A stretch of DNA of 64,000 nt from Gordionus sp. m RMFG-2023 (lineage: Eukaryota; Nematomorpha; Gordioida; Chordodea; Parachordodidae), in the NCBI RefSeq assembly GCF_954871325.1, contig NC_088777.1, forward strand, positions 6,177,366 to 6,241,365, in the 5' to 3' direction. Position numbers and translations under genes: made by a program. Below, one piece after another: positions 1 through 64,000 of the stretch. Position 1 is the stretch's first letter. The number at the start of each line of letters is the position of its first letter. The notes beneath the pieces were generated by a model. That model worked only from the letters and a program-made list of their open reading frames with translations, was not told the DNA's origin and made no database searches.

Positions 1-388
<388 letters not shown>

Positions 389-739
389 ATATTTTAAGAG
401 AAATTTGTATTATAATTATTAAATTTGATTAAACTTAAATTGGAAATATTTTATTTTTCCTTGTTTTTCGATCATAAGTTGTTACTTACAGGTTGGATAG
501 CTTTTATAGAATTCTTGCACGGTAATTTTTTTTACATTTAATATTTCATAAATTTTAAGAAAAACCCTCGAATCAAAGAATGCTTATAATGGAATTAAAT
601 TGAGAAATTTTATCAAGGAATATCACAAAATTTATGTTTTTTTTTGGAAAATCCTGTTTTTTCTTACCATAGAAAAAATAATATAGCAAAACTTTTGATT
701 TATAAAAGAAATTTCATTATTTTTAATATATCTTTGTCT

Positions 740-1010
740 AGATATATTCATTTAAATAGAAATATTCACATAGAAAAAAAAATTAATATTTTAATTATAA
801 ATTTTTTTTTGAATTAAAATTAAATTCTCCTTTTTTTGTGAATAAATCTGTCAACCCTGATTATAAATCTCATTTAAAGCTCTTTAATATTTAAATTATG
901 TTGTAAATAATTTTATCACAACATAAACATTACATGCAACCCTGGTATATCATTATATTAATTAAATTTAATTTTATAAAAATTATTGCTAGATTATGAT
1001 TAAAATATTA
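740..1010 (+). repeat. Dispersed repeat, copy 1 of 2
   Basis: About 270 bp is closely similar, in the same orientation, to 30147-30400. Shared blocks include CTGTCAACCCTGATTATAAA and ACATTACATGCAACC followed by GTATAT. No terminal inverted repeats or coding frame were found, so the type of repeat is unknown. It could be a TE relic or an old duplication. Confidence 0.65.
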
Positions 1011-1034
1011 CCATTGAACTCTTTGACACAGTTC

Positions 1035-2115
1035 CTTGCCGAAAATTCACAAGAATCCAGTATCCCAGCCCACCAAGCTTTCTTCCTAGTGAAGAACTTC
1101 CTTCTAATTCTGAGAATTTTATATACACTCCGATCGTAATAAATTTATCAATATGATATCAACCTCGCTTCGCATGAGATAGATTAAACGACTAACAGAA
1201 GATATGCTCAATATTAAATTTGAAGACCTATCTTGGTTACAGGATACCTTACTAACCAAATCCGGTGGCATTGGCATAAGGTAGCCCTCCCTACTTTCGT
1301 CGTTGAGCCCATCATACATACACTAGTAAAACATCCTGACCCTTGTTTTTGTAAGCAATTGATCTGGAAGTCTTTATCATTAGTCGATCCTCCTTCATTG
1401 GTACTACAGAAGGACTGGGATAAGCTTTTAGATGGCAACTCCGTTGCATACCTAAGATCGAGGAGCCAATTCGAGGACCATTCTCTATTTTTCTCCATTT
1501 CCGCAGATAGCGGTTACGAATTTCGGCTTTCCTTTCGCGAAACCTTGACCAGCGCCTAAAAAATGATGAATTATGTCATGCCATCGATCTTAGACTTAAT
1601 TATGATGGTGATACCATATCACTGTATCCTCTGTCAAACATCAGCGAACTCCAAAGGCTGTCATTCTTTGCATTGCAAGCGCTGTAGAGGCAGATTCATT
1701 AGGCATTCAAAATGCAATGATACTATTGCCAGGGTCTTGAAGTCTGCTGGTACCCAGTCAATCGAGCCTATTGGCCTTACAATTCCGATGGTAAGCGGGA
1801 TGATGGTTCTACCATGATCCTTTGGAAAAATGTGGAATTCTCATGTATGGATTCTCTTGTCTCTTCCAATATAAACAGGTATGCTCTACTGGACTTAGAA
1901 AACCAATAAATTAGCTAAATATTAGACGCTACCTCCCAACTATACATTCCTACCACTAATCGCCACTACTTTTGTTCGGCTCTCAAGCCCTAGCTTTCTT
2001 TAAATACCTGGAAAACGGGATCTCTGCTAGGATCGAAGATTCAACGAGGGATCTACCTACTTCAAAGGTTAGCCTTAAAGATAATAAAGTGCAATTATCT
2101 CAGCTATACTCTCAA
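1035..2115 (+). pseudogene. Animal-type reverse transcriptase, C-terminal region, decayed
   Basis: This stretch is clearly richer in GC than its surroundings and carries decayed coding sequence on the plus strand in shifting frames. Near 1080-1130 it reads AFFLVKNFLLILRILYTLRS. Near 1205-1285 it reads DMLNIKFEDLSWLQDTLL followed by TKSGGIGIR, like the (V/A)xLGGLGIR segment that follows the RT domain of some animal retroelements. At 1563-1817 there is HSLHCKRCRGRFIRHSKCND followed by IARVLKSAG. Near 1790-1830 it reads NSDGKRDDGSTMI, matching the common DGKRPDG pattern. A decayed tail runs to about 2115. The catalytic RT core is absent, and frameshifts and stops are frequent. Recognition is from memory of the conserved pattern; the exact family is not assigned. 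The ORFs at 1233-1559 and 1563-1817 are pieces of this relic. Confidence 0.75.
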
Positions 2116-2569
2116 TGATCAGAACCCCCTGATTGAACATCCTGTGCATAGGATGGCCTTATTTATTTTTCTTATAATTATAACGTTGATGCTAAAAAGA
2201 AAAATTGGATCTTAATAGACAAAAGACAACAAAAATTAATGACTTTATATATCTCTGATTTACTAATATTATATTTTTCTCCATTAATTGTGATTTAATA
2301 TTATCAATTAATTACTGATTTATCCTCTATGTAGCTATATTCAATCTCATTTACGTTATATTTCAATTAATAAATTATTATACTTAAAAACCCCATTGTC
2401 ACGCCTAACTTGATGATATCATATTGTTTCTTTTTCTTAAAAAAATTATATTCTTCAAAGAATTCCTTTAAATCTTTTAATAATTCCGATTATTTGTGAT
2501 TCCTTTAAAAATTACATTTCCATGTCAATTTATCAAAACTTTCAATCGCATAACACTTTTTATTGAACT

Positions 2570-2870
2570 TCTATTGCTAATGTTTATCGTGAGTGGATTT
2601 AATAGCGAAAGTTTTATTACCTCCACATTAATGAATACTATTCTCTAAAAAAATATCGATAAATTAATATGGTGAATATTTTTATAGCGAAATCCTTATC
2701 GCGTAGTCTTTTAAATACATTGAGGCGAAATTTCTATTGTGAATCAATAATCCCAAATATTTTTATCGCGAAGAAAATTGAGCGAAAACTATTTCGCGAT
2801 ATATATATTGCGAAAATATAATAACGAATTTTATCGGAGGTCATTATCGCGATAATTTTTACTAGTAACT
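2570..2870. repeat. Cluster of TATCGCGA / GCGAAA motifs, possible MITE
   Basis: In about 300 bp the motifs GCGAAA, ATCGCGA and TTCGCGAT occur about ten times on both strands. Examples are near 2697, 2770, 2799 and 2848. Such GC islands in AT-rich DNA are typical of subterminal repeats of cut-and-paste elements, but no clean ends or target duplication were found. The flanks 2116-2570 and 2870-3686 show nothing else recognisable. Confidence 0.4.
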
Positions 2871-3688
2871 ATTTTTTTGAAACATTTATTTTTAATGATC
2901 ATATTAATTGAATTATAATTTTTTTAAAATAGATATCAGATTGATTTAACGACTTTTTAATATTTTGACCTTCAAAATTTAAAAAATCATTTAATGAGGG
3001 TTAATTTTTTTAGATGTATATAAAATTATTATTGGAATGTATTTTTTAGCTAATTCTGTCCTATTTTTTTATTCGAAGTTTTATAATATACACACAAGGA
3101 CTCAGGTTTTATTAATATATTAATCATTAAATTAATTATTTAAACTTATCCTTACAGGCGAATTTATATTTGGGTTGCGCCAATAATTATTGTCTGATGA
3201 GTACTTAATATTTATAAATTATAAATCATTTTTGCCAGTCACTTACCAAAAACATAGTTATAAACTAAATTCTATAACATTACTCATTATATATTGTCTT
3301 TATAGAATTTAGAATGGCGAATCAAAAATAAATTGTATCTAAGTGAAATAAGGGTTTTCTCAATTCAAAATACTTTTAAATTTTATTATTTTACGATCTG
3401 TGTCATCTTCTCTTTTCTATATTTGTATTTTCAAAAAATTTGATAGGAATCTAATATAATATTATAGAGCCGCCTTAAGCTTGTAGTTTGACAAACTTTG
3501 GCAGGTACTTTTTTAAAGCTTAAGACAATATTTAATACTTGTTTATGTAGGTTTGAACTTCAACATATAATTTTTTTCCTTTAATTATTCAAAAAAACTA
3601 CTTATGCAATTACTGAATTCACAAATAATAAATTTGCTAATTAAAAATTTTAATTTACTCAGAATTAAATTTCTCAGAAAATATATTA

Positions 3689-4085
3689 CAAGGTTTCCCA
3701 TTCAAAAAAGGAAAAGTCCCAATCAAAAGGAAAAGTTTCAGTCATAAAAGGAGAAGGGTCAATCAAAAAAGGAAAAGGTCCAAACAAAAAAGGTAAATGG
3801 TCAATCAAAAAAGGAAAATTCCCATTCAAAAAAGGAAAATCGTAATTTTTTATAATTTTTTAAAAAAATTATAAATTTTTTAATTTTTCTTAAATTTTTA
3901 TTTATTTTTGTCATTCCTTCTTATTTTATTTATAACTTTTTCCTATTTCTTTACTTTATTTGTATCTTTTCTCAATTTTTTTTCAACTCATTTTTGATAA
4001 TTCTTTTAAGTATATTTTATTTTCACTAAATTTTTGGCAGACAACTTTTTTATTATAATTTTTTGCATATTAAATTATTTAAATA
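3689..4085. repeat. Left terminal inverted repeat of the IS630-like element
   Basis: The arm begins with CAAGGTTTCCCATTCAAAAA just inside TA and carries about six tandem subterminal units of roughly 18-24 bp ending in AAAAGGAAAA. These are followed by an AT-rich block matching the right arm in inverted orientation. Such repeats are candidate transposase-binding sites; this is inference. Confidence 0.75.
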
Positions 4086-4169
4086 CAATTACTATAATAT
4101 AGTAAGAAAAAAAATTTATATTAATCTCAAATAATTTCTCCCCATATACATTTTGGAATATAGGTCTCC

Positions 4170-5070
4170 ATATTTCTAAAATAAATTTTGGCATTTTCCT
4201 CAGATATTCCTCTTTCTCCATGCTATGAAACGAATTATTTCTTCCTCGTTACTAGAATTTTTATATCTGACAAAATCCTTCCATTGAAAAAACACATTCT
4301 CAATAGGATTAAGATACGGACTGTAGGGTGGCATTTCAATGTATGTCCTTTTCTTTCTATCGATTCTCTAATTGAATGATTGTGATGAAATGGAACATTA
4401 TAAATCACAAAAATCATATTAATCATGTTACATTCTTTAAAATGATTTAATATTTCATTTATAAAGTTGCTAAAATATATAGCATTGCAAGGGCCATCAA
4501 GAACTCGAATCTAAATATTCCTGCAATTATGAGAGCCGCAAGGATAGTATAATTTATTGTCTTTATCTCTTGAACATTTTTAATTGCCTTTTTATTTGTT
4601 TGATATAATCGCCTCAATGATTTTTAAAACCCGCTCTCATTGATAAATATAAATTTTTCTTTCATATATGCTACATCTACAAACCAATTCGAGTATTCTT
4701 TGCGATCTATATTTGATTCGAAGTTGTATCTAAATCCTGAGAGTAACCTTGATACCGTATTTTTTGATATTTCCACATCATATCTTTCTTTAATCATCTC
4801 ACATAACCCTTTTAAGGATAAAGTGCAATCCAAATTTTTACAATTTAATATATATTCTTCCTGCTCTTGATTTAATTTCTTGCGTGCAAGTGAACCACCT
4901 TTGGGCAAGCTATATTTTATTCCATTTTTAAGATGAGAGTATTTAATATTTGTCACTGTCTTATAGCTTACTTTAAAACATGATACTATATTTTTGATAC
5001 TATGCTTTTTTAAAGCGTGAATTATTAGAGCTTTTGTTTCACTTCTAATATTTTTTATCCCTTTTACCAT
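4170..5070 (-). pseudogene. IS630/Tc1-mariner transposase, decayed
   Basis: The start is at 5070. The first 148 codons are open and encode an N-terminal helix-turn-helix region (ETKALIIHALKKHSIKNIV, then VSYKTVTNIK), a KGGSLARKKL linker and a second HTH-like region (CTLSLKGLCEMIKERYDVEI). The reading ends with FIFINESGF. In this family the last motif normally reads (I/V)DE(S/A)GF and carries the first catalytic Asp; here it is Asn. Downstream the frame is broken, but YNVPFHHN (about 4400) and YIEMPPYSPYLNPIENVF (about 4283-4345) are readable. The latter holds the catalytic Glu. The second catalytic Asp position appears as Tyr. Two missing acidic residues plus the frameshifts argue for an inactive enzyme. 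The family is known for TA targeting, which the element ends confirm. Confidence 0.85.
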
Positions 5071-5329
5071 ATCTTCATAATTTTATTTTTTAAAACAAAA
5101 AAAATTCTTTTTAAAGTATATACTCAACAAATGGAAGTGAAAAATGACTAAAATCGTTTAGATTATAACATTTACCTCATTTTACGTTTAATTTTTCATA
5201 AATCAAAATAGTTAAAGGATAATTACAAAAAAATTATTTACTTGCTAAAAAGTATAAATGCGTCTTGAATAAATTAAAAATTTTAAAAATATAAGAATTT
5301 TAAAATGATCATATTTTATTAATTTACAA

Positions 5330-5670
5330 AAACTTATTTATTATAACTAAACGATTAATTTAATATTGTAATTATAAATATGTATAAAAAATTGTCTGTC
5401 AAAAAAATAATATTATTTAGAATTATCAAAAATGAGAAGAAAAAAAATTGAGAAAAAATGTAGTAAGAAAAATAAATTGAGAAAAGATACAAATAAAGTA
5501 AAGAAATCGCAAAAATTTAGAAATAAAATAAGAATGAATGACAAAAATAATTAAAAATTTAAGAAAAATTGTGAAAAAAAATATGATTTTCCTTTTTTTG
5601 AATGGGAATTTTCTTTTTTAAATTAACCTTTTTTGATTGTACCTTTTCCTTTTTTTAATGGAAAATTCTG
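5330..5670. repeat. Right terminal inverted repeat of the IS630-like element
   Basis: This is the inverted counterpart of 3689-4085. It has fewer TTTTCCTTTTTTT-type units at the outer end and ends in TTCTG before the TA at 5671. Its inner part also matches 6420-6560 in direct orientation. Confidence 0.75.
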
Positions 5671-5737
5671 TATGTTGAGGGCCTGACAGTCATACCAATC
5701 AAGACAAAAATAAATAATTCCAATCTAAAAATATTTA

Positions 5738-6130
5738 AAAGATTATTTGATACCTATATCGAAATTATGTGATGATAAAAATATTACTGACCCCCCGAGA
5801 CCTAGATCAACCCTTTATAAGTGATTATTATTATTACAATAAAAAAATATTTTTATTAGCTTTTATTTGATACCCATATCAAAAAAAATTATTTTTTACA
5901 CCCACACCCCCCCCCCCCCTTCCCCTTACCCAGACCAAGTCATACCCATCCAGACCATTAATGAAGACTTTCAGTCAAACTATATTAAAATTAGCTATTA
6001 TTTGATACCCATATCGATATTTTCTGTTGATAAAAATATTTCTGACCCCCCAAGACCTGGACCCGCCCATTATGGGAGAGAGATTGATTTCCAGTTGAAT
6101 ATTGATTAGCTATCAATTTATACCCTATAT
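5738..6130. repeat. Tandem repeat, about 3 units of 125-130 bp
   Basis: Units begin near 5745, 5865 and 5998 with TATTTGATACCCATATC. Units 1 and 3 also share GATAAAAATATT followed by CTGACCCCCC and AGACCTGGACCC-like text. The middle unit has a C homopolymer near 5908-5920. No long gene-like ORF is present. Confidence 0.7.
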
Positions 6131-6301
6131 TAGACATATATTATTTTTAAGGCCAAAAAAAACAACGAAAATTAATGAATAACAATAAAATTAAAAGATG
6201 AAAAGAACCCGCGAAAAACCCTTTTTAAAATAAGATTCATCTATATCATGGTTCAAACGTGATAATGCCGAATAGTTCTTTATCTTTTAAAAAATTGAAA
6301 T

Positions 6302-6361
6302 TTTAAAGGGATCCTTTTAAATCCCGTGAATATCCCGGATAGTTATGATCCCTTTAAAAAA
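6302..6361. repeat. Short inverted repeat TTTTAAAGGGATC
   Basis: TTTTAAAGGGATCC on the left and GATCCCTTTAAAAA on the right form a hairpin-capable pair with about 30 bp between the arms. It may be a small foldback remnant. No coding sequence was seen around it. Confidence 0.4.
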
Positions 6362-6419
6362 TACGACATATTTATGATGAAAAAAAAACATAAAGAATAG
6401 TTAAAAAAATAAACCTAAA

Positions 6420-6560
6420 TTTATAAATTATTTTTAAAAATACAAAAGAATTGTCAAAAATGCGAAGAAATAAATTAAGAAAACAAATAAAGTAAAGAAA
6501 TCGCAAAAAGTTAGAAATAAAATAAGAAGGAATGACAAAAATAAATAAAAATTATAACTT
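6420..6560. repeat. Fragment of IS630-element terminal repeat
   Basis: About 140 bp, including AAATAAAGTAAAGAAATCGC and AATAAAATAAGAAGGAATGA, matches the inner part of the right arm at 5400-5560 in the same orientation. No transposase or second arm follows, so this is a truncated relic of the same family. Confidence 0.7.
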
Positions 6561-6917
6561 AGAAACTAAACCTAGTCATTTATATCATATAAATTTGATT
6601 AAGATATTGGCTAAAATATGAGAAATTTTTAACAATTTCCCTCCTTTTTTTGGGGAATTTTGAATTTTATTTTTCTAGAAAAATTCTCATTTCAAGGGAT
6701 ATTATCACAAATCCATTATTATAATATATTCATATTTGTTAATAGAAGCTCCTGGTAAGAATATATTGCTCAATATTTTTTTTATTATTTTATAAATATA
6801 TATTTTTAATTTAATTTTGATTTTTTAAAAATATTTATGAATTTCTCGCTAAAATATAATTTATAGTATAATATTAGAATTTTTTAATATTACTATTATA
6901 AATTATGTTATATTTAT

Positions 6918-7229
6918 CAGAGACCCAGGTTGGGAGTGTTTTAAATTTTAATAATATACCCTCGCCTGGCCTTTAAAATAATTTTTTTTTCAAAATTCCC
7001 GGGCCTGGCCATATATTTTAAAATCAAATATTTTAAATCGCCATTAATAATTATAAAAAATTAATATAATATATTTTAAAAAAATCCTCTCGGGCGGGGA
7101 AAAATAAAACCTAAGCAGGGCTATGCCGAATTTTTAAAAAAAAATAAATACCAGACTGGAAAGGGCAGAAATTTTTTTTAAAGAAAATATGGACATAGAC
7201 GGTGCAAATGGTACCTCTGCATGCCTCTG
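6918..7229. mobile_element. GGCCCGG-type hAT-like MITE, old copy
   Basis: The element is about 310 bp, begins CAGAGACCCAGG and ends with an inverted CAGAGGCATGC. Internally it has degenerate GCCTGGCC and CCCGGGCCTGGCC tracts separated by AT-rich spacers. Its right part reads, on the minus strand, GGTACCATTTGCACC, matching the left end of the element at 23272. The flanks ATATTTAT and ATATTCTG agree at only five of eight positions, so the exact boundaries are uncertain. Confidence 0.45.
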
Positions 7230-7859
7230 ATATTCTGAAACAAATGTCACTTTCTATTTGTTATTCTTTAAAATAGATAATAAAAAAACGAATTATAGAA
7301 TGTTATCAATAGCAAGTTAAAAAAATGTGGCTTTTTCCATCAATGTGTTTAACCTTTTATCACAGCGATGCAGAGTTTTTACCCTAAAATAAAAGACTTT
7401 GATCATTAATTAAAAATAGGCCTATCAAAATCAGTATTAATTGTTAATCATTGCGAAGATTACGAATATGAATTAAATGTTAGATTTTAATATAATAAAT
7501 TAGAATAAAATTTTGAAAAATAATAAATTTAAAATCATGTGAATTATTCCTTAATTTTTAAAAATATATGAACACATTAATTGTTTTCTAAAGCTCCTAA
7601 GAATAAATTTTTTTTGCAATAATTCAAGCTGAGGCTTATCAATTTTAAGCTCTTATAATTACCTCTATTATACAACAAACATATTATAATTTAACTATAT
7701 TAATCTATGAAAGGTATAAAAACGTCGTCAAAAAACCAAAGTATATTATATATTATTCAATAATCTCTAAAGGATGATAAAACATTTTTTAACAATAATT
7801 ATATTTTATTTAACATGAGATGATATATTATTATTTAATAACCTCAATTTTGAATAACA

Positions 7860-8935
7860 TATCTCTATTTTTGGAAACTGTAACAATTCCTCTATTAGTT
7901 TGAATCATTTTAGTCTCCAATATCTGATTCATCTAATAAATCTAATATTTATATGTTATTCACCTAAAATTTTAAAATCTTCTATCAAATTTTTTCTCGG
8001 TCCAATATTATTATTTATTTCTGAAGGTGTTAACCATCTTTATATCGACTTATCTTTTATCTCTAATCAATACAAACATTTATTTTGTATTCTCCGTATC
8101 CTCACACACCTCTCTACAACTTATTTATCCGCGATCAAATCCTACATCCAAAATCTTTGCGATTAAATTTCAATCCCAAAAGCAGTGGTATTTTTATTTT
8201 TACGCTATCATATATATTACTCATGCCAATAAATCTCAAAAATTTATTAATCATATTTCCAAATCTGCCCTTAATCGGCATTGCTATATATCATACTATG
8301 ATCTTTTTTCGTGATAGTGTCCCTAATAATATTCTCATAAACTTTATTTATATCTTCCTCTGTAACCCTCCTATCTTCTTATTTAGTCTAGGTATATGGC
8401 TCTTTTTAGCTATTTCATTCATCATCATTATGTTATTAATCTCTTATTACTTTCACCTTTCGTTCCTTACAAGGAACCAATATATAATATATCCTATTTT
8501 CATATTGACACTCATATATATAATGAGGTATTTAATTTTTTCATCTAGATATTTCCGATCTTTACAAATATCTAATAAATCTTGATAGACTCCTATATCG
8601 CCAAATCTCTTTACACTATGATATTTTTCTCTTTCACTTATTCCAATAACCTTCAAATCTGCAGCCATTACGATTATCTTTTATGCAGATTTAGGTATCA
8701 TATTTAATTTCCTGAATACTTCTATATCACTTTTTAAACATCTTAGTGGAACATAGGCACACAACATTCATTCAATACAATCATCATAGGTTAAATCTAA
8801 CGGCCATTATTTTTACATTTTCTTATATAAATTTGATGACAAATTTCTTAAATTCCTTTCTTAGTGCTCAATCAATTTATTCTTGAACTCAGCTGCAATA
8901 TTTACCTTCCTATTTTTCAATAATTTAGATTAACT
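7860..8935 (-). pseudogene. Decayed ORF of unknown function
   Basis: The minus strand carries a long reading with protein-like composition broken by stops and frameshifts. From about 8890 downward it reads NIAAEFKNKLIEH, later LDLTYDDCIE, stop, MLCAYVPLRCLKSDIEVFRK followed by LNMIPKSA, stop, and then (8668-8453) MAADLKVIGISEREKYHSVK followed by RFGDIGVYQDLLDICKDRK. Segments from LDLTYDDCIE to the last of these lie in one frame, so two in-frame stops break one former protein. Further pieces are EEDINKVYENIIRDTITKKD (about 8350-8290), MPIKGRFGNMINKFLRFIGM (about 8283-8224) and TNRGIVTVSKNRDMLFKIEV (about 7905-7860). I do not recognise the family; a TE-encoded protein is possible. The plus-strand ORF at 8085-8585 looks like its shadow. 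Confidence 0.5.
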
Positions 8936-8940
8936 TTAAT

Positions 8941-9171
8941 TCAAACCAGTTAGAGTTATAATATTAAATACTCAAATCTACCATCAAGTGAACTCTCGTA
9001 CATTTAACGTTACCATTTTTTATTTTGTTGCTCTCAATTATTTAATATATATTAATGCCCTTCCTAAATTAACTTCTACAACTATTTCTAAGGCCAAAGA
9101 TAATACTCTATCCCAGAACATCACTAGAAACCTTTTAACCTATATTAATCATCCAAATCAAGATTTTGCAG
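8941..9171 (+). pseudogene. Possible signal-peptide exon, no ATG
   Basis: An open frame (8940-9187) encodes NVTIFYFVALNYLIYINALP followed by the Thr/Ser/Asn-rich stretch KLTSTTISKAKDNTLSQN. This resembles a secretion signal followed by a mucin-like segment. The frame lacks an ATG: the nearest start-like codon is GTG at 8988, and upstream is a stop at 8937. It could end in phase 1 at 9171 with a GC donor, the same phase as the micro-exons downstream. It may be a decayed first exon or chance. From 9190 to 10330 nothing else is recognisable. Confidence 0.25.
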
Positions 9172-10330
9172 GCTTGAAAATAACATGATTAAAAGAAACT
9201 GTTTATAATAATTTATGAAATCAAAATATTGTTTACCTTTTACAATAATTATTAATAATGTAATTCAATTATAATATAAAAATAAAATACCTAAAATTTT
9301 CCCACAGGTAATGGTACGATCAAATTTCCTAGATATTCAAGTATATCATTAAATAAAAACATTCACATACTTAACTAAATGAATTTACGATTGTTGATCG
9401 ATAAGAACATTTCAAAATAGAAAAAATTGGAAATACAGTCTTATTATACTATAATAAACATTTAGCATTTTATGTCTTCACATTCCTAGTTTCTGTTTAC
9501 TATTTTTTTAGAGATCTTTTTTTAAAATCTTTATCCTTTTGTTCTCCTAAATTATATTTTTATATTTATAGTTTATCAATTTTTTTTTTGAAAAAAAATT
9601 TTATATGCCTTTTCATTTTTATAATTATATCATATTAGTATTATTTATTCAAATAAAAAATAATAGTAGGAAAAAAGTGATAGAAATTATCATTTAGTTA
9701 ATACTAATTCATAAGCTCTTTTTATATGGTTCCACAGAATATCTTTCTGTTTTCGCACATAATGATTGCTAGTTTTTATTAGATAAAAAAAATATTATCT
9801 TTTGAAACATTAAAAATATAATATATAATAGAAACTTGACATTTTAACTAAAATCTTATAAATATATATATGAAGGTCCAGATCTCGGATATAAAAACTT
9901 CAATAAGATAAGTGACATTCCACGAGAGCAGAATAAAATTATTACTAAAATTTGATTAAAGTTGTGTTGTATATGGTAAGGAAGATTAATTTTGGCAATG
10001 TATTTAGAATATAAAAATTATTAAACATCTTATTGCACATTTTCAGGTAAAATACAACAATGTTTTTAATTTAAGAAATTATATTTAGAGAATAGGCAGA
10101 TTTCCGATGGGGAGGTAAATTTCCTGCCTTTCCACCCATCCATTGGTGCACCGTGTAGTCGATTGTTTATATATACGTAACAGTATATTGTACTAAGATA
10201 TTTTTGAATAAGGACATTTCTCTATGTTATATTGAAATAAAAGTCCTTATAATATATTATTAAAATGAAAGTCAACATATTACCTAAACCACAGGAAAAA
10301 TTCTCAATTTTTTTGAAATTTTTATTACAG

Positions 10331-10354
10331 TAAAGTCTATAACTAAACCTCCAG
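10331..10354 (+). CDS. Micro-exon, 24 nt (VKSITKPP)
   Basis: Acceptor TTTATTACAG precedes and donor GTATAC follows. Read in phase 1 it gives VKSITKPP if the preceding exon ends in G. The downstream intron starts with the family-typical CCATTATG and TGATAAAT. This is the leftmost clear unit; a decayed neighbour lies at about 10271-10293. Confidence 0.5.
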
Positions 10355-11363
10355 GTATACCATTATGTTTTGATAAATCTATCAACTTGTTTAAAATTAT
10401 TAGTTTGATTGGAATAAAATTATTTAAAATTGTTTCTGCGCTTATTATATTTATCTTGTAATTTTTGTAGTTATCAGCAGAGCCGTGACTAAGGGAAGTC
10501 ATGTGAATGGGCAGCTCTCATAGAATTTAATCCCTAAACATGGTCTTTGTTGTTTTTTTGCCTCATGAAATGGTCTCTATTTTTAAAAAAATAATTTTTA
10601 TTTAATTAACCATTTAATTTAAATGAAAAAAAGCAATTGAAACTTCTAAAGGAATTCAATTTTAATATGGCTGAGTGATTTTATCTCAGTGTAAGGATTT
10701 AGGGGAACGGCAGATATTTCTTTTATCGTAGTACCAAGAGTATAATGTCTTAAATATAATTTTTAAGTTAATAATAATAATATAGTTTTTTTTAAGTAAA
10801 AATTAAAATTTCTTTTTTTTTTAAATGTAATTTTGCTTTTTTTTATATATAACAAAATATCGCCTCAGAACTAATAAAAAAAATAAACTATTTTGAAAAA
10901 ATAGTAATTTAAAGAAGCATATTGAAATAACAAAATCTTTGTGAATCATCAAGTTGAGTTTAATCGATAGTATTTGAAATTTTTATTTAATTTATAACCC
11001 TTCTTTTGGTCTGGTTTTACTATAATAACTGATGCTACAGAAGTACCTTTAGTGCAATGTTCCTTCATCTGCCAAAAATTTAAAAATTATAAGATCAATA
11101 CCAAAATATGCACAATACACATCACCTTAAATTCAAAATGAAGTCATATCTATTTTTTTGTATATATCCATAATTTATTACATTTAAAAGTTTTCAATAA
11201 AAATAATATAATTTTTTTTTATGAGTGTCTGACTATTTGTTTTATATGAAAAAATATTATACCTTCCATCCCAAATAAACACTGAAAATTACTAGCTATG
11301 CCTGATTATTAGAACAAATTTTACATATTTATAATGTACCTCAATTGTAAAAATAATTCACAG

Positions 11364-11411
11364 TTAGTACAACCACATCCACCGCAACAACCGAAGAACC
11401 TAATCATTCAG
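11364..11411 (+). CDS. Micro-exon, 48 nt (Thr-rich, ends EEPNHS)
   Basis: Acceptor AATTCACAG, donor GTATAT. Phase-1 reading is VSTTTSTATTEEPNHS, a mucin-like Thr/Ser stretch. The exon and its upstream intron (about 11200-11363) are a tandem duplicate of the unit ending at 11791. Its 3' end TAATCATTCAG is identical to that copy. Confidence 0.65.
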
Positions 11412-11734
11412 GTATATTATTATATGCATTAATATATAGTTGATCTGAGATATTTTATAACAATAATTTATTATTCTATATTTTGATGGTGAAAGTCATA
11501 AATATTTTTAATAAAAATAATATAAATTTTTTTTTATGAGTGTCTGACTACTTGTTTTAAATAAATAAATATTATACCTTCCCTCCCAAACCGTCCCACC
11601 TAATTATACCTTCCCTCCCAAACAAAACCCCCTACCCACCTAAAAATTACTAGCTATGCCTGGCTATTAGGATTTTTTTTAGATATTTATAATGTACCTC
11701 AATTGTAAAATATAATATTAAAATTTTATCACAG

Positions 11735-11791
11735 TTAGCATTACAACTACAACCACAGGCAACACCACAACCGAAGAACCTAATCATTCAG
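11735..11791 (+). CDS. Micro-exon, 57 nt (Thr-rich, ends EEPNHS)
   Basis: Acceptor TTTATCACAG, donor GTATAT. Phase-1 reading is VSITTTTTGNTTTEEPNHS. It differs from the 48-nt sister at 11364 by a net 9 nt, keeping the frame, while introns on both sides remain recognisably homologous. Frame-preserving length change in a duplicate suggests past selection on the coding frame. Confidence 0.65.
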
Positions 11792-12063
11792 GTATATCAT
11801 TACTACATGCATTAAGATATAGTTGATCTGAAATATTTTATAACCATAATTTATCATTCTAAATTTTGATGGGGGGAGTGAAGATTGGGAAAACATTTGA
11901 TCGTTAATAAATTTTTTTTTATTTTTTTTATTAACACTTAAATGGTAGCTAATTCTATTTTGCAAAAAAATAACTAATTCAACAAATTTGTAATTTATTT
12001 GAAAATTGGAAAAAATTAACTATTTCTAAAAATATTGTTCAAATTATATGTATTTAAATATAT

Positions 12064-12410
12064 TTTTTTTAAATTTGTTTGTATTTATATACTTCGAGGA
12101 GCCATTTTATTTATATTCAAATTAATAAAAACTTTTGCAATCCTGATTTTGGGATTCTCAATTGTTCTGGAGATAAGTCGAAATTTTGGTTAAAGTATGT
12201 TTCCATATCATATCGATTATCGAAATTTGCGAATTTAAAATTTGTAAGATCTTCTACTGGTTCGATTGTAGAAATTAAGAGGAACGCTCAGGGGATCAAG
12301 GAAATTGGCGTTTTATTTGTATCTCAAAAGTTCAGGATCGGAACGGTAATAGTTCCTGGGAATGAAACATAAATTTGAAATTTTAATGTCTATCGAGAAT
12401 CTCAGAAAAA
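12064..12410 (+). repeat. Duplicated block, copy 1
   Basis: About 330 bp is matched by 12770-13055 in direct orientation. Shared text includes TTTGTTTGTATTTATATAC, CGAGGAG, ATATC-TCGA-ATTTGC and GTTTTATTTGTATCTCAA. A 97-codon ORF (12079-12372) is open in this copy. The second copy has a different frame with stops, so coding status is doubtful. Confidence 0.6.
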
Positions 12411-12769
12411 TAAAAAGTTGAAAAATGCAATGGAAATTGAATTAACACACTTTTTTAATAGCGAAAAAGCTTAATAGAAAGCAAGAAAATACCTCACAGG
12501 GCTGATTAACTAATAAAAATCGTCAATAAAAATAATGGAAAAAATCTGATTAAAATATTAAAATCTAGTCAAAAAAGTAAAAAGTATTACTTAAAAAGGA
12601 AATATTTAAAATGGATTATAATATTTTTCGTCAAATTTAAAAATTTTTGTTTTTAATATTCTTTCATCTTTATCTTATTACAATTGCGGGAAATAAATTC
12701 AACCGAGCTAGAGTTTTACAAAAAACCGGCCGGTCAATGTTCATTTTTTTAAGCCCGACCTATAATATA

Positions 12770-13055
12770 TATTTTTTTAATTTGTTTGTATTTATATACC
12801 CTTTTCGAGGAGTATTTTTATCGAACTCATATCAATTGTCGAGATTTGCTAATTCAAAATTTGTAAATTTTTCGTTGATTCGAATGAAGAAATTAAGTGG
12901 AACACTTAAACAAAAGAATTTTTTTTAACATGAGATTGGGAAATAAGGAAATTGATGTTTTATTTGTATCTCAATTGAGGGTCAGAAGGGAAATAGATCC
13001 TAGGAATAAAACATAAATTCGAAATTTTTATGTCTACTAGAGTTCAGGAAAATAT
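12770..13055 (+). repeat. Duplicated block, copy 2
   Basis: This is the diverged direct copy of 12064-12410. It has lost the long frame seen in copy 1. Its right end runs into the hAT-like sequence beginning near 13046. Confidence 0.6.
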
Positions 13056-13580
13056 TTTTGAACCCGGGTTTGGTTCCGGTTTCAGCTCGGCTTTCAGAAT
13101 TTTTGAATTGATAAAAAAAATATTTTATATTTAAATCTTAATTAAAAATGAGACCTAAATTTGATATAAAAAATAAATTTTTTATTTTATTTATAAGCAA
13201 AATATATTTAAAAATACAATGCATAGTCATATATCAATTTTAGTAATTTTATTTAAACGTATTTCTTTAAATTAACAATATCCAATATATTACTTTGACT
13301 TGTTCACTTTCATTTTCCTCTAATTAATAATCTTTGTAAATAAGTTAAAAATTAAAAATAAATGGCGTAAATAAATTTAATTGTTTGAAATTTATTAACA
13401 ATCTAATAGGAATCTCTGAGAATAAATTTTATAAAATTTAAAAAGGAGTAAATGAATTAAGTTGTTAAAATTTATTAACACTTCACTATTGGAAATTTGA
13501 AAATATTATAAAATGTCAAGTAAATTATTAATATTTATATTTACAATCATACTATATTAATTAAAACAATACACTGGTTC
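13046..13580 (+). mobile_element. Truncated relative of the hAT element at 32852-34120
   Basis: It starts at GAACCCGGGTTTGGTTCCGG and follows the 32852 element collinearly through TTTTTGAATTGATAAAAAAA, AACAATATCCAATAT and AAAAATAAATGGCGTAAAT. It lacks the 556-bp insertion present there and both terminal repeats. It shows the uninterrupted state of that site. No coding potential was seen. Confidence 0.7.
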
Positions 13581-13715
13581 TAATTAACACACTTTTATTC
13601 ACATATATTGTGTTTTTAAAATCAAATTCTAATAAATATTAGATCAAAACATTTATTTTAAATAATTTTTATAATTTGGTTTAAATTATTTTCATAAATC
13701 GAAATATTTATATAG

Positions 13716-13748
13716 TAAACATGACATCAGGCGAACCTAAATATTGCG
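13716..13748 (+). CDS. Micro-exon, 33 nt (VNMTSGEPKYC)
   Basis: Acceptor TTTATATAG, donor GTATAT. Phase-1 reading is VNMTSGEPKYC with a terminal Cys. It lies only about 235 bp upstream of the candidate first exon at 13984, so it may belong to a preceding gene of the same type. Confidence 0.5.
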
Positions 13749-13983
13749 GTATATCAAATTTAAATTATATTGGTAAATTAAGGTTTGTTTAATTTTATAT
13801 GATCCTAAGCAAAGTTAATTATAGATTCAGAATTGTTAAGGGTTATTTTCTAGATAAAAATAATAATTTGAAGTACAGTATAATAGTAATAAAATACAAC
13901 TGTGACTATCAGACTTTTATAATATTATTCAATATTTAGTTTTGACATAATTCCTTTGTTATCTTTTGATAGATTTTCCTAAG

Positions 13984-14095
13984 ATGTGTGAATGTGATTA
14001 TATGATGATGTTACTTATTCAATTTATTCAATCAATAAATGGTTCAATATTAACCACTGAATGGGAAAATGACAGTAACCCCAATTTTTCAACAG
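13984..14095 (+). CDS. Candidate first exon with possible signal peptide
   Basis: An ATG-started frame of 37 codons plus one base ends in phase 1 at a good donor (CAACAG then GTATTT). It reads MCECDYMMMLLIQFIQSING followed by SILTTEWENDSNPNFST. The MMMLLIQFIQSING part is a short hydrophobic core of signal-peptide type; an internal Met start (MMMLL) is equally possible. Phase 1 at the donor matches every downstream micro-exon. As an internal phase-1 exon it would contain a stop, so only a first-exon reading works. The hydrophobic core is weak, and no promoter was identified in the AT-rich upstream DNA. Confidence 0.4.
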
Positions 14096-15126
14096 GTATT
14101 TTCTAATAATTTGTATTATAACCAAGTAGTCGTTTTTTTTAAATTACTATTTAATGATAAATAAAAATCTTAGGAGTTTGTTTATATGTATTATCAAAAA
14201 CTAAAATAACTTTCATAAGAAATTAATTTTATTAATGGAATATAAATCGTTTAAATAATTTTAAAATATTGTAGTTACGTTTACCTAAGTTGTAACATAT
14301 AAAGCAATTATATTAATTTCTAATTGATCTTTTTATAAATTAATAAATGCTGATTAAATTTCTCCAGCATCTTTAAGAATAACTTAAGTTAAAATGTTAC
14401 AACATAGGTCAAAGCAGGTAATACAATAACATATTTTTTATCTGAATTTGAAAAAAAATTTTGCTTTCATCAAGATTTTATTGAATAAAATTACAGTCAA
14501 AATATTTAGCTAAATATTTCATTAGTATGATTTTTCTCGTATATTCTTAATATAAAATAATATATAATCAAATGTAATTAATATTTAAGGTACTGTCAAA
14601 TGAATTTTATTATTTGGATAATCGCTCAATTATAATTATATCTAAAATAGAATTTATTGGAGAATTTTAAAACTGTGTGACTTTTATTTAGATTAATTTA
14701 ATTATTCGCAGCTTAATTATTTGGCATATAATATGTTATTTTTTCTCCAATTTATTCAAAGAAATTTCGGTAACTCTTTCATAAAATCTATTCTTTTGAT
14801 TCCTTAGAATTATTTATAGTAGATTTTTGATAGCAAAAACTGGTATCCTATTCAAGATGAATGGTATAAATAATTTGATAGAAAGTGGATCTAATTTTGG
14901 GTGAATATTTGGGCTTCTCTGAATAATATTTAATTAATCTCAGCTGAAATTTTTAATTATTTTGCATTTATTATAATTCAGGTATTATTGTTATTAATAT
15001 CAACTATATGACAAAATTTGACTAAAGCTTTTCTGAAAAAATTTCGGTGAAAAAGTTGACTGATAACTATTTCCTCTTTTTATTATATCATTATTATTAA
15101 ATCGAATACCGATCCTTTTATTATAG

Positions 15127-15165
15127 TAAAGCTAATCATTACAATCGGACAACCTCAAAATTTAG
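15127..15165 (+). CDS. Micro-exon, 39 nt (VKLIITIGQPQNL)
   Basis: Acceptor TTATTATAG, donor GTACAA. Phase-1 reading is VKLIITIGQPQNL, less Thr/Pro-rich than others but with the same CAACCTCAAAATTTAG ending type as the exon at 15943. Between 14096 and 15126 no further convincing exon was found. Confidence 0.5.
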
Positions 15166-15942
15166 GTACAAATTCTGATATTTTATTATAAATATGAAAT
15201 TAAAGTTAAAAAATAAAATATTGTAGTGGTTCATCCATGCTTTTATTTTTTTCCTTACTATTATTAAATCATAATAAAATTTTCATTTAAAAAATTTGAT
15301 TCATGCCAATCTCAATATACTATATTTTAAATTTATATATGTGTTCAAAAAAAATATATTAAAAATTATTAAGAGTTATTTAAATAAAGATAATGATTTA
15401 TAAAAATTTCCAATAAGTTAAAGGAATTTATTAGTCATTTTACTAAGATTATGTATATATAAATTAAAATTTTACTATGATCTCGTAGTTTACTTAAGAA
15501 AAGTTATATCTTTCACAAATCGCTTAGAGGATTTCCATAAAGTGCTGGTTTAATACATATTAAACTACTGTTTGGAAATATTATGGTTTGTCTTAATTAC
15601 TAATTTATTTTAATATATTTAACTATTTTGTTCATGGCCATATATTATTATTTTCATTTTGTATTTATAAATTAGCCTTCAAATAAAGAATACAACTTAT
15701 TTTTAATTATTTATTATATAATTTACTTGAAAATGTATTATAACCTTTGTATATACCATATCCTTAATATAAAATTTGGCATAAAAGGATTAAGAAAAAA
15801 AGAGTTATGAGGTGAATTGACAATGTTACTTATAAATAATGCTTTTTTGTTAAGTTATATGAAAAAATGTTGATTTACAAATATTTTGATTTATATTGTA
15901 ATCACAATAAATTAACATCAATATAATAACTAAAAATATTAG

Positions 15943-15975
15943 TAAACACTTTATGCCTTCAAACTCCAAATTTAG
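15943..15975 (+). CDS. Micro-exon, 33 nt (VNTLCLQTPNL)
   Basis: Acceptor AAAATATTAG, donor GTAAAT. Phase-1 reading is VNTLCLQTPNL. Acceptor context and start (TAAACACT) resemble the 33-nt exon at 36270. The intron start TTATTATGTT is family-typical. Confidence 0.5.
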
Positions 15976-16346
15976 GTAAATTATTATGTTTTTTGTTTAT
16001 TTTCTATACATGTTTAATAGTATGTAATCAATACCTTAATTAATTTATCGAGGTTATTTAAAAAGTTTACAAAACTATTTGGATTAAAATAGATTATAGA
16101 TAGAAATTTAAACTATTAAAACATAGTCCATACAATTTAATGTTGCTCTGTGACTTTTTTTTTCTTACCGCTAGATAATAAGATATGTTTATTTTTATTA
16201 AATATTTCCCATATTTTATTTATAAAAGTTTATAATTATTCGGTAGTTATAAATTAAAATAATTTTTAAAAAACTATTAATAATATTTTAAATAATTATA
16301 TTTATAATAGAATAAGATATTTTAATTGTGTAATAATATAAAATAG

Positions 16347-16373
16347 TCCTAGAATATCCATCTCAACACCCAG
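16347..16373 (+). pseudogene. Decayed micro-exon, donor lost (AC instead of GT)
   Basis: A 27-nt segment ending CTCAACACCCAG follows AAAATAG but is followed by ACATTG rather than GT. The same CACCCAGACAT junction recurs near 26004-26010. A similar CACCCATAC is near 22850, so the loss apparently predates duplication. The gypsy element at 16390 begins 17 bases downstream. Confidence 0.45.
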
Positions 16374-16389
16374 ACATTGTAAAATAACA

Positions 16390-16716
16390 TGAATATGTGC
16401 CGGTGAATGATAAATAAGATTTAATAACTTTATCAAATAAAAAATATATTTATTAACTTTATTGACTAATTTCTTTTTCTTTTCTTAAGGTATTTATACG
16501 TTTTATAAAATATAAATTAGAATATAAAAAATAAAATAATATAAAAAAAGTAAAGTTAAACCGAAAGTTATATAAATAAGGTTACGCAAAATAATAAGTA
16601 ATATAAGTTGAATTACAAAAATAAAAAGTTAAGTTGAAAAGATAAATTTGAATTCATAAAATGTAATATAAAAATAAAATTAGATTACAAAAATATATAA
16701 TTATAATAACGCAACA
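16390..16716 (-). repeat. 3' LTR of gypsy element I
   Basis: This 327-bp LTR runs TGAATATGTGCC to ATAACGCAACA on the plus strand. It matches 21704-22030 with no difference noticed, and has TG/CA ends. The adjacent TTCTCCCTCTTC (16717-16728) is the polypurine tract read on the other strand. The stretch 16729-17122 is 3' untranslated internal sequence. Confidence 0.9.
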
Positions 16717-17122
16717 TTCTCCCTCTTCTGATAATTTCATCGGAGAAGACACAGAGAGTTTGTTGTCCAAGTGGTTTATCGTTTTGGTAATCAAGTTGTA
16801 TCACAAATCATCATAACGTTGGCTTGTCCAATCGTTGGTTTGTATAAATCGATTTTGCACGTTGGTTTGTTTAAATCGCAAGCTTGATATCCATATCGTA
16901 AATTGTCTCCATTAATCATAGCTTGTTTGATAGTACTCAATTGTTAATTGTCATTTTTCCGAAATTGTTATTATCATAAATAAGTTGCGAATAAGAAATA
17001 ATAGTTCATCATAAGAATAAATGAAGAATGATAAATCAATAAGATTGTTATATTTTTAGCGTTTTAATATAAGCGTTTTAATATTTAATTTAGTTTATGC
17101 AATTTAATATTTATTTTATATT

Positions 17123-17410
17123 TTAAGTTACATAGTCTTTTAAATAAGCAGGTTTATTTTTAATTCGCACAGGTCTAGAGATAGGTGTTATATCGTTATT
17201 ATCAGTAATTTTTATATTTTTGTCCATACTTCCCTCCTTAAAAGAATCCTTAGAGTCATTATTAATAATTGTGTTCAAACAGTTTCTAATTCTTATTTGA
17301 TCTAAATGTCTCCTCAAAATACCTTTCTCAGTCTTAATTTGGAACATCATATCACTTTCTTTATGTGTGATCATACCATTTATCATCACCTTGTATTTTA
17401 TACCAAACAA
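17123..17410 (-). pseudogene. Gypsy I pol, extreme C-terminus (third frame)
   Basis: The reading FQIKTEKGILRRHLDQIRIR matches the common end of gypsy integrases (R-x-H-x-D-Q-L-R), so this is the out-of-frame tail of the pol protein. A frameshift near 17370-17400 separates it from the reading ending DDKWYDHT at 17361. The rest is polar and ends before the 3' LTR region. Confidence 0.7.
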
Positions 17411-17640
17411 AATCTCCTACGTTAAAAGTTCTATTTCGTGGTAAAGTGACGTTTATCTTATTCTTATTTTCCTCCATCGGTTTTAATAAGTCCCATTTAA
17501 TTCTAATATCACGATTAAACATTCTCTGTGATGGTGTAACTCCTGTAGTATCATTACGCGTATTTCTGTAATTAAGTAAAAATTTGCTAAGTGCGATATC
17601 TGGGTCTACTTTAATATTCCTTTTCATGTGTTTTAAACGT
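17361..17640 (-). pseudogene. Gypsy I integrase C-terminal part (second frame)
   Basis: LKHMKRNIKVDPDIALSKFL followed by LNYRNTRNDTTGVTPSQRMF continues the integrase after the main ORF stops at 17611. One net base is missing or extra near 17630-17645. It includes the post-catalytic segment LNYRNTxNxTTGxTPxxxMF and the GDFVWYKI motif of the C-terminal domain. Because the LTRs are identical, this frameshift is either very recent, a sequencing error or a programmed event. Confidence 0.75.
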
Positions 17641-20600
17641 TCTAACCATGCGTTCAACCTGGCCATTAGATTGCTGGTGATAAGCAGATGTAAGCACATG
17701 TTTAATACCAAAATTGTTGCAAAATTTTTCAAAATCGTTACTCGTAAAGTTAGTACCGTTATCAGTAACTATAGTTTCAGGTATTCCGTATAGCGAAATA
17801 GTTTTAAAGATTTCTTTTAAAGTAACATTAGTCGTAATATTTTTAACAGGAATAATAATTGGAAATTTGCTATAGGCATCGACTATTATCAACCAATTTT
17901 TTGTGAAAAACGGACCCGCATAATCTATATGTATCCTTTCAAACGGTTTAGTTGCCGAAACCCATGGTTTTTGTATCTTTATAGGATTATCGTGATATAT
18001 ATTACAATCGTCACAACTTTTCACTTCCGTAACAATATCATTATTTATGCCAGGCCACCACATGTAATCTTTGGCTAAGGATTTGATTTTTCCTGCTCCC
18101 AAGTGACCTTCATGTAATGACTGTAGTATAGTTTTTCTCATGGAAGACGGAATTATAATTTTATTGCTTTTGTAAAGACAATCTTTAATTATACTTAATT
18201 CCAATTCAATGTTTTTATAAATATTATTCATTATAGGTCTGTTGTTATTAATATCATTTATGACTTGTTTTAATTCCGTATCTTTCAAAGTTTCATCACG
18301 AATTTGATCAAAGTTAATAGGTAAATCCTCATATTCATTTATAATGGTTACATTTTCAATAGTTTCATCACGACATACTTGTGGTAATCTTGAAAGGCAA
18401 TCAGGAACAACATTATATTTACCGGCTTTATACTTTATATAAAAATCATATCCTCCTAATGTAATATTCCACTTCTGGAGTCTTAACGACATGGTGCTAT
18501 TATCCTTGAGACCCTTGGTGAAGATGTGAACTAGAGGCTTATGGTCAGTAATAATTGTAAATTTTGTGCCGATTAAATATTCCTGAAATCTCTTTATGGC
18601 AAACATTATAGCGAGAGCCTCACGCTCAATATTGGTATAATTCATTTCAGATTTTAATAAAGTTCTCGACGCGAAAGCTATAGGTTTTTCTTTACCATCT
18701 TTTTCAATATGAAATAGTACAGCTCCTAAACCACATTTTGATGCGTCAGTGGCTATCCCTATAGGTAATTCAGGGTTAAAATATGTCAAAGCAGGTGGAA
18801 GACTAATTAACTTCTTTAGATCATTAAAACTTTTAGAGTGTTCTAGATTCCAAGCCCATTTTTCTTTATTGACAATCTTATAAAGAGGATCGGCAATTTC
18901 CGCAAAATTGTTCAAAAATTTTCTATAGTAGCCAGCCATTCCCAGAAATGTTGATAATTCAGCAGCTGATTTTGGTTCTGGCATATTAATTATTGCTTCA
19001 ATTTTGTCGTGATTAGCATGAATCCCCTTAGCGTCAATATCATGACCCAGGAACCTCACTTTGTTTTTAAAGAACACACTTTTATTAAAGTTAGGTATTA
19101 GCCCAAACGATGATATTCTATCGAACACTTTTTTTATGTTGTTTAGGTGGGCTTCATCGTTTTTTCCAGTTATAAGTAAATCATCAATATAAAATATAAC
19201 GTCATCCATGTCCCCGAAGATTTGATCCATAATCTGTTGAAAAATTGCAGATGAGGTCTTAAGCCCAAAAGGAAGTCTAGTAAATTGGTAATATCCCTTA
19301 TGCGTAGATATGGTTAAAATATTTCTGCAACTTTTATCAATTGGAATCTGTAAGAAAGCATTTTTAAAGTCAATCTTCGTAAATTTCTTTCCTTCCGAAA
19401 GTTTAGCAATTAGATCATTAATTCGTGGTAGAGGGTATCTAAAGTCTTCTAGAGCTGGGTTTACAGTATCCTTAAAATCAGCGCAAAGCCTAATGCTCCC
19501 ATCTTCTTTATAGACAGCAGTAACAGGACTTGCCCATCGGACATCATTCACCGGCTCAATAATTTTATCATGTATCCATTTTTTAAGTTCATTACTAACA
19601 AGATTAATTTTTGAATAAGGAATACGTCTAGGCGGTATAATTTTAGGTTGGGCATCATTTCTTAAATGTAACTTGACACTTGCTTTGTTGATTGGCCCAT
19701 TAGTTAATTTCGATTCACACTCTTTAATCAATTTTTTTATTTCATCTTCGTAATTAGTGTCAATATTTGCTATAAATTTATTTAAAATATTTTTGAAAGC
19801 ATTGATCCACATACGTCCCAACAAGGCATTTTTACTTGATTCAACCACTACCGCTTGTAAATATTTGGACATACCATCATAAGTCACTTTAACTTGAGTA
19901 GTTCCTATGATTTTGATTAAATTCCCGTCATAAGCAGTGAGTTGTAGCTCGGATTTCTTAAGATCTCTAATACCAAGTTTTTTAGCCAGACCATGAGGTA
20001 TGATAGTGTATTTGGATCCAGTGTCCACCTGCATACAAGTAACAACATCGTTCACTTTTACAGTGGTCATAAATGCGTTATCATTGTCATTAATCACGTC
20101 ACCAGATAAATTGTTGACATTAAAATCATTATCATCTTTGTTCTTTGTAGAATCAACTTTCTCTTCAATAATTTCTTCAATATTCATGTTGTAATCATTA
20201 TTGTATTGTATTTGCTTTTTATTATTTTCGTCGCCATTTCTATAATTATTTGAGTTGTTATTATATTGTATTTGCTTTCTCTGAATATTACCATTACCTC
20301 TATAATTATTTGAGTTGTTGTTATATTGTATTTGCTTTCTCTGATACTTATCATTACCTCTATAATTATCTGAGTTGTTGTAATAAGATTGGTAATTATT
20401 ACGATTTACGTCACCGTATTGAATTTGTTTTCTTTGATTATAATCATACCATGTATTATTTCTACCAAAATTCGATTGATTATTATTATTATTATAGCGA
20501 TAATTGTTATAGTTATAATTGTTATAATTATCGTGGTATCGCGAATTATTATTACCATAATTGTATCTAAAATTATTATTGTAATTCCCATTTCTATATC

Positions 20601-21213
20601 TATTATCATAATTATTTCTAAAATTATTTCGAAAATTATTATCATTTCTACTGCAAAAATTTTTATCTTTATCGGATTTTTTATCATTATTCATATAACT
20701 TATATCATTATCCTCAGACTTAATATTACTAGAGTCCAGTTTCACCCCTAATTCCACCATCTGATTCAATGTAAGGTCAAAATTTTTGGAAAATTTATAT
20801 TTAATTTTATCGTTTAAAGTAGATGTCCGTAATTTCTCTTTTAATCTACTATCGTCCAAAAAATTACATTTCTTATGAAGTTTCGATACTCTAATGTACC
20901 ATAACATAAAACTTTCTGATGAGTTTTGTTGAAGAAGATTAAACTTATTAATTAAAGTATTTAAATTTAGCGCTGGTAAAAGATAGGTTAACTTTTTAAT
21001 CACAATTTTAAGATCTAAAATATCGGTATCAGAACAAATTGCCTTAATGTCGTCAAAAACTTCGTCTGATAAATTATTAAGCAAAGTATTAATTTTAATA
21101 GAGTCCGATAATGTACTGGTCGAAAAGTAATTTAATATTCTATCTAAATAAATTTCAGTAAGAGGACCCACTAACTTAGGGATCTTATGTGTAAATTCTT
21201 GTTTAATTTCCAT
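17611..21213 (-). CDS. Gypsy I gag-pol polyprotein (1200 codons)
   Basis: One long frame encodes Gag, protease, reverse transcriptase, RNase H and integrase without a frameshift between gag and pol. Gag (about residues 1-370) lacks a CCHC zinc knuckle and instead has an Asn/Tyr/Arg-rich region (about 195-345) with QRKQIQYNN-type repeats, possibly the RNA-binding part. The protease motif VDTGS lies near 396. RT has KIDFKNAFLQIPI, LPFGLKTSS and the YIDD box near 676. RNase H has ATDASKCGLGAVLFH near 820. The integrase zinc finger HEGHLGAGK...CDDC runs about 1033-1068, followed by the DDE residues in HIDYAG (about 1098), VTDNGTNF (about 1153) and GQVERM (about 1184). The frame stops just after the catalytic Glu; the rest of integrase is in two other frames. 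The start Met at 21213 lies about 490 bp from the LTR. Confidence 0.93.
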   Translation of the reverse strand: MEIKQEFTHKIPKLVGPLTEIYLDRILNYFSTSTLSDSIKINTLLNNLSDEVFDDIKAICSDTDILDLKIVIKKLTYLLPALNLNTLINKFNLLQQNSSESFMLWYIRVSKLHKKCNFLDDSRLKEKLRTSTLNDKIKYKFSKNFDLTLNQMVELGVKLDSSNIKSEDNDISYMNNDKKSDKDKNFCSRNDNNFRNNFRNNYDNRYRNGNYNNNFRYNYGNNNSRYHDNYNNYNYNNYRYNNNNNQSNFGRNNTWYDYNQRKQIQYGDVNRNNYQSYYNNSDNYRGNDKYQRKQIQYNNNSNNYRGNGNIQRKQIQYNNNSNNYRNGDENNKKQIQYNNDYNMNIEEIIEEKVDSTKNKDDNDFNVNNLSGDVINDNDNAFMTTVKVNDVVTCMQVDTGSKYTIIPHGLAKKLGIRDLKKSELQLTAYDGNLIKIIGTTQVKVTYDGMSKYLQAVVVESSKNALLGRMWINAFKNILNKFIANIDTNYEDEIKKLIKECESKLTNGPINKASVKLHLRNDAQPKIIPPRRIPYSKINLVSNELKKWIHDKIIEPVNDVRWASPVTAVYKEDGSIRLCADFKDTVNPALEDFRYPLPRINDLIAKLSEGKKFTKIDFKNAFLQIPIDKSCRNILTISTHKGYYQFTRLPFGLKTSSAIFQQIMDQIFGDMDDVIFYIDDLLITGKNDEAHLNNIKKVFDRISSFGLIPNFNKSVFFKNKVRFLGHDIDAKGIHANHDKIEAIINMPEPKSAAELSTFLGMAGYYRKFLNNFAEIADPLYKIVNKEKWAWNLEHSKSFNDLKKLISLPPALTYFNPELPIGIATDASKCGLGAVLFHIEKDGKEKPIAFASRTLLKSEMNYTNIEREALAIMFAIKRFQEYLIGTKFTIITDHKPLVHIFTKGLKDNSTMSLRLQKWNITLGGYDFYIKYKAGKYNVVPDCLSRLPQVCRDETIENVTIINEYEDLPINFDQIRDETLKDTELKQVINDINNNRPIMNNIYKNIELELSIIKDCLYKSNKIIIPSSMRKTILQSLHEGHLGAGKIKSLAKDYMWWPGINNDIVTEVKSCDDCNIYHDNPIKIQKPWVSATKPFERIHIDYAGPFFTKNWLIIVDAYSKFPIIIPVKNITTNVTLKEIFKTISLYGIPETIVTDNGTNFTSNDFEKFCNNFGIKHVLTSAYHQQSNGQVERMVRTFKTHEKEY

Positions 21214-21289
21214 ATTTAATTAATAAGACACATATATAAGCAATTATAATATTTATTATTTTATCAATTCAAATTTTTGGTATAGCTAT

Positions 21290-21526
21290 TCATGTTTTGG
21301 TAAATATACAGATTAATTCAATGAAATCATTGTCATTATAAATATAATGTTTCCCATTTAAAAATTCGAAACAATTAATCATGTCTCTTAAGTTCATGAA
21401 TTCAAACAGCACGTCTTCCGTACCGTCTATCCTATAAAAGTCGACATCGGTATTATAGGTTAACTCAAATAAAATATCGTAGACAGAGATTTGGTGGGGT
21501 ATATTAAGTAGTTTGAAGGCAAACAT
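21290..21526 (-). other. Small ORF in gypsy I 5' leader
   Basis: A 78-codon ORF (MFAFKLLNIPHQISVYDILF...) lies between the 5' LTR and gag-pol. Its reading is protein-like, with acidic and aromatic residues, but has no recognisable domain. It could be a small accessory protein, part of an upstream gag exon, or chance. No relative is visible in element II. Confidence 0.3.
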
Positions 21527-21703
21527 AGTTGATGAAAATAATTTTTAAATGACTTACCCTTTTTATTTTTCCATCTTATATAGAATTATTTGTACCATTT
21601 TATAATTTTTTTTTTATTAACCAATTTTTACAAAAGAAAAAAAAATTTTATTTTTAAAAAAATTTTCCATGAGGCGAGTTTCTTATGCCAACACTGGAGG
21701 ACA

Positions 21704-22030
21704 TGAATATGTGCCGGTGAATGATAAATAAGATTTAATAACTTTATCAAATAAAAAATATATTTATTAACTTTATTGACTAATTTCTTTTTCTTTTCTT
21801 AAGGTATTTATACGTTTTATAAAATATAAATTAGAATATAAAAAATAAAATAATATAAAAAAAGTAAAGTTAAACCGAAAGTTATATAAATAAGGTTACG
21901 CAAAATAATAAGTAATATAAGTTGAATTACAAAAATAAAAAGTTAAGTTGAAAAGATAAATTTGAATTCATAAAATGTAATATAAAAATAAAATTAGATT
22001 ACAAAAATATATAATTATAATAACGCAACA
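21704..22030 (-). repeat. 5' LTR of gypsy element I, shared with a partial second copy
   Basis: This is the second 327-bp LTR, identical in reading to 16390-16716. In element orientation it is the 5' LTR. Unusually, its outer side is not host flank but the polypurine tract and 3' internal sequence of another copy. Confidence 0.9.
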
Positions 22031-22275
22031 TTCTCCCTCTTCTGATAATTTCATCGGAGAAGTCATAGAGAGTTTGTTGTTCTAGAAGTTTTTCCCGTTT
22101 CGATTGTATTCGGTTTCTTCTTGGTTAGCGCATAAGTCTCAAATGTTCTCGTAGGTTTGATGAAATCGTTGAACGTTATCGTTAGCTTGATATCCTTCAC
22201 ATTTCTCAAATTTCATAATTAATCCAGTCGAATATTGGAATTTGGAATAAATCAGAATATGTAATTTGGAATAGT
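22031..22275 (-). mobile_element. Partial 3' internal region of a second gypsy I-like copy
   Basis: Directly outside the right LTR, TTCTCCCTCTTCTGATAATT and GAGAGTTTGTTGT repeat what lies inside the left LTR (16717-16770). Sequence then diverges but keeps AGCTTGATATCC. This is the pattern left by tandem elements sharing an LTR, with most of the second element lost. The host repeat resumes near 22280. Confidence 0.75.
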
Positions 22276-22474
22276 TGATCAAATCAAATATATGTTTATT
22301 TATAAATAAGTGTTAAAATATATTAGACTATAATTAAATAAATTTATATTTCATACTAATTGTTTCACGATGCTAATTTTCTTATTTAATAAAAGAAATG
22401 TTTTTTTTTTAAATTTGATTTATGTAATCACCATATAATAATCAACAAATTATATATTATAATATAAATTTTAG

Positions 22475-22501
22475 AAAATGCTTCAGTTTCTCAAACTCCA
22501 G
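22475..22501 (+). CDS. Micro-exon, 27 nt (ENASVSQTP)
   Basis: Acceptor AAATTTTAG, donor GTATAT. Phase-1 reading is ENASVSQTP. It is closely related to the exon at 26206 (ENTSVPPPN), and introns on both sides are homologous. Both lie in the interval between the gypsy I insertion and 26.4 kb. Confidence 0.6.
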
Positions 22502-23052
22502 GTATATAAATATGTTTATTGATAAATTTTAAAACGTTCAAATTATTAGATTATCCTACTTTAATTAATTAAAAAAATATTGCAAATAGTCACAATATTA
22601 TTTCTATAGAAATTTAAAAAGAATAGTAGATAAAATTTTATTGTCACCTTATGATAAATTGTAATAGCTAGTTCATAAAATGTTAATTTATATATTCACC
22701 ATATAATAATTAACAGATAATATGGTATAATAAGAAAATATTAGCAAATACATAAAGGGTTTAAAATTATTTGGCAAACTAAAATAATTTTAAAAAACTT
22801 TGTAAATAATATAAAATAGTAGTAAAGGTAAATTCATTCATTCTCAACACCCATACCTATTTTTTTTTATTGATAACAAATTGTTAACTATGTTAGGATA
22901 ACTAAATAAATTCCTATTTCATATGTTTTGTTGCTTGATGTTATTTTTCCCATTGTATGATAAAAGAAATGTTGATTTTAAAAAATTTGATTTATGATGT
23001 AATCATCATATCATTAACAAATTATTAAATATATTGAAAATTAACAATTCAG

Positions 23053-23067
23053 TTCCTAAACCTACAG
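23053..23067 (+). CDS. Micro-exon, 15 nt (VPKPT)
   Basis: Acceptor ACAATTCAG, donor GTATAT. It appears to be a shortened member of the 27-nt class: the AG now used lies inside the ancestral exon (ATTCAG, compare ACTTCAG in the 26206 exon). Loss of the upstream AG shortens it by a multiple of three. Confidence 0.45.
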
Positions 23068-23271
23068 GTATATAAATGTACTTATTGATAAATTTCAAAA
23101 TATTTAATATGGTAATGCTAACCTTAATTAATTTAAATATTAGTTATAACAAATATTCCACAATACTATTTTTATTTTGAAAAATGTATATATAGATAGA
23201 AATTTATCATCTATGAAAACATAGTGCATACAATTTTATCGTTGCTGTGTGATATTTTGTTATGGATAGAT

Positions 23272-24021
23272 TAAAAACCTGCAGTAGTACCATTTGCACG
23301 GCCCGGCGCGGATTTTTTTTCAAAAATTTTTTACGGCCCGGCCCGGGTTTAAAAATTTTAGGCCAGACCCGGATATTTAAAAAAAATTATTTGGGCCCGA
23401 CTTGGAATTTTTTAAAATTATATTCGACCTGGTATATATAAAAAATTAAACTATTCGGTATTTTATGATATTTTTTGGCGAGTATTATCATTAATAAATA
23501 AGCATATTAACTAATGTTGTTAAACGGTTCGCTTTGAGCTGATTTTGAAAAACGGCTAACTTAATATTTTCGCCAGAAACATTGACTAAGCTTCGAAATT
23601 TCGATACTATATGTCTAGAACTTTGCTCCTAAATAAACAAAATTTTCATACTTGCGTAATATTTTTCTGGATAAAATATTGTGTTAGCCGTTTTTAAAAA
23701 TCCGCTCAAAACGAGCAGTTTAACAACACTAACATATTTTATTTTTTTTATTCTAAACAGATATTTAATATATTAAAAACTATAATTATATTATGTAATA
23801 GATACCATGAGTAATTGCTAGAAATAACTTTCACCCAAAATTATATTAATCATAATATATAATGATTAAAACCATATCTAATTGACGAATATAATTTCAT
23901 GTTGTATAAATTTTTTAAAAAAATTTATATCCCGGCCCGGGGATTTAAAAAAATATTTCTCAGGCCCGGCCCCCGGTTATATTTTAAACAGGCGGGCTTA
24001 GGGCCGGGCCTGAGGTCTATG
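23272..24021. mobile_element. hAT-like non-autonomous element with GGCCCGG subterminal repeats
   Basis: The element is 750 bp and flanked by the perfect 8-bp direct repeat GGATAGAT (23264-23271 and 24022-24029). Its ends are weakly inverted (TAAAAACCTGCAG against CATAGACCTCAGG). Just inside each end are several copies of a GGCCCGG/CCCGGCCCGGG motif separated by TTTAAAAA spacers. It interrupts the micro-exon intron block, which resumes precisely at 24030. The centre carries a smaller MITE at 23514-23734. No transposase is present. Confidence 0.75.
23514..23734. mobile_element. MITE with GTTGTTAAAC terminal repeats, copy 1
   Basis: The element is about 220 bp with long inverted ends. The left begins TGTTGTTAAACGGTTCG and includes AAAAACGGCTAAC. 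The right is the inverse of GTGTTGTTAAACTGCTCG and TTTTTAAAAACGGCTAAC. It is inserted inside the hAT-like element. Related copies lie at 29499, 42248 and 63069. Confidence 0.75.
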
Positions 24022-24439
24022 GGATAGATCATAAAATATTGTTGATATATGTAATCACCATATTTAATTAACAAATAATTCATATATAAAATATTGGCAT
24101 ACCAAGGCATATAATAATTATAAATGATTAAAATTATTTAGTATAAACTAAGATAATTTTAAAAAAAAAATTATTAGTTCTTTTTAAATAAATAGATTTA
24201 TAATAAAATAAGATATTTTATATGGCAAGGCTAAAGTAGAGCTGATCTTAGCCTTTATGGCTTGGTATTCTTCGCTTTTATTATGCCATTTAAGATATAA
24301 TATAAATATCCTAAAATTTGAGGATAAAAAAAAAAGAAAATGGCAAATAAATTTAAAAACAAAAATTAAGCAAGACTGCGATAAGAATCAGTTATGTGAT
24401 ATTTAAATATATATAATAATAAATATTGTCGGATGAATC

Positions 24440-25435
24440 GTTCTGTATCCGATGGGTAGTCTTACTCGCTATTATTTGGTATGTTAGTTAGAGTTCGTTT
24501 GAATGTATTGATGGATGATCTATTACCCAGGGAGGGTTCGAATAACCCGGAAATAAGCGAATTTATGTTAACGGTTTCCGAGCCGAATAGCGAGAGCTAG
24601 TTCTCCATATTGGTTATAGCTTGGGCAGGGTTGGCTAGTTGTGTTGAAGAGGTCGTAAGCCCGATCCACTCCCATGACGGTTCGTCTGCAGGATTTTTGT
24701 CGGTAGGCATCCATTAAATGTTATGGCTCCGTAAAATCTTATAATTCCAGTTTCTTGAGTATCTTAGTAACCACTATGTCGACTGACGGAGATTTGATCC
24801 TCCTTCTTTAAAGAGGTAATATTCAACCGTTGAGTCCGTGAAAATCACCGGCGTTACTTTATATTTGTCTATAGCGAGGAGGGCCCCAATCCCCACGGCT
24901 TGGACTCTTTAGCGTTGATACAAGCCATTGCGTGTCCCGATACATTGAAGATCAGGGCTTCTTGGTATGAGATTGACAAGTTGTCAAATTCCCGGAATGA
25001 TATTCCTAAGTGGCTATCTGCGGCTTCTGTGCACACGGCATTGCGTAATAACAAATTTTGACATGCAATTGTATTGCATCAATGATGAGTTGGCATCATT
25101 CATGATTATGTAGTATGGGGATAATAGATTAGATTCGATATAAACGTTATTGTGCAGGAAAGATGGTTGACCACCCTTAGTACCATAGATGCTAAGAGGA
25201 AGCCAGTTTCAATATGTTGCTAGGAGGGTTTCCTAAATATCTCTATTGTTATCTGTTGATAAAGTCTTCTCTTGTAAGTCGATGGGGCCCACAAAGTACG
25301 TAATGAACGGGCTGTGGTCCAAAATGGGGATTGATATCTGTACTTTACAGCGGGCAGCGCAATGATCTAATCGATTATTTAACATCAAATTTATTTTCTC
25401 CATAAATAAGAAATTTGTCCAGGTAGACATGGTAG
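24440..25435 (-). pseudogene. Retroelement RNase H-like relic, GC-rich
   Basis: This block of roughly 1 kb is much richer in GC than its flanks. On the minus strand it contains FREFDNLSISYQEALIFNVS (about 24990-24930), KVTPVIFTDST (about 24865-24830), GGSNLRQSTD and, in another frame, PTDKNPADEPSW (about 24700). The order, a strand with TDST/TDN followed later by NPAD-x-PS, is typical of the RNase H domain of several animal retroelements. Upstream reading to 25435 is open in pieces but not recognised. Frameshifts and stops are common. The intron block of the micro-exon array resumes at about 25440, so it is an insertion. The element class is unassigned (DIRS-like and others are possible). Confidence 0.45.
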
Positions 25436-25564
25436 TTTACCATAATTTTCTTATTATAAGATAAAAGAAATGTTGATTTTAGAATAATTTGATTTATGAT
25501 GCAATAATTATATTAATTAACAAATTATATAATATTATAATAAAAATTTTGGAAAATATTGCAG

Positions 25565-25579
25565 TTTCTCAACCTCCAG
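25565..25579 (+). CDS. Micro-exon, 15 nt (VSQPP), shortened from 27
   Basis: Acceptor ATTGCAG, donor GTATGT. The ancestral 27-nt acceptor TTTTAG has become TTTTGG (at 25552), leaving the internal CAG as the usable site. Either length keeps phase 1. The downstream intron matches the family. Confidence 0.5.
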
Positions 25580-25974
25580 GTATGTAAATATATTTATTGA
25601 TAAATATTAAAAGGTTTAAAATTATTGGGCTATCCTACCTTAATTAATTCAAATGAAATTATTGCAAATAATCTTTATGATGTTATTTTTTTGTATAAAA
25701 ATTTAAAAAATATTTTTAATCGTCGACTCAATTTTATTGTTTGATTTATGTAATCACCATATAATAATTAATAAATAATATGATATATTAAAGAAAATAC
25801 TGTCAAATTCTTAATATAACTGCATATTATATTTATTAATGATTAAAATTATTTAGCTTTTTTAAACTAAATTAATTTAAATAAAAACTATTCTAGGCAA
25901 TGCTGATATGAGAATAAAGTGTTGCTTTTTAATTAGTTATATAATAGAAAAAGATATTTTAATAAAATAAAATA

Positions 25975-26007
25975 GTAGTAAATATAAATTTACTCAATCT
26001 CAACACC
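25975..26007 (+). pseudogene. Decayed micro-exon, CACCCAG followed by AC
   Basis: This is the same decayed class as 16347-16373. AATCTCAACACCCAG is followed by ACATCTATATTTATTGATAA, where a GT donor would be expected. The intron text after it is clearly of the family. Confidence 0.4.
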
Positions 26008-26205
26008 CAGACATCTATATTTATTGATAATAAAATTTTCAAAACTATATTAGTCGTAATTAAATTATTCTATTTCATACGTATTGGCTCGATGCTATTT
26101 TTCCTATTGTAAGATAAGCGAAATGTTAATTAAAAATTTTTTCGATTTATGATGTAATCATCATATCAATTAACAAATTATTAAATATTATAATAAAAAT
26201 TTTAG

Positions 26206-26232
26206 AAAACACTTCAGTTCCTCCACCTAACG
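26206..26232 (+). CDS. Micro-exon, 27 nt (ENTSVPPPN)
   Basis: Acceptor AAATTTTAG, donor GTAAAT. Phase-1 reading is ENTSVPPPN. Sister of 22475-22501. From 26400 to 27450 only AT-rich sequence with a G homopolymer at about 26889 is seen. Confidence 0.6.
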
Positions 26233-27449
26233 GTAAATGTGTTTATTGATAAATTCATAAATTTAAATATATTGGGTAAATTAACCTTAATTAATTTAAA
26301 TAAATATCATTCAAAACACTTTTCTAATCTATTTTTTCTTAGATAAAAAAAATGTATATTTAGATATAATAATAATTAATGTTGCACAATCCCCTTTTTT
26401 AAAAAATAATACATATATTTGATATTTGTTTATTTTTATTATCTGATATTTGATTTATTTGATCTAAAACTTCTCAATTGATTTCTAAGTTAATTAAAAA
26501 CCTATAGTATTTTTAATTATTTTATTTCACTATAAATCTATATAAAATAGTCAAACACCATATTAAAATAATAACAATACAAATTAATAATCTATTGTTT
26601 TTTTTTCATTCTGAAAATTTATGTTCACTTTTTATTGTACATTTTTAATAATATTATAAATATTTTTTTTTTATACCTTTAAATTTTCCTTCCTTATTAA
26701 TTATATTCTTCATATATTTTTATTTTTTATAAAAATATTCAATATTAGTTAAAAAAAATTATATAAATAATTTATAATATATAAACGAGAAAAAAAACAA
26801 AAATGATGATACTATTAAATTTTTAATGTAACAAAATATAAATATTACAATGGCAATATATTTTTTATAATAAATAATTAATAATATGAGGGGGGGGGGT
26901 GGAGATTTGCTAGCTGTGTTAAAGGAAATAAAGGGAGTGTTTTAAATAACACTTTTAAAATATATTTTTTATTAAATTAAAATTATAATTGTTTTATTTA
27001 ATTTAATTTTGAAATTTAAATTTATATTTAAAAGTATACATTATAAATCTAGTTAAAATCATAAATCTAGTTAATAAAATATGTGAGATTGTTGAAGATA
27101 GTGAAATTAAATGAAAAAAATATAGACTATCCTTTCCCAAAATTCAAAAAATACTTTAATCTTGAAAACTGGATATCGGTTTCGATTCAAGATTTGTAGC
27201 AAAATTTTTTCCTCAAATCATACAAGCAGCTTTAATTTGAAAAACATTTAAGGGTAATATATTAAACAAATTTTATATCAATATGTAGGCTAATCCTTAA
27301 TTTTTAAAATAAATTTAAATCAAAGACCAATCATTTTTTTTATATATTCATAAATTTTATCTAAATTATTTAAAACATTTTAAAATAGTTATTTCAATCA
27401 TTTTTGTGTACTTATCTCCTACATAATTTTTATTCTAAGTACTACTGAT

Positions 27450-28180
27450 AATTTTAGACTGTTCACACCTCAAATTATAAAGAGATTGAAAGATATCTCA
27501 AATGTTTAGGGGTAATGGAAGAAGATACATCCACTTCCAAATCAAATTTAATTCAAAAAAAATTAAATTTAGATTCATCAACACCAGGTGTATATCAAAA
27601 ATCGGCTGACAAAGTCATAATGAACTTTATAATAGATACTTTTCAACCATTATCTGGATAATGGTTCTTTTATAAAGATGATAAACACTTTTTTTTCCAC
27701 GTATCAAGATATTTTGCCGGTAGACATTGATGGCAAGAATTTTGCATAGCTTTAAAGAAATGAAAGTATTTATTAAATCTATCAGATGTCTCCTACATCT
27801 GTACAACAGCAGATTGCTGGACGCGCAATAGAAGGTAAAAATGTTTATTTTCTGTATTATAATATGATATTCATATTTTTAGAGCTTATTTAGGAATGAC
27901 TCCACATTGGATTGATCCAAAAAATCTAAAACGAAAATCTGAAGCATTAGCTCTAAAAAGAATAATTTGCTGTTAGACTTATGACATTCTAGCAAATATT
28001 ATTTCAGAATTCCATATGTTTTACAACATTTAGAACAAGGTTTCTAAGATGATTACAGATAATGGGTCTAATTTCTTGAAGGCTTTCAGGTTTTAAATTT
28101 ATTATAATTTTTATATAATATGATATAAATATAGAATATTTGGTGAAGATAATAACAATACTTGTAATATGACAACGAAA
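27450..28180 (+). pseudogene. hAT-family transposase relic with two short introns
   Basis: The reading LDSSTPGVYQKSADKVIMNF (about 27580) is followed, after stops, by VSYICTTADCWTRNR, a 48-bp intron (27835-27882, GTAAAA to TTTTTAG), and AYLGMTPHWIDPKNLKRKSE followed by ALALKRI. Then come YDILANIISEF and MITDNGSNFLKAFR, a 45-bp intron (28090-28134), and IFGEDNNNT. The order D-x-W, H-W-I-D, then ITDNGxNFxKAF is characteristic of animal hAT transposases. In-frame stops and small shifts show decay. The C-terminal dimerisation region is not readable. No terminal repeats could be tied to it. Confidence 0.85.
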
Positions 28181-28269
28181 TGTTATTATTATTAAAGTGC
28201 AATAATAAATAAATTATAAATATGTAACAAATTATAGTCAGTTTTTAACAATATTTTATTTGTGGAAAT

Positions 28270-28420
28270 AAAGTTACGTAAAAAATATTTAAAAAAAAAT
28301 CAAAATAGCGTAAAAAGTAGCTAATAGCGCGCTACTCATTTGAAAACGATAGATGTAGCGATAGCGCGCTATTTTTTTTATAAGATAACGCGCTACTTTT
28401 AAAAGTAACGTTTAACAACA
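28270..28420. repeat. Cluster of TAGCGCGCTA palindromes
   Basis: TAGCGCGCTA occurs near 28326 and 28359, with a shortened ACGCGCTAC near 28387. Partially inverted flanking text is present, including AGTAGCTAATAGCGCGC. Such palindromic GC motifs in AT-rich DNA are typical of subterminal regions of hAT-type elements. It lies just downstream of the hAT transposase relic and may be one end of it. Confidence 0.4.
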
Positions 28421-29498
28421 CTGTTTGAATGGTCTTAACGCTTATGAAGTGTTCCAACAAGATTTCTATCATTTATCTCTCGGACTTTATAAAAATTATT
28501 TAGCTGTTAAAAATTCATTTTTTATCCCAAAAAAAATCCAAATCCAAAATAAATATTAAGTTTATTTTTTGAAAGACAATTGGCCTATTATCTAAAACAA
28601 CGTACGTGGTTAAAAAATTATAGTAATTCAAAAGATGTTTTTACTAATGAATAAATTAATTACAACTTTAAAAGCCCAATATATTAATAACTATTGTGGT
28701 TCTGCTGTAAAATAGTATAAAATGTGAAGATCATAATAAAATCGCATCATTTCAAAATGATGCTAATAAATTAATTAAAACACACATTATTTATTCGGAT
28801 AAAAATATGAATTTACAAATAAAAATAAATAAATCTAAGTATAACATTAAATCAATTTTATTATAAAAGATATCGATAGATAAATTATTTTAGAAATGAT
28901 TTATGGAACAACTAATATCGCAAATCGTGTTCATAATACCAAATTGAGTATTTTTTTTCAACGGAAATTTTGAAAAAAATATAAGTTCAAACACTGATTC
29001 AGTAGTGTGAATATTTTCTGAAGGAAAGAAAGTAATCGGTTATATTTATTAGCTTTAGAAGTGGATCAAACATTATTATAATTATACTTGAAAATAAATC
29101 CGATTTTAGTTTCACCCATTAAGATTGGGAGGAGGGGCATACAAAAATTTTGGAGGGTCAGCTAAAAAAATTTTTTAACACAATAAAAAGAATATTTAAG
29201 TTATTTGAACAAAATTGAAATATATTTTATTTGTAAAATACCACATTTGGCTGGTTTAAAATGAGGTTATCTTTTCTTGTATCATTATAAGAACGTTTAT
29301 CTGATTTAAATATTCTGGTTAATATGGAAAAAGTAGACTTACAACTTGATTTGGATAATCTAAACTGATTTCTTTCAGTTGATAAAACCTGTTTTGGTAT
29401 AGATTTAATTACCATTAAAAAATGCATCAGTATCAATTAATAATTCAATCTAGATAATCTATTAATAACAGTCTTTTTGATCTGAATGTTGTTTGTAA

Positions 29499-29711
29499 TG
29501 TTGTTAAAAAGTCCGATATGGGGCGTTTTATAAACAGCCCGATTAAGAATTTAGCTAAAATGATATTATTTCAGCCTTGTTATTTAGCTAATGTCTAAAA
29601 CTTCTTGCAAAAATGAACAAAATCTCTAGACTAATATAATATTATTTTAATTATAATTTTGATAAGGCTGTTTTAAAATGGACTTGAATCGCGATTTTTA
29701 CCACCACTGGC
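29499..29711. mobile_element. MITE with GTTGTTAAAC-type ends, copy 2
   Basis: The left end reads TGTTGTTAAAAAGTCCGAT and includes TTTTATAAACAGCC. The right end is the inverse of GTGGTGGTAAAAATCGCG and TTTTAAAACAGCC. Its core shares CAAAATCTCTAG with the copy at 42248. Flanking 28450-29498 has no recognisable gene. Confidence 0.6.
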
Positions 29712-30146
29712 TTATTTGGTTAATTTAAAGTAAAATATTTGTCGGATGACTTGAAAATCTAACTTATCCATTTTTCAGGCTCATTTTCCTTATTCTGAAT
29801 CTTAACCTTGATCATTTTCATTTTTCTACCAAATTTACTATATCTACATTTTCTATTTCCTCATTACAAAAGGTGTGTTGGCAATATTAACTATTTCAGC
29901 AGACATAAATAAATAAATATAGAAAAATATTTTCCAGGAAGAATTTTAAAATTTTTTTTTTTTATTTGATAAGGGGTTTGTTTAAAATAAAAATAAGCCT
30001 AGAATCGGGCCTGCTTGTAAAAATTTCAAGTAATATGTTAAAAAAATAATATATCAATTAATAATATAAAATCTTCTGAAAAATGTTATATTTATTTTTT
30101 AAATATTATGTAAAATACGATCTTCTATTATTTTATTTCGTATTAT

Positions 30147-30400
30147 ATATATTCATTTAAATAGAAATAATTACATGAAAAAATTAATATTTTTTTATTA
30201 TAAATTTTTTTTTTAATTATGATTAAATTCTTCTTATTATTGTGAATTAATCTGTCAACCCTGATTATAAACCTCATTAAACCTCTTTAATATTTAAATT
30301 ATGTTTTAAATAATTTTATCACAAACATTACATGCAACCGTGGTATATTATATTAATTAAATAGCCTTTTATAAAAATAATTGTTAGATTTATTATTTGT
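30147..30400 (+). repeat. Dispersed repeat, copy 2 of 2
   Basis: Direct counterpart of 740-1010, with the same order of blocks (CTGTCAACCCTGATTATAAA, then ATTACATGCAACC and GTATATTATATTAATTAAAT). Function unknown. Confidence 0.65.
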
Positions 30401-30515
30401 AATGATTGAATTATTAATTTATTTTAAAATGTAATCCTCCGAAAAATTTTATCAGAAAATATTATGGCAAATAAATTTAAATTGTCAAGTTAAAAAATGT
30501 TGAATTTGAAAACAG

Positions 30516-30542
30516 ATATTTGTCATAGAATCCCTCTTACAG
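30516..30542 (+). CDS. Possible micro-exon, 27 nt (DICHRIPLT)
   Basis: Acceptor TGAAAACAG, donor GTATAA. Length and phase fit the 27-nt class, but peptide and intron context are less typical. It stands alone between 26.2 and 32.1 kb. Confidence 0.35.
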
Positions 30543-32138
30543 GTATAATACAATTATAATCATAAATTTTAAAGGATTCATTATTTCAATTACTTAAATG
30601 TTCAAAATTTTAGAAGGTAATTTTAAAATAAATTAATAAAATTGGAAAACTTTTAGACTTCTCAAAGAAAACATTTTTGAAATAATAACCAATTGCAGAA
30701 TAGCAATTTTTATTTTAATAAGTATGTTTATAATGATTATAACAATATTTCATATATTTATAAATATTTTATATCTTTTTTAAATCGAATATAAATTGAA
30801 AGAAATAACATTTTTTAAAAAGATATAATATAAAAACAATTAACTATTGTTTAAGAATTTATATACAAATTTGTAGAAAATTAATAGTATATATTAAACT
30901 ATTTTTATAATAATATTATATAAATAAAAATAAAATAAAATAACAAAAAAATTTCTGCAAGATGGAACATAAAAATTTTATATTTTTTATATAACAAAAA
31001 TAACGGTTTAACATAATATAAGTTTATATTTTATAATATAAAATGGCATAATATAAACATCTTGTAAAAGATTTTTTATTTTTTTTTTCGAAAAGTAGAT
31101 AAACTGATAAATTACAAAAATTAATATTAAAAATGAATTTTTTTTTATAAATACATGATAAATGTAAAAATCTTTATAAACATAGACTTATTAAAATAAT
31201 AGTTGCTATTTTGCAAATGGCTGCAATGAATGACGTTTTTTAACATTATAGAATTGGGCGTTGACAAGTCTTTTATATAGGTCAATGATTTAAACAGATG
31301 GCTTTTAATGTATAAATTTTATGGAACTAAATTTTTTTAAATTTTGTCTGTATTTACGGCATATTTGTGATATTTAATAGATAGTAAAAAAATTTACATA
31401 TATTTATAAAAACAAATGCTCAAATTTATTGAATAATAAAAATAATAACACTTTAAACTTGTATAAAATTATATGAGTCATAAAACAAGATAATTTTATA
31501 TTTTGGTCAATAATTATAGTAATATTATGATTTTATAGCAATAATTACTATTAGTTATTTTTTATTTATGTGTTATATTGATTAATTTTTATTAATTTTT
31601 TTTTAAATATTATTGGTTGTTAGCTATTTTTTGTAAAAATAATTATAATATTTAAAAAATATAAGTTTAAATATTTTTATATTACCTTTAAAAAAATTTA
31701 TCGAGCCAGAGATAAACATAAAAAAAATTACCGGCAAGATCAAATATTACAAAAATTTGTTTTTTTTAATTGATGAAATTAAATAAATATTAGATTCATT
31801 GGATAAAATTTAAATAATTAAAATATAAAAATTCATAATAAAAACGTAATTAAAAAAAATGTGTAAAACAAAACAATTATTATTTATTAAAATTCCAACA
31901 AAAAAAGAAATAAAATAAATAAACCAAGCTTAAATTAATAAAATTCCTTCAAAAAATTTTTTTAAAAAATAACCAATGGTGATTATATGGCTCTTTAAGT
32001 CATAATCTTTTCAAGATTATTTGGCTGATTTAATAAAAGGTAAGCTATTATTTAAAATTGATATTTTCTTAAAAATAAAAAAGGTAGATTTTAAATAATT
32101 CTATTATCACTAAAAAAATATAATATTGGAAATTTTAG

Positions 32139-32162
32139 ATACATCATTCACTAAACCACCAA
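32139..32162 (+). pseudogene. Decayed micro-exon, 24 nt, donor AT
   Basis: Acceptor AAATTTTAG is good. The segment encodes DTSFTKPP in phase 1, but the donor reads ATATAT instead of GTATAT. The intron start TTATTATC is family-like. Confidence 0.45.
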
Positions 32163-32414
32163 ATATATTATTATCTTCATTGAAAAAATTATTTGTAAAT
32201 ATGAAACTAAAATAATATTAAAAAAAAATCTATTTAATTTATTCAAACAATATAATTGTATAATATAATATGAAAATAAATTTTAAAACAGTAACCTTTT
32301 ATTCATAAAATTAAATTGCTAAAAAATAATATATAAGTTTAATTTTTCAAAATATGTTTAGATAATATTTTTTGCACGTTGCAATTAGCTGAAAATTATG
32401 AAAACAAATTTAAG

Positions 32415-32441
32415 TAAGCATAGCGCTTCCTCTACCTCTAA
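32415..32441 (+). CDS. Micro-exon, 27 nt, GC donor (VSIALPLPL)
   Basis: Acceptor AAATTTAAG, donor GCATAT. Phase-1 reading is VSIALPLPL. GC donors are minor but functional in many eukaryotes; here the GC could also be decay of GT. Confidence 0.45.
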
Positions 32442-32851
32442 GCATATTATTATTGACTTTCAAAAAATGTTTAATATGATTTAGCAGATCTGAACAAAAT
32501 TAATTAAAATAGAAATAGTCCATGAAAATTTTATTTCACGATAAGATTTTTCTTTTTATCTATAATATATATAATAAAATCTGTGTCACACACAGAGTGT
32601 CACAGTCACAGTGACACAATTTACGATATTTATTTAAAAAATTGTGAATTTTGAAAAACGTCTGTGGCATAATCGACAAACTTAGTGGTACGGTCCTATG
32701 GGATGGGCATTAACTAAAATGTGTTGTCATTTGTAGATCTCTGGTGGTGAATGCATGGGAAATAAAAGTGGCAGAACCTGTATCAAAATATATTTTATTA
32801 TAATTAGGATCATCTTGAAGAATGAATACATATCATGAGAAGATGCAAACT

Positions 32852-34120
32852 CAGGGATGCAAACCTGGCATTTTTGCCAGTCGGGTTGGATTTAAGATTA
32901 AAAAAATTTGGTGGATTTGGTTCGGGTTCAGTTTAGGGAAACATTTCTGAACCCGGGTTTGTTTCTGGGTTCAGATCAGATTTAAGAATTTTTGAATTGA
33001 TAAAAAAAAATTATTTATTTAAATCATATTAAAAAAACTAGACATAAATTTGGTATAAAAAATAAATTTTTTATATATAGGCAAAATATATAATACAAAG
33101 CATAGTCATGTAATATTTATTTCTTTAAATTAACAATATCCAATATAATAAATTTTACTTTGACTTGTTCATTCATTTTACCAGCTTCTACATGACAGGA
33201 ATTTTACTGGATGCAAACCCCCTTCAAAAACACCTATGCCTATTCCCCTAAAATGTTTCCCTATTTTTAATTTTACCTTTTTAATTATAATGATACTCTT
33301 TCAGAAAATTTAAAAAGAATAACTTAAATTATTTTATCTCTACTACCAACTATCGACATTTTGTTAATATAAATGAGTTATTTTTTAGATAAAGAATTCA
33401 ACTAATCCCCATCATTTACAATGAATTCATTATTATAGCATTATGAGCTTGAAAATGTTTAAACCTTTTAAATGTAGCAGAAAGTTTTATTTGGAAAAAT
33501 AATCACTATGATTGTTTGCAATATATAGATTTATTTGATGAATTGTATTATAATAGATCTATAATATAAGTATTAATTTTTACAGCAATAAATTTTCTCC
33601 TATTTGATCTCAAAATTTAATAGATAACCCTCCAAAAAATTTATCCTATACCCCCATCAAAGCCGCTTACCCACACCCTACTCAAAAAATAGGATGCAAA
33701 CTGTTACTACCCCCCCCCCCCGTTCATGTAGACGCTGTATTTTCGAGAATAAGTTAAAAATTAAAAATAAATGGCGTAAATGAATTTATTTGTAAAATTT
33801 ACTAACACTCCAATGGGAATATTTGAGAATAAATTTAAAAAATTTTAAAAATGGCTTAAATAAATTTAGTTGTTTAAAATATATTACACTTAATTGGAAA
33901 TTTGAAAATATTATAAAATCTCAATTAAATTATTAATATTTACATTTAAAATTATACAAATATCTTAATATATGATTTTAAACAATGAACCCGGTTGAAC
34001 TCGGGTACAAATAAAATTCACAGGTTAGGTTCGGAGTTTTAAAAATTTTATAAACGAGGTTCAGGTTCGGTTCTGGTTCAGATTTTTTCTCTCCGGGTTC
34101 AGGTTTGGTTTGAATCTCTG
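32852..34120. mobile_element. hAT-like element with GGTTCGGGTTC subterminal repeats
   Basis: The element is 1269 bp and flanked by the perfect 8-bp direct repeat TGCAAACT (32844-32851 and 34121-34128). The ends are inverted: CAGGGATGCAAACC on the left and CAGAGATTCAAACC on the inverted right (12 of 14 match). Both ends carry several GGTTCGGGTTCAG / AACCCGGGTT motifs. No transposase ORF. A truncated relative is at 13046-13580, and a different member with similar ends is at 58591. A 556-bp element is nested inside. Confidence 0.85.
33182..33737. mobile_element. Nested element with AGC(T/G)TCTACATGA ends
   Basis: Absent from the otherwise collinear copy at 13046-13580. Its ends are inverted (CAGCTTCTACATGA and, inverted, CAGCGTCTACATGA; 13 of 14). 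It contains a C homopolymer (about 33708-33720). The flanks CATTTTAC and TATTTTCG are a weak candidate 8-bp duplication. No coding sequence. Confidence 0.65.
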
Positions 34121-34499
34121 TGCAAACTTATTCAAAACTCTCTTAACAATTTACCAAAGAGTGCTTTGTGGCTTCCATTAAATAAAGGAAGGATCCATTC
34201 CCACAATCTAATTAATTTTATTAATTTATAGTTGATGTCTCACAAGAATGACAAAGAATTTATATTCTCCTTAATTTGATGATGAAATCAGAAATAAGCC
34301 TATATGGGGTGTGAATCAGATTTTACCTTATTTTGATGAGAGTTAATACCAAATTTTCATTATTCTAATAATAAATTTAATGAAGTATGTATATACTTTA
34401 AGAACAAGTATTTGAAACATGTTTGATAATATTTTTTTAATTATATTAATTTCCTTATTTTTTTTTAATTTTTATTATTTATGTACTCAATAAAAAATT

Positions 34500-35260
34500 T
34501 AATCTTGCTAGATGAGGGCTTTGTATATTGTTATCATGGAAACAGATTTTGGATTTGAAATTTATTAAGAACGAGTCATTTAAAATTGGCTTCAAGAAAT
34601 TGAAAACCAATTATTAGCATCACAGATTGTTCCATCCTCAAGATGCCAAATATTTATATCCAAATCAAATTTAGATTTAAGATAATGGATGAGATAATGA
34701 GTACCAAGGTAAAATAAACATGGACGTGTGACCCCTGCTGGATCTTTTCGTCAAAATTTATGACATGTGGGCTGAATAAAGGAGTTTTAATGTTACAGGA
34801 TGTCTTAGGAAATTTTTATTAAAAACAATTTATGAAATGTTCACAAAATTTGCTATTGAAAGCATTTTTAGTCTACTTTGATAAGAGCCATGTTAGGAGG
34901 AAGATTTTGGATATAAAACATATGGCATGTGAAGCTATTTTGTCTTCTCCCTTAACACCAAATCCTAATTGATACGTATACTTAATAAGTTAAGACCCTG
35001 GGTTTTGACCTGTGGCAATTATTTTTGCTAATAATCTTCAAAATAGCCCACTGCAATTGGGATGGATACCATCATAGTGTTTGTGAGATAAGCAGGTTTC
35101 CCCCCATAATTGATTCGAATCTATTATGGCAAGTCTTTTAAAGATTATTTAGGAAAGTTTTAAAAGCATTTAAATGATTCCTTGAGATGAGTGTATTTAT
35201 ACAAAGTGAGAGGGCAAAAACCACTGCGTCTGGATCTGAAAAATTTGTTAAAAGAACTAC
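34500..35260. other. Unassigned stretch of slightly higher GC
   Basis: Less AT-rich than its surroundings, with a few short protein-like readings such as ENQLLASQIVPSSRCQIF. All frames are broken and no domain is recognised. It could be an old TE coding relic. Confidence 0.25.
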
Positions 35261-35743
35261 TAAATATCATAACTGATATTTTCACGGAAAGCGATGAAAA
35301 AATTTATTTTTATTTCTTTTTTTATTATATCTTTTATTAACAAAAATCTGTCTTATATAGACATTTTTTATATGATATTTACATATATAAAATTTAAGAA
35401 AAGAAGAATTTTTCAAAATTTAAGAAGAATTTATTTTTAGGTTAAAGAAAAAGAATTTATTTCAAGGTTTTTACATATAACAAAGTAAAAAAAAAAATTA
35501 ACAAAGTAACAAAATACAATTTTGTTTTTAAGAGTAAAGTTTTATTATATATTTAACAATAACTTAAAAAATTTATAAAATTATTTATATTCTGAAATAA
35601 ATAAATCCAAAAAACAATAAAAATCATCTATGATGCGGTCTATTCACTTCATATATGATGAAAAGTTATGAATTTTAATTATTCAATTTAATGTAATCAT
35701 AATATATATTAGAGAAATAATTAAATGTAATAATGAATTTTAG

Positions 35744-35770
35744 CAACAACATCAGTCTCTATACCTCCAA
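35744..35770 (+). CDS. Micro-exon, 27 nt (ATTSVSIPP)
   Basis: Acceptor GAATTTTAG, donor GTATAT. Phase-1 reading is ATTSVSIPP. It ends in A rather than G, so the split codon with the next exon changes. First of the dense cluster 35.7-39.1 kb. Confidence 0.65.
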
Positions 35771-35911
35771 GTATATTTTTACTTTTATTAATTTAAAAAT
35801 ATACTATTATTTTTGCACGTTAACATTTTCTTATTTTTGAATTCGTAATATGAAAATTTATAAATAATTATATTTAAAATGTAATCACCATTAATTAATT
35901 AAAAATTTAAG

Positions 35912-35938
35912 TAACCACATCACTGCCTCCACAACCAT
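35912..35938 (+). CDS. Micro-exon, 27 nt (VTTSLPPQP)
   Basis: Acceptor AAATTTAAG, donor GTATAT. Phase-1 reading is VTTSLPPQP. It lies 168 bp after the previous unit, the shortest spacing class. Confidence 0.65.
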
Positions 35939-36106
35939 GTATATTATTATTATGTCTATTGACTTTCAAAAAATGTTTTTGTAATTCTGAACTAAAAAAA
36001 TTATAAAAATTAATCTATGAAAATTATTGTATCAAGATTTATTCACTATTTATGAAATAATAAAATTCATAATATAATTACTATATAATAATACCGAAAA
36101 TTATAG

Positions 36107-36139
36107 CAAATACTGGTTGTCCTCTACCTCCAGACAAAG
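36107..36139 (+). CDS. Micro-exon, 33 nt (ANTGCPLPPDK)
   Basis: Acceptor AATTATAG, donor GTATGA. Phase-1 reading is ANTGCPLPPDK, including a Cys. One of two adjacent Cys-bearing 33-nt exons. Confidence 0.65.
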
Positions 36140-36269
36140 GTATGATTTTTTGATAAATTGTAAATTTGTATCAATTATTATATTTTTAAACTTAATTGAT
36201 TTTAAAAACTTAGATCAAAAATAAATTTATTTTATTAAATATAATATAAAATAATCCCTAAAATATTAG

Positions 36270-36302
36270 TTAACACTCCTTGCCCTCAACCTGAAACCCC
36301 AG
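36270..36302 (+). CDS. Micro-exon, 33 nt (VNTPCPQPETP)
   Basis: Acceptor AAATATTAG, donor GTATGT (near-consensus). Phase-1 reading is VNTPCPQPETP. A decayed sister is at 37459-37491. Confidence 0.7.
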
Positions 36303-36806
36303 GTATGTTATTACGTAACGTTATAAATTTGAGAACTTATTAAAAATATTATTTGAACAAAACTTAATTAATCAAAAAAATATAAATAGTCTATGCGATT
36401 TTGGTTATAGATTTTCACTCATTGTTACAAATTATAAAATGTTGATCTTTGATTATTAATGAAATGTAAAAATGTATAATTATGAATTGTAAAGGAATAT
36501 TATTTCACCTATATTTTAAAATTTTGTTTAACATTATTAGGTATTCTATGAAAGTATTTTTTTTAAAGGCTAATAAAAAATCAGGAATGTTTTTCTTTAA
36601 CAATTTTAATCTTTTTATTGGTGTATTAAAAAAAAAATATTTATAATAATGTTTTACAATATAAAAACTATTCAAAATAATCAATTCAATTTTTATAACT
36701 CTTTATTTTTGAATCAAAATATGTATATATATCAATAATTTGATTCATAATGTAATCACTATATATTAATCAGCTAATAATAAAATATGATATCAAAAAA
36801 TTTAAG

Positions 36807-36833
36807 TAAGGACATCACGCGCTCAACCTAAAA
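36807..36833 (+). pseudogene. Decayed micro-exon, donor lost
   Basis: AATTTAAG is followed by TAAGGACATCACGCGCTCAA and CCTAAA, then TATTAT. The GT donor is gone, but position and length match the 27-nt class. Confidence 0.45.
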
Positions 36834-37052
36834 TATTATAGTGTTTTATTGATATTCAAAGAATATATAAAATTATTTAGATCTGAGTTAAATAAATCTA
36901 AAAAAAACAATATAAAACAATGCCTGAGAATTATTGTTTTGCGATCTATTCACTTCATATATGATAAAAAGTTTAAAATTTTAATTATTCAATTTAAAAT
37001 GTAATCACAATATATATTAAAAATTAATTAAATATAATAACTAAACTTTAAG

Positions 37053-37079
37053 AAACAACATCAGTCCCTATATCTCCAA
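37053..37079 (+). CDS. Micro-exon, 27 nt (ETTSVPISP)
   Basis: Acceptor ACTTTAAG, donor GTATAT. Phase-1 reading is ETTSVPISP. The flanking block 36.9-37.1 kb is a near copy of 35.6-35.8 kb, down to CGATCTATTCACTTCATATA-like text upstream. Confidence 0.65.
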
Positions 37080-37458
37080 GTATATTTTTACGTTTATTAT
37101 TTTTCAAAATATTTTTAAACACTATTAATTTTGCACAGATATACTCTTATTTTTAAATTCAGTGTTATTACTATGTCTATTGACATTCAAAAATGTAATG
37201 ATTTGTAGGGTCTAAACTAAATGAATAAAAAAAATGATTAATGAAAATTATTGTTTCATCATCCTTTTTTCCATTTATGATAAAAAAAATGTTGATTTTT
37301 TATAATTCTATTCACTCAAGATATATTAATACATACTAATATATTTGATGTTTTTGGCCTCAATACTGCTATGTTATTTTTACACATATTCTTGCTAATT
37401 TTAATCAAAAATAAATTTATTTTTAAGATACAATATAAAATAACCCTGAAAATATTAG

Positions 37459-37491
37459 TTAACATTCCATGATTTCTACCTGAGACATCCA
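37459..37491 (+). pseudogene. Decayed micro-exon, 33-nt class, donor lost
   Basis: AATATTAG precedes TTAACATTCCATGATTTCTA and CCTGAGACATCCA, matching the 36270 exon, but ATTTAT stands where GTATGT was. Confidence 0.5.
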
Positions 37492-37719
37492 ATTTATTAT
37501 TAATACGTGACAAATTCAAAATTTAGTAAACGATTGGCTATCTTTATATTTTAGAACTTGTCATTATTTTATATTCTTTGAATGTATAATTTTTTAAGCT
37601 TTTCAAAATTTTCCAGAAATTTAATTCTTGAACGATTTATATCTATTCATTAGTGTAAAGAAATATATGTAATCTATATATATAAAGCAAACAATTAAAT
37701 ATAATAACCAAAATTTAAG

Positions 37720-37746
37720 TAACCACATCAGTCCCCATTCCTCCAA
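37720..37746 (+). CDS. Micro-exon, 27 nt (VTTSVPIPP)
   Basis: Acceptor AAATTTAAG, donor GTATAT. Phase-1 reading is VTTSVPIPP, close to the family consensus. Confidence 0.65.
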
Positions 37747-37911
37747 GTATATATTTACATTTATAAATTTTCAAAATAAGTTCACTATATTTACATGTTG
37801 ATATTCTCTTATTTTTGAATTCAAAATATGTATATTTTTAAACAATTAGTAATGTAATCACTAGATATTAATTAGCAAATAATTAAATAGATAACGAAAT
37901 TTAAATTTAGG

Positions 37912-37938
37912 TAGCTACATCCCTTCTTATACCTTCAA
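37912..37938 (+). pseudogene. Decayed micro-exon, donor AT
   Basis: TAGCTACATCCCTTCTTATA followed by CCTTCAA is followed by ATATAT, and the acceptor has gained a base (TTTAGG). The phase-1 reading VATSLLIPS is still visible. Confidence 0.45.
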
Positions 37939-38378
37939 ATATATTTTTCTTTTCTTATTTTGGCCTTCATAATATTTTCATAATTTGTGAGTCGTCTCAT
38001 TAAATTAAAAAATAAAATCTTTGTAAAAGTCTCCTAAATTTTATTATTGCATTCTGCATATTATGTACTGTTTGATCAAAAGATGTATATTTTAAAATAA
38101 ATAAACAACAATGCAATCATCATATTAATTGACAAATAATTAAATATGATAAAACTATACACTCCCACTTTCATGTAAATTATTATGTTGTTTGATTTTA
38201 CATGTTTGGAATTTGGTGATCTTCTCAATAAATTTAAAAAGAAACTATTCACCATAATATTGTTGCACGATGTATTCATTTTACTTTTTAATCAAAAAAT
38301 GTTTTAAATAATTCAAAATGCAATTACTATATATTAATTAAAAAATAATTTAATATGTTAATGAAAATAAAATTTAAG

Positions 38379-38405
38379 TAACTACATCACTTCCTCCACC
38401 TCAAA
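38379..38405 (+). CDS. Micro-exon, 27 nt (VTTSLPPPQ)
   Basis: Acceptor AATTTAAG, donor GTATAT. Phase-1 reading is VTTSLPPPQ. The adjacent unit at 38549 is nearly identical over exon and introns, indicating recent duplication. Confidence 0.7.
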
Positions 38406-38548
38406 GTATATTATTAAATTTTTTTTATTTTCAAAAAATGTTTAAAATCACTTGGTGTTAAAGATTTATATTTTATTCCACTTTAAAATCTAATCGACAT
38501 ATATTATTCAACAAATAATTACATATGATAACGAAAATTAAATTTAAG

Positions 38549-38575
38549 TAACTACATCAATCCCTCCACCTTCAA
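38549..38575 (+). CDS. Micro-exon, 27 nt (VTTSIPPPS)
   Basis: Acceptor AATTTAAG, donor GTATAA. Phase-1 reading is VTTSIPPPS. It is the close sister of 38379, 170 bp apart. Confidence 0.7.
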
Positions 38576-39094
38576 GTATAATATTAAGTTTTTTGATTAA
38601 TAAAGCATGTTTAAAATTATTTGGTAGTCTTCTAAATAAATTTTAAATATACAAAGTTATTGTTCCTTGATGCATTTCATTTAGTGTAGAACTAAAAATG
38701 TTCATTTTTTTTAAAATTAACAAATAATATAATAAATGAAAATATTAAAGACCATCTCATTCACTCAACAAGATGTTTTATGTTTATTTATAAATTTCAA
38801 AAATGTTTAATTTATCTGGTAGTCTTAAATTAAATTTTAAAATGAAAATTTTAATTCCCTAAAATAATTGTTATTAAACGTCTCGATTTGAACCGATCTA
38901 TTGACAAAATCTGGAGGCTTATGCACTATTTTTATGGTTAAAGTATTAATTTACCCGTTTTTTATTAAACAGTTCAAAATGATCTATAATACCACATGAA
39001 ATGTTAATATTAGATCAAAAATTTTGATTTTGGAATATTTCAAATTATAATGTGATCATGATATATTACTTAGATATAATACAATATCTTATAG

Positions 39095-39112
39095 CTAACA
39101 CAACAATTTCAG
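39095..39112 (+). CDS. Possible micro-exon, 18 nt, GC donor (ANTTIS)
   Basis: Acceptor CTTATAG, donor GCTTAT. Phase-1 reading is ANTTIS. Short and with a non-GT donor, so less certain. Confidence 0.35.
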
Positions 39113-39998
39113 GCTTATTATGTTAATTTATAAATTTAAATTTTAAAAAAAATTTGATACATGTTTTTAGTATAGATTGCCCGGATTTTAATTGATATTT
39201 GTGTTTATAATTAGGCAGAAGTTTTTGGATTAATTATAAAATTGAATGTAATTACGATTGGTTAAAAGGTGGGTGGCCAAAAGATTATTTTATTAATCTA
39301 ATTTATTTATTATTGCAGATATATGAACAATTTTCTATTACACATTTTTATTATTATCCTAAGGTGACAATATAGAAAAATTAAAATTTTATTTGAGTTT
39401 TTGCAAAAAGGGTCAAAAAAATATCAAAATTCTCATTTTGCTAAGAAAATTATTATTAAAATATTTTCAAAACTGTGTGAATAAATTTTAAGTATAAATA
39501 TTTTACAGTAAAATAAATAACCATTCAATTCTCATAATTCATAAAAAATCAGGCTATTCATAGAGCGTATGAACCAAATTTATTTAGTATGCATTTGTTT
39601 TTCAGGATATTAATTTTAAAATGATCGAGATCATTTGATATATATGTTCTGAGAATCATTCCATAATTTTAGAAAAATTTAGAAAAAATAAATTGAAAGA
39701 AAAATTTGTTTCAAATAATTGATTTATTTTGAAATTTCAAAGTATATTGAAAGAACAATAAATATTTAATGAGATTTCTTATGTAAACAATTTTAGTTGA
39801 AAAATTTTTTAAATCAATAACGTGTTGGAAGAAAATATATTAATTGAAATTTCCTTAAAAAACCTTTTAGTCATATTTAAGTTTAAACTAGTTATAATAA
39901 ATTTTTTGAAAATAATTACTCTAACTAGTATAGACCTGACGATTTTTTGACTGCGAAATATTAGCCGATTGAGATGAACATAGCAACCAGTCTCATGG

Positions 39999-40010
39999 CA
40001 GGGGCGTAGC
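39999..40010. repeat. Lone hAT-type terminus CAGGGGCGTAGC
   Basis: This 12-mer resembles the CAGTGGCGTAGC end of the elements at 47720 and 53260. No partner end was found nearby, so it is a solo remnant or chance. Nothing else is recognisable in 39113-40930. Confidence 0.3.
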
Positions 40011-40939
40011 ATGTAAAATTTCTAAAAGGCGATTTATTGTACTCAAATTATTATTGATTAAATTTAATTTTTAAAATTAATGTTACATATTAAAATTCAA
40101 ATCGTATTTATATATATAATATAACATTATATTTATATTTCAATTATATAAACATAAAAATAATAATATCTGGCTAAACATCGATCAAATCAATAGATTT
40201 ATAACCATAGTCATTTTTTAAAATAAAACTTATTTACAGATAATTTTCTGCCTATTTTATAGGGATTATTCATTATATTTATACCAAATAATGTAATAAA
40301 ATAATGCATTCATATAAATGAGGAGGTTTTTAATTTAATTAATTTTTTAAAAAATAACCCTTTTACATATCCCATTTTTTGATAGTTGGATTGAGCATTA
40401 ATAATTTAAGTTATTCTTTAAAAAATATATGAAAAGGCACCTTAAATTATAACATGTAATAAATAATGTTAAAATATAGCCACTTATTGGAGGGTAGGTA
40501 TAGGTTTACTTACCAGGGTGTTTCCATGTCCTATCAAGACGCGATTAGCGACACTCCTTGAGCCTATATTTCAAAATTGTTTCAGAATATTTAAATTAGA
40601 ATTCTACGATCGTTGCAATTTTTAATCAGACATGTAAAAATATAGATCATGATAGAAATGCGGTAACAGATTCAAATGGCAATTCAATTAGTTAAATTAA
40701 ATCTTAAATATTCCTATCCAAGCTAATATAATAACTAAAAATCCAGAGAAAGATAGCAAAATTTTACTCGGCCAAAGAATATAGGTGCCCAAATAAATTA
40801 TAAAGATTTATTCAACATAGGCATAGCAAGGAATTTTCTAGAGAGATAGAAATAGACTTTTCCTATGAATTTTATTCACGATCTTTAAGTCTTCATATTT
40901 CAGACAGTTGGTTTAAGTTACCTTAATTATAGTGAATAC

Positions 40940-40972
40940 TTAACACTACATATCCCCAACCACAACACCCAG
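40940..40972 (+). pseudogene. Decayed micro-exon, 33-nt class
   Basis: TTAACACTACATATCCCCAA and CCACAACACCCAG match the 33-nt class, but the acceptor reads ATAC and the donor is GC. The following intron text (TATTTATTGATAAATTC) is family-typical. Confidence 0.45.
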
Positions 40973-42247
40973 GCATACTATATTTATTGATAAATTCAAA
41001 TTTTTTTATAAAAATAAAATAAAATTTTATAATAGATTTGTTGTATATCTTACAAATATTGAAAATCTTTTATGTTTCTTAGTCAATAACATTATCATAT
41101 TTAAGAAATCTTCAGAAATAACAAAGGGTTTTGAAATTTAATATAGATTATCTAAGCCTAAATGTAGGCCAAATATTATGTAATTATATCGAAATATTAA
41201 AAACTGCATTGAAAATAATAAAATCCATAACTCAAAAGCCTTTTGAACTATGAGATATGGAAGATCTCATTTTAGTAATGTTGCCCTTTAAATCAATCAT
41301 GTTAAAGATTAGAACACATTCCCATAGTAGGAGACCAGGGATCTTATGAGCCCGAGGTTCGTATGAGCTTTAAGGTATTCTAGAGTTCTCAACTCTAAGG
41401 GTTAATTTTTTAATTAAATATGTACTACTACATTTTGCATATGAGGCTATAATTATTTTTAAATCGGATCACATATTTCTATAACACAATATATAATACA
41501 TATCCTCAAAAGTAACTTTTTAAAATTCTGCAATTTATCAAAAATAAAAAATAATAAGTTTTAATTATCCAATAACTATCTTATATATTTTATATAAAAT
41601 TACTCATTATTTTAACAAAAAATTTAAACTACCAAATGGAAAGGTTTTGAGGGTTTGGGGCCACGTTTCAAAGATTCATATGAGCTTTTAGAGCGTTATT
41701 TTTAAAATTTATGCTCATTAAAACTTGAATATAGTATGAAATCATATTAGAAAGAATAAACAACTAATAAATAATGAGATCATTAATAAATTTAATGAAA
41801 ATATGTCCTTGCTAGGCGTTAGTAAGTAAAAAAACTTAGGTAATGTAACAATAATAAGATATAAATCAAGAATAACGAAACAACATAAATATTGAAGTAA
41901 ATGAAAGAAAAATATATAAATTATCCAATAAATGCATTTAAAAATATTGTTGGTACATGCGTCTTTTCGCATGGATTCTATTGCAATTTTAATCCATTCT
42001 TTATTTGTTTAAATTTTTAATATACTACATATACTTTACGAAAAATACTAGAGAATATACGAATATGCCAAAATTAACCCCTTTTATGACACAATTTAGA
42101 TTATGAAATAATCTAATATAGTCACAATTGTGTGAAGTTTTAAAAAATTCAAAATTAGTTGGCAATTTATGAAAAATGTATGGAGTTATCCCCTGTCTTT
42201 TGCCAGAGTACAAGTCGATTTCGTGAGACTCGTTAATTAGAAAATAG

Positions 42248-42470
42248 TTTTAAAAGCCCGATTTGAATCGATTTTTAAAAACAGCTATATAAAGATTACA
42301 TTCAATATAATATTATATATCCCTTGAGATTTCACAAATAATTGTTCTAGTCTTTGTGCCAAATTTGAGCAAAATCTCTAGGTTTTTATAATATTTATGG
42401 TTATAATCTTAATAGGACCGATTTTAAAAATAGACCTGAATCGGGCTTCTTAACAACACTAGAAATTATG
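42248..42470. mobile_element. MITE with GTTGTTAAAC-type ends, copy 3
   Basis: Left AGTTTTAAAAGCCCGATTTG and TTTTTAAAAACAGC; right is the inverse of AGTGTTGTTAAGAAGCCCGA and TTTTTAAAAT. The core shares CAAAATCTCTAG with copy 2. It is bounded by ordinary AT-rich DNA. Nothing convincing is present from 42480 to 43440. Confidence 0.6.
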
Positions 42471-43441
42471 GTTACTTCTCATCGAGAGTTTTTTTTTAAA
42501 TCGGCAAAAATATAACTAATTTCAAATAATAATATTGCAGAATTTGAAAATTACTTCAAAAATAAATTTTCACTTTTTGGATATGAATAATGAGCCGCTT
42601 TTTAAATAATTGAGATTGTAAATAATGAAAAGCTATTACCCCGAATATCTACCATCCTCTTTCTTATGAATCGAGATTTACAGAGAATTAAAAATTATAA
42701 TAAATTAAGTATTATTAATGATTTTTTATTCGCATATGGCAATACGATGTTTCAACGTGACTATCTTTTTATTGATAATCTTCAAACCCGTTTGCTAAAT
42801 TAAGACATGAAGGGCTTATAGATACCGTATTTGATAAATTGAAAATTAAACTTTCATTACGATACTGTCTATTAGATGTTTTAGATACGAGATTTTTAAG
42901 TTGACTGCTAAGATAGTTACTAGATCAATCTAATTTTACGATGTATTTAATATTCTTCTAAAGGAATGAAAAAGAAAATTTATTAAAACACCTAATTAAT
43001 TGCTTTATGACCAGTAAGGACATACAGACAGAAAAATGAAGAGAATGTCGGTTGAGGTTCCTCCAAAGAGTCCGATGTACCTCAAATTGATATTCAATTT
43101 TTAATCCTTTCTTTGAACTACATAAAGCTCATTCACCCTATCTAACGAGGATGAAAACCGGAAAGACTTTCTTGGGTGGATAATGTTATATTTTGAATAT
43201 TTTTTATTACCTTTTTAGATTCGCGTTATTTTATTGTGATCATTTGAATATTAATTTTATCATTTTGTTTAAGAGTTCCCTTATTCTTATTTAATTATAT
43301 CAAATTGTTATTATATATTTAGGAAATTATATATTTTTGTATAAATCAGACATATATAACAAAATTAGTTTCAATTCATATATTTCTTTAACATAAAAAT
43401 AATCATGATATATTATTTAGCAAATAAAATATAGAAAATAG

Positions 43442-43463
43442 TAATAAACCCTTTGACACCTAG
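43442..43463 (+). pseudogene. Decayed micro-exon
   Basis: AAAATAG, then TAATAAACCCTTTGACACCTAG, then GATATTATGG. Both its length (22 nt) and donor are off, but the following TCAATGATAAATTCA is family intron text. Confidence 0.4.
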
Positions 43464-43684
43464 GATATTATGGTCAATGATAAATTCAAAACTTGATTAA
43501 AATATTTGATAATCTCAAACTAAATTAATTTAAAGAGTAACTATTCAAAATAGTTTGTGTAATGTTACTATTGGGAAAAGATAATTTTTGATATTCATAG
43601 ATCAAAAACAGTTTATTTTATATTCGACTTTTAATATAATCCTGATATATTAATTATTTAATATAATAATAACGAAAATTTTAG

Positions 43685-43711
43685 TAACCACAACACTCAC
43701 TCAACCTCCAG
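43685..43711 (+). CDS. Micro-exon, 27 nt (VTTTLTQPP)
   Basis: Acceptor AAATTTTAG, donor GTACAC. Phase-1 reading is VTTTLTQPP. Both introns are typical. Confidence 0.65.
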
Positions 43712-43888
43712 GTACACCATTATATTTAATAATAAATTTTCTTAATTTAATTATATTAAATTTTTTTATTATGCTATTCTTGTAGATGATAATCTCATTT
43801 TTATTGAATCATAATATGTTAATTTTTAATTTAATAATATTTATAATGTAATCACATGAACTAAGAAATAATTAATATAAATACCAGG

Positions 43889-43915
43889 TCAACACTTAGA
43901 GTATTTAAACCTTTT
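43889..43915 (+). pseudogene. Decayed micro-exon next to ACCAGG
   Basis: TCAACACTTAGAGTATTTAA followed by ACCTTTT precedes GTAATT. The acceptor ACCAGG is displaced by one base relative to a 27-nt exon. Related to 45035. Confidence 0.4.
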
Positions 43916-44758
43916 GTAATTTTATGATAAATTTAAGAATATTCAAAATCCACAAAGGCTATTAAAAAGAAAAAATAATTTCGATACATATTCCTCTAAT
44001 AACATAATATATATGATGTTTAACTTAAGTCGTTTATGCTCATGAAATATGGTATGTTTCGATGATAGCAGATGTCATAGTTTAAATCGCACAATAAATA
44101 ATTTTGTATTGATATGTTATATCATACAATATCATATTTTTAATGGTAATTGGTATAAGGTTCCAATAATAGACCATGAATAAAAAATCCCGTAAAATCA
44201 GCTGGAAAAACGCTATTTATATTTATTTGTTCTGAACCTTATGTGATTGGAAAAATTTTAATAGGCTTCCTTTATTTACTATATTATTAAATAAGAAATG
44301 AAAATCATATTTGTCTTAAACTACACCTTTTATATTTTATCTAAAGCACTTTTTCATATATGTATGACTTATGCTTTAAATAAACTTTTATAAGGTTCTT
44401 TTAAGTATAATTCACTCAGAATATTGCGATATTTTATCCCAGATTTTTAAATGATTTGAAGAGGTTCGTAAAGGTCAAAATTTAAAACATATTGGCCGTT
44501 TTAATAAAAAGCTATTTATACTTGGCTTTAATTATTACCTATTGATTTTGAAATATAGAATACTCTAGACGTATTCTGGAAGCAAATATTTTTGCAAACT
44601 AAAATATTTTTAAAAAATCTATTAAAAATGTTTTATGCAATGTTTTTTGTTGCACAATGTGATATTCTATTGTAAGATTGAAAAATATTGCTTGCAAAAT
44701 AATTCTTTATATAATCTATATAATAATTAGAAAATAATATAATATACAATAATTTTAG

Positions 44759-44785
44759 TAACCACTTCTGTCTCTCGACCTCCAG
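44759..44785 (+). CDS. Micro-exon, 27 nt (VTTSVSRPP)
   Basis: Acceptor AATTTTAG, donor GTTTAT. Phase-1 reading is VTTSVSRPP. Last intact unit on the right side. Confidence 0.6.
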
Positions 44786-45034
44786 GTTTATTTTAATGTT
44801 TAATAACAAATTTCCCAATATTTTTATATTATATATGTCAGCCTCATCTTAAACTAAATAAATTTTTAAAATGAAATTTTAAAACTATCTCTATTTAAGA
44901 TTATTATTGCAAATTCTATTCTCTCTATAATTTTTTTTTTCGGTCATGGGTTACTTTATTTGAATATTTTTTGATTCTTATAATATTACATGTATATTAT
45001 AATGATATGTATTAAAAATAACTGAATATCATAG

Positions 45035-45064
45035 TCACGACACGCAGAGTACCTAAACCTCCAA
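45035..45064 (+). pseudogene. Decayed micro-exon, 30 nt, donor AT
   Basis: Acceptor ATATCATAG. Phase-1 reading is VTTRRVPKPP, followed by ATATAT instead of GTATAT. Rightmost recognisable member. From 45070 to 46850 no further unit or gene was seen. Confidence 0.45.
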
Positions 45065-46850
45065 ATATATAATTTATTAAATTTAAGAGTCTGACAAAAA
45101 ATATATAGTTAAATTCACTTCAATTTTTTAATATCAAAAATCCTTAGTGATATTTCAAAATAAATAAAAAATTTAGATACATGTTCTTTTACTAATAAAT
45201 GTAATATAAGCGTGGCTTAGTTAAAATTAACTACTCCAATATTTTTAATATTTTTTGATATATTATTGATTGAAATTCGCAAAAACTAATTGTAATCGAA
45301 AAAGAGTCATTTTAAAAATAGAGCTCCAAAGCAATATACCTTTAATGTATTCTGGATCTTAGATGATTTAGAAAATTGTATTACATAAATATATATATGC
45401 TTGTTTTTTTAAACTATATTACTGATAATGAATGAAAATCATATTTGCCTTGAGCGACTCTTTATAATTTTTTACTGACAGCACCCTTTAATATAAATGA
45501 TGTTGATCTAAATTAATTTCTGTATTCTTACAAATAAATGTAAGAGCTTTGATATTTTACCCCAGATTTTTACAAATGTATAATTAGTTGTTTCTAATAA
45601 TTACAACTTAAAGTAATATTTGTGTAATTAATTTTATTTCTTTGTAAAACAATTCTTCAATGCCTGTCTTCTCTCTAAATAATTTTGCTAGTCTTATTCT
45701 TCCTTCCTTATTCTTCTATTTTTACACTATATTTATTCTTTATATTAAATTTTGGATTTGTTTTTTTAAAAAGTTATTTTTTAACACGAAAAATGTATAT
45801 TTTTTTATGATCAGGATATATAACTAAATTATTATGTAATTTTAATAAAAAATATTTCGACTAGACTTTTCCCTGGATTCGTATATTAATTTTACTCTGG
45901 TCCTTTTAATTACATATTGAGTTTTAAGTCTTTTAATATAAAGTACATGAGATTTAAAAACAATAAAAATACTCATAAAATTCTATGCTAATATCATTAT
46001 GGATTTAAAAAATTTTAGGATCCATCTTAGTTTATTCTTATTAATGAAATCTTTAATGTTGTTTTTAGCTGTGAAATTAAGTAAAAATTACACCTTTAAT
46101 ATTAAGATTTTATTTAATTATATTTTAAATATGTTATTTTAAAATTTTTGATTATTTATTAACAATAATTACAAAGTTAGTTTGATTAATTATTTTAAAT
46201 CCTTGTAAATATAATTTATAAGTCAATTTTTTATGTTAGTGAAAAAATAATGAACCAAACAGGGAGGTTTGAACTTAAAATCGATTATTGGGCAACTTTT
46301 TCTACTTAGTGGAGGTTGCGTTTAAATAAGCGCGTAAACGACAGAGTGTTGGAGATTTTCAATGACGCATTTGATTAATTTTGACAGGAAAATATTTAAA
46401 TGAGAGGTATTATTATTTTGAAAAACTAGAAATTTTATATATTAATTTTTCCAAAATATTTATCATTATTTTTTTTTAGAATAGAGTCTAATCCGGACTT
46501 TTTACTTCTTAGATTAAACCTATTTACTACTATTGTAATAGTCGTGAGAGGTAACAGAGTGATTAAATGATTAGATTCAATTTTATTATAAAAATCCATG
46601 ATAAAATACTAATCATCATATTTTGGAACACATATCAGAATATTTTGTATATAACACTAAAATTTGTCATTTTTATCACTATTTTTGAACTTAAATTGCA
46701 TCAAAATAAATTATATCAAATAAAATTTTTGAAAATTATATAAGCATTAATAAATTATATCTTAATATTTTTGACCTTCAGAAATAAATATTTTTTTTAT
46801 TAGAATAAAAACTAAATCAGTCTTTATGAGGGAATATATCCATGAAATAG

Positions 46851-46975
46851 TGAAATGTATTCAGAATAATAATATAAAGTGATTTATTTTATATAATAAA
46901 ATATATATATTTTACTATTTTTATCTATTATAATAAATTGTAGCTAAAGCAAATAATTTATTTAAATACATTACA
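46851..46975 (-). repeat. 3' LTR of gypsy element II
   Basis: It runs TGAAATGTATTCAG to AAATACATTACA on the plus strand, about 125 bp, TG/CA ended. Shared with 51258-51355 over AATGTATTCAGAATAATAAT and TTTTATCTATTATAATAAAT. Confidence 0.8.
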
Positions 46976-47290
46976 GTTCTCCCCACTATAAATTGAATTT
47001 ATCATAATAACGTAATGGGGGTTTCGAAACTCTTTTTTCTAGAGTTTTATTTCCATTATGTTTTGCAATGTCCAAATCCTCAGTCATTGTCATGGGTGTT
47101 TCCTTAGTTTGTACATGAGATTCCTCAGTTGGTTGGCATACTTGTTTTTTAAAATACCCTCAGAATCAACATCATATAATATCGCATTTTTCAGTTGAAC
47201 CACTTTCTCTTCATGCCATCCCGCAGTCCTTTCCTTTTTTACCCAAGCCTTTCGCTTCTCTTCAAATTACGGGGCTCAACGTTCCTATCA

Positions 47291-47690
47291 TTATAATTTT
47301 TTTTGTTTCCATAACGCGTTTTCGGTCCTTTCTCTCGTAGATAATTTCCATTGATCTAACGTCGTCCTGAGCGACCTTCCAAACATTATTTCGGCAGGAG
47401 ATTTACCGGTAGTTGCATTTGGAATATTTAAGTGTGTAATTAAAATATTCGCTAAATTTAACTGGTCCGGAGTCCCACTTCTCCTTCCAACATAGAAACA
47501 TCGTATAACGCTCAGCCAAACCATTCGATTTGGGGCTATAAGGGGTCGATCTAAAATGTTTTATATTATTTTTAAAAAGAAACGTTTTGAATTCAGATAA
47601 AGTAAATTGAGTACCGTTATCTGAAACAATGTAACGAGTTAAACCAAATCTAGCGAAATAATTACTCAGATTATTTATTACACTCATGAA
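47291..47690 (-). pseudogene. Gypsy II integrase, catalytic core and downstream
   Basis: FGLTRYIVSDNGTQFTLSEF (second catalytic Asp in SDNGTQF) and STPYSPKSNGLAERYTMF (catalytic Glu in LAER) are readable at 47403-47687. A frameshift then leads into the reading at 47291-47524 with HLNIPNATTGKSPAEIMFGR. These fit integrase after the HHCC finger. The N-terminal part is displaced by the MITE insertion to beyond 48119. Confidence 0.85.
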
Positions 47691-47719
47691 TTAATATATG
47701 TTAAAATTGCAACTACAAC

Positions 47720-48119
47720 CAGTGGCGTAGCTACGAGGGTGGTTTTCGGGTTCGGACCCCTCCCAGAGCAAAATATTTTTTTAGATTATACGTTCAAAAG
47801 ACTTGAAAGTGACTTTATATCAAATAAATACCATTAATATTTATATTTTCCTGATTTTGATTTTGTGGAAGGATATTATATTACTATTAAAATTATTCTG
47901 GATAGTATTATTATAAAGTCATTGAGAATAATATACTAAATTATAATAACGTATTATTGATGCATTTAAAAAAATATTTATTATATATTATCGAAGATAT
48001 GTTTATGATTTGTAAGATAAACCCAGCCGAAGGCCGGCAAAAGGGCAGAAGGCCCGTATAAGGGGGTTGCTTTTATATGTATGGACCCCCTCTAAGGAAA
48101 ATTCCTAGCTACGCCACTG
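47720..48119. mobile_element. hAT MITE (CAGTGGCGTAGCTA ends) inserted in gypsy II integrase
   Basis: Exactly 400 bp, with inverted ends CAGTGGCGTAGCTA (left) and its complement TAGCTACGCCACTG (right), flanked by a perfect 8-bp direct repeat ACTACAAC (47712-47719 and 48120-48127), the hAT signature. Integrase coding sequence resumes on both sides. The right 60 bp matches, inverted, the element at 53260. The interior is AT-rich and non-coding. Confidence 0.95.
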
Positions 48120-48127
48120 ACTACAAC

Positions 48128-48530
48128 CCATTTGGTGAAAGCGTCTACGCAAATTTAATAATACTTTCATGTGTATTCGTTCCCAAGGTCGGGTAAGAAT
48201 ATTACAATTATATAACGGTACTTCTCTGGCTCCCGGTCTTCCTCTCTGACAAATCTTGCAGTTTTTGACGAATTCTTCAACATCACGATCAAGACTCGTC
48301 CAGAAGACATATTATCTGTATAAAAGTTTTATCCCCACTATCCCAGGATGTCCTTGATGGATAACATTCAAAACCTCTATTTTTAGGTTATCAGGAAAAA
48401 TGATTCTATCATTATAAAATAATAGCCCTTCTTCAAAAGAAATATTATCTTTAATTAAGATGAATTTTTTTAAACTTTCCGAATAATATTTCATATTATC
48501 AATAGGCCAATGATTTTTTTATTAATTTAA
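48128..48530 (-). pseudogene. Gypsy II integrase N-terminal zinc-finger region
   Basis: LNVIHQGHPGIVGIKLLYR (about 48365-48312) contains the two His of the HHCC finger. After a broken stretch, FVKNCKICQRGRP (about 48285-48235) gives the two Cys, followed by PWERIHMK near 48170. ISFEEGLLFYNDRIIFPDNL precedes it. Stops and shifts interrupt the frame. Confidence 0.8.
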
Positions 48531-49445
48531 TGATCTCTTTTATATTTATATCATTGATCGTTTCACCCATAACTTTACTTCGAGTGAACGATAAATCTTC
48601 TATTAAATTGATCTTTACTTCTCTAATTTCATTTTTAAATCTTTTTTTAACTTCATTAATTTTTTCTCTCTCTATCCCCAAACGGGACAGAGCGTCGGCG
48701 CATCTGTTTTGATTACCTGGCCTATGAATTATCTCATAGTCGTAATTTAAAAGTTTCTTCGCCCAACGTATTAAACTTTGTTATTTTATTTAGGTCTCTT
48801 TTATCACCTAAGATATATTTTAAAAGTTTATGATCTGTAACCAAAATAAAATGTCTTCCATAAATATATTGATGAAACTTCTCGATAGCCAACATGATCG
48901 CAGAAGCCTCCCGATCAATGGTCGCGTAATTCTTTTCAGCCGCCGTAAGTGTCCTCGATGCGTAAGCAATCGGTTTCTACTGGCCAGTAAGAAATCGGTG
49001 TGCAATAACAGCTCTTAGACTATCTTCGGAAGCGTCACATGAAATCATGACAGGAATATCGGCTGAATAAGGAATTTAATATTTTTTTTACACTATTAAA
49101 TATTTCATCTTCTTTAACTGACCAAAACCAACTCACATTTTTACTCGTTAGTCGGTGTAAAGGCGCACGAATTGAATATAAATTTTTAATAAACGATTCA
49201 TGATAATTAACCTTTCCCAAAAACGAATGTAAATTTTTAACATTAGACGGTGTTTTACAAATTTTTAAAGCATTAATCTTATCTTCGGTTGGGTGAATTC
49301 TGAATTTATCAATAACATGACCTACTACGTTTCTCCAATTTTAATTTTATCGGTCGTTGGTGTCAGTCCAGCCTTATCAAATCTTCTTAATACTTCTTCT
49401 AGATTAACTATATGATCAAAATTATTCTCGTCTGCAATAATTACA
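48531..49445 (-). pseudogene. Gypsy II RNase H and RT connection region
   Basis: At 49035-49220 the reading GKVNYHESFIKNLYSIRAPL followed by HRLTSKNVSWFW is the RT-RNase H connection (SFLGxxxYY... L). From 49050 to 48820, in changing frames, comes SCDASEDSLRAVIAH, then the KPIAYASRTL equivalent, ATIDREASAIMLAIEKFHQY and HFILVTDHKLL, the hallmark RNase H blocks. Confidence 0.8.
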
Positions 49446-49914
49446 TCGTCTAAAAATACACTATAGGAATTCCCTTCAATAGGTTTTGCATAAAGCGTTG
49501 AAATATTATCGGAGCGCTAGTCAACCCAAATGGGATTCCTTGGTATCGGTAATAACCGACATGAGTCGAAATTACTAAAAGGTCTCTACATTCTGGACTA
49601 ACTCCGAATTGTAAAAATGCATCTCTTAAATCTATTGTTGAAAATATTTTACCACCCACGATCCTATTTGTCAGGTCGACGAAAGTTGGTAGTAAATCGT
49701 TATCTATCGCTAAATACTTGTTGATTGTTAAACAAAAATCTCCGCATATCCGCACGGCACCGGATTTCTTTAAAATATTAACCGTTGGCGTAGCCCAAGT
49801 TATTGGAATCTCTGTTGGATCCACCTTCTCGATAACGCCTTCCTTTAAAAGTCTATCCAACTTAGTTTCAACGGTTCGACACAACGGAAATGGAATTCTT
49901 AGTGCAATTGGCAT
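49446..49914 (-). pseudogene. Gypsy II reverse transcriptase core
   Basis: Open over 154 codons: LLKEGVIEKVDPTEIPITWA followed by TPTVNILKKSGAVRICGDF (motif region 1), KIFSTIDLRDAFLQF (first catalytic Asp), GIPFGLTSAPIIFQRFM. The active-site box reads VFLDDVIIAD, recovered after a frame change near 49460. The style is metazoan gypsy. Confidence 0.88.
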
Positions 49915-49968
49915 TATATTTGGTTGTATCTTGTTGACGGCTTCCTATTTTTTTTGTCCTAATTTTTT

Positions 49969-50382
49969 TTAAAAAACTTGAGGATATTTTGAAATAATAG
50001 TATTTAAACTGTAATTTTTCATATTTATATTATTAATTCGAACTTCTTCAGGAAGTTTTATATCAAATTCTTTAAAAAAGGGCATTCCAAAAATAAGGGA
50101 ATTCTCACCCTTAACTACCCAAATAGGTAAAAATTTTGAAATATTTTTTACTTCGACTTCCACTAAACATTTACATAATACTTCGATTTTGATATGGTTA
50201 TATCCTACTAGTTTATAAACAGGAGATAATGGTGGCTTGCCTATGCGACTCCAGGTAACCACATCTATCACACTACACGCCGCGCCAGTATCAAATAGCA
50301 TAGTTAACTGCAGCCCATTTATCTTCGCATCGATTTTAGCTTTATTAGCAAATAACAGACGAGGTGTCCGTGGTAAAATCAT
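49969..50382 (-). pseudogene. Gypsy II retropepsin-like protease
   Basis: Open for 137 codons, with MLFDTGAACSVIDVVTW near 50300-50255 containing the active-site DTG, and GENSLIFGMPFFKEFDIKLP near 50105-50050, the usual second conserved block (LxGMxFxxxxD). A frameshift at about 49920-49970 separates it from RT. Confidence 0.88.
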
Positions 50383-51240
50383 TTGTATAGCATGCGTTGT
50401 ACACTCTTTCGTTATGTGGTTTGCTTTTCCGCACCTAAAGCATATTACTTTTGTTTGACTGAAATTAGGTTTAAAATTTGGTTTATAAAAATTATAGTTG
50501 AATTTGTTAGCATTATAATTATTATTATTGAATTTGTTTACGATCTTTATAATTATTCCTGAAATAAGTATTTTTGGAACCTTGCATAGGCTTATGTTTA
50601 ATTATTTTATTAACTTCTGCCAGGGTTTCTTTCTCCAATGAAGGCAACGCGATAGCTAGACATACAGTATCTTCAAATTAATATTTCCTTCAGAATATTT
50701 TGACCGAAGTTCTTTGTCCAGGTAAGATAACCTTACTCCCAAGATGAAAATATCTCTTAAGAGTTCATCAACCGGCGTAAAATTACATAAAAAACAAATG
50801 CTTTTTAATTTGATTGAAAAATCGATAATAGTTTCACTGCCTCTTTTTAAATTGAAAATATTATTTCTATGTAGAAAAATACTCGAAAAATCTTTAAGTA
50901 TTTTTTCAAAATTCTCAAGTGAAATTTAGTTTATGTTATCTAAGTTATTTGGAAAGTAAAAAATTTTAATTTTAATTAAATTTTCAGTGCCTATATAGGC
51001 CTAATAAATCTTTTTTTATATTTTTATCAAAAATATTTTTTACCTTGAAAATGAGTTCTATATTATAGAGGTAATCCTGAATATTAACTTTTTCTTTGAC
51101 AATTCTGGAATAGGAAATTTAGTAGGTGTTGATATTTCTTCGTTTTTCTTCAGAAATATCTTCTTTGAGTCTTCATTAGGTATAATATAATTCTAATCTT
51201 TTTATTTAAAATAATTCGTCGTCGTCAAAAATGACTTGAA
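50383..51240 (-). pseudogene. Gypsy II Gag with CCHC zinc knuckle
   Basis: ICFRCGKANHITKEC (about 50445-50402) is a perfect CX2CX4HX4C nucleic-acid-binding knuckle. Upstream, 50500-51240 reads in broken frames with Asn/Lys/Phe-rich text, consistent with a decayed Gag body. The 5' LTR follows at 51258. Confidence 0.75.
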
Positions 51241-51257
51241 AATAAATCGTCGCCAAA

Positions 51258-51355
51258 TGAAATGTATTCAGAATAATAATATAAAGTGATTTATTTCATA
51301 ATATATATGTTTTTCTATTTTTATCTATTATAATAAATTGTAGCTTAAAGCGAAT
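51258..51355 (-). repeat. 5' LTR of gypsy element II, truncated or diverged
   Basis: TGAAATGTATTCAGAATAAT to TTGTAGCTTAAAGCGAAT corresponds to 46851-46945; the outer 25-30 bp are not recognisable. The minus-strand text just inside reads TTTGGCGACGA. Beyond it, 51356-53250 shows no gene. Confidence 0.7.
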
Positions 51356-53259
51356 ATAAAAATCGTGGGCATGGGTCTAATATTTTATTCACGATACGCC
51401 CATTCACTTCACGAATGCTAAAACTTTTAAATATAACCATGAAATAGATTGGAAGTGATCACAACTATCTCTCATATTGGCTATCAAATATGACTGTCTC
51501 CTATTAATCAATATGAAAGAATTGATTTACTGAATAGCGCTTAGATTAACTTATTTTTTTCGACCCATAAAAAAATGTTATTCATATCTTCAAATTATTA
51601 TAATCGTTGTAACTTCTTGGATAAAACAATATATAATAGATCTTGCTTCTGATGGATTTATAATAAAAATAAGATGCCAAAGTTATATTTTATTTTTCGG
51701 CTAAAAATTGGTTTATTTGGCTAAAAATTTAGTAATTACTCAACTATAGTCCCAATTTCTTTTTAAACATTTTTTCTGTATAATAATGTGTAAATTTATT
51801 ATTTTAAGTTCTTGAAATATTTTGTTATCTCTACCACACAGCTTATTCCAAACTATTTCTAAAATATTTTTATGATAAGCCAAGGATATTCATAAGTAAA
51901 TCCCTGACCCTGGACACAAATATTTTTTTGGTCTTTAAAGATTTTCACTCACTTTTACTTTTTTTATCAATGAATATTTTATATTTCAAAAAGAAAAAAA
52001 GATATTATAAAAATTGTCTTAATTTTCAAGTGTATCATCATTAATAAAAATACCCTTATATATAAAATTTAGTAATGTAAAATGTAAAATAATTAATAAA
52101 ATAATTTTTATGCAATCCCAAATTCATTAAAATCCAATTTCAAAAATCATAACTTCAGATATCATATTAAAAATGGTACTTCAATCAAAGGATCTAATTG
52201 TTTAGATGATGTGAAAATATCGAGATAAATATTCTCAATAATTTTTTGGTAGTTATAATATTATCAGACTATATTAGCAACAAGTATTATTTGGAATAAA
52301 ATAAAATTATGAATTATTCTAAATCATTCCGGAACTACTTCATTATCATTAATATTATTTCGAATAGAATATATTCATGGAATTATTCTAAATCGCTTTT
52401 TGCAAAGTATGAGACAATGCCCTAGGTCCTAGTTACTATATTATCAAGGATATGATTTTAATTAGAAAATTATTCCAGGATATCATAATAAGTTTTTCGA
52501 GATTACTGATATGATTAATAAACTTATATTATTCGGAAAATTTTAAGTATTCAAATACATTAATGATTATATTTATTTTGAATATAAAGAAATGGTTAAT
52601 GGGAGAATAATAAAATAAAATCAGAAAATTGAAATTGCTATATTAAAAAAAGATTTGTATCAAAATACTATTTTCTAAGTATGCTGATTCCAATTAATAT
52701 TATCATATATTATTCTGAAAATCGTATTCAGATTAGAATAATCAAATGGGGTCCTCCTAAAAACATAAAAACCATATAACTCTTGGAGAATTCGTAACGG
52801 AGATCAACGGGCCTTTAATAAAAAGCTGCATTTCATATGGGAGGTTTGTAATAAAGATAATTTTAACACCATTCTCCTATGAATAGGAAGCCGATTATCA
52901 GTTTAGGTAATTTGATCAGGGAAATTATATAGTATAATTTTTTACAGAATTTTATGTTCAAATGGAGGATTCACGCTAGACTTCATAAACCAAAGTATGG
53001 GTTACAGCTTATATATATTGACACGATATTTTCGAAGGAGCCATTGGAAAGTGAGATAAATTCTAGAATATGATACGGGATTATTATAACCACATCCCCT
53101 GATGCATATTGAACATACTAATAATTTAAAAAAAATAAAATAATTGTCCTACACGAAATGCTTAAATGTTAAATTATTTTTTTTAGACATATAAGCTCTT
53201 GACCAATTAGGAGTCGGCATGTTGTATTTTGATAAAAAATTTACATTTATAATTGTTGT

Positions 53260-53359
53260 CAGTGGTAGCTAGGAATTTTTCTTAGAGGGGGTACATACAT
53301 ATAAAAGCCTGGGGGGCTTCGCCCCCCAGACCCTCTTTAACGGGCCTTCAGCGCCACTG
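53260..53359. mobile_element. 100-bp hAT MITE related to 47720-48119
   Basis: Flanked by a perfect 8-bp direct repeat ATTGTTGT (53252-53259 and 53360-53367). The left end CAGTGGTAGCTAGGAATTTT has lost CG from CAGTGGCGTAGCTA. The right end reads GCGCCACTG. The interior matches the inverted right end of the 400-bp element (AGAGGGGGT, ACATATAAAAGC, CGGGCCTTC), so it is an internal-deletion relative. A GC-rich hairpin GGGGGGCTTCGCCCCCC lies in its centre (53321-53337). Confidence 0.93.
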
Positions 53360-53369
53360 ATTGTTGTGT

Positions 53370-55360
53370 ATATGCTGATATAATAGGTTCATTTAATATA
53401 AATTTTTATTTTTACTGTTCTGCGGCGATATAAGTCATAATTAGTTTTTTTTGTTATATAGAAAAACTTAAAATTAAAAGATAATTATTATTTGTATTAC
53501 GTTTAATTATTATCTAACATGATATTAAATCCCTATACACTATTTTGAACTGAATCCCTTCAATAATGATATTCATTTTTTTAATTCCATGTTATTTGAA
53601 ATTACATATAGAATTATCTTTATTTTCTTTATAATTCCATATATTTTATTATGATTATGAGTATGAAAATTTATATCTGTCGTCCCTTTGTTTAAAAAAA
53701 GGGTTTCTTTTATATAAAGATTTTTTGGACTTCAAAAATTTTTACTCACTCATAGTTTTATGAACGATTTTTTTATATCAAAATAATATAAAAGGTGATA
53801 ATAAAAAATTCTTCATTTTCTTTATTTATGTGTATCGCCCTTAAGCGGCGATAAAATGAATTAATGAAATATTTTCCATGCAATTCCAAATAAAAAATAT
53901 CCACAAATAATTATTTTAAAATTTTGTCAACCTTCGTTAAAATTTAGATATTTTTTTTCAAATGGCCCTTCCGATCCAAAATTTTACTTTAGAAATTAGT
54001 AAAATTATGTAAATAAAATAATTTGATGCATCATTGATGTAAAACAATTTGGGAAGCAAGGGCATTTTAAAATATTGCCTATTGTGATTAAGCCCAGTTA
54101 GAGTTAAAATTTTGATAATTATAGTACCACTCACCCGTGTCCAAAAAATTATAAAAATAAAATAAACAGGCTTAAAATGCTGCTATTAGTTATAAAAATA
54201 ATAATATTATATTAAATTATTTATAAATATAATAACAAACGTAAATAAACTTATTTTTTAAAATAGTAAAAGGACAAAATATAACGATTATAAGTAAAAT
54301 ATCATTTAAAATATGAAAAGTTGTATTTTAAACTTATTTTGCATATAAAATTTTGTTGACAAAGTTTTAATTTTTATATTTTTTACGTATGGAAATGATC
54401 TTTAAGTCCTAACCACTCAATAACTACAAACAAAAAAAAATAAATTATTAAATTTAAAATTCAAATTGTTTTTTACCAACCAACTTAAGAAATGCAAAAC
54501 ATTTATAATTATTCTTATAAAACCCCCAAAATTTTCAAATTATTGCCTATAAGGAAGAATCATAATATGCTATCATAATCAGAAATTAGATCAACTGAAA
54601 TTGATTAGGTTATCTCTAATGAAGGACCCTGAATTCCATATAAAATTTCATCATTATTGTTGCAAAGTTAAAACCTTTAAACGATCATAAATCCAAGAAA
54701 ATATATTTATACAAGATACTCAATATACTCTTTTCCTCTTTTCAATCACATATTTTTAACTCTAAAAAATCAAATCATTATTCTAAATTAAGTGAATTAA
54801 ATTGCACCAGGGTACTTAATTAATTCTTATATTCACAGTACATATTTTTTTATTTCCTGTAACAAACATTCAATTTTTATTGCTATTTGCTACAACACTT
54901 GTCTTAATAATTTTTTTTATAAATATACATGTTAATCATTAAAAATTTGAAATAAACTATTTCTACATATTCATTTTTTTTAAATTCTTTATTCTTTAGC
55001 TTTCATTATTTCTGGTGGTAGACTCCTCTCTCCACTTTATGTTATTAAATGCTATTTCTTTTATCTAATTTATATTTCTTCATGTTGACTCTAACTTTAT
55101 GCCCATTCAAATTTTAGACTTCCTCTTTTACGTTTGCCCATCACTTCCACTCTTAACCTCATTTTTCCTACATAGTTTATCGGCCTTCTCATTGTGTGCC
55201 AATACCACCTATAATTTTATAGCTGATTTATAAAAATTTTTAATGCTCTTTTTATTTTCAATGGAACATTAATTCTAAACTTATTATATATTTTTACATT
55301 TTTTGACAATTTCACCATTTGCCTTTATCTTTCAATTTTAAAATTGTTATAGATATTAGA
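53370..55360. other. AT-rich stretch, nothing recognised
   Basis: No ORF of convincing composition, RNA gene or terminal repeat was found. The plus strand is pyrimidine-rich at 54800-55350, but no frame stays open. Confidence 0.5.
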
Positions 55361-55367
55361 GATCTGT

Positions 55368-55765
55368 AAAAGTAGACCCGGCTAGTACCCTACACGGCCC
55401 AAACAGACTTCGGTTCGGGCTCGGGCCTAATTATTTTTAAATAAAATTCGGGCCGGGTCGGATAGGGCCTTAGATTTTTAAATATATTTAAATTTATCAA
55501 TTTTATATTTAATTTTTTATGTAAATTAAAATATTTGATTTTATTTATAGAACTAGACGCCATATAATATATGTCTTTTATTTTCAGTAATTAAAAAATT
55601 AATTTCTATATTTAAATAAGTTAGGCGGGGCCGTTAAATTTTCTAAAAACAATTTCGAGTTCGGGCAGGCAAAAATTTTTAGAAAAAGTTTCGGGTTCGG
55701 GCCGGGCCGGCAAAAATTCTTTAAAAATAATTTGAGCCGGGCCAGGCTTGAAAAATTAGGTGCGA
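55368..55765. mobile_element. GGCCCGG/GGGCCGGG repeat, hAT-like
   Basis: The left part has GTAGACCCGGC, ACGGCCC, TTCGGTTCGGGCTCGGGCC. The right part has GGGTTCGGGCCGGGCCGG and GAGCCGGGCCAGGC. An AT-rich core separates them. The arrangement matches the element at 23272, but no 8-bp direct repeat could be found at the presumed ends. Confidence 0.55.
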
Positions 55766-56331
55766 TGCAGATCAATAATAGATATCACGCATTACGGCTT
55801 TCATTTATGACTCTTTTTCATAAAACCTCAATATTAATTCCTTTAGCTAATAATTTTTTTTAGATTATTAAATATATTTTTTATTCATACTTAAATCATT
55901 CATACATACATCACTTCTTACATATTTACAAAAATAAAAACATTTTTTTTTCATCTTAAAATTTTAATAACATTTTTTTAGCGAATAATAATTGCAGATA
56001 AATTATGGAATTTTTGCTGTTATTAATCAAAAATATATTAGGAAGGGTTATCAATAAAAAATTAAGTGTTATAAATAGATGAAGCAAATTTTCCCTAAAT
56101 ATTTTAATGTATTTATGCATATATATCTTGGTAGAAATTATTATTTAAGAAATAGAGTTTTTTTATTAATATAAAATATAACATAAAAACACCTGTAGTT
56201 CCTTTTATCCTTTTGCGGTGTGTTTTATAGCTCTATTTTATTTTTAGATTTTAAAAAAATTTATATAAAAATCTTATACCTGAGTAAATAAATGAAAATA
56301 TTAAAATATTTTAGATGTACCAGATTCATTC

Positions 56332-56839
56332 ATGTCACTCAAAACTGTATTAAATATACAAAAAATAAGCAGCCATCTCCATATTTTTATTCGTGACCAA
56401 CTTTTGGCTTCTAGTATTCTTATAAATATAGTTAAATTTTTTTTTATTAAAAATATATCCCGTTTAAAAGTGGGTAGTAAGCACCTCGTAAAAACTTTCT
56501 TCACTTATATATGATAAAATTAAGATTAATTTATTATTTAAAATTGATATTTAGTCTCAGTACTTTATAAAATAAACTTACTAAGCAAAAATGCAAATAA
56601 TTATTTTTGATGTGTCAAAATTTAAATTTGTATTAGAACTTTTCATAAGCATATTTCTGCGAAACAATTTAAAAAACGTTGGAGCAACTAATTTAAATAT
56701 ATTTATAAGGTTTATTTTAAATTCAAAGTTTGTTGGTTTAAATCATTTGGGAAGAAATTACCTGCCTCTGGATTACACTATCGCCGATTTTCCTTATATT
56801 TTGGCTCATAAAAACTTCCTTTTAAACAATATTAATTAA
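56332..56839 (+). CDS. Two adjacent unrecognised ORFs, candidate exons
   Basis: At 56332-56514 the reading SLKTVLNIQKISSHLHIFIR followed by DQLLASS is open (60 codons). At 56591-56839 a second frame (82 codons) reads MQIIIFDVSKFKFVLELFIS... and later LNHLGRNYLPLDYTIADFPY followed by ILAHKNFLLN. Composition is protein-like, hydrophobic in parts, and GC is slightly raised. No acceptor/donor pair joining them cleanly was found. They may be exons of one gene with 57078-57241, or chance frames. Function unknown. Confidence 0.25.
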
Positions 56840-57077
56840 TAAGTATAAAAATTAATTTAAAAAATATATTTATTTATGAACATTTTTGAAGGATTTGTAA
56901 AAATAGGGGAATTGACATTTTTCCCTAAACTTTTTTTTTCTATGTTGTTCAAATTGAAACTGGATAAAAGATTTAAAAAAAATACATATTTTATTCTCTC
57001 ATAAATCTTGTAATAAAAATATAATTTAAAGTATATATAATAATTTTTTTTATATTTTAATATATATTATTTTCAAG

Positions 57078-57241
57078 CTCCTAGTAATTGTCGAGTTCTA
57101 GTAGTCATACCAGGTACTCTAGGAATACCCATACAAAGATCGTTACAAACTGAAGCTATTAGTAAAATAATTGCCTTATTAAACTATTATTGTACCTCAT
57201 GCCTGATTTTGATAAAAACAATTTATCTCTTTGATTTTTAA
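57078..57241 (+). CDS. Unrecognised terminal-exon-like ORF
   Basis: After a good acceptor (TTATTTTCAAG) a frame entering in phase 1 stays open for 53 codons to a TAA: PSNCRVLVVIPGTLGIPIQR followed by SLQTEAISKIIALLNYYC. The hydrophobic C-terminus could be a membrane segment. An alternative reading is a 36-nt phase-1 micro-exon (57078-57113) with donor GTACTC. Function unknown. Confidence 0.3.
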
Positions 57242-57543
57242 TCCAAAATAGAATTTTGTTTTTAATGACTTTTTCCTGTGATATTTTTTATTTTGGAGAT
57301 CTTTGCTTTAATTATTTTTTTTACAAATATTAATAATTATGTGAGATATCATTTTTGTTTAAAATTGAATATTTTAAGTAAGTCCATAATCTTGAACATG
57401 TTATATAAGTGTTAGAGTAATGCAGAGTAATATTATATTATTAATAAAATATAGACCATTCTGGCCTTGTCACAAAAAAATTATTATTATATTTCCTTAC
57501 TATTCCTACTTTTTCCCTGATTGTATACCATATAAATTGAGTT

Positions 57544-57669
57544 CTAGGTTTAGCCTAAAAATCGGCTAAAACTAATTAGGAGCCTATTAATAGGATAAAA
57601 CTAAATTAGTCAAAAATTCTGCATCGGCTAATAGTACGTCATCGTTCCGTAAGATATGGCTGCCTAGTA
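57544..57669 (-). repeat. Inverted repeat arm A (TAGGCAG...GCCGATTTTTAGG)
   Basis: The minus strand of this segment (CTAGGCAGCCATATCTTACG, ATTAGCCGATG, TTTTAGCCGATTTTTAGGCT) matches 61379-61475 on the plus strand. The two arms enclose 3.7 kb with other repeats and the LINE relic. Confidence 0.65.
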
Positions 57670-58141
57670 TTAATTGTTTTTATTTATTTTAGTAAAATAA
57701 TTTATTTTATTTATAATTAATGTAAATATTTTATTACAAATAAACATCATAATATGATTTAATATTTTTTTATTTAGATTATTACATTATGAAATAAAAA
57801 TATTTTTTTAATAAAAAAAATGATGTGCTTATTGTAATATTGTTTTTGTTACAATTTATTAGTGATTTTCACGCCTAAAATTTTAAGCAAAAAATATTTT
57901 TTGAAGTTCAAAAAGATATTTAAACATATTTTGATTTGATAAGAATTTTAAATCTTCTTTGTAAATAAATCTTTTTTGTAAATTTTATTATATTTTGTAA
58001 TTTTTTTATCATTTTTGTAAAATTATCTATTTTGATAAGTATATTAATAGAGGTTGTTTTTTCTAAATAATTTTAAAAAAATATATATTAAACTTTTTTT
58101 ATGTTATTTATAATGATCTTTTTAAGGATAATATTTTAATA

Positions 58142-59640
58142 TGACAATTGTCATATTCGTTATTTTTTAACATTTTTGAAATTTTAGGGTAATTTATATT
58201 GCAAAGATGTTAAATTATAAATTCCATGAAGATGTTCATGGAAAAATGACAATTATCATAATGGGTTTTAAATTCTAGATTTATTTTGACGCTAATGGGC
58301 AAAAATATGTATTATTAACATGTTATATTAAAATTTCAATTAAGATGTACCATATAAAAGTAAAAATTGTCATAATCGTAATTTTTTATGTTTTTTTAAA
58401 TTTTTTAAGGAAAATGGGTCAAAATATGCCAAAATGTTTAGATAAAATTTCATGAAGATGTACCATAGATAACTGACAATTGTCATAATCGTTATTTTTT
58501 ATTTTTCTATTTTTTTTGACTCAAATGGGTAAAAATATAGATTGTAAAAATGTTAAATTAAAAATTGAATGATGATGTACCATCGATAGGCCGGGACGAT
58601 AACTCTCCTTCTAAAAAAATGGGTTCGAATTTGGGTTTGGGTTCAGTGAAAAAGTTCAGAGCTTGGAGATCAGAAAAAAAGTGACTTATTAAAATTAGTT
58701 AAAATAATAGAAACATCATTTCTTAAAAAATTTATTTTAATTAGTATCCTCATAAAAATAATTATCATCATAATTATAATTTATTATATATCGTCGGTCT
58801 AGAAAAGTGCTGCACTCTACATTCTCAAAATATTTGAGTTAGAAGTGGATAATAACTTATTTATTCCCAATATAAATATAAATAAAAACTAGATAAAAAA
58901 TAATAATTTTTGCTAAAATTATTGTCAAAATTGATCAATAAATTTTTCCTATAATTGATTAAATTTTAATTTTGATTTTTTCATTTTAAACATTCAAAAT
59001 TTTTGAATTTAATAACTTATTTATTCCCAATATATATAAAAATAAAAACTAGATTAAAAAATATTAATTTTTTCGCAAGTTATTGTCAAAATTGATCAAT
59101 AAGTTTTTCCTATATTTAATTTTAAACTTGTTGATTTTCTCAATTTAAACATTTGAATAAGTGGAGCACTCCATTTCTAAACCGAATAATACTACAATAT
59201 AATTTAAAAAATTATTAAATATAACAAAAATAATTATTGTTTTGAATAAGAACTCTTTTTAAATAGGAAATCTTTTATAAATAAAAATCGTAAATTACAT
59301 GTTTTTTATATTATATTATTTTTAACGTAAATTTAAAATAAATAGAATGAAAGTTTAAAATAAAAAAAATAAAATTTTTAAAATTAAAAAAAAATACTTG
59401 AACCCTGAAACCTAAATTAAAAAAAGTGTCTCGGTTCGGGTTTGGTGAAATATTGATTCGGGAGGATTCAGGTGGGTTCGGATTCTCGTCCCTGTCGATA
59501 AGTGACAATTTTCATAATAGTTATTTTTAAAGTTTTTTGAATTTTTTTGACGCTAATGGATTATAAAAAAATAGATTGTATGTTTATAAACATCAAAATC
59601 TTAACTTAAATTTATAGGATGTTGATTTTATCATATTGAT
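58142..59640 (+). repeat. Tandem repeat of about 105-117 bp, 5 units, split by a hAT element
   Basis: Units begin with TGACAATTGTCATAATCGTT or variants at 58142, 58247, 58361, 58474 and 59503. Each continues with TTTTTTGACNCNAATGGG, AAAAATATAGATTGTA and GATGATGTACCAT. Removing the 904-bp insertion and one copy of its target duplication restores a 117-bp spacing between the last two units. The start TGACAATTGTCA is palindromic. No ORF. Confidence 0.85.
58591..59494. mobile_element. hAT-like element inside the tandem repeat
   Basis: The element is 904 bp with inverted ends CCGGGACGATAA (left) and CAGGGACGAGAA (inverted right), and near-perfect 8-bp direct repeats TCGATAGG (58583-58590) and TCGATAAG (59495-59502). 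Subterminal GGGTTCGAATTTGGGTTTGG and, at the right, GGGTTCGGATTC recall the 32852 element. It contains an internal direct repeat (AATAACTTATTTATTCCCAA at about 58850 and 59010). No transposase. Confidence 0.85.
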
Positions 59641-59825
59641 AAATAATATTCATATGGTTTTTAAGTTCTTTTCATAAAAATCTTACCCTGAATTCGGACT
59701 CAATGCGATTTCGCGTTTATATACAAAATTTTGCTAACTGTGAATGCATAGTTATATACATTAATAGTTTTAGAATCATATATACATTAATAGTTTTAGA
59801 ATCATATATATTTTCTATTATAGAA

Positions 59826-61020
59826 TTTCATTTATATCCCTAGATTTCTTTTCTCCCTGTTTGGCTAATCTGTATATTTTATTTTGCCCCTCTTTAATAA
59901 GTAGTTCTTCGTAATCGTATGGCATTGCTTTGGCTCTAGCCACCGCCTTTGTAGCTATTCTTTTGGATTTTTTGCATTTTGTCTATCATCTGGGTTTTTG
60001 GATTTGTACCATATTTTATGTAGGGCTCACCACCATAGTTTTTTGTATGATTTGTTGCCTCCTCTTGTCAAGCCTAGTGTCGATTTGGCAGTGCTATTTG
60101 GTCCACATTTTTTCACGACTTGTAAAGAATCTATTGTTTCAATGTTTTCATTGAAAAGGCATTTCATTGATTTTAATCTACCCCATTTGATGCATGTTTC
60201 AAGGTTTATGTTTTGAGTGGATTTATTTGTGAGGTGTAAATCTGTGACTAGATTGTGTTTGCACGGCAATATCTTCTCCTGGGATGACTTTGCAGTGTAT
60301 TACATCTTTTAATCTTCTGCGAGAATCCTCTGCAAGAGATAAGCATGTTCTATCTGTGTTTTTCTTGTACCACTTTCATATGTTACTAAATAACTGTCTT
60401 TTTTCCTATAGTAGGTGTTGGTTAAGGCTAGGTCAAAGGCTTGCGTAAATTTCAGTACATGCTCTCCTTCATTATTTTTTTCTCCATATCCAAAACCAAC
60501 ATGATGCCTTTTGTAACTATTTCTTGCTTTTCCCACATGCGCATTTAAGTCACCACCTATTATGACTAGGTCATCTTTAGGAATTTCTATTATAGCTTCA
60601 TCAAGGATAGCTCTAAAGTCATCTTTCTCTTCTTTTCTGCAACCCGTTTGAGGAGCATATACTGAAAGGATGTGAGTTTAATTTTCATTAGTCTCTCAGA
60701 GATTCAGTTAACTTCTACCACTGAGGAGGTTAGATCTTGATTGGGGATGATGCCGACATCGTTCCTATTACTAACAATTTTATTATAGTACAATTTATAT
60801 ACATTACCAATCATTAGAGTCTTCTTACCTTTCAATTTAGTCTCTTGTAAGCATGCTATATTAACCTTTCTCTTTTTGATGCTAATTCTCTCGTCTTACC
60901 TTTAGGTGTACCAATATAACTTGCTAACCTTGTCTTCTTTGCTTTGACCTTTATTTTACTTTTCACAGATGGAGGTTTACACCCTGCGCGTCGCACGGAG
61001 GTAACGCCCTAGCTTTCATA
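59826..61020 (-). pseudogene. RTE-type LINE, endonuclease and linker, 3'-truncated
   Basis: Reading on the minus strand from about 60960: TRLASYIGTPKGKTREL, then NIACLQETKLKGKK (catalytic Glu in QETK), NRNDVGIIPNQDL, VVEV, and APQTGCRKEEKDDFRAILDE followed by AIIEIPKDDLVIIGGDLNAH (GDLNAHVG, catalytic Asp/Asn, about 60560). The ORF at 60309-60536 continues with GFGYGEKNNEGEHVLKFTQA and SYLVTYESGTRKTQIEH; the usual SQIDY Asp is Glu here. The linker toward RT follows: SMKCLFNENIETIDSLQVVK, LTRGGNKSYKKLWW, then KAVARAKA-like text to about 59826. The order is that of RTE/BovB-like APE endonucleases. Several frameshifts. The RT domain is missing: the 5' part is kept, the reverse of normal LINE truncation. 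Confidence 0.88.
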
Positions 61021-61186
61021 TTCATATTTTCCTTCCTTCATTTAGTTTATTGGACAAGTATCTTAGCACCCGGCTCTCCAAGCCTGTCAGTGACCGTGGT
61101 GTTATCTCTAAGCTCCAAAATTTATCTTACCATATTCTTTACACATCAGCCATCGAAGAAAAACCTGAAAATTTTTACGTTCCTTA

Positions 61187-61250
61187 TCAGGATAGAACCT
61201 GGTAGCTTCTGTTTCCAAGCATACATCACAACCCACTAGGCCACCCCGAC
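61187..61250 (-). ncRNA. tRNA-like (Pol III A/B box) sequence upstream of the LINE
   Basis: On the minus strand, GGGGTGGCCTAGTGGGTTGT contains an A box (TGGCCTAGTGG), followed about 40 bases later by a B box (GGTTCTATCCT). This looks like a tRNA-derived head of a SINE or of the LINE 5' region, about 170 bp upstream of the endonuclease reading. It does not fold as a complete tRNA on inspection (no clear acceptor stem or CCA-proximal pairing), so it is not called a tRNA gene. Confidence 0.5.
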
Positions 61251-61378
61251 GACATAATATAATAATATAAATAAAAAACATTAAATCATACATGATGTTT
61301 ATTTGTTGATAATAATAAAATATTTACATTAAATATAAATAATAAATTATTTTACTAAAATAAATAAATAATAATTAA

Positions 61379-61475
61379 TGCTAGGCAGTCATATCTTACG
61401 GGCTGACGGACGATTAGCTGATGAAGAAATTTTTACTATTTAGTTTTAGCCGATTTTTAGACTAAGCCTAATTAG
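61379..61475 (+). repeat. Inverted repeat arm B
   Basis: CTAGGCAGTCATATCTTACG, ATTAGCTGATG and TTTTAGCCGATTTTTAGACT are the inverse of arm A at 57544-57669. CTAGGCAG also recurs at 61614-61621. Confidence 0.65.
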
Positions 61476-61555
61476 GTTTGGCTGATTTTTAGGCTATCTA
61501 TTTATGTTTCGTCGATTTTTAGGTTAAACCTAATTAAGCCTAGCTGATTTTTTTT
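61441..61555 (+). repeat. Minisatellite, about 4 units of 30-33 bp
   Basis: Units TTTAGCCGATTTTTAGACTA, TTTGGCTGATTTTTAGGCTA, TTTCGTCGATTTTTAGGTTA and CCTAGCTGATTTTTTTTACC follow each other, the first and third with AACCTAATTA-type tails. It overlaps arm B. Confidence 0.65.
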
Positions 61556-62088
61556 ACCTAAAATATCGGCATTGCCGTTTTGTAGTCGGCCGAAATTAGC
61601 AGATTACGCAACACTAGGCAGCACTTCAATATTATTAATATTTTTTCCAATATAATATCGCTGCATGTTTAATTTAGATAATTATGGATGTTATATGTAA
61701 TTGTTTCTATATGCTATAATCCAAAGTTTTGTTAACAAACAAGGAAGATAAAAAAACATTTAAAATCATCTATCTACTACATCACTCAACAAATTGGCAT
61801 TTTTCTCCTTTAATATAAAAATTTTTTAAATTATTTATGCTTAAAATTGTTAATTATTATATGATTTGATTGATTTTTATGTTATAATAGATTTCTCATA
61901 AAATCATATTTTGCTAATTTTAATATAGTTTTATAAATGGATTGATAATTTGAAAACCTTTACAAAAATTTAATGAATCTTAAACAAATTATTTAAAAAT
62001 CTATTGTAAGAACCTATAAATAAAAATGTTATAAATAGTTTTCTTCTATAAAATTAATAAATTTATTAAATATATTTTTTAAATATAG

Positions 62089-62791
62089 TGTTTATTCATG
62101 GATTAACATTTGAAGTGGATTCAAACTGTGAAGCTGCTTATTTAATTATCCCGATTAATATGGAGTAAATTATTATTTTAGAATTTATTAACAAGTTAAA
62201 TTTATTTAAAAATATATTATCTTAGTTTTCTTTAAACCTTTAGATGTAAAGTAAGTTTAATGAACCCTTATAAAAGTTCAAAGACCTCACACATTTTGAA
62301 GCAAAACATGAAACTCGTGACACTTGGGATTAGAGATCCTAGTTATAATGAATATGATCCGATTGATTCTCCGACAATTGAAATTAATTATGTAAAGCAA
62401 TGGAAAAATGGTTTATACTATAAAGTAAGAACAGATGATAGTTCCAAAGCTTTGATATCGGTATGTATAGAGTATATAGTGTATTTATTATTAAATATTA
62501 TTAACTAGTTGCTGATACTTTTGTTATTATAAGAGAAAATATATATATGATAATTTAAATTAATTAGAAATATTATAAGATTTATTATATTATTGAACCT
62601 TTGTTACTTATTATTTTTACACTTTTCAGAATAATTTTTTCTAAATATTATTGATAGTATCAAATTAATTTTGAATTAACTTTATTATATTAATTAATAA
62701 TATATTATAGGTAATATTATGCAAAAAATATGTATACCAATCAAATATTGCTAGCGACGAATACCATATTTGGAAAAAAAAATATCCATAA
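62089..62791 (+). CDS. 3' part of an unrecognised host gene, three exons
   Basis: Exon 62089-62164 follows an acceptor (TTTTTTAAATATAG) and reads FIHGLTFEVDSNCEAAYLII followed by PINM. An intron (62165-62243, 79 bp, GTAAAT to ACCTTTAG) joins a split GAA codon to exon 62244-62460: CKVSLMNPYKSSKTSHILKQ, later LVTLGIRDPSYNEYDPIDSP and WKNGLYYKVRTDDSSKALIS. The donor GTATGT opens a 250-bp intron to 62710 (TATATTATAG). The last exon 62711-62791 gives VILCKKYVYQSNIASDEYHI, then WKKKYP and a stop. All joins keep frame. About 123 residues are visible, mixed beta-type composition, no membrane segment or known motif. The 5' exons were not found upstream, where only short frames occur; 62258 has an in-frame ATG. 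The next-best evidence of a working host gene in the window. Confidence 0.6.
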
Positions 62792-63068
62792 AATTTAAAT
62801 ATATTCCTGCAACTTTAATGAGCATCTGATTAGCCTGATAAAAGTGTGAAAGCTTTTGAAAAATTAAATTTAAGAAATTATCGTTAGGGTTGTTTGGAGA
62901 TGGATATGAATACCATGTGTAATGGCTTATTTGTAACCTCAGTTGATTCAGATACCGATTAGAGGGTAAAGAAAATCATGGCTGGACAATCCTTAATTTT
63001 TGAAGATATTATTTTCCACAGAAGGGAAAATTCCTTTCGAATTGTGATTGTTGAACGTCCTTATTCGC

Positions 63069-63263
63069 ATTGTTAAACGGCCCGATTTTTAAAAACTGTA
63101 CCCAAATATTTTACATTAAAAATATTACGCAATTCTATAGGCTTTGTTTATTAGTGGCAGAAAGATTTGAACATCTAATATCCAAATCTCTACTTTAGCT
63201 TATTATTATTTCGACTAAATTTTTAATTTAAAATTGGCTAAATCCAGACGTTTAGCAACATAC
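63069..63263. mobile_element. MITE with GTTGTTAAAC-type ends, copy 4, decayed
   Basis: The left end ATTGTTAAACGGCCCGATTTTT followed by AAAAACTG closely matches the family. The right end is a weak inverse (CCAGACGTTTAGCAACATA). The rest is AT-rich. Confidence 0.5.
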
Positions 63264-64000
63264 TACCAATGACATATATAATACCTAGACTGATGATTAA
63301 TTCATTAAAATGCATTTTTAAGCGTCGTTAAAAGCAAATGAGCTGGACCCGCTATTTTGGTAACCCTTATGATAATTATTCTCATGTTAAAAACTACTAT
63401 TAAATTGGTAACTTGCTTCTTTATTTATCTCGATGATCAGGCAATTCTTTAATAAAGTTTGCATCAGATATAGGAATAAATTAGGCTCTCGTTTAAAATT
63501 TTAATAATGATTACTGTAACCAAGATGGCGTCCTCAGCTGATTTGCATTGATGTACGCTTTTAATGAATGAATCGTCAGTCTAGGTTTATTATATGTCAT
63601 AGCATACTACTTATTTATTTTTGGAATTTATTGATTTTGTGTCAAAGAGTAATGGCCTGATGGATTCGGAAGCCAATCCATAAGAAATTTTATTATAAAA
63701 TTTTATCAGGTTTTGTAGGATTGTGAGTTGGCTTGTTATGAGGAAAGCTGTGTGGTCATTGAGCATGATTGGAATAAGATTAAGCTTGTATATTCCCTAG
63801 CTAGCTGGTTTATTAGCTTAGTTTATAAACTTGCTTGGTAATTTGTGAAATTACTGTTTTATTTTGTAAAATAATTAAGCTAGATAATTTGTAAATCAGC
63901 TCATTATTTAGCAAGTTAGCTACTTTGAAAATTGTCTAAGCCTCTGAAGTTAATATTCACCATCTAATTTGTAAATCAGCTTATTTGTTTGTATACAAAT
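63264..64000. other. AT-rich right end, nothing coding
   Basis: No ORF or TE end recognised. The motif AATTTGTAAATCAGCT occurs twice (63889 and 63966), and TAGC/AGCT-rich text lies around 63790-63930, possibly a degenerate local repeat. Confidence 0.4.

Follow-up and report, generated by a model that had tools for sequence, protein, structure and literature searches.

A near-complete micro-exon gene, probably of a mucin family, in the hairworm Gordionus sp. m RMFG-2023

A tandem series of short segments edged by AG and GT runs through the 64,000-nt stretch analysed here (the window) from Gordionus sp. m RMFG-2023 (Nematomorpha), and raises the question whether these segments are exons of a gene or the coincidental edges of a diverged repeat. 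The window contains a near-complete micro-exon gene on the + strand, extending from about 0.46 to 62.96 kb (~62 kb), so that the region 10331..45064 to which a preliminary description had assigned it was too short. Within that region 21 intact AG/exon/GT segments were found, each of a length divisible by 3 and with an open phase 1-1 frame as described, while the count of 23 given there was not reproduced. The described range of 15–57 nt fits 20 of them and is exceeded by a 123-nt exon at 13973-14095. Together with a further intact exon just 5' of this region, at 9308-9340, the array comprises 22 intact symmetric phase 1-1 exons between 9308 and 44785, 21 of 15–57 nt and one of 123 nt. The earlier count had allowed GC donors; a 27-nt unit at 32415..32441 (+) that is open and has gc as its donor, and whose use is uncertain, would match it.

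All exons given in the following lie on the + strand. The array opens with a 33-nt exon (GNGTIKFPRYS, 9308..9340), conserved in the paralogous loci P and T, followed by a 24-nt exon (VKSITKPP, 10331..10354) that is 100% identical in P within an alignment of 76% identity. The 48-nt exon VSTTTSTATTEEPNHS (11364..11411), other copies of which measure 54–57 nt and thus differ by multiples of 3, and the 57-nt exon VSITTTTTGNTTTEEPNHS (11735..11791), with one P copy of 54 nt, are both contained in the NCBI model P0001. For the 33-nt exon VNMTSGEPKYC (13716..13748) the P copies are 33 and 30 nt long; an 18-nt exon at 13731 was superseded by it, as the upstream AG is kept in both P copies and in T. 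The 123-nt symmetric core exon (DFPKMCECDY...NFST, 13973..14095), likewise part of P0001, has 11 genomic copies with 0 stops in the matched part. A 39-nt exon, VKLIITIGQPQNL (15127..15165), is conserved in P, T, V and a neighbouring copy, L49.

The array continues with VNTLCLQTPNL (33 nt, 15943..15975), ENASVSQTP (27 nt, 22475..22501), VPKPT (15 nt, 23053..23067), VSQPP (15 nt, 25565..25579) and ENTSVPPPN (27 nt, 26206..26232). The locus had been called a desert of transposable elements, which does not hold: an LTR (Ty3/gypsy-type) element on the - strand occupies part of an intron (16387..22000), with a pair of 300-nt repeats of reportedly 100% identity, and the P alignment runs unbroken across it. 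The eight peptides named beforehand were all located, each as a 27-nt exon: ATTSVSIPP (35744..35770), VTTSLPPQP (35912..35938), ETTSVPISP (37053..37079), VTTSVPIPP (37720..37746), VTTSLPPPQ (38379..38405), VTTSIPPPS (38549..38575), VTTTLTQPP (43685..43711) and VTTSVSRPP (44759..44785). Between the second and the third of these lie two 33-nt exons, ANTGCPLPPDK (36107..36139) and VNTPCPQPETP (36270..36302).

The gene is closed by four C-terminal exons. The first (84 nt, phase 1-1, beginning PSNCRVLVVIPGTLG, 57078..57161) is homologous to residues in the NCBI models P0001 and P0002; it is followed by exons of 76 nt (62089..62164) and 217 nt (62244..62460), the latter occurring in three loci, and by the last exon, GCLEMDMNTMCNGLFVTSVDSDTD with stop TAG (62888..62962), whose 24 residues are the end of P0002. 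A last exon at 45324 had been considered and was abandoned after P0002 revealed the C-terminus. Joined, the exons from 9308 to 62962 form a 26-exon chain with an open frame of 402 residues up to the stop at 62962. Symmetric exons of 15–57 nt account for 21 of the 26 modelled coding exons and 633 of 1208 coding nt, and the 123-nt and 84-nt exons are symmetric as well. Serine, threonine and proline make up 47.6% of the 252-residue micro-exon part.

The array might nevertheless be a non-coding satellite, a diverged intron repeat whose AG/GT edges are coincidental. The units do share flanking text, and exons are no better conserved than their flanks in raw identity (0.841 versus 0.848 against P), which is the outcome that the preliminary description had named as refuting a gene. 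Other properties set the exons clearly apart from the flanks. Phase 1 is open in all 22 exons, the two alternative frames are open in 11 and 13 of them, and sets of random segments of the same lengths gave a mean of 9.9 and a maximum of 19 of 22 (3000 draws), although part of the exon list was picked with conservation and openness in view. Diverged copies could be compared for all but 3 of the 22 window exons, and wherever such a comparison retained both splice sites, frame and openness were retained as well (64 of 64, versus 37% of 5331 control comparisons). Of 82 cases, 67 retained the AG and 75 the donor (intron AG 61%, intron GT 64%), and all five exon length changes were multiples of 3. 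On the opposite side, BLAST gaps inside exons were multiples of 3 in only 9 of 18 cases (118 of 631 in the flanks). Furthermore, an eight-unit profile gave 19 matches at E<0.001 in the window, every one on the + strand, and 33 matches in 200 kb at C3:6.40-6.60 Mb, every one on the - strand. Conservation of frame, open reading and splice sites far above the flank level, a signal exon, the C-terminal exons and annotated NCBI proteins all speak against a satellite, a reading that is largely refuted and that we consider most improbable.

In the array the amino-acid sequence is hardly conserved. Nonsynonymous changes nearly equal the expectation (302 observed, 311 expected) and stop-making changes are depleted (5 observed, 23 expected). 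The amino-acid change ratio of the micro-exons is 1.26 and not uniform among the paralogs (P 1.25, T 2.38, V 0.71, L49 0.91), comparisons which are not mutually independent. Judged from these substitutions, the amino acids of the array appear to drift at a roughly neutral or slightly higher rate, with frame and splice sites kept. The C-terminal part, ~150 residues in larger exons, is by the same kind of comparison constrained: for C-terminal exon 3, window against P, pN is 0.063 and pS 0.235 (pN/pS 0.27).

A genome search revealed about nine further loci with copies, and in five loci 85 intact micro-exons were found in total, 23 of 27 nt and 24 of 33 nt. The recurrent text around the exons, noticed beforehand, represents diverged duplication of exon plus intron, in agreement with the proposed growth of the repertoire by such duplication. 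A composite repeat peptide found no match in the genome, an uninformative result; each unit is its own exon. Protein-database searches returned Gordionus proteins only, with limited sensitivity for repeats (one search scored 8000 candidates), and no other nematomorph proteins were among the matches, the database possibly holding no such proteomes. Pfam and NCBIfam gave no match, PDB matches reached at best E 1.2, and the structure of P0002 was predicted only poorly from two sequences, with a mean pLDDT of 42.8.

The family is partly annotated by NCBI as 'mucin-17-like' in partial models. The suggestion of an unrecognised micro-exon system is supported as to a coding, MEG-like micro-exon gene and has to be corrected in that part of this gene had already been annotated. 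Of eight micro-exons predicted beforehand in L49, six were present in the NCBI models fetched later, with ends that agree as far as the protein shows; the models omit the other two, along with 19 of the 22 window micro-exons. P0002 carries micro-exons and C-terminal exons within one protein. P0001 contains the window exons 11364, 11735 and 13973; its N-terminus differs, and the model spans two loci.

Several units of the array have decayed, and once these are counted the statement that every unit is a stop-free multiple of 3, which holds for the intact ones, no longer applies. They include a unit with an at donor at 32139..32162, intact in P as a 24-nt exon (DTSITKPP), a unit without donor and frame at 36807..36832, a unit related to 36270-36302 with an in-frame stop and no donor at 37459..37493, and a unit at 37912..37938 with both splice sites gone. 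A fifth, at 45035..45064, has lost the donor in the window and has a GT donor in P, which bears out the proposed loss of units by splice-site decay. At the 5' end a decayed signal-peptide exon (461..521, genome match C3:6177826-6177879) with the phase-1 donor gtaatt was aligned to the intact exons of P and T; its hydrophobic frame is recognisable and the ATG is absent. Intact 20-codon signal-peptide exons, with hydrophobicity judged by eye, occur in P, T and V and at C3:6099939. The anticipated secreted Thr/Ser/Pro-rich product is consequently credible for the relatives, and not for the window copy as far as its own signal exon goes. Another putative signal peptide at 8988-9150 was ruled out, as indels in P shift its frame.

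The window copy might accordingly, though this is rather doubtful, be a pseudogene or decaying locus among working micro-exon mucin relatives, its frames being open through recent loss or through gene conversion with P, to which it is 95-97% identical over 22-38 kb. The missing ATG, the five or more units in decay (32139, 36807, 37459, 37912, 45035) and the LTR element in an intron would be expected of such a copy. The reading frame, however, stays open through the 22 array exons and the four C-terminal ones up to the stop, three window exons are used in P0001, and the comparison of window and P suggests constraint on C-terminal exon 3, a signal that could also stem from P alone. Moreover, other copies likewise mix decayed units with intact ones, with 6 such placements in P and 1 each in T and L49.

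The most probable reading, to which we assign a probability of about 0.88, is that the window gene belongs to a hairworm family of micro-exon mucins with a signal exon, a symmetric array and a constrained C-terminus. An intact member would encode a secreted protein, exon 1 providing a 20-residue signal peptide and ending in phase 1. The exons of the array, symmetric in phase 1-1 and mostly of 27 or 33 nt, would each add a Thr/Ser/Pro unit of 9–11 residues and form together with the 123-nt core exon a mucin-like stretch that is probably disordered and O-glycosylated; the four C-terminal exons would contribute the constrained ~150 residues. Duplication of an array exon with its intron, loss by decay or skipping leaves the frame intact, all exons of the array being symmetric. 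The product would most likely serve as a variable secreted or surface coat facing the arthropod host.

For the family we infer expression and alternative splicing, the latter proposed beforehand as variable exon inclusion. It is quite possible, if short of even odds, that this is an ordinary mucin gene with array exons that are all constitutive and not spliced combinatorially, the common phase reflecting mere copying of one exon. Copies of a single phase 1-1 exon are all symmetric by descent, and tropoelastin and titin PEVK, vertebrate structural proteins, possess arrays of symmetric phase 1-1 exons, larger ones, without an immune role. Against constitutive use, P0001 and P0002 differ by an in-frame exon, the core exon of L49, which they do not use alike, and two intact exons are skipped in either model, though these models are predictions. 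P0001 further joins an upstream C-terminal exon 1 to the window exons 11364, 11735 and 13973 and has no signal exon. Neighbouring loci might thus share micro-exons, transcripts from the intact signal exon at C3:6.10 Mb splicing into window exons ~78 kb on, in frame because array exons and C-terminal exon 1 are both phase 1-1. We regard this as unlikely, jointly with the notion that the start-less window copy is an exon reservoir of one super-gene.

A design with one exon per mucin repeat in a hairworm, a member of another phylum that parasitises arthropods, would show that this design recurs in parasites; mainly known from blood flukes, it was apparently invented anew in Gordionus. The family also exemplifies a protein of two parts, one maintained in frame and splice sites and scarcely in its amino acids, the other constrained. 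As annotation caught only fragments of the family, AT-rich parasite genomes may hide more such genes.

Among known systems, the sections of the literature cited here point above all to SmPoMuc of Schistosoma mansoni, with a 22-residue signal peptide, a 27-bp exon per 9-residue Ser/Thr/Pro repeat, a conserved 3' part, intron parts of >94% identity, a C-terminal part of 234 residues, KS/KN mostly above 1, and 6-9 clustered gene copies, some truncated (PMC2576457). Gordionus shares the signal peptide (20 residues), the 27-bp exon for a 9-residue repeat in a duplicated unit, the conserved C-terminal part, and several clustered and truncated copies. It differs in phylum, in its strongly diverged units, in exon lengths that range from 15 to 57 nt, with a further one of 123 nt, in the C-terminal part of ~150 residues and in an array without the KS/KN pattern. 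A hammerhead ribozyme, a feature of SmPoMuc introns, was not found in the window, where nothing reached the gathering score of an Rfam family. The cited parts describe MEGs as apparently restricted to platyhelminths (PMC4350168), with mostly very small symmetric exons, a signal peptide, multiple copies, transposon insertions and a high dN/dS of the mature part (PMC4350168, PMC10526429). Mostly very small symmetric exons, a signal peptide in paralogs, multiple copies and a transposon in the locus are found here too, and a high dN/dS of the mature part counts as a likeness as well; Gordionus, however, is not a platyhelminth, and the repeated mucin unit dominates in it. Aphid bicycle genes, as far as the cited text goes, are fast-evolving putative effectors with numerous small internal exons that nearly always begin at codon position 2, often an N-terminal signal, and a CYC motif (PMC9168663). 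Apart from the motif, these traits recall the hairworm gene, the exons of which likewise begin at codon position 2; the bicycle genes differ as insect genes with a CYC motif in place of a mucin repeat. Protein-database searches, limited in sensitivity for repeats, and for MEGs also Pfam, found no kinship with MEGs or SmPoMuc, and the likeness to the schistosome MEGs, above all to SmPoMuc, apparently represents convergence.

The genome of the nematomorph Gordionus sp. m RMFG-2023 comprises 287 Mb in 267 contigs, and the window lies on contig C3 (54,603,052 bases), where it spans 6177366-6241365. The array of symmetric phase 1-1 micro-exons claimed in the preliminary description for the plus strand was found again, and all eight 27-nt exons named there were recovered by a regular-expression pass. 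In the final list, established after paralog comparison, 22 exons are intact, 21 of which measure 15-57 nt as described; the claimed length range does not hold for the remaining one, a 123-nt exon at 13973-14095 (core exon). Phase 1 is open in all 22 exons, the other two frames in 11 and 13 of them. A profile built from the eight named exons gave 19 matches at E<0.001 in the window, every one on the plus strand. Repeat searches furthermore corroborated that exons and their flanking introns were copied as joint units and that the copies have since diverged (identity mostly 65-85%).

With one such unit as DNA query 21 matches were obtained, clustering at C3:6.13, 6.20 (the window), 6.45-6.47, 6.50 and 6.62 Mb. 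The paralogous locus P (C3 6.483-6.425 Mb, minus strand) is collinear with the window from 8.5 to 63 kb. Identity is 97% and 95% in the 22-38 kb stretch and mostly about 67-85% elsewhere; the block corresponding to window 11-26 kb is present in additional internal copies. Further family members are T (C3 6.513-6.495 Mb), V (C3 6.584-6.558 Mb) and L49 (C3 6.100-6.162 Mb). Seeding with the 22 window exons yielded 85 intact exons at the five loci (window 22, P 31, T 12, V 12, and 8 in 10 kb of L49), 77 of them distinct in sequence. Placements lacking intact structure numbered 96 before overlaps were merged, with frame and openness kept in 67; after merging and at a stricter E-value, 6 were left in the window, 6 in P and one each in T and L49, and three of these deviate only by a GC donor or a changed acceptor. 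The core exon has 11 genomic copies, of which eight lie at C3:6.04-6.62 Mb (including two within P), two at C3:51.55-51.59 Mb and one at C1:51.63 Mb. The matched part is free of stops in all of them; both splice sites are missing from the C1 copy, and one of the C3:51.5 Mb copies is 138 nt long.

A protein search with peptides concatenated from the exons of a neighbouring copy hit NCBI proteins of this species. The eight intact L49 micro-exons had been predicted before the NCBI sequences were retrieved, and six of them are present in both protein models P0001 and P0002, in the same order and with matching ends, to the extent that protein sequence can reveal them; the remaining two are in neither. 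An isoleucine follows one of these micro-exons because the exon ends in A before GT. P0001, named 'mucin-17-like', runs on into the window exons starting at 11364, 11735 and 13973. Its long unrelated N-terminus and the lack of a signal peptide suggest that this model is incomplete or a fusion.

Constraint was analyzed by comparing the 22 window exons with their copies in alignments of <90% identity, giving 82 comparisons; the exons at 35912, 36107 and 36270 had no diverged copy. The AG was kept in 67 comparisons, the donor (GT or GC) in 75 and both in 64, compared with 61% and 64% for intronic AG and GT; because the comparisons are linked by common descent and some exons were selected for being conserved and open, these and the following figures are not clean P-values. 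Length modulo 3 was kept without a stop in all 64 comparisons with both splice sites and also in the remaining 18. For control intervals from the flanks, of the same lengths and open in the window (n=5331), length modulo 3 was kept in 51.5% and openness in 37.3%. The expectation that exon indels are multiples of three was only partly sustained: it applies to all five length changes among the 64 comparisons, but to 9 of 18 single BLAST gaps (flanks 118 of 631). Exons are not more conserved than their flanks, overall identities being 0.841 v 0.848 (P), 0.838 v 0.825 (T), 0.772 v 0.767 (V) and 0.814 v 0.811 (L49), and this equality, like the gap count, counts against the coding view. Scaled to the substitution rates of introns, 779 array codons revealed 302 nonsynonymous (311 expected), 71 synonymous (92 expected) and 5 stop-making changes (23 expected), corresponding to a nonsynonymous/synonymous ratio of 1.26 (P 1.25, T 2.38, V 0.71, L49 0.91). 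Judged from these codon-change and frame counts, the frame of the array is guarded and its amino acids are unguarded or mildly favoured to change. For the core exon, dN/dS among nine copies (138-nt and C1 copies excluded; 36 pairs) exceeded 1 in 10 pairs, all of closer copies, ranged from 0.20 to 0.72 in 24 and was undefined in two.

The C-terminus was found via the NCBI proteins: P0002 starts with the end of the L49 core exon, followed by micro-exons and then by an additional part. Homology to this part located four plus-strand exons in the window, at 57078-57161, 62089-62164, 62244-62460 and 62888-62962, the last with a stop at 62960-62962. Joined from 9308 on, and with a G assumed to complete the first split codon, 26 exons give 1208 nt encoding 402 residues plus stop, with Ser, Thr and Pro making up 47.6% of the 252-residue array part. 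The third C-terminal exon (window vs P: pN 0.063, pS 0.235) was found at three loci, each time downstream of an array of the same orientation, with a further weak 34-residue match at C3:5.23 Mb; the first was found at two loci but not in P. On the evidence of P0002, array and C-terminus would be joined in one gene. In P (C3:6425-6426 kb) part of the window's last exon is missing, and a third protein model, P0003, ends there in a different C-terminus.

When hydrophobic exons that begin with ATG and are followed by a phase-1 donor were compared between loci, one candidate signal exon stood out. It has 20 codons, reads MFFDHILLLTVWIAFIELSQ in P and has related exons in T and V. Five copies were listed genome-wide, V being absent from these, and the window homologue (461-521) has no ATG. 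In P, T and V (C3:6481734, C3:6511344 and C3:6583973, minus strand) the ATG stands right after a T-rich stretch plus AAG or GAG. This context resembles a 3' splice site and could point to leader trans-splicing or to an intron in the 5' UTR whose 3' end abuts the start codon. The 5' blocks of P match window 388-3688 in a different order: the block with the signal exon (388-706) precedes block 2552-3688 in the window and follows it in P and T, so that the 5' end of the window looks rearranged. Shortly upstream of the decayed signal exon lies a long, nearly perfect (CTAT)98 microsatellite (1-392).

An LTR retrotransposon occupies 16387-22000 on the minus strand. It has two 300-nt repeats reported to be 100% alike, and its open frame of 1202 aa includes domains of a protease, a reverse transcriptase, an RNase H and an integrase. 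It is absent from P and is therefore probably a young insertion. A second retrotransposon-like region, apparently more decayed as judged by eye, was observed at 47000-51200 (minus strand).

Evidently, the hairworm micro-exon mucin family is real and partly annotated. A function at the host interface is inferred, and array exons may be spliced combinatorially. Judging by titles, neither a description of a nematomorph micro-exon or mucin gene family nor a report on convergence of micro-exon genes with symmetrical exons was found in an open-access library, which does not include most subscription journals and preprints; the one paper listed for nematomorph micro-exons concerns flatworms. According to PMC2576457, the Schistosoma mansoni polymorphic mucin (SmPoMuc) genes encode a 22-residue signal peptide and a 234-residue C-terminal region, with one 27-bp exon per 9-residue repeat, situated within a repeat of ~1 kb. 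The schistosome micro-exon genes (MEGs), according to PMC4350168, combine a signal peptide and very small symmetric exons with a mature part of high dN/dS and are seemingly confined to platyhelminths. Both architectures resemble that of the hairworm gene; homology to either was not detected as far as the searches reach, and the resemblance of the hairworm family to the schistosome systems is most likely due to convergence. The bicycle genes of aphids, putative effectors, have many small exons, almost all of which start at codon position 2 according to PMC9168663, a feature they share with the hairworm gene.
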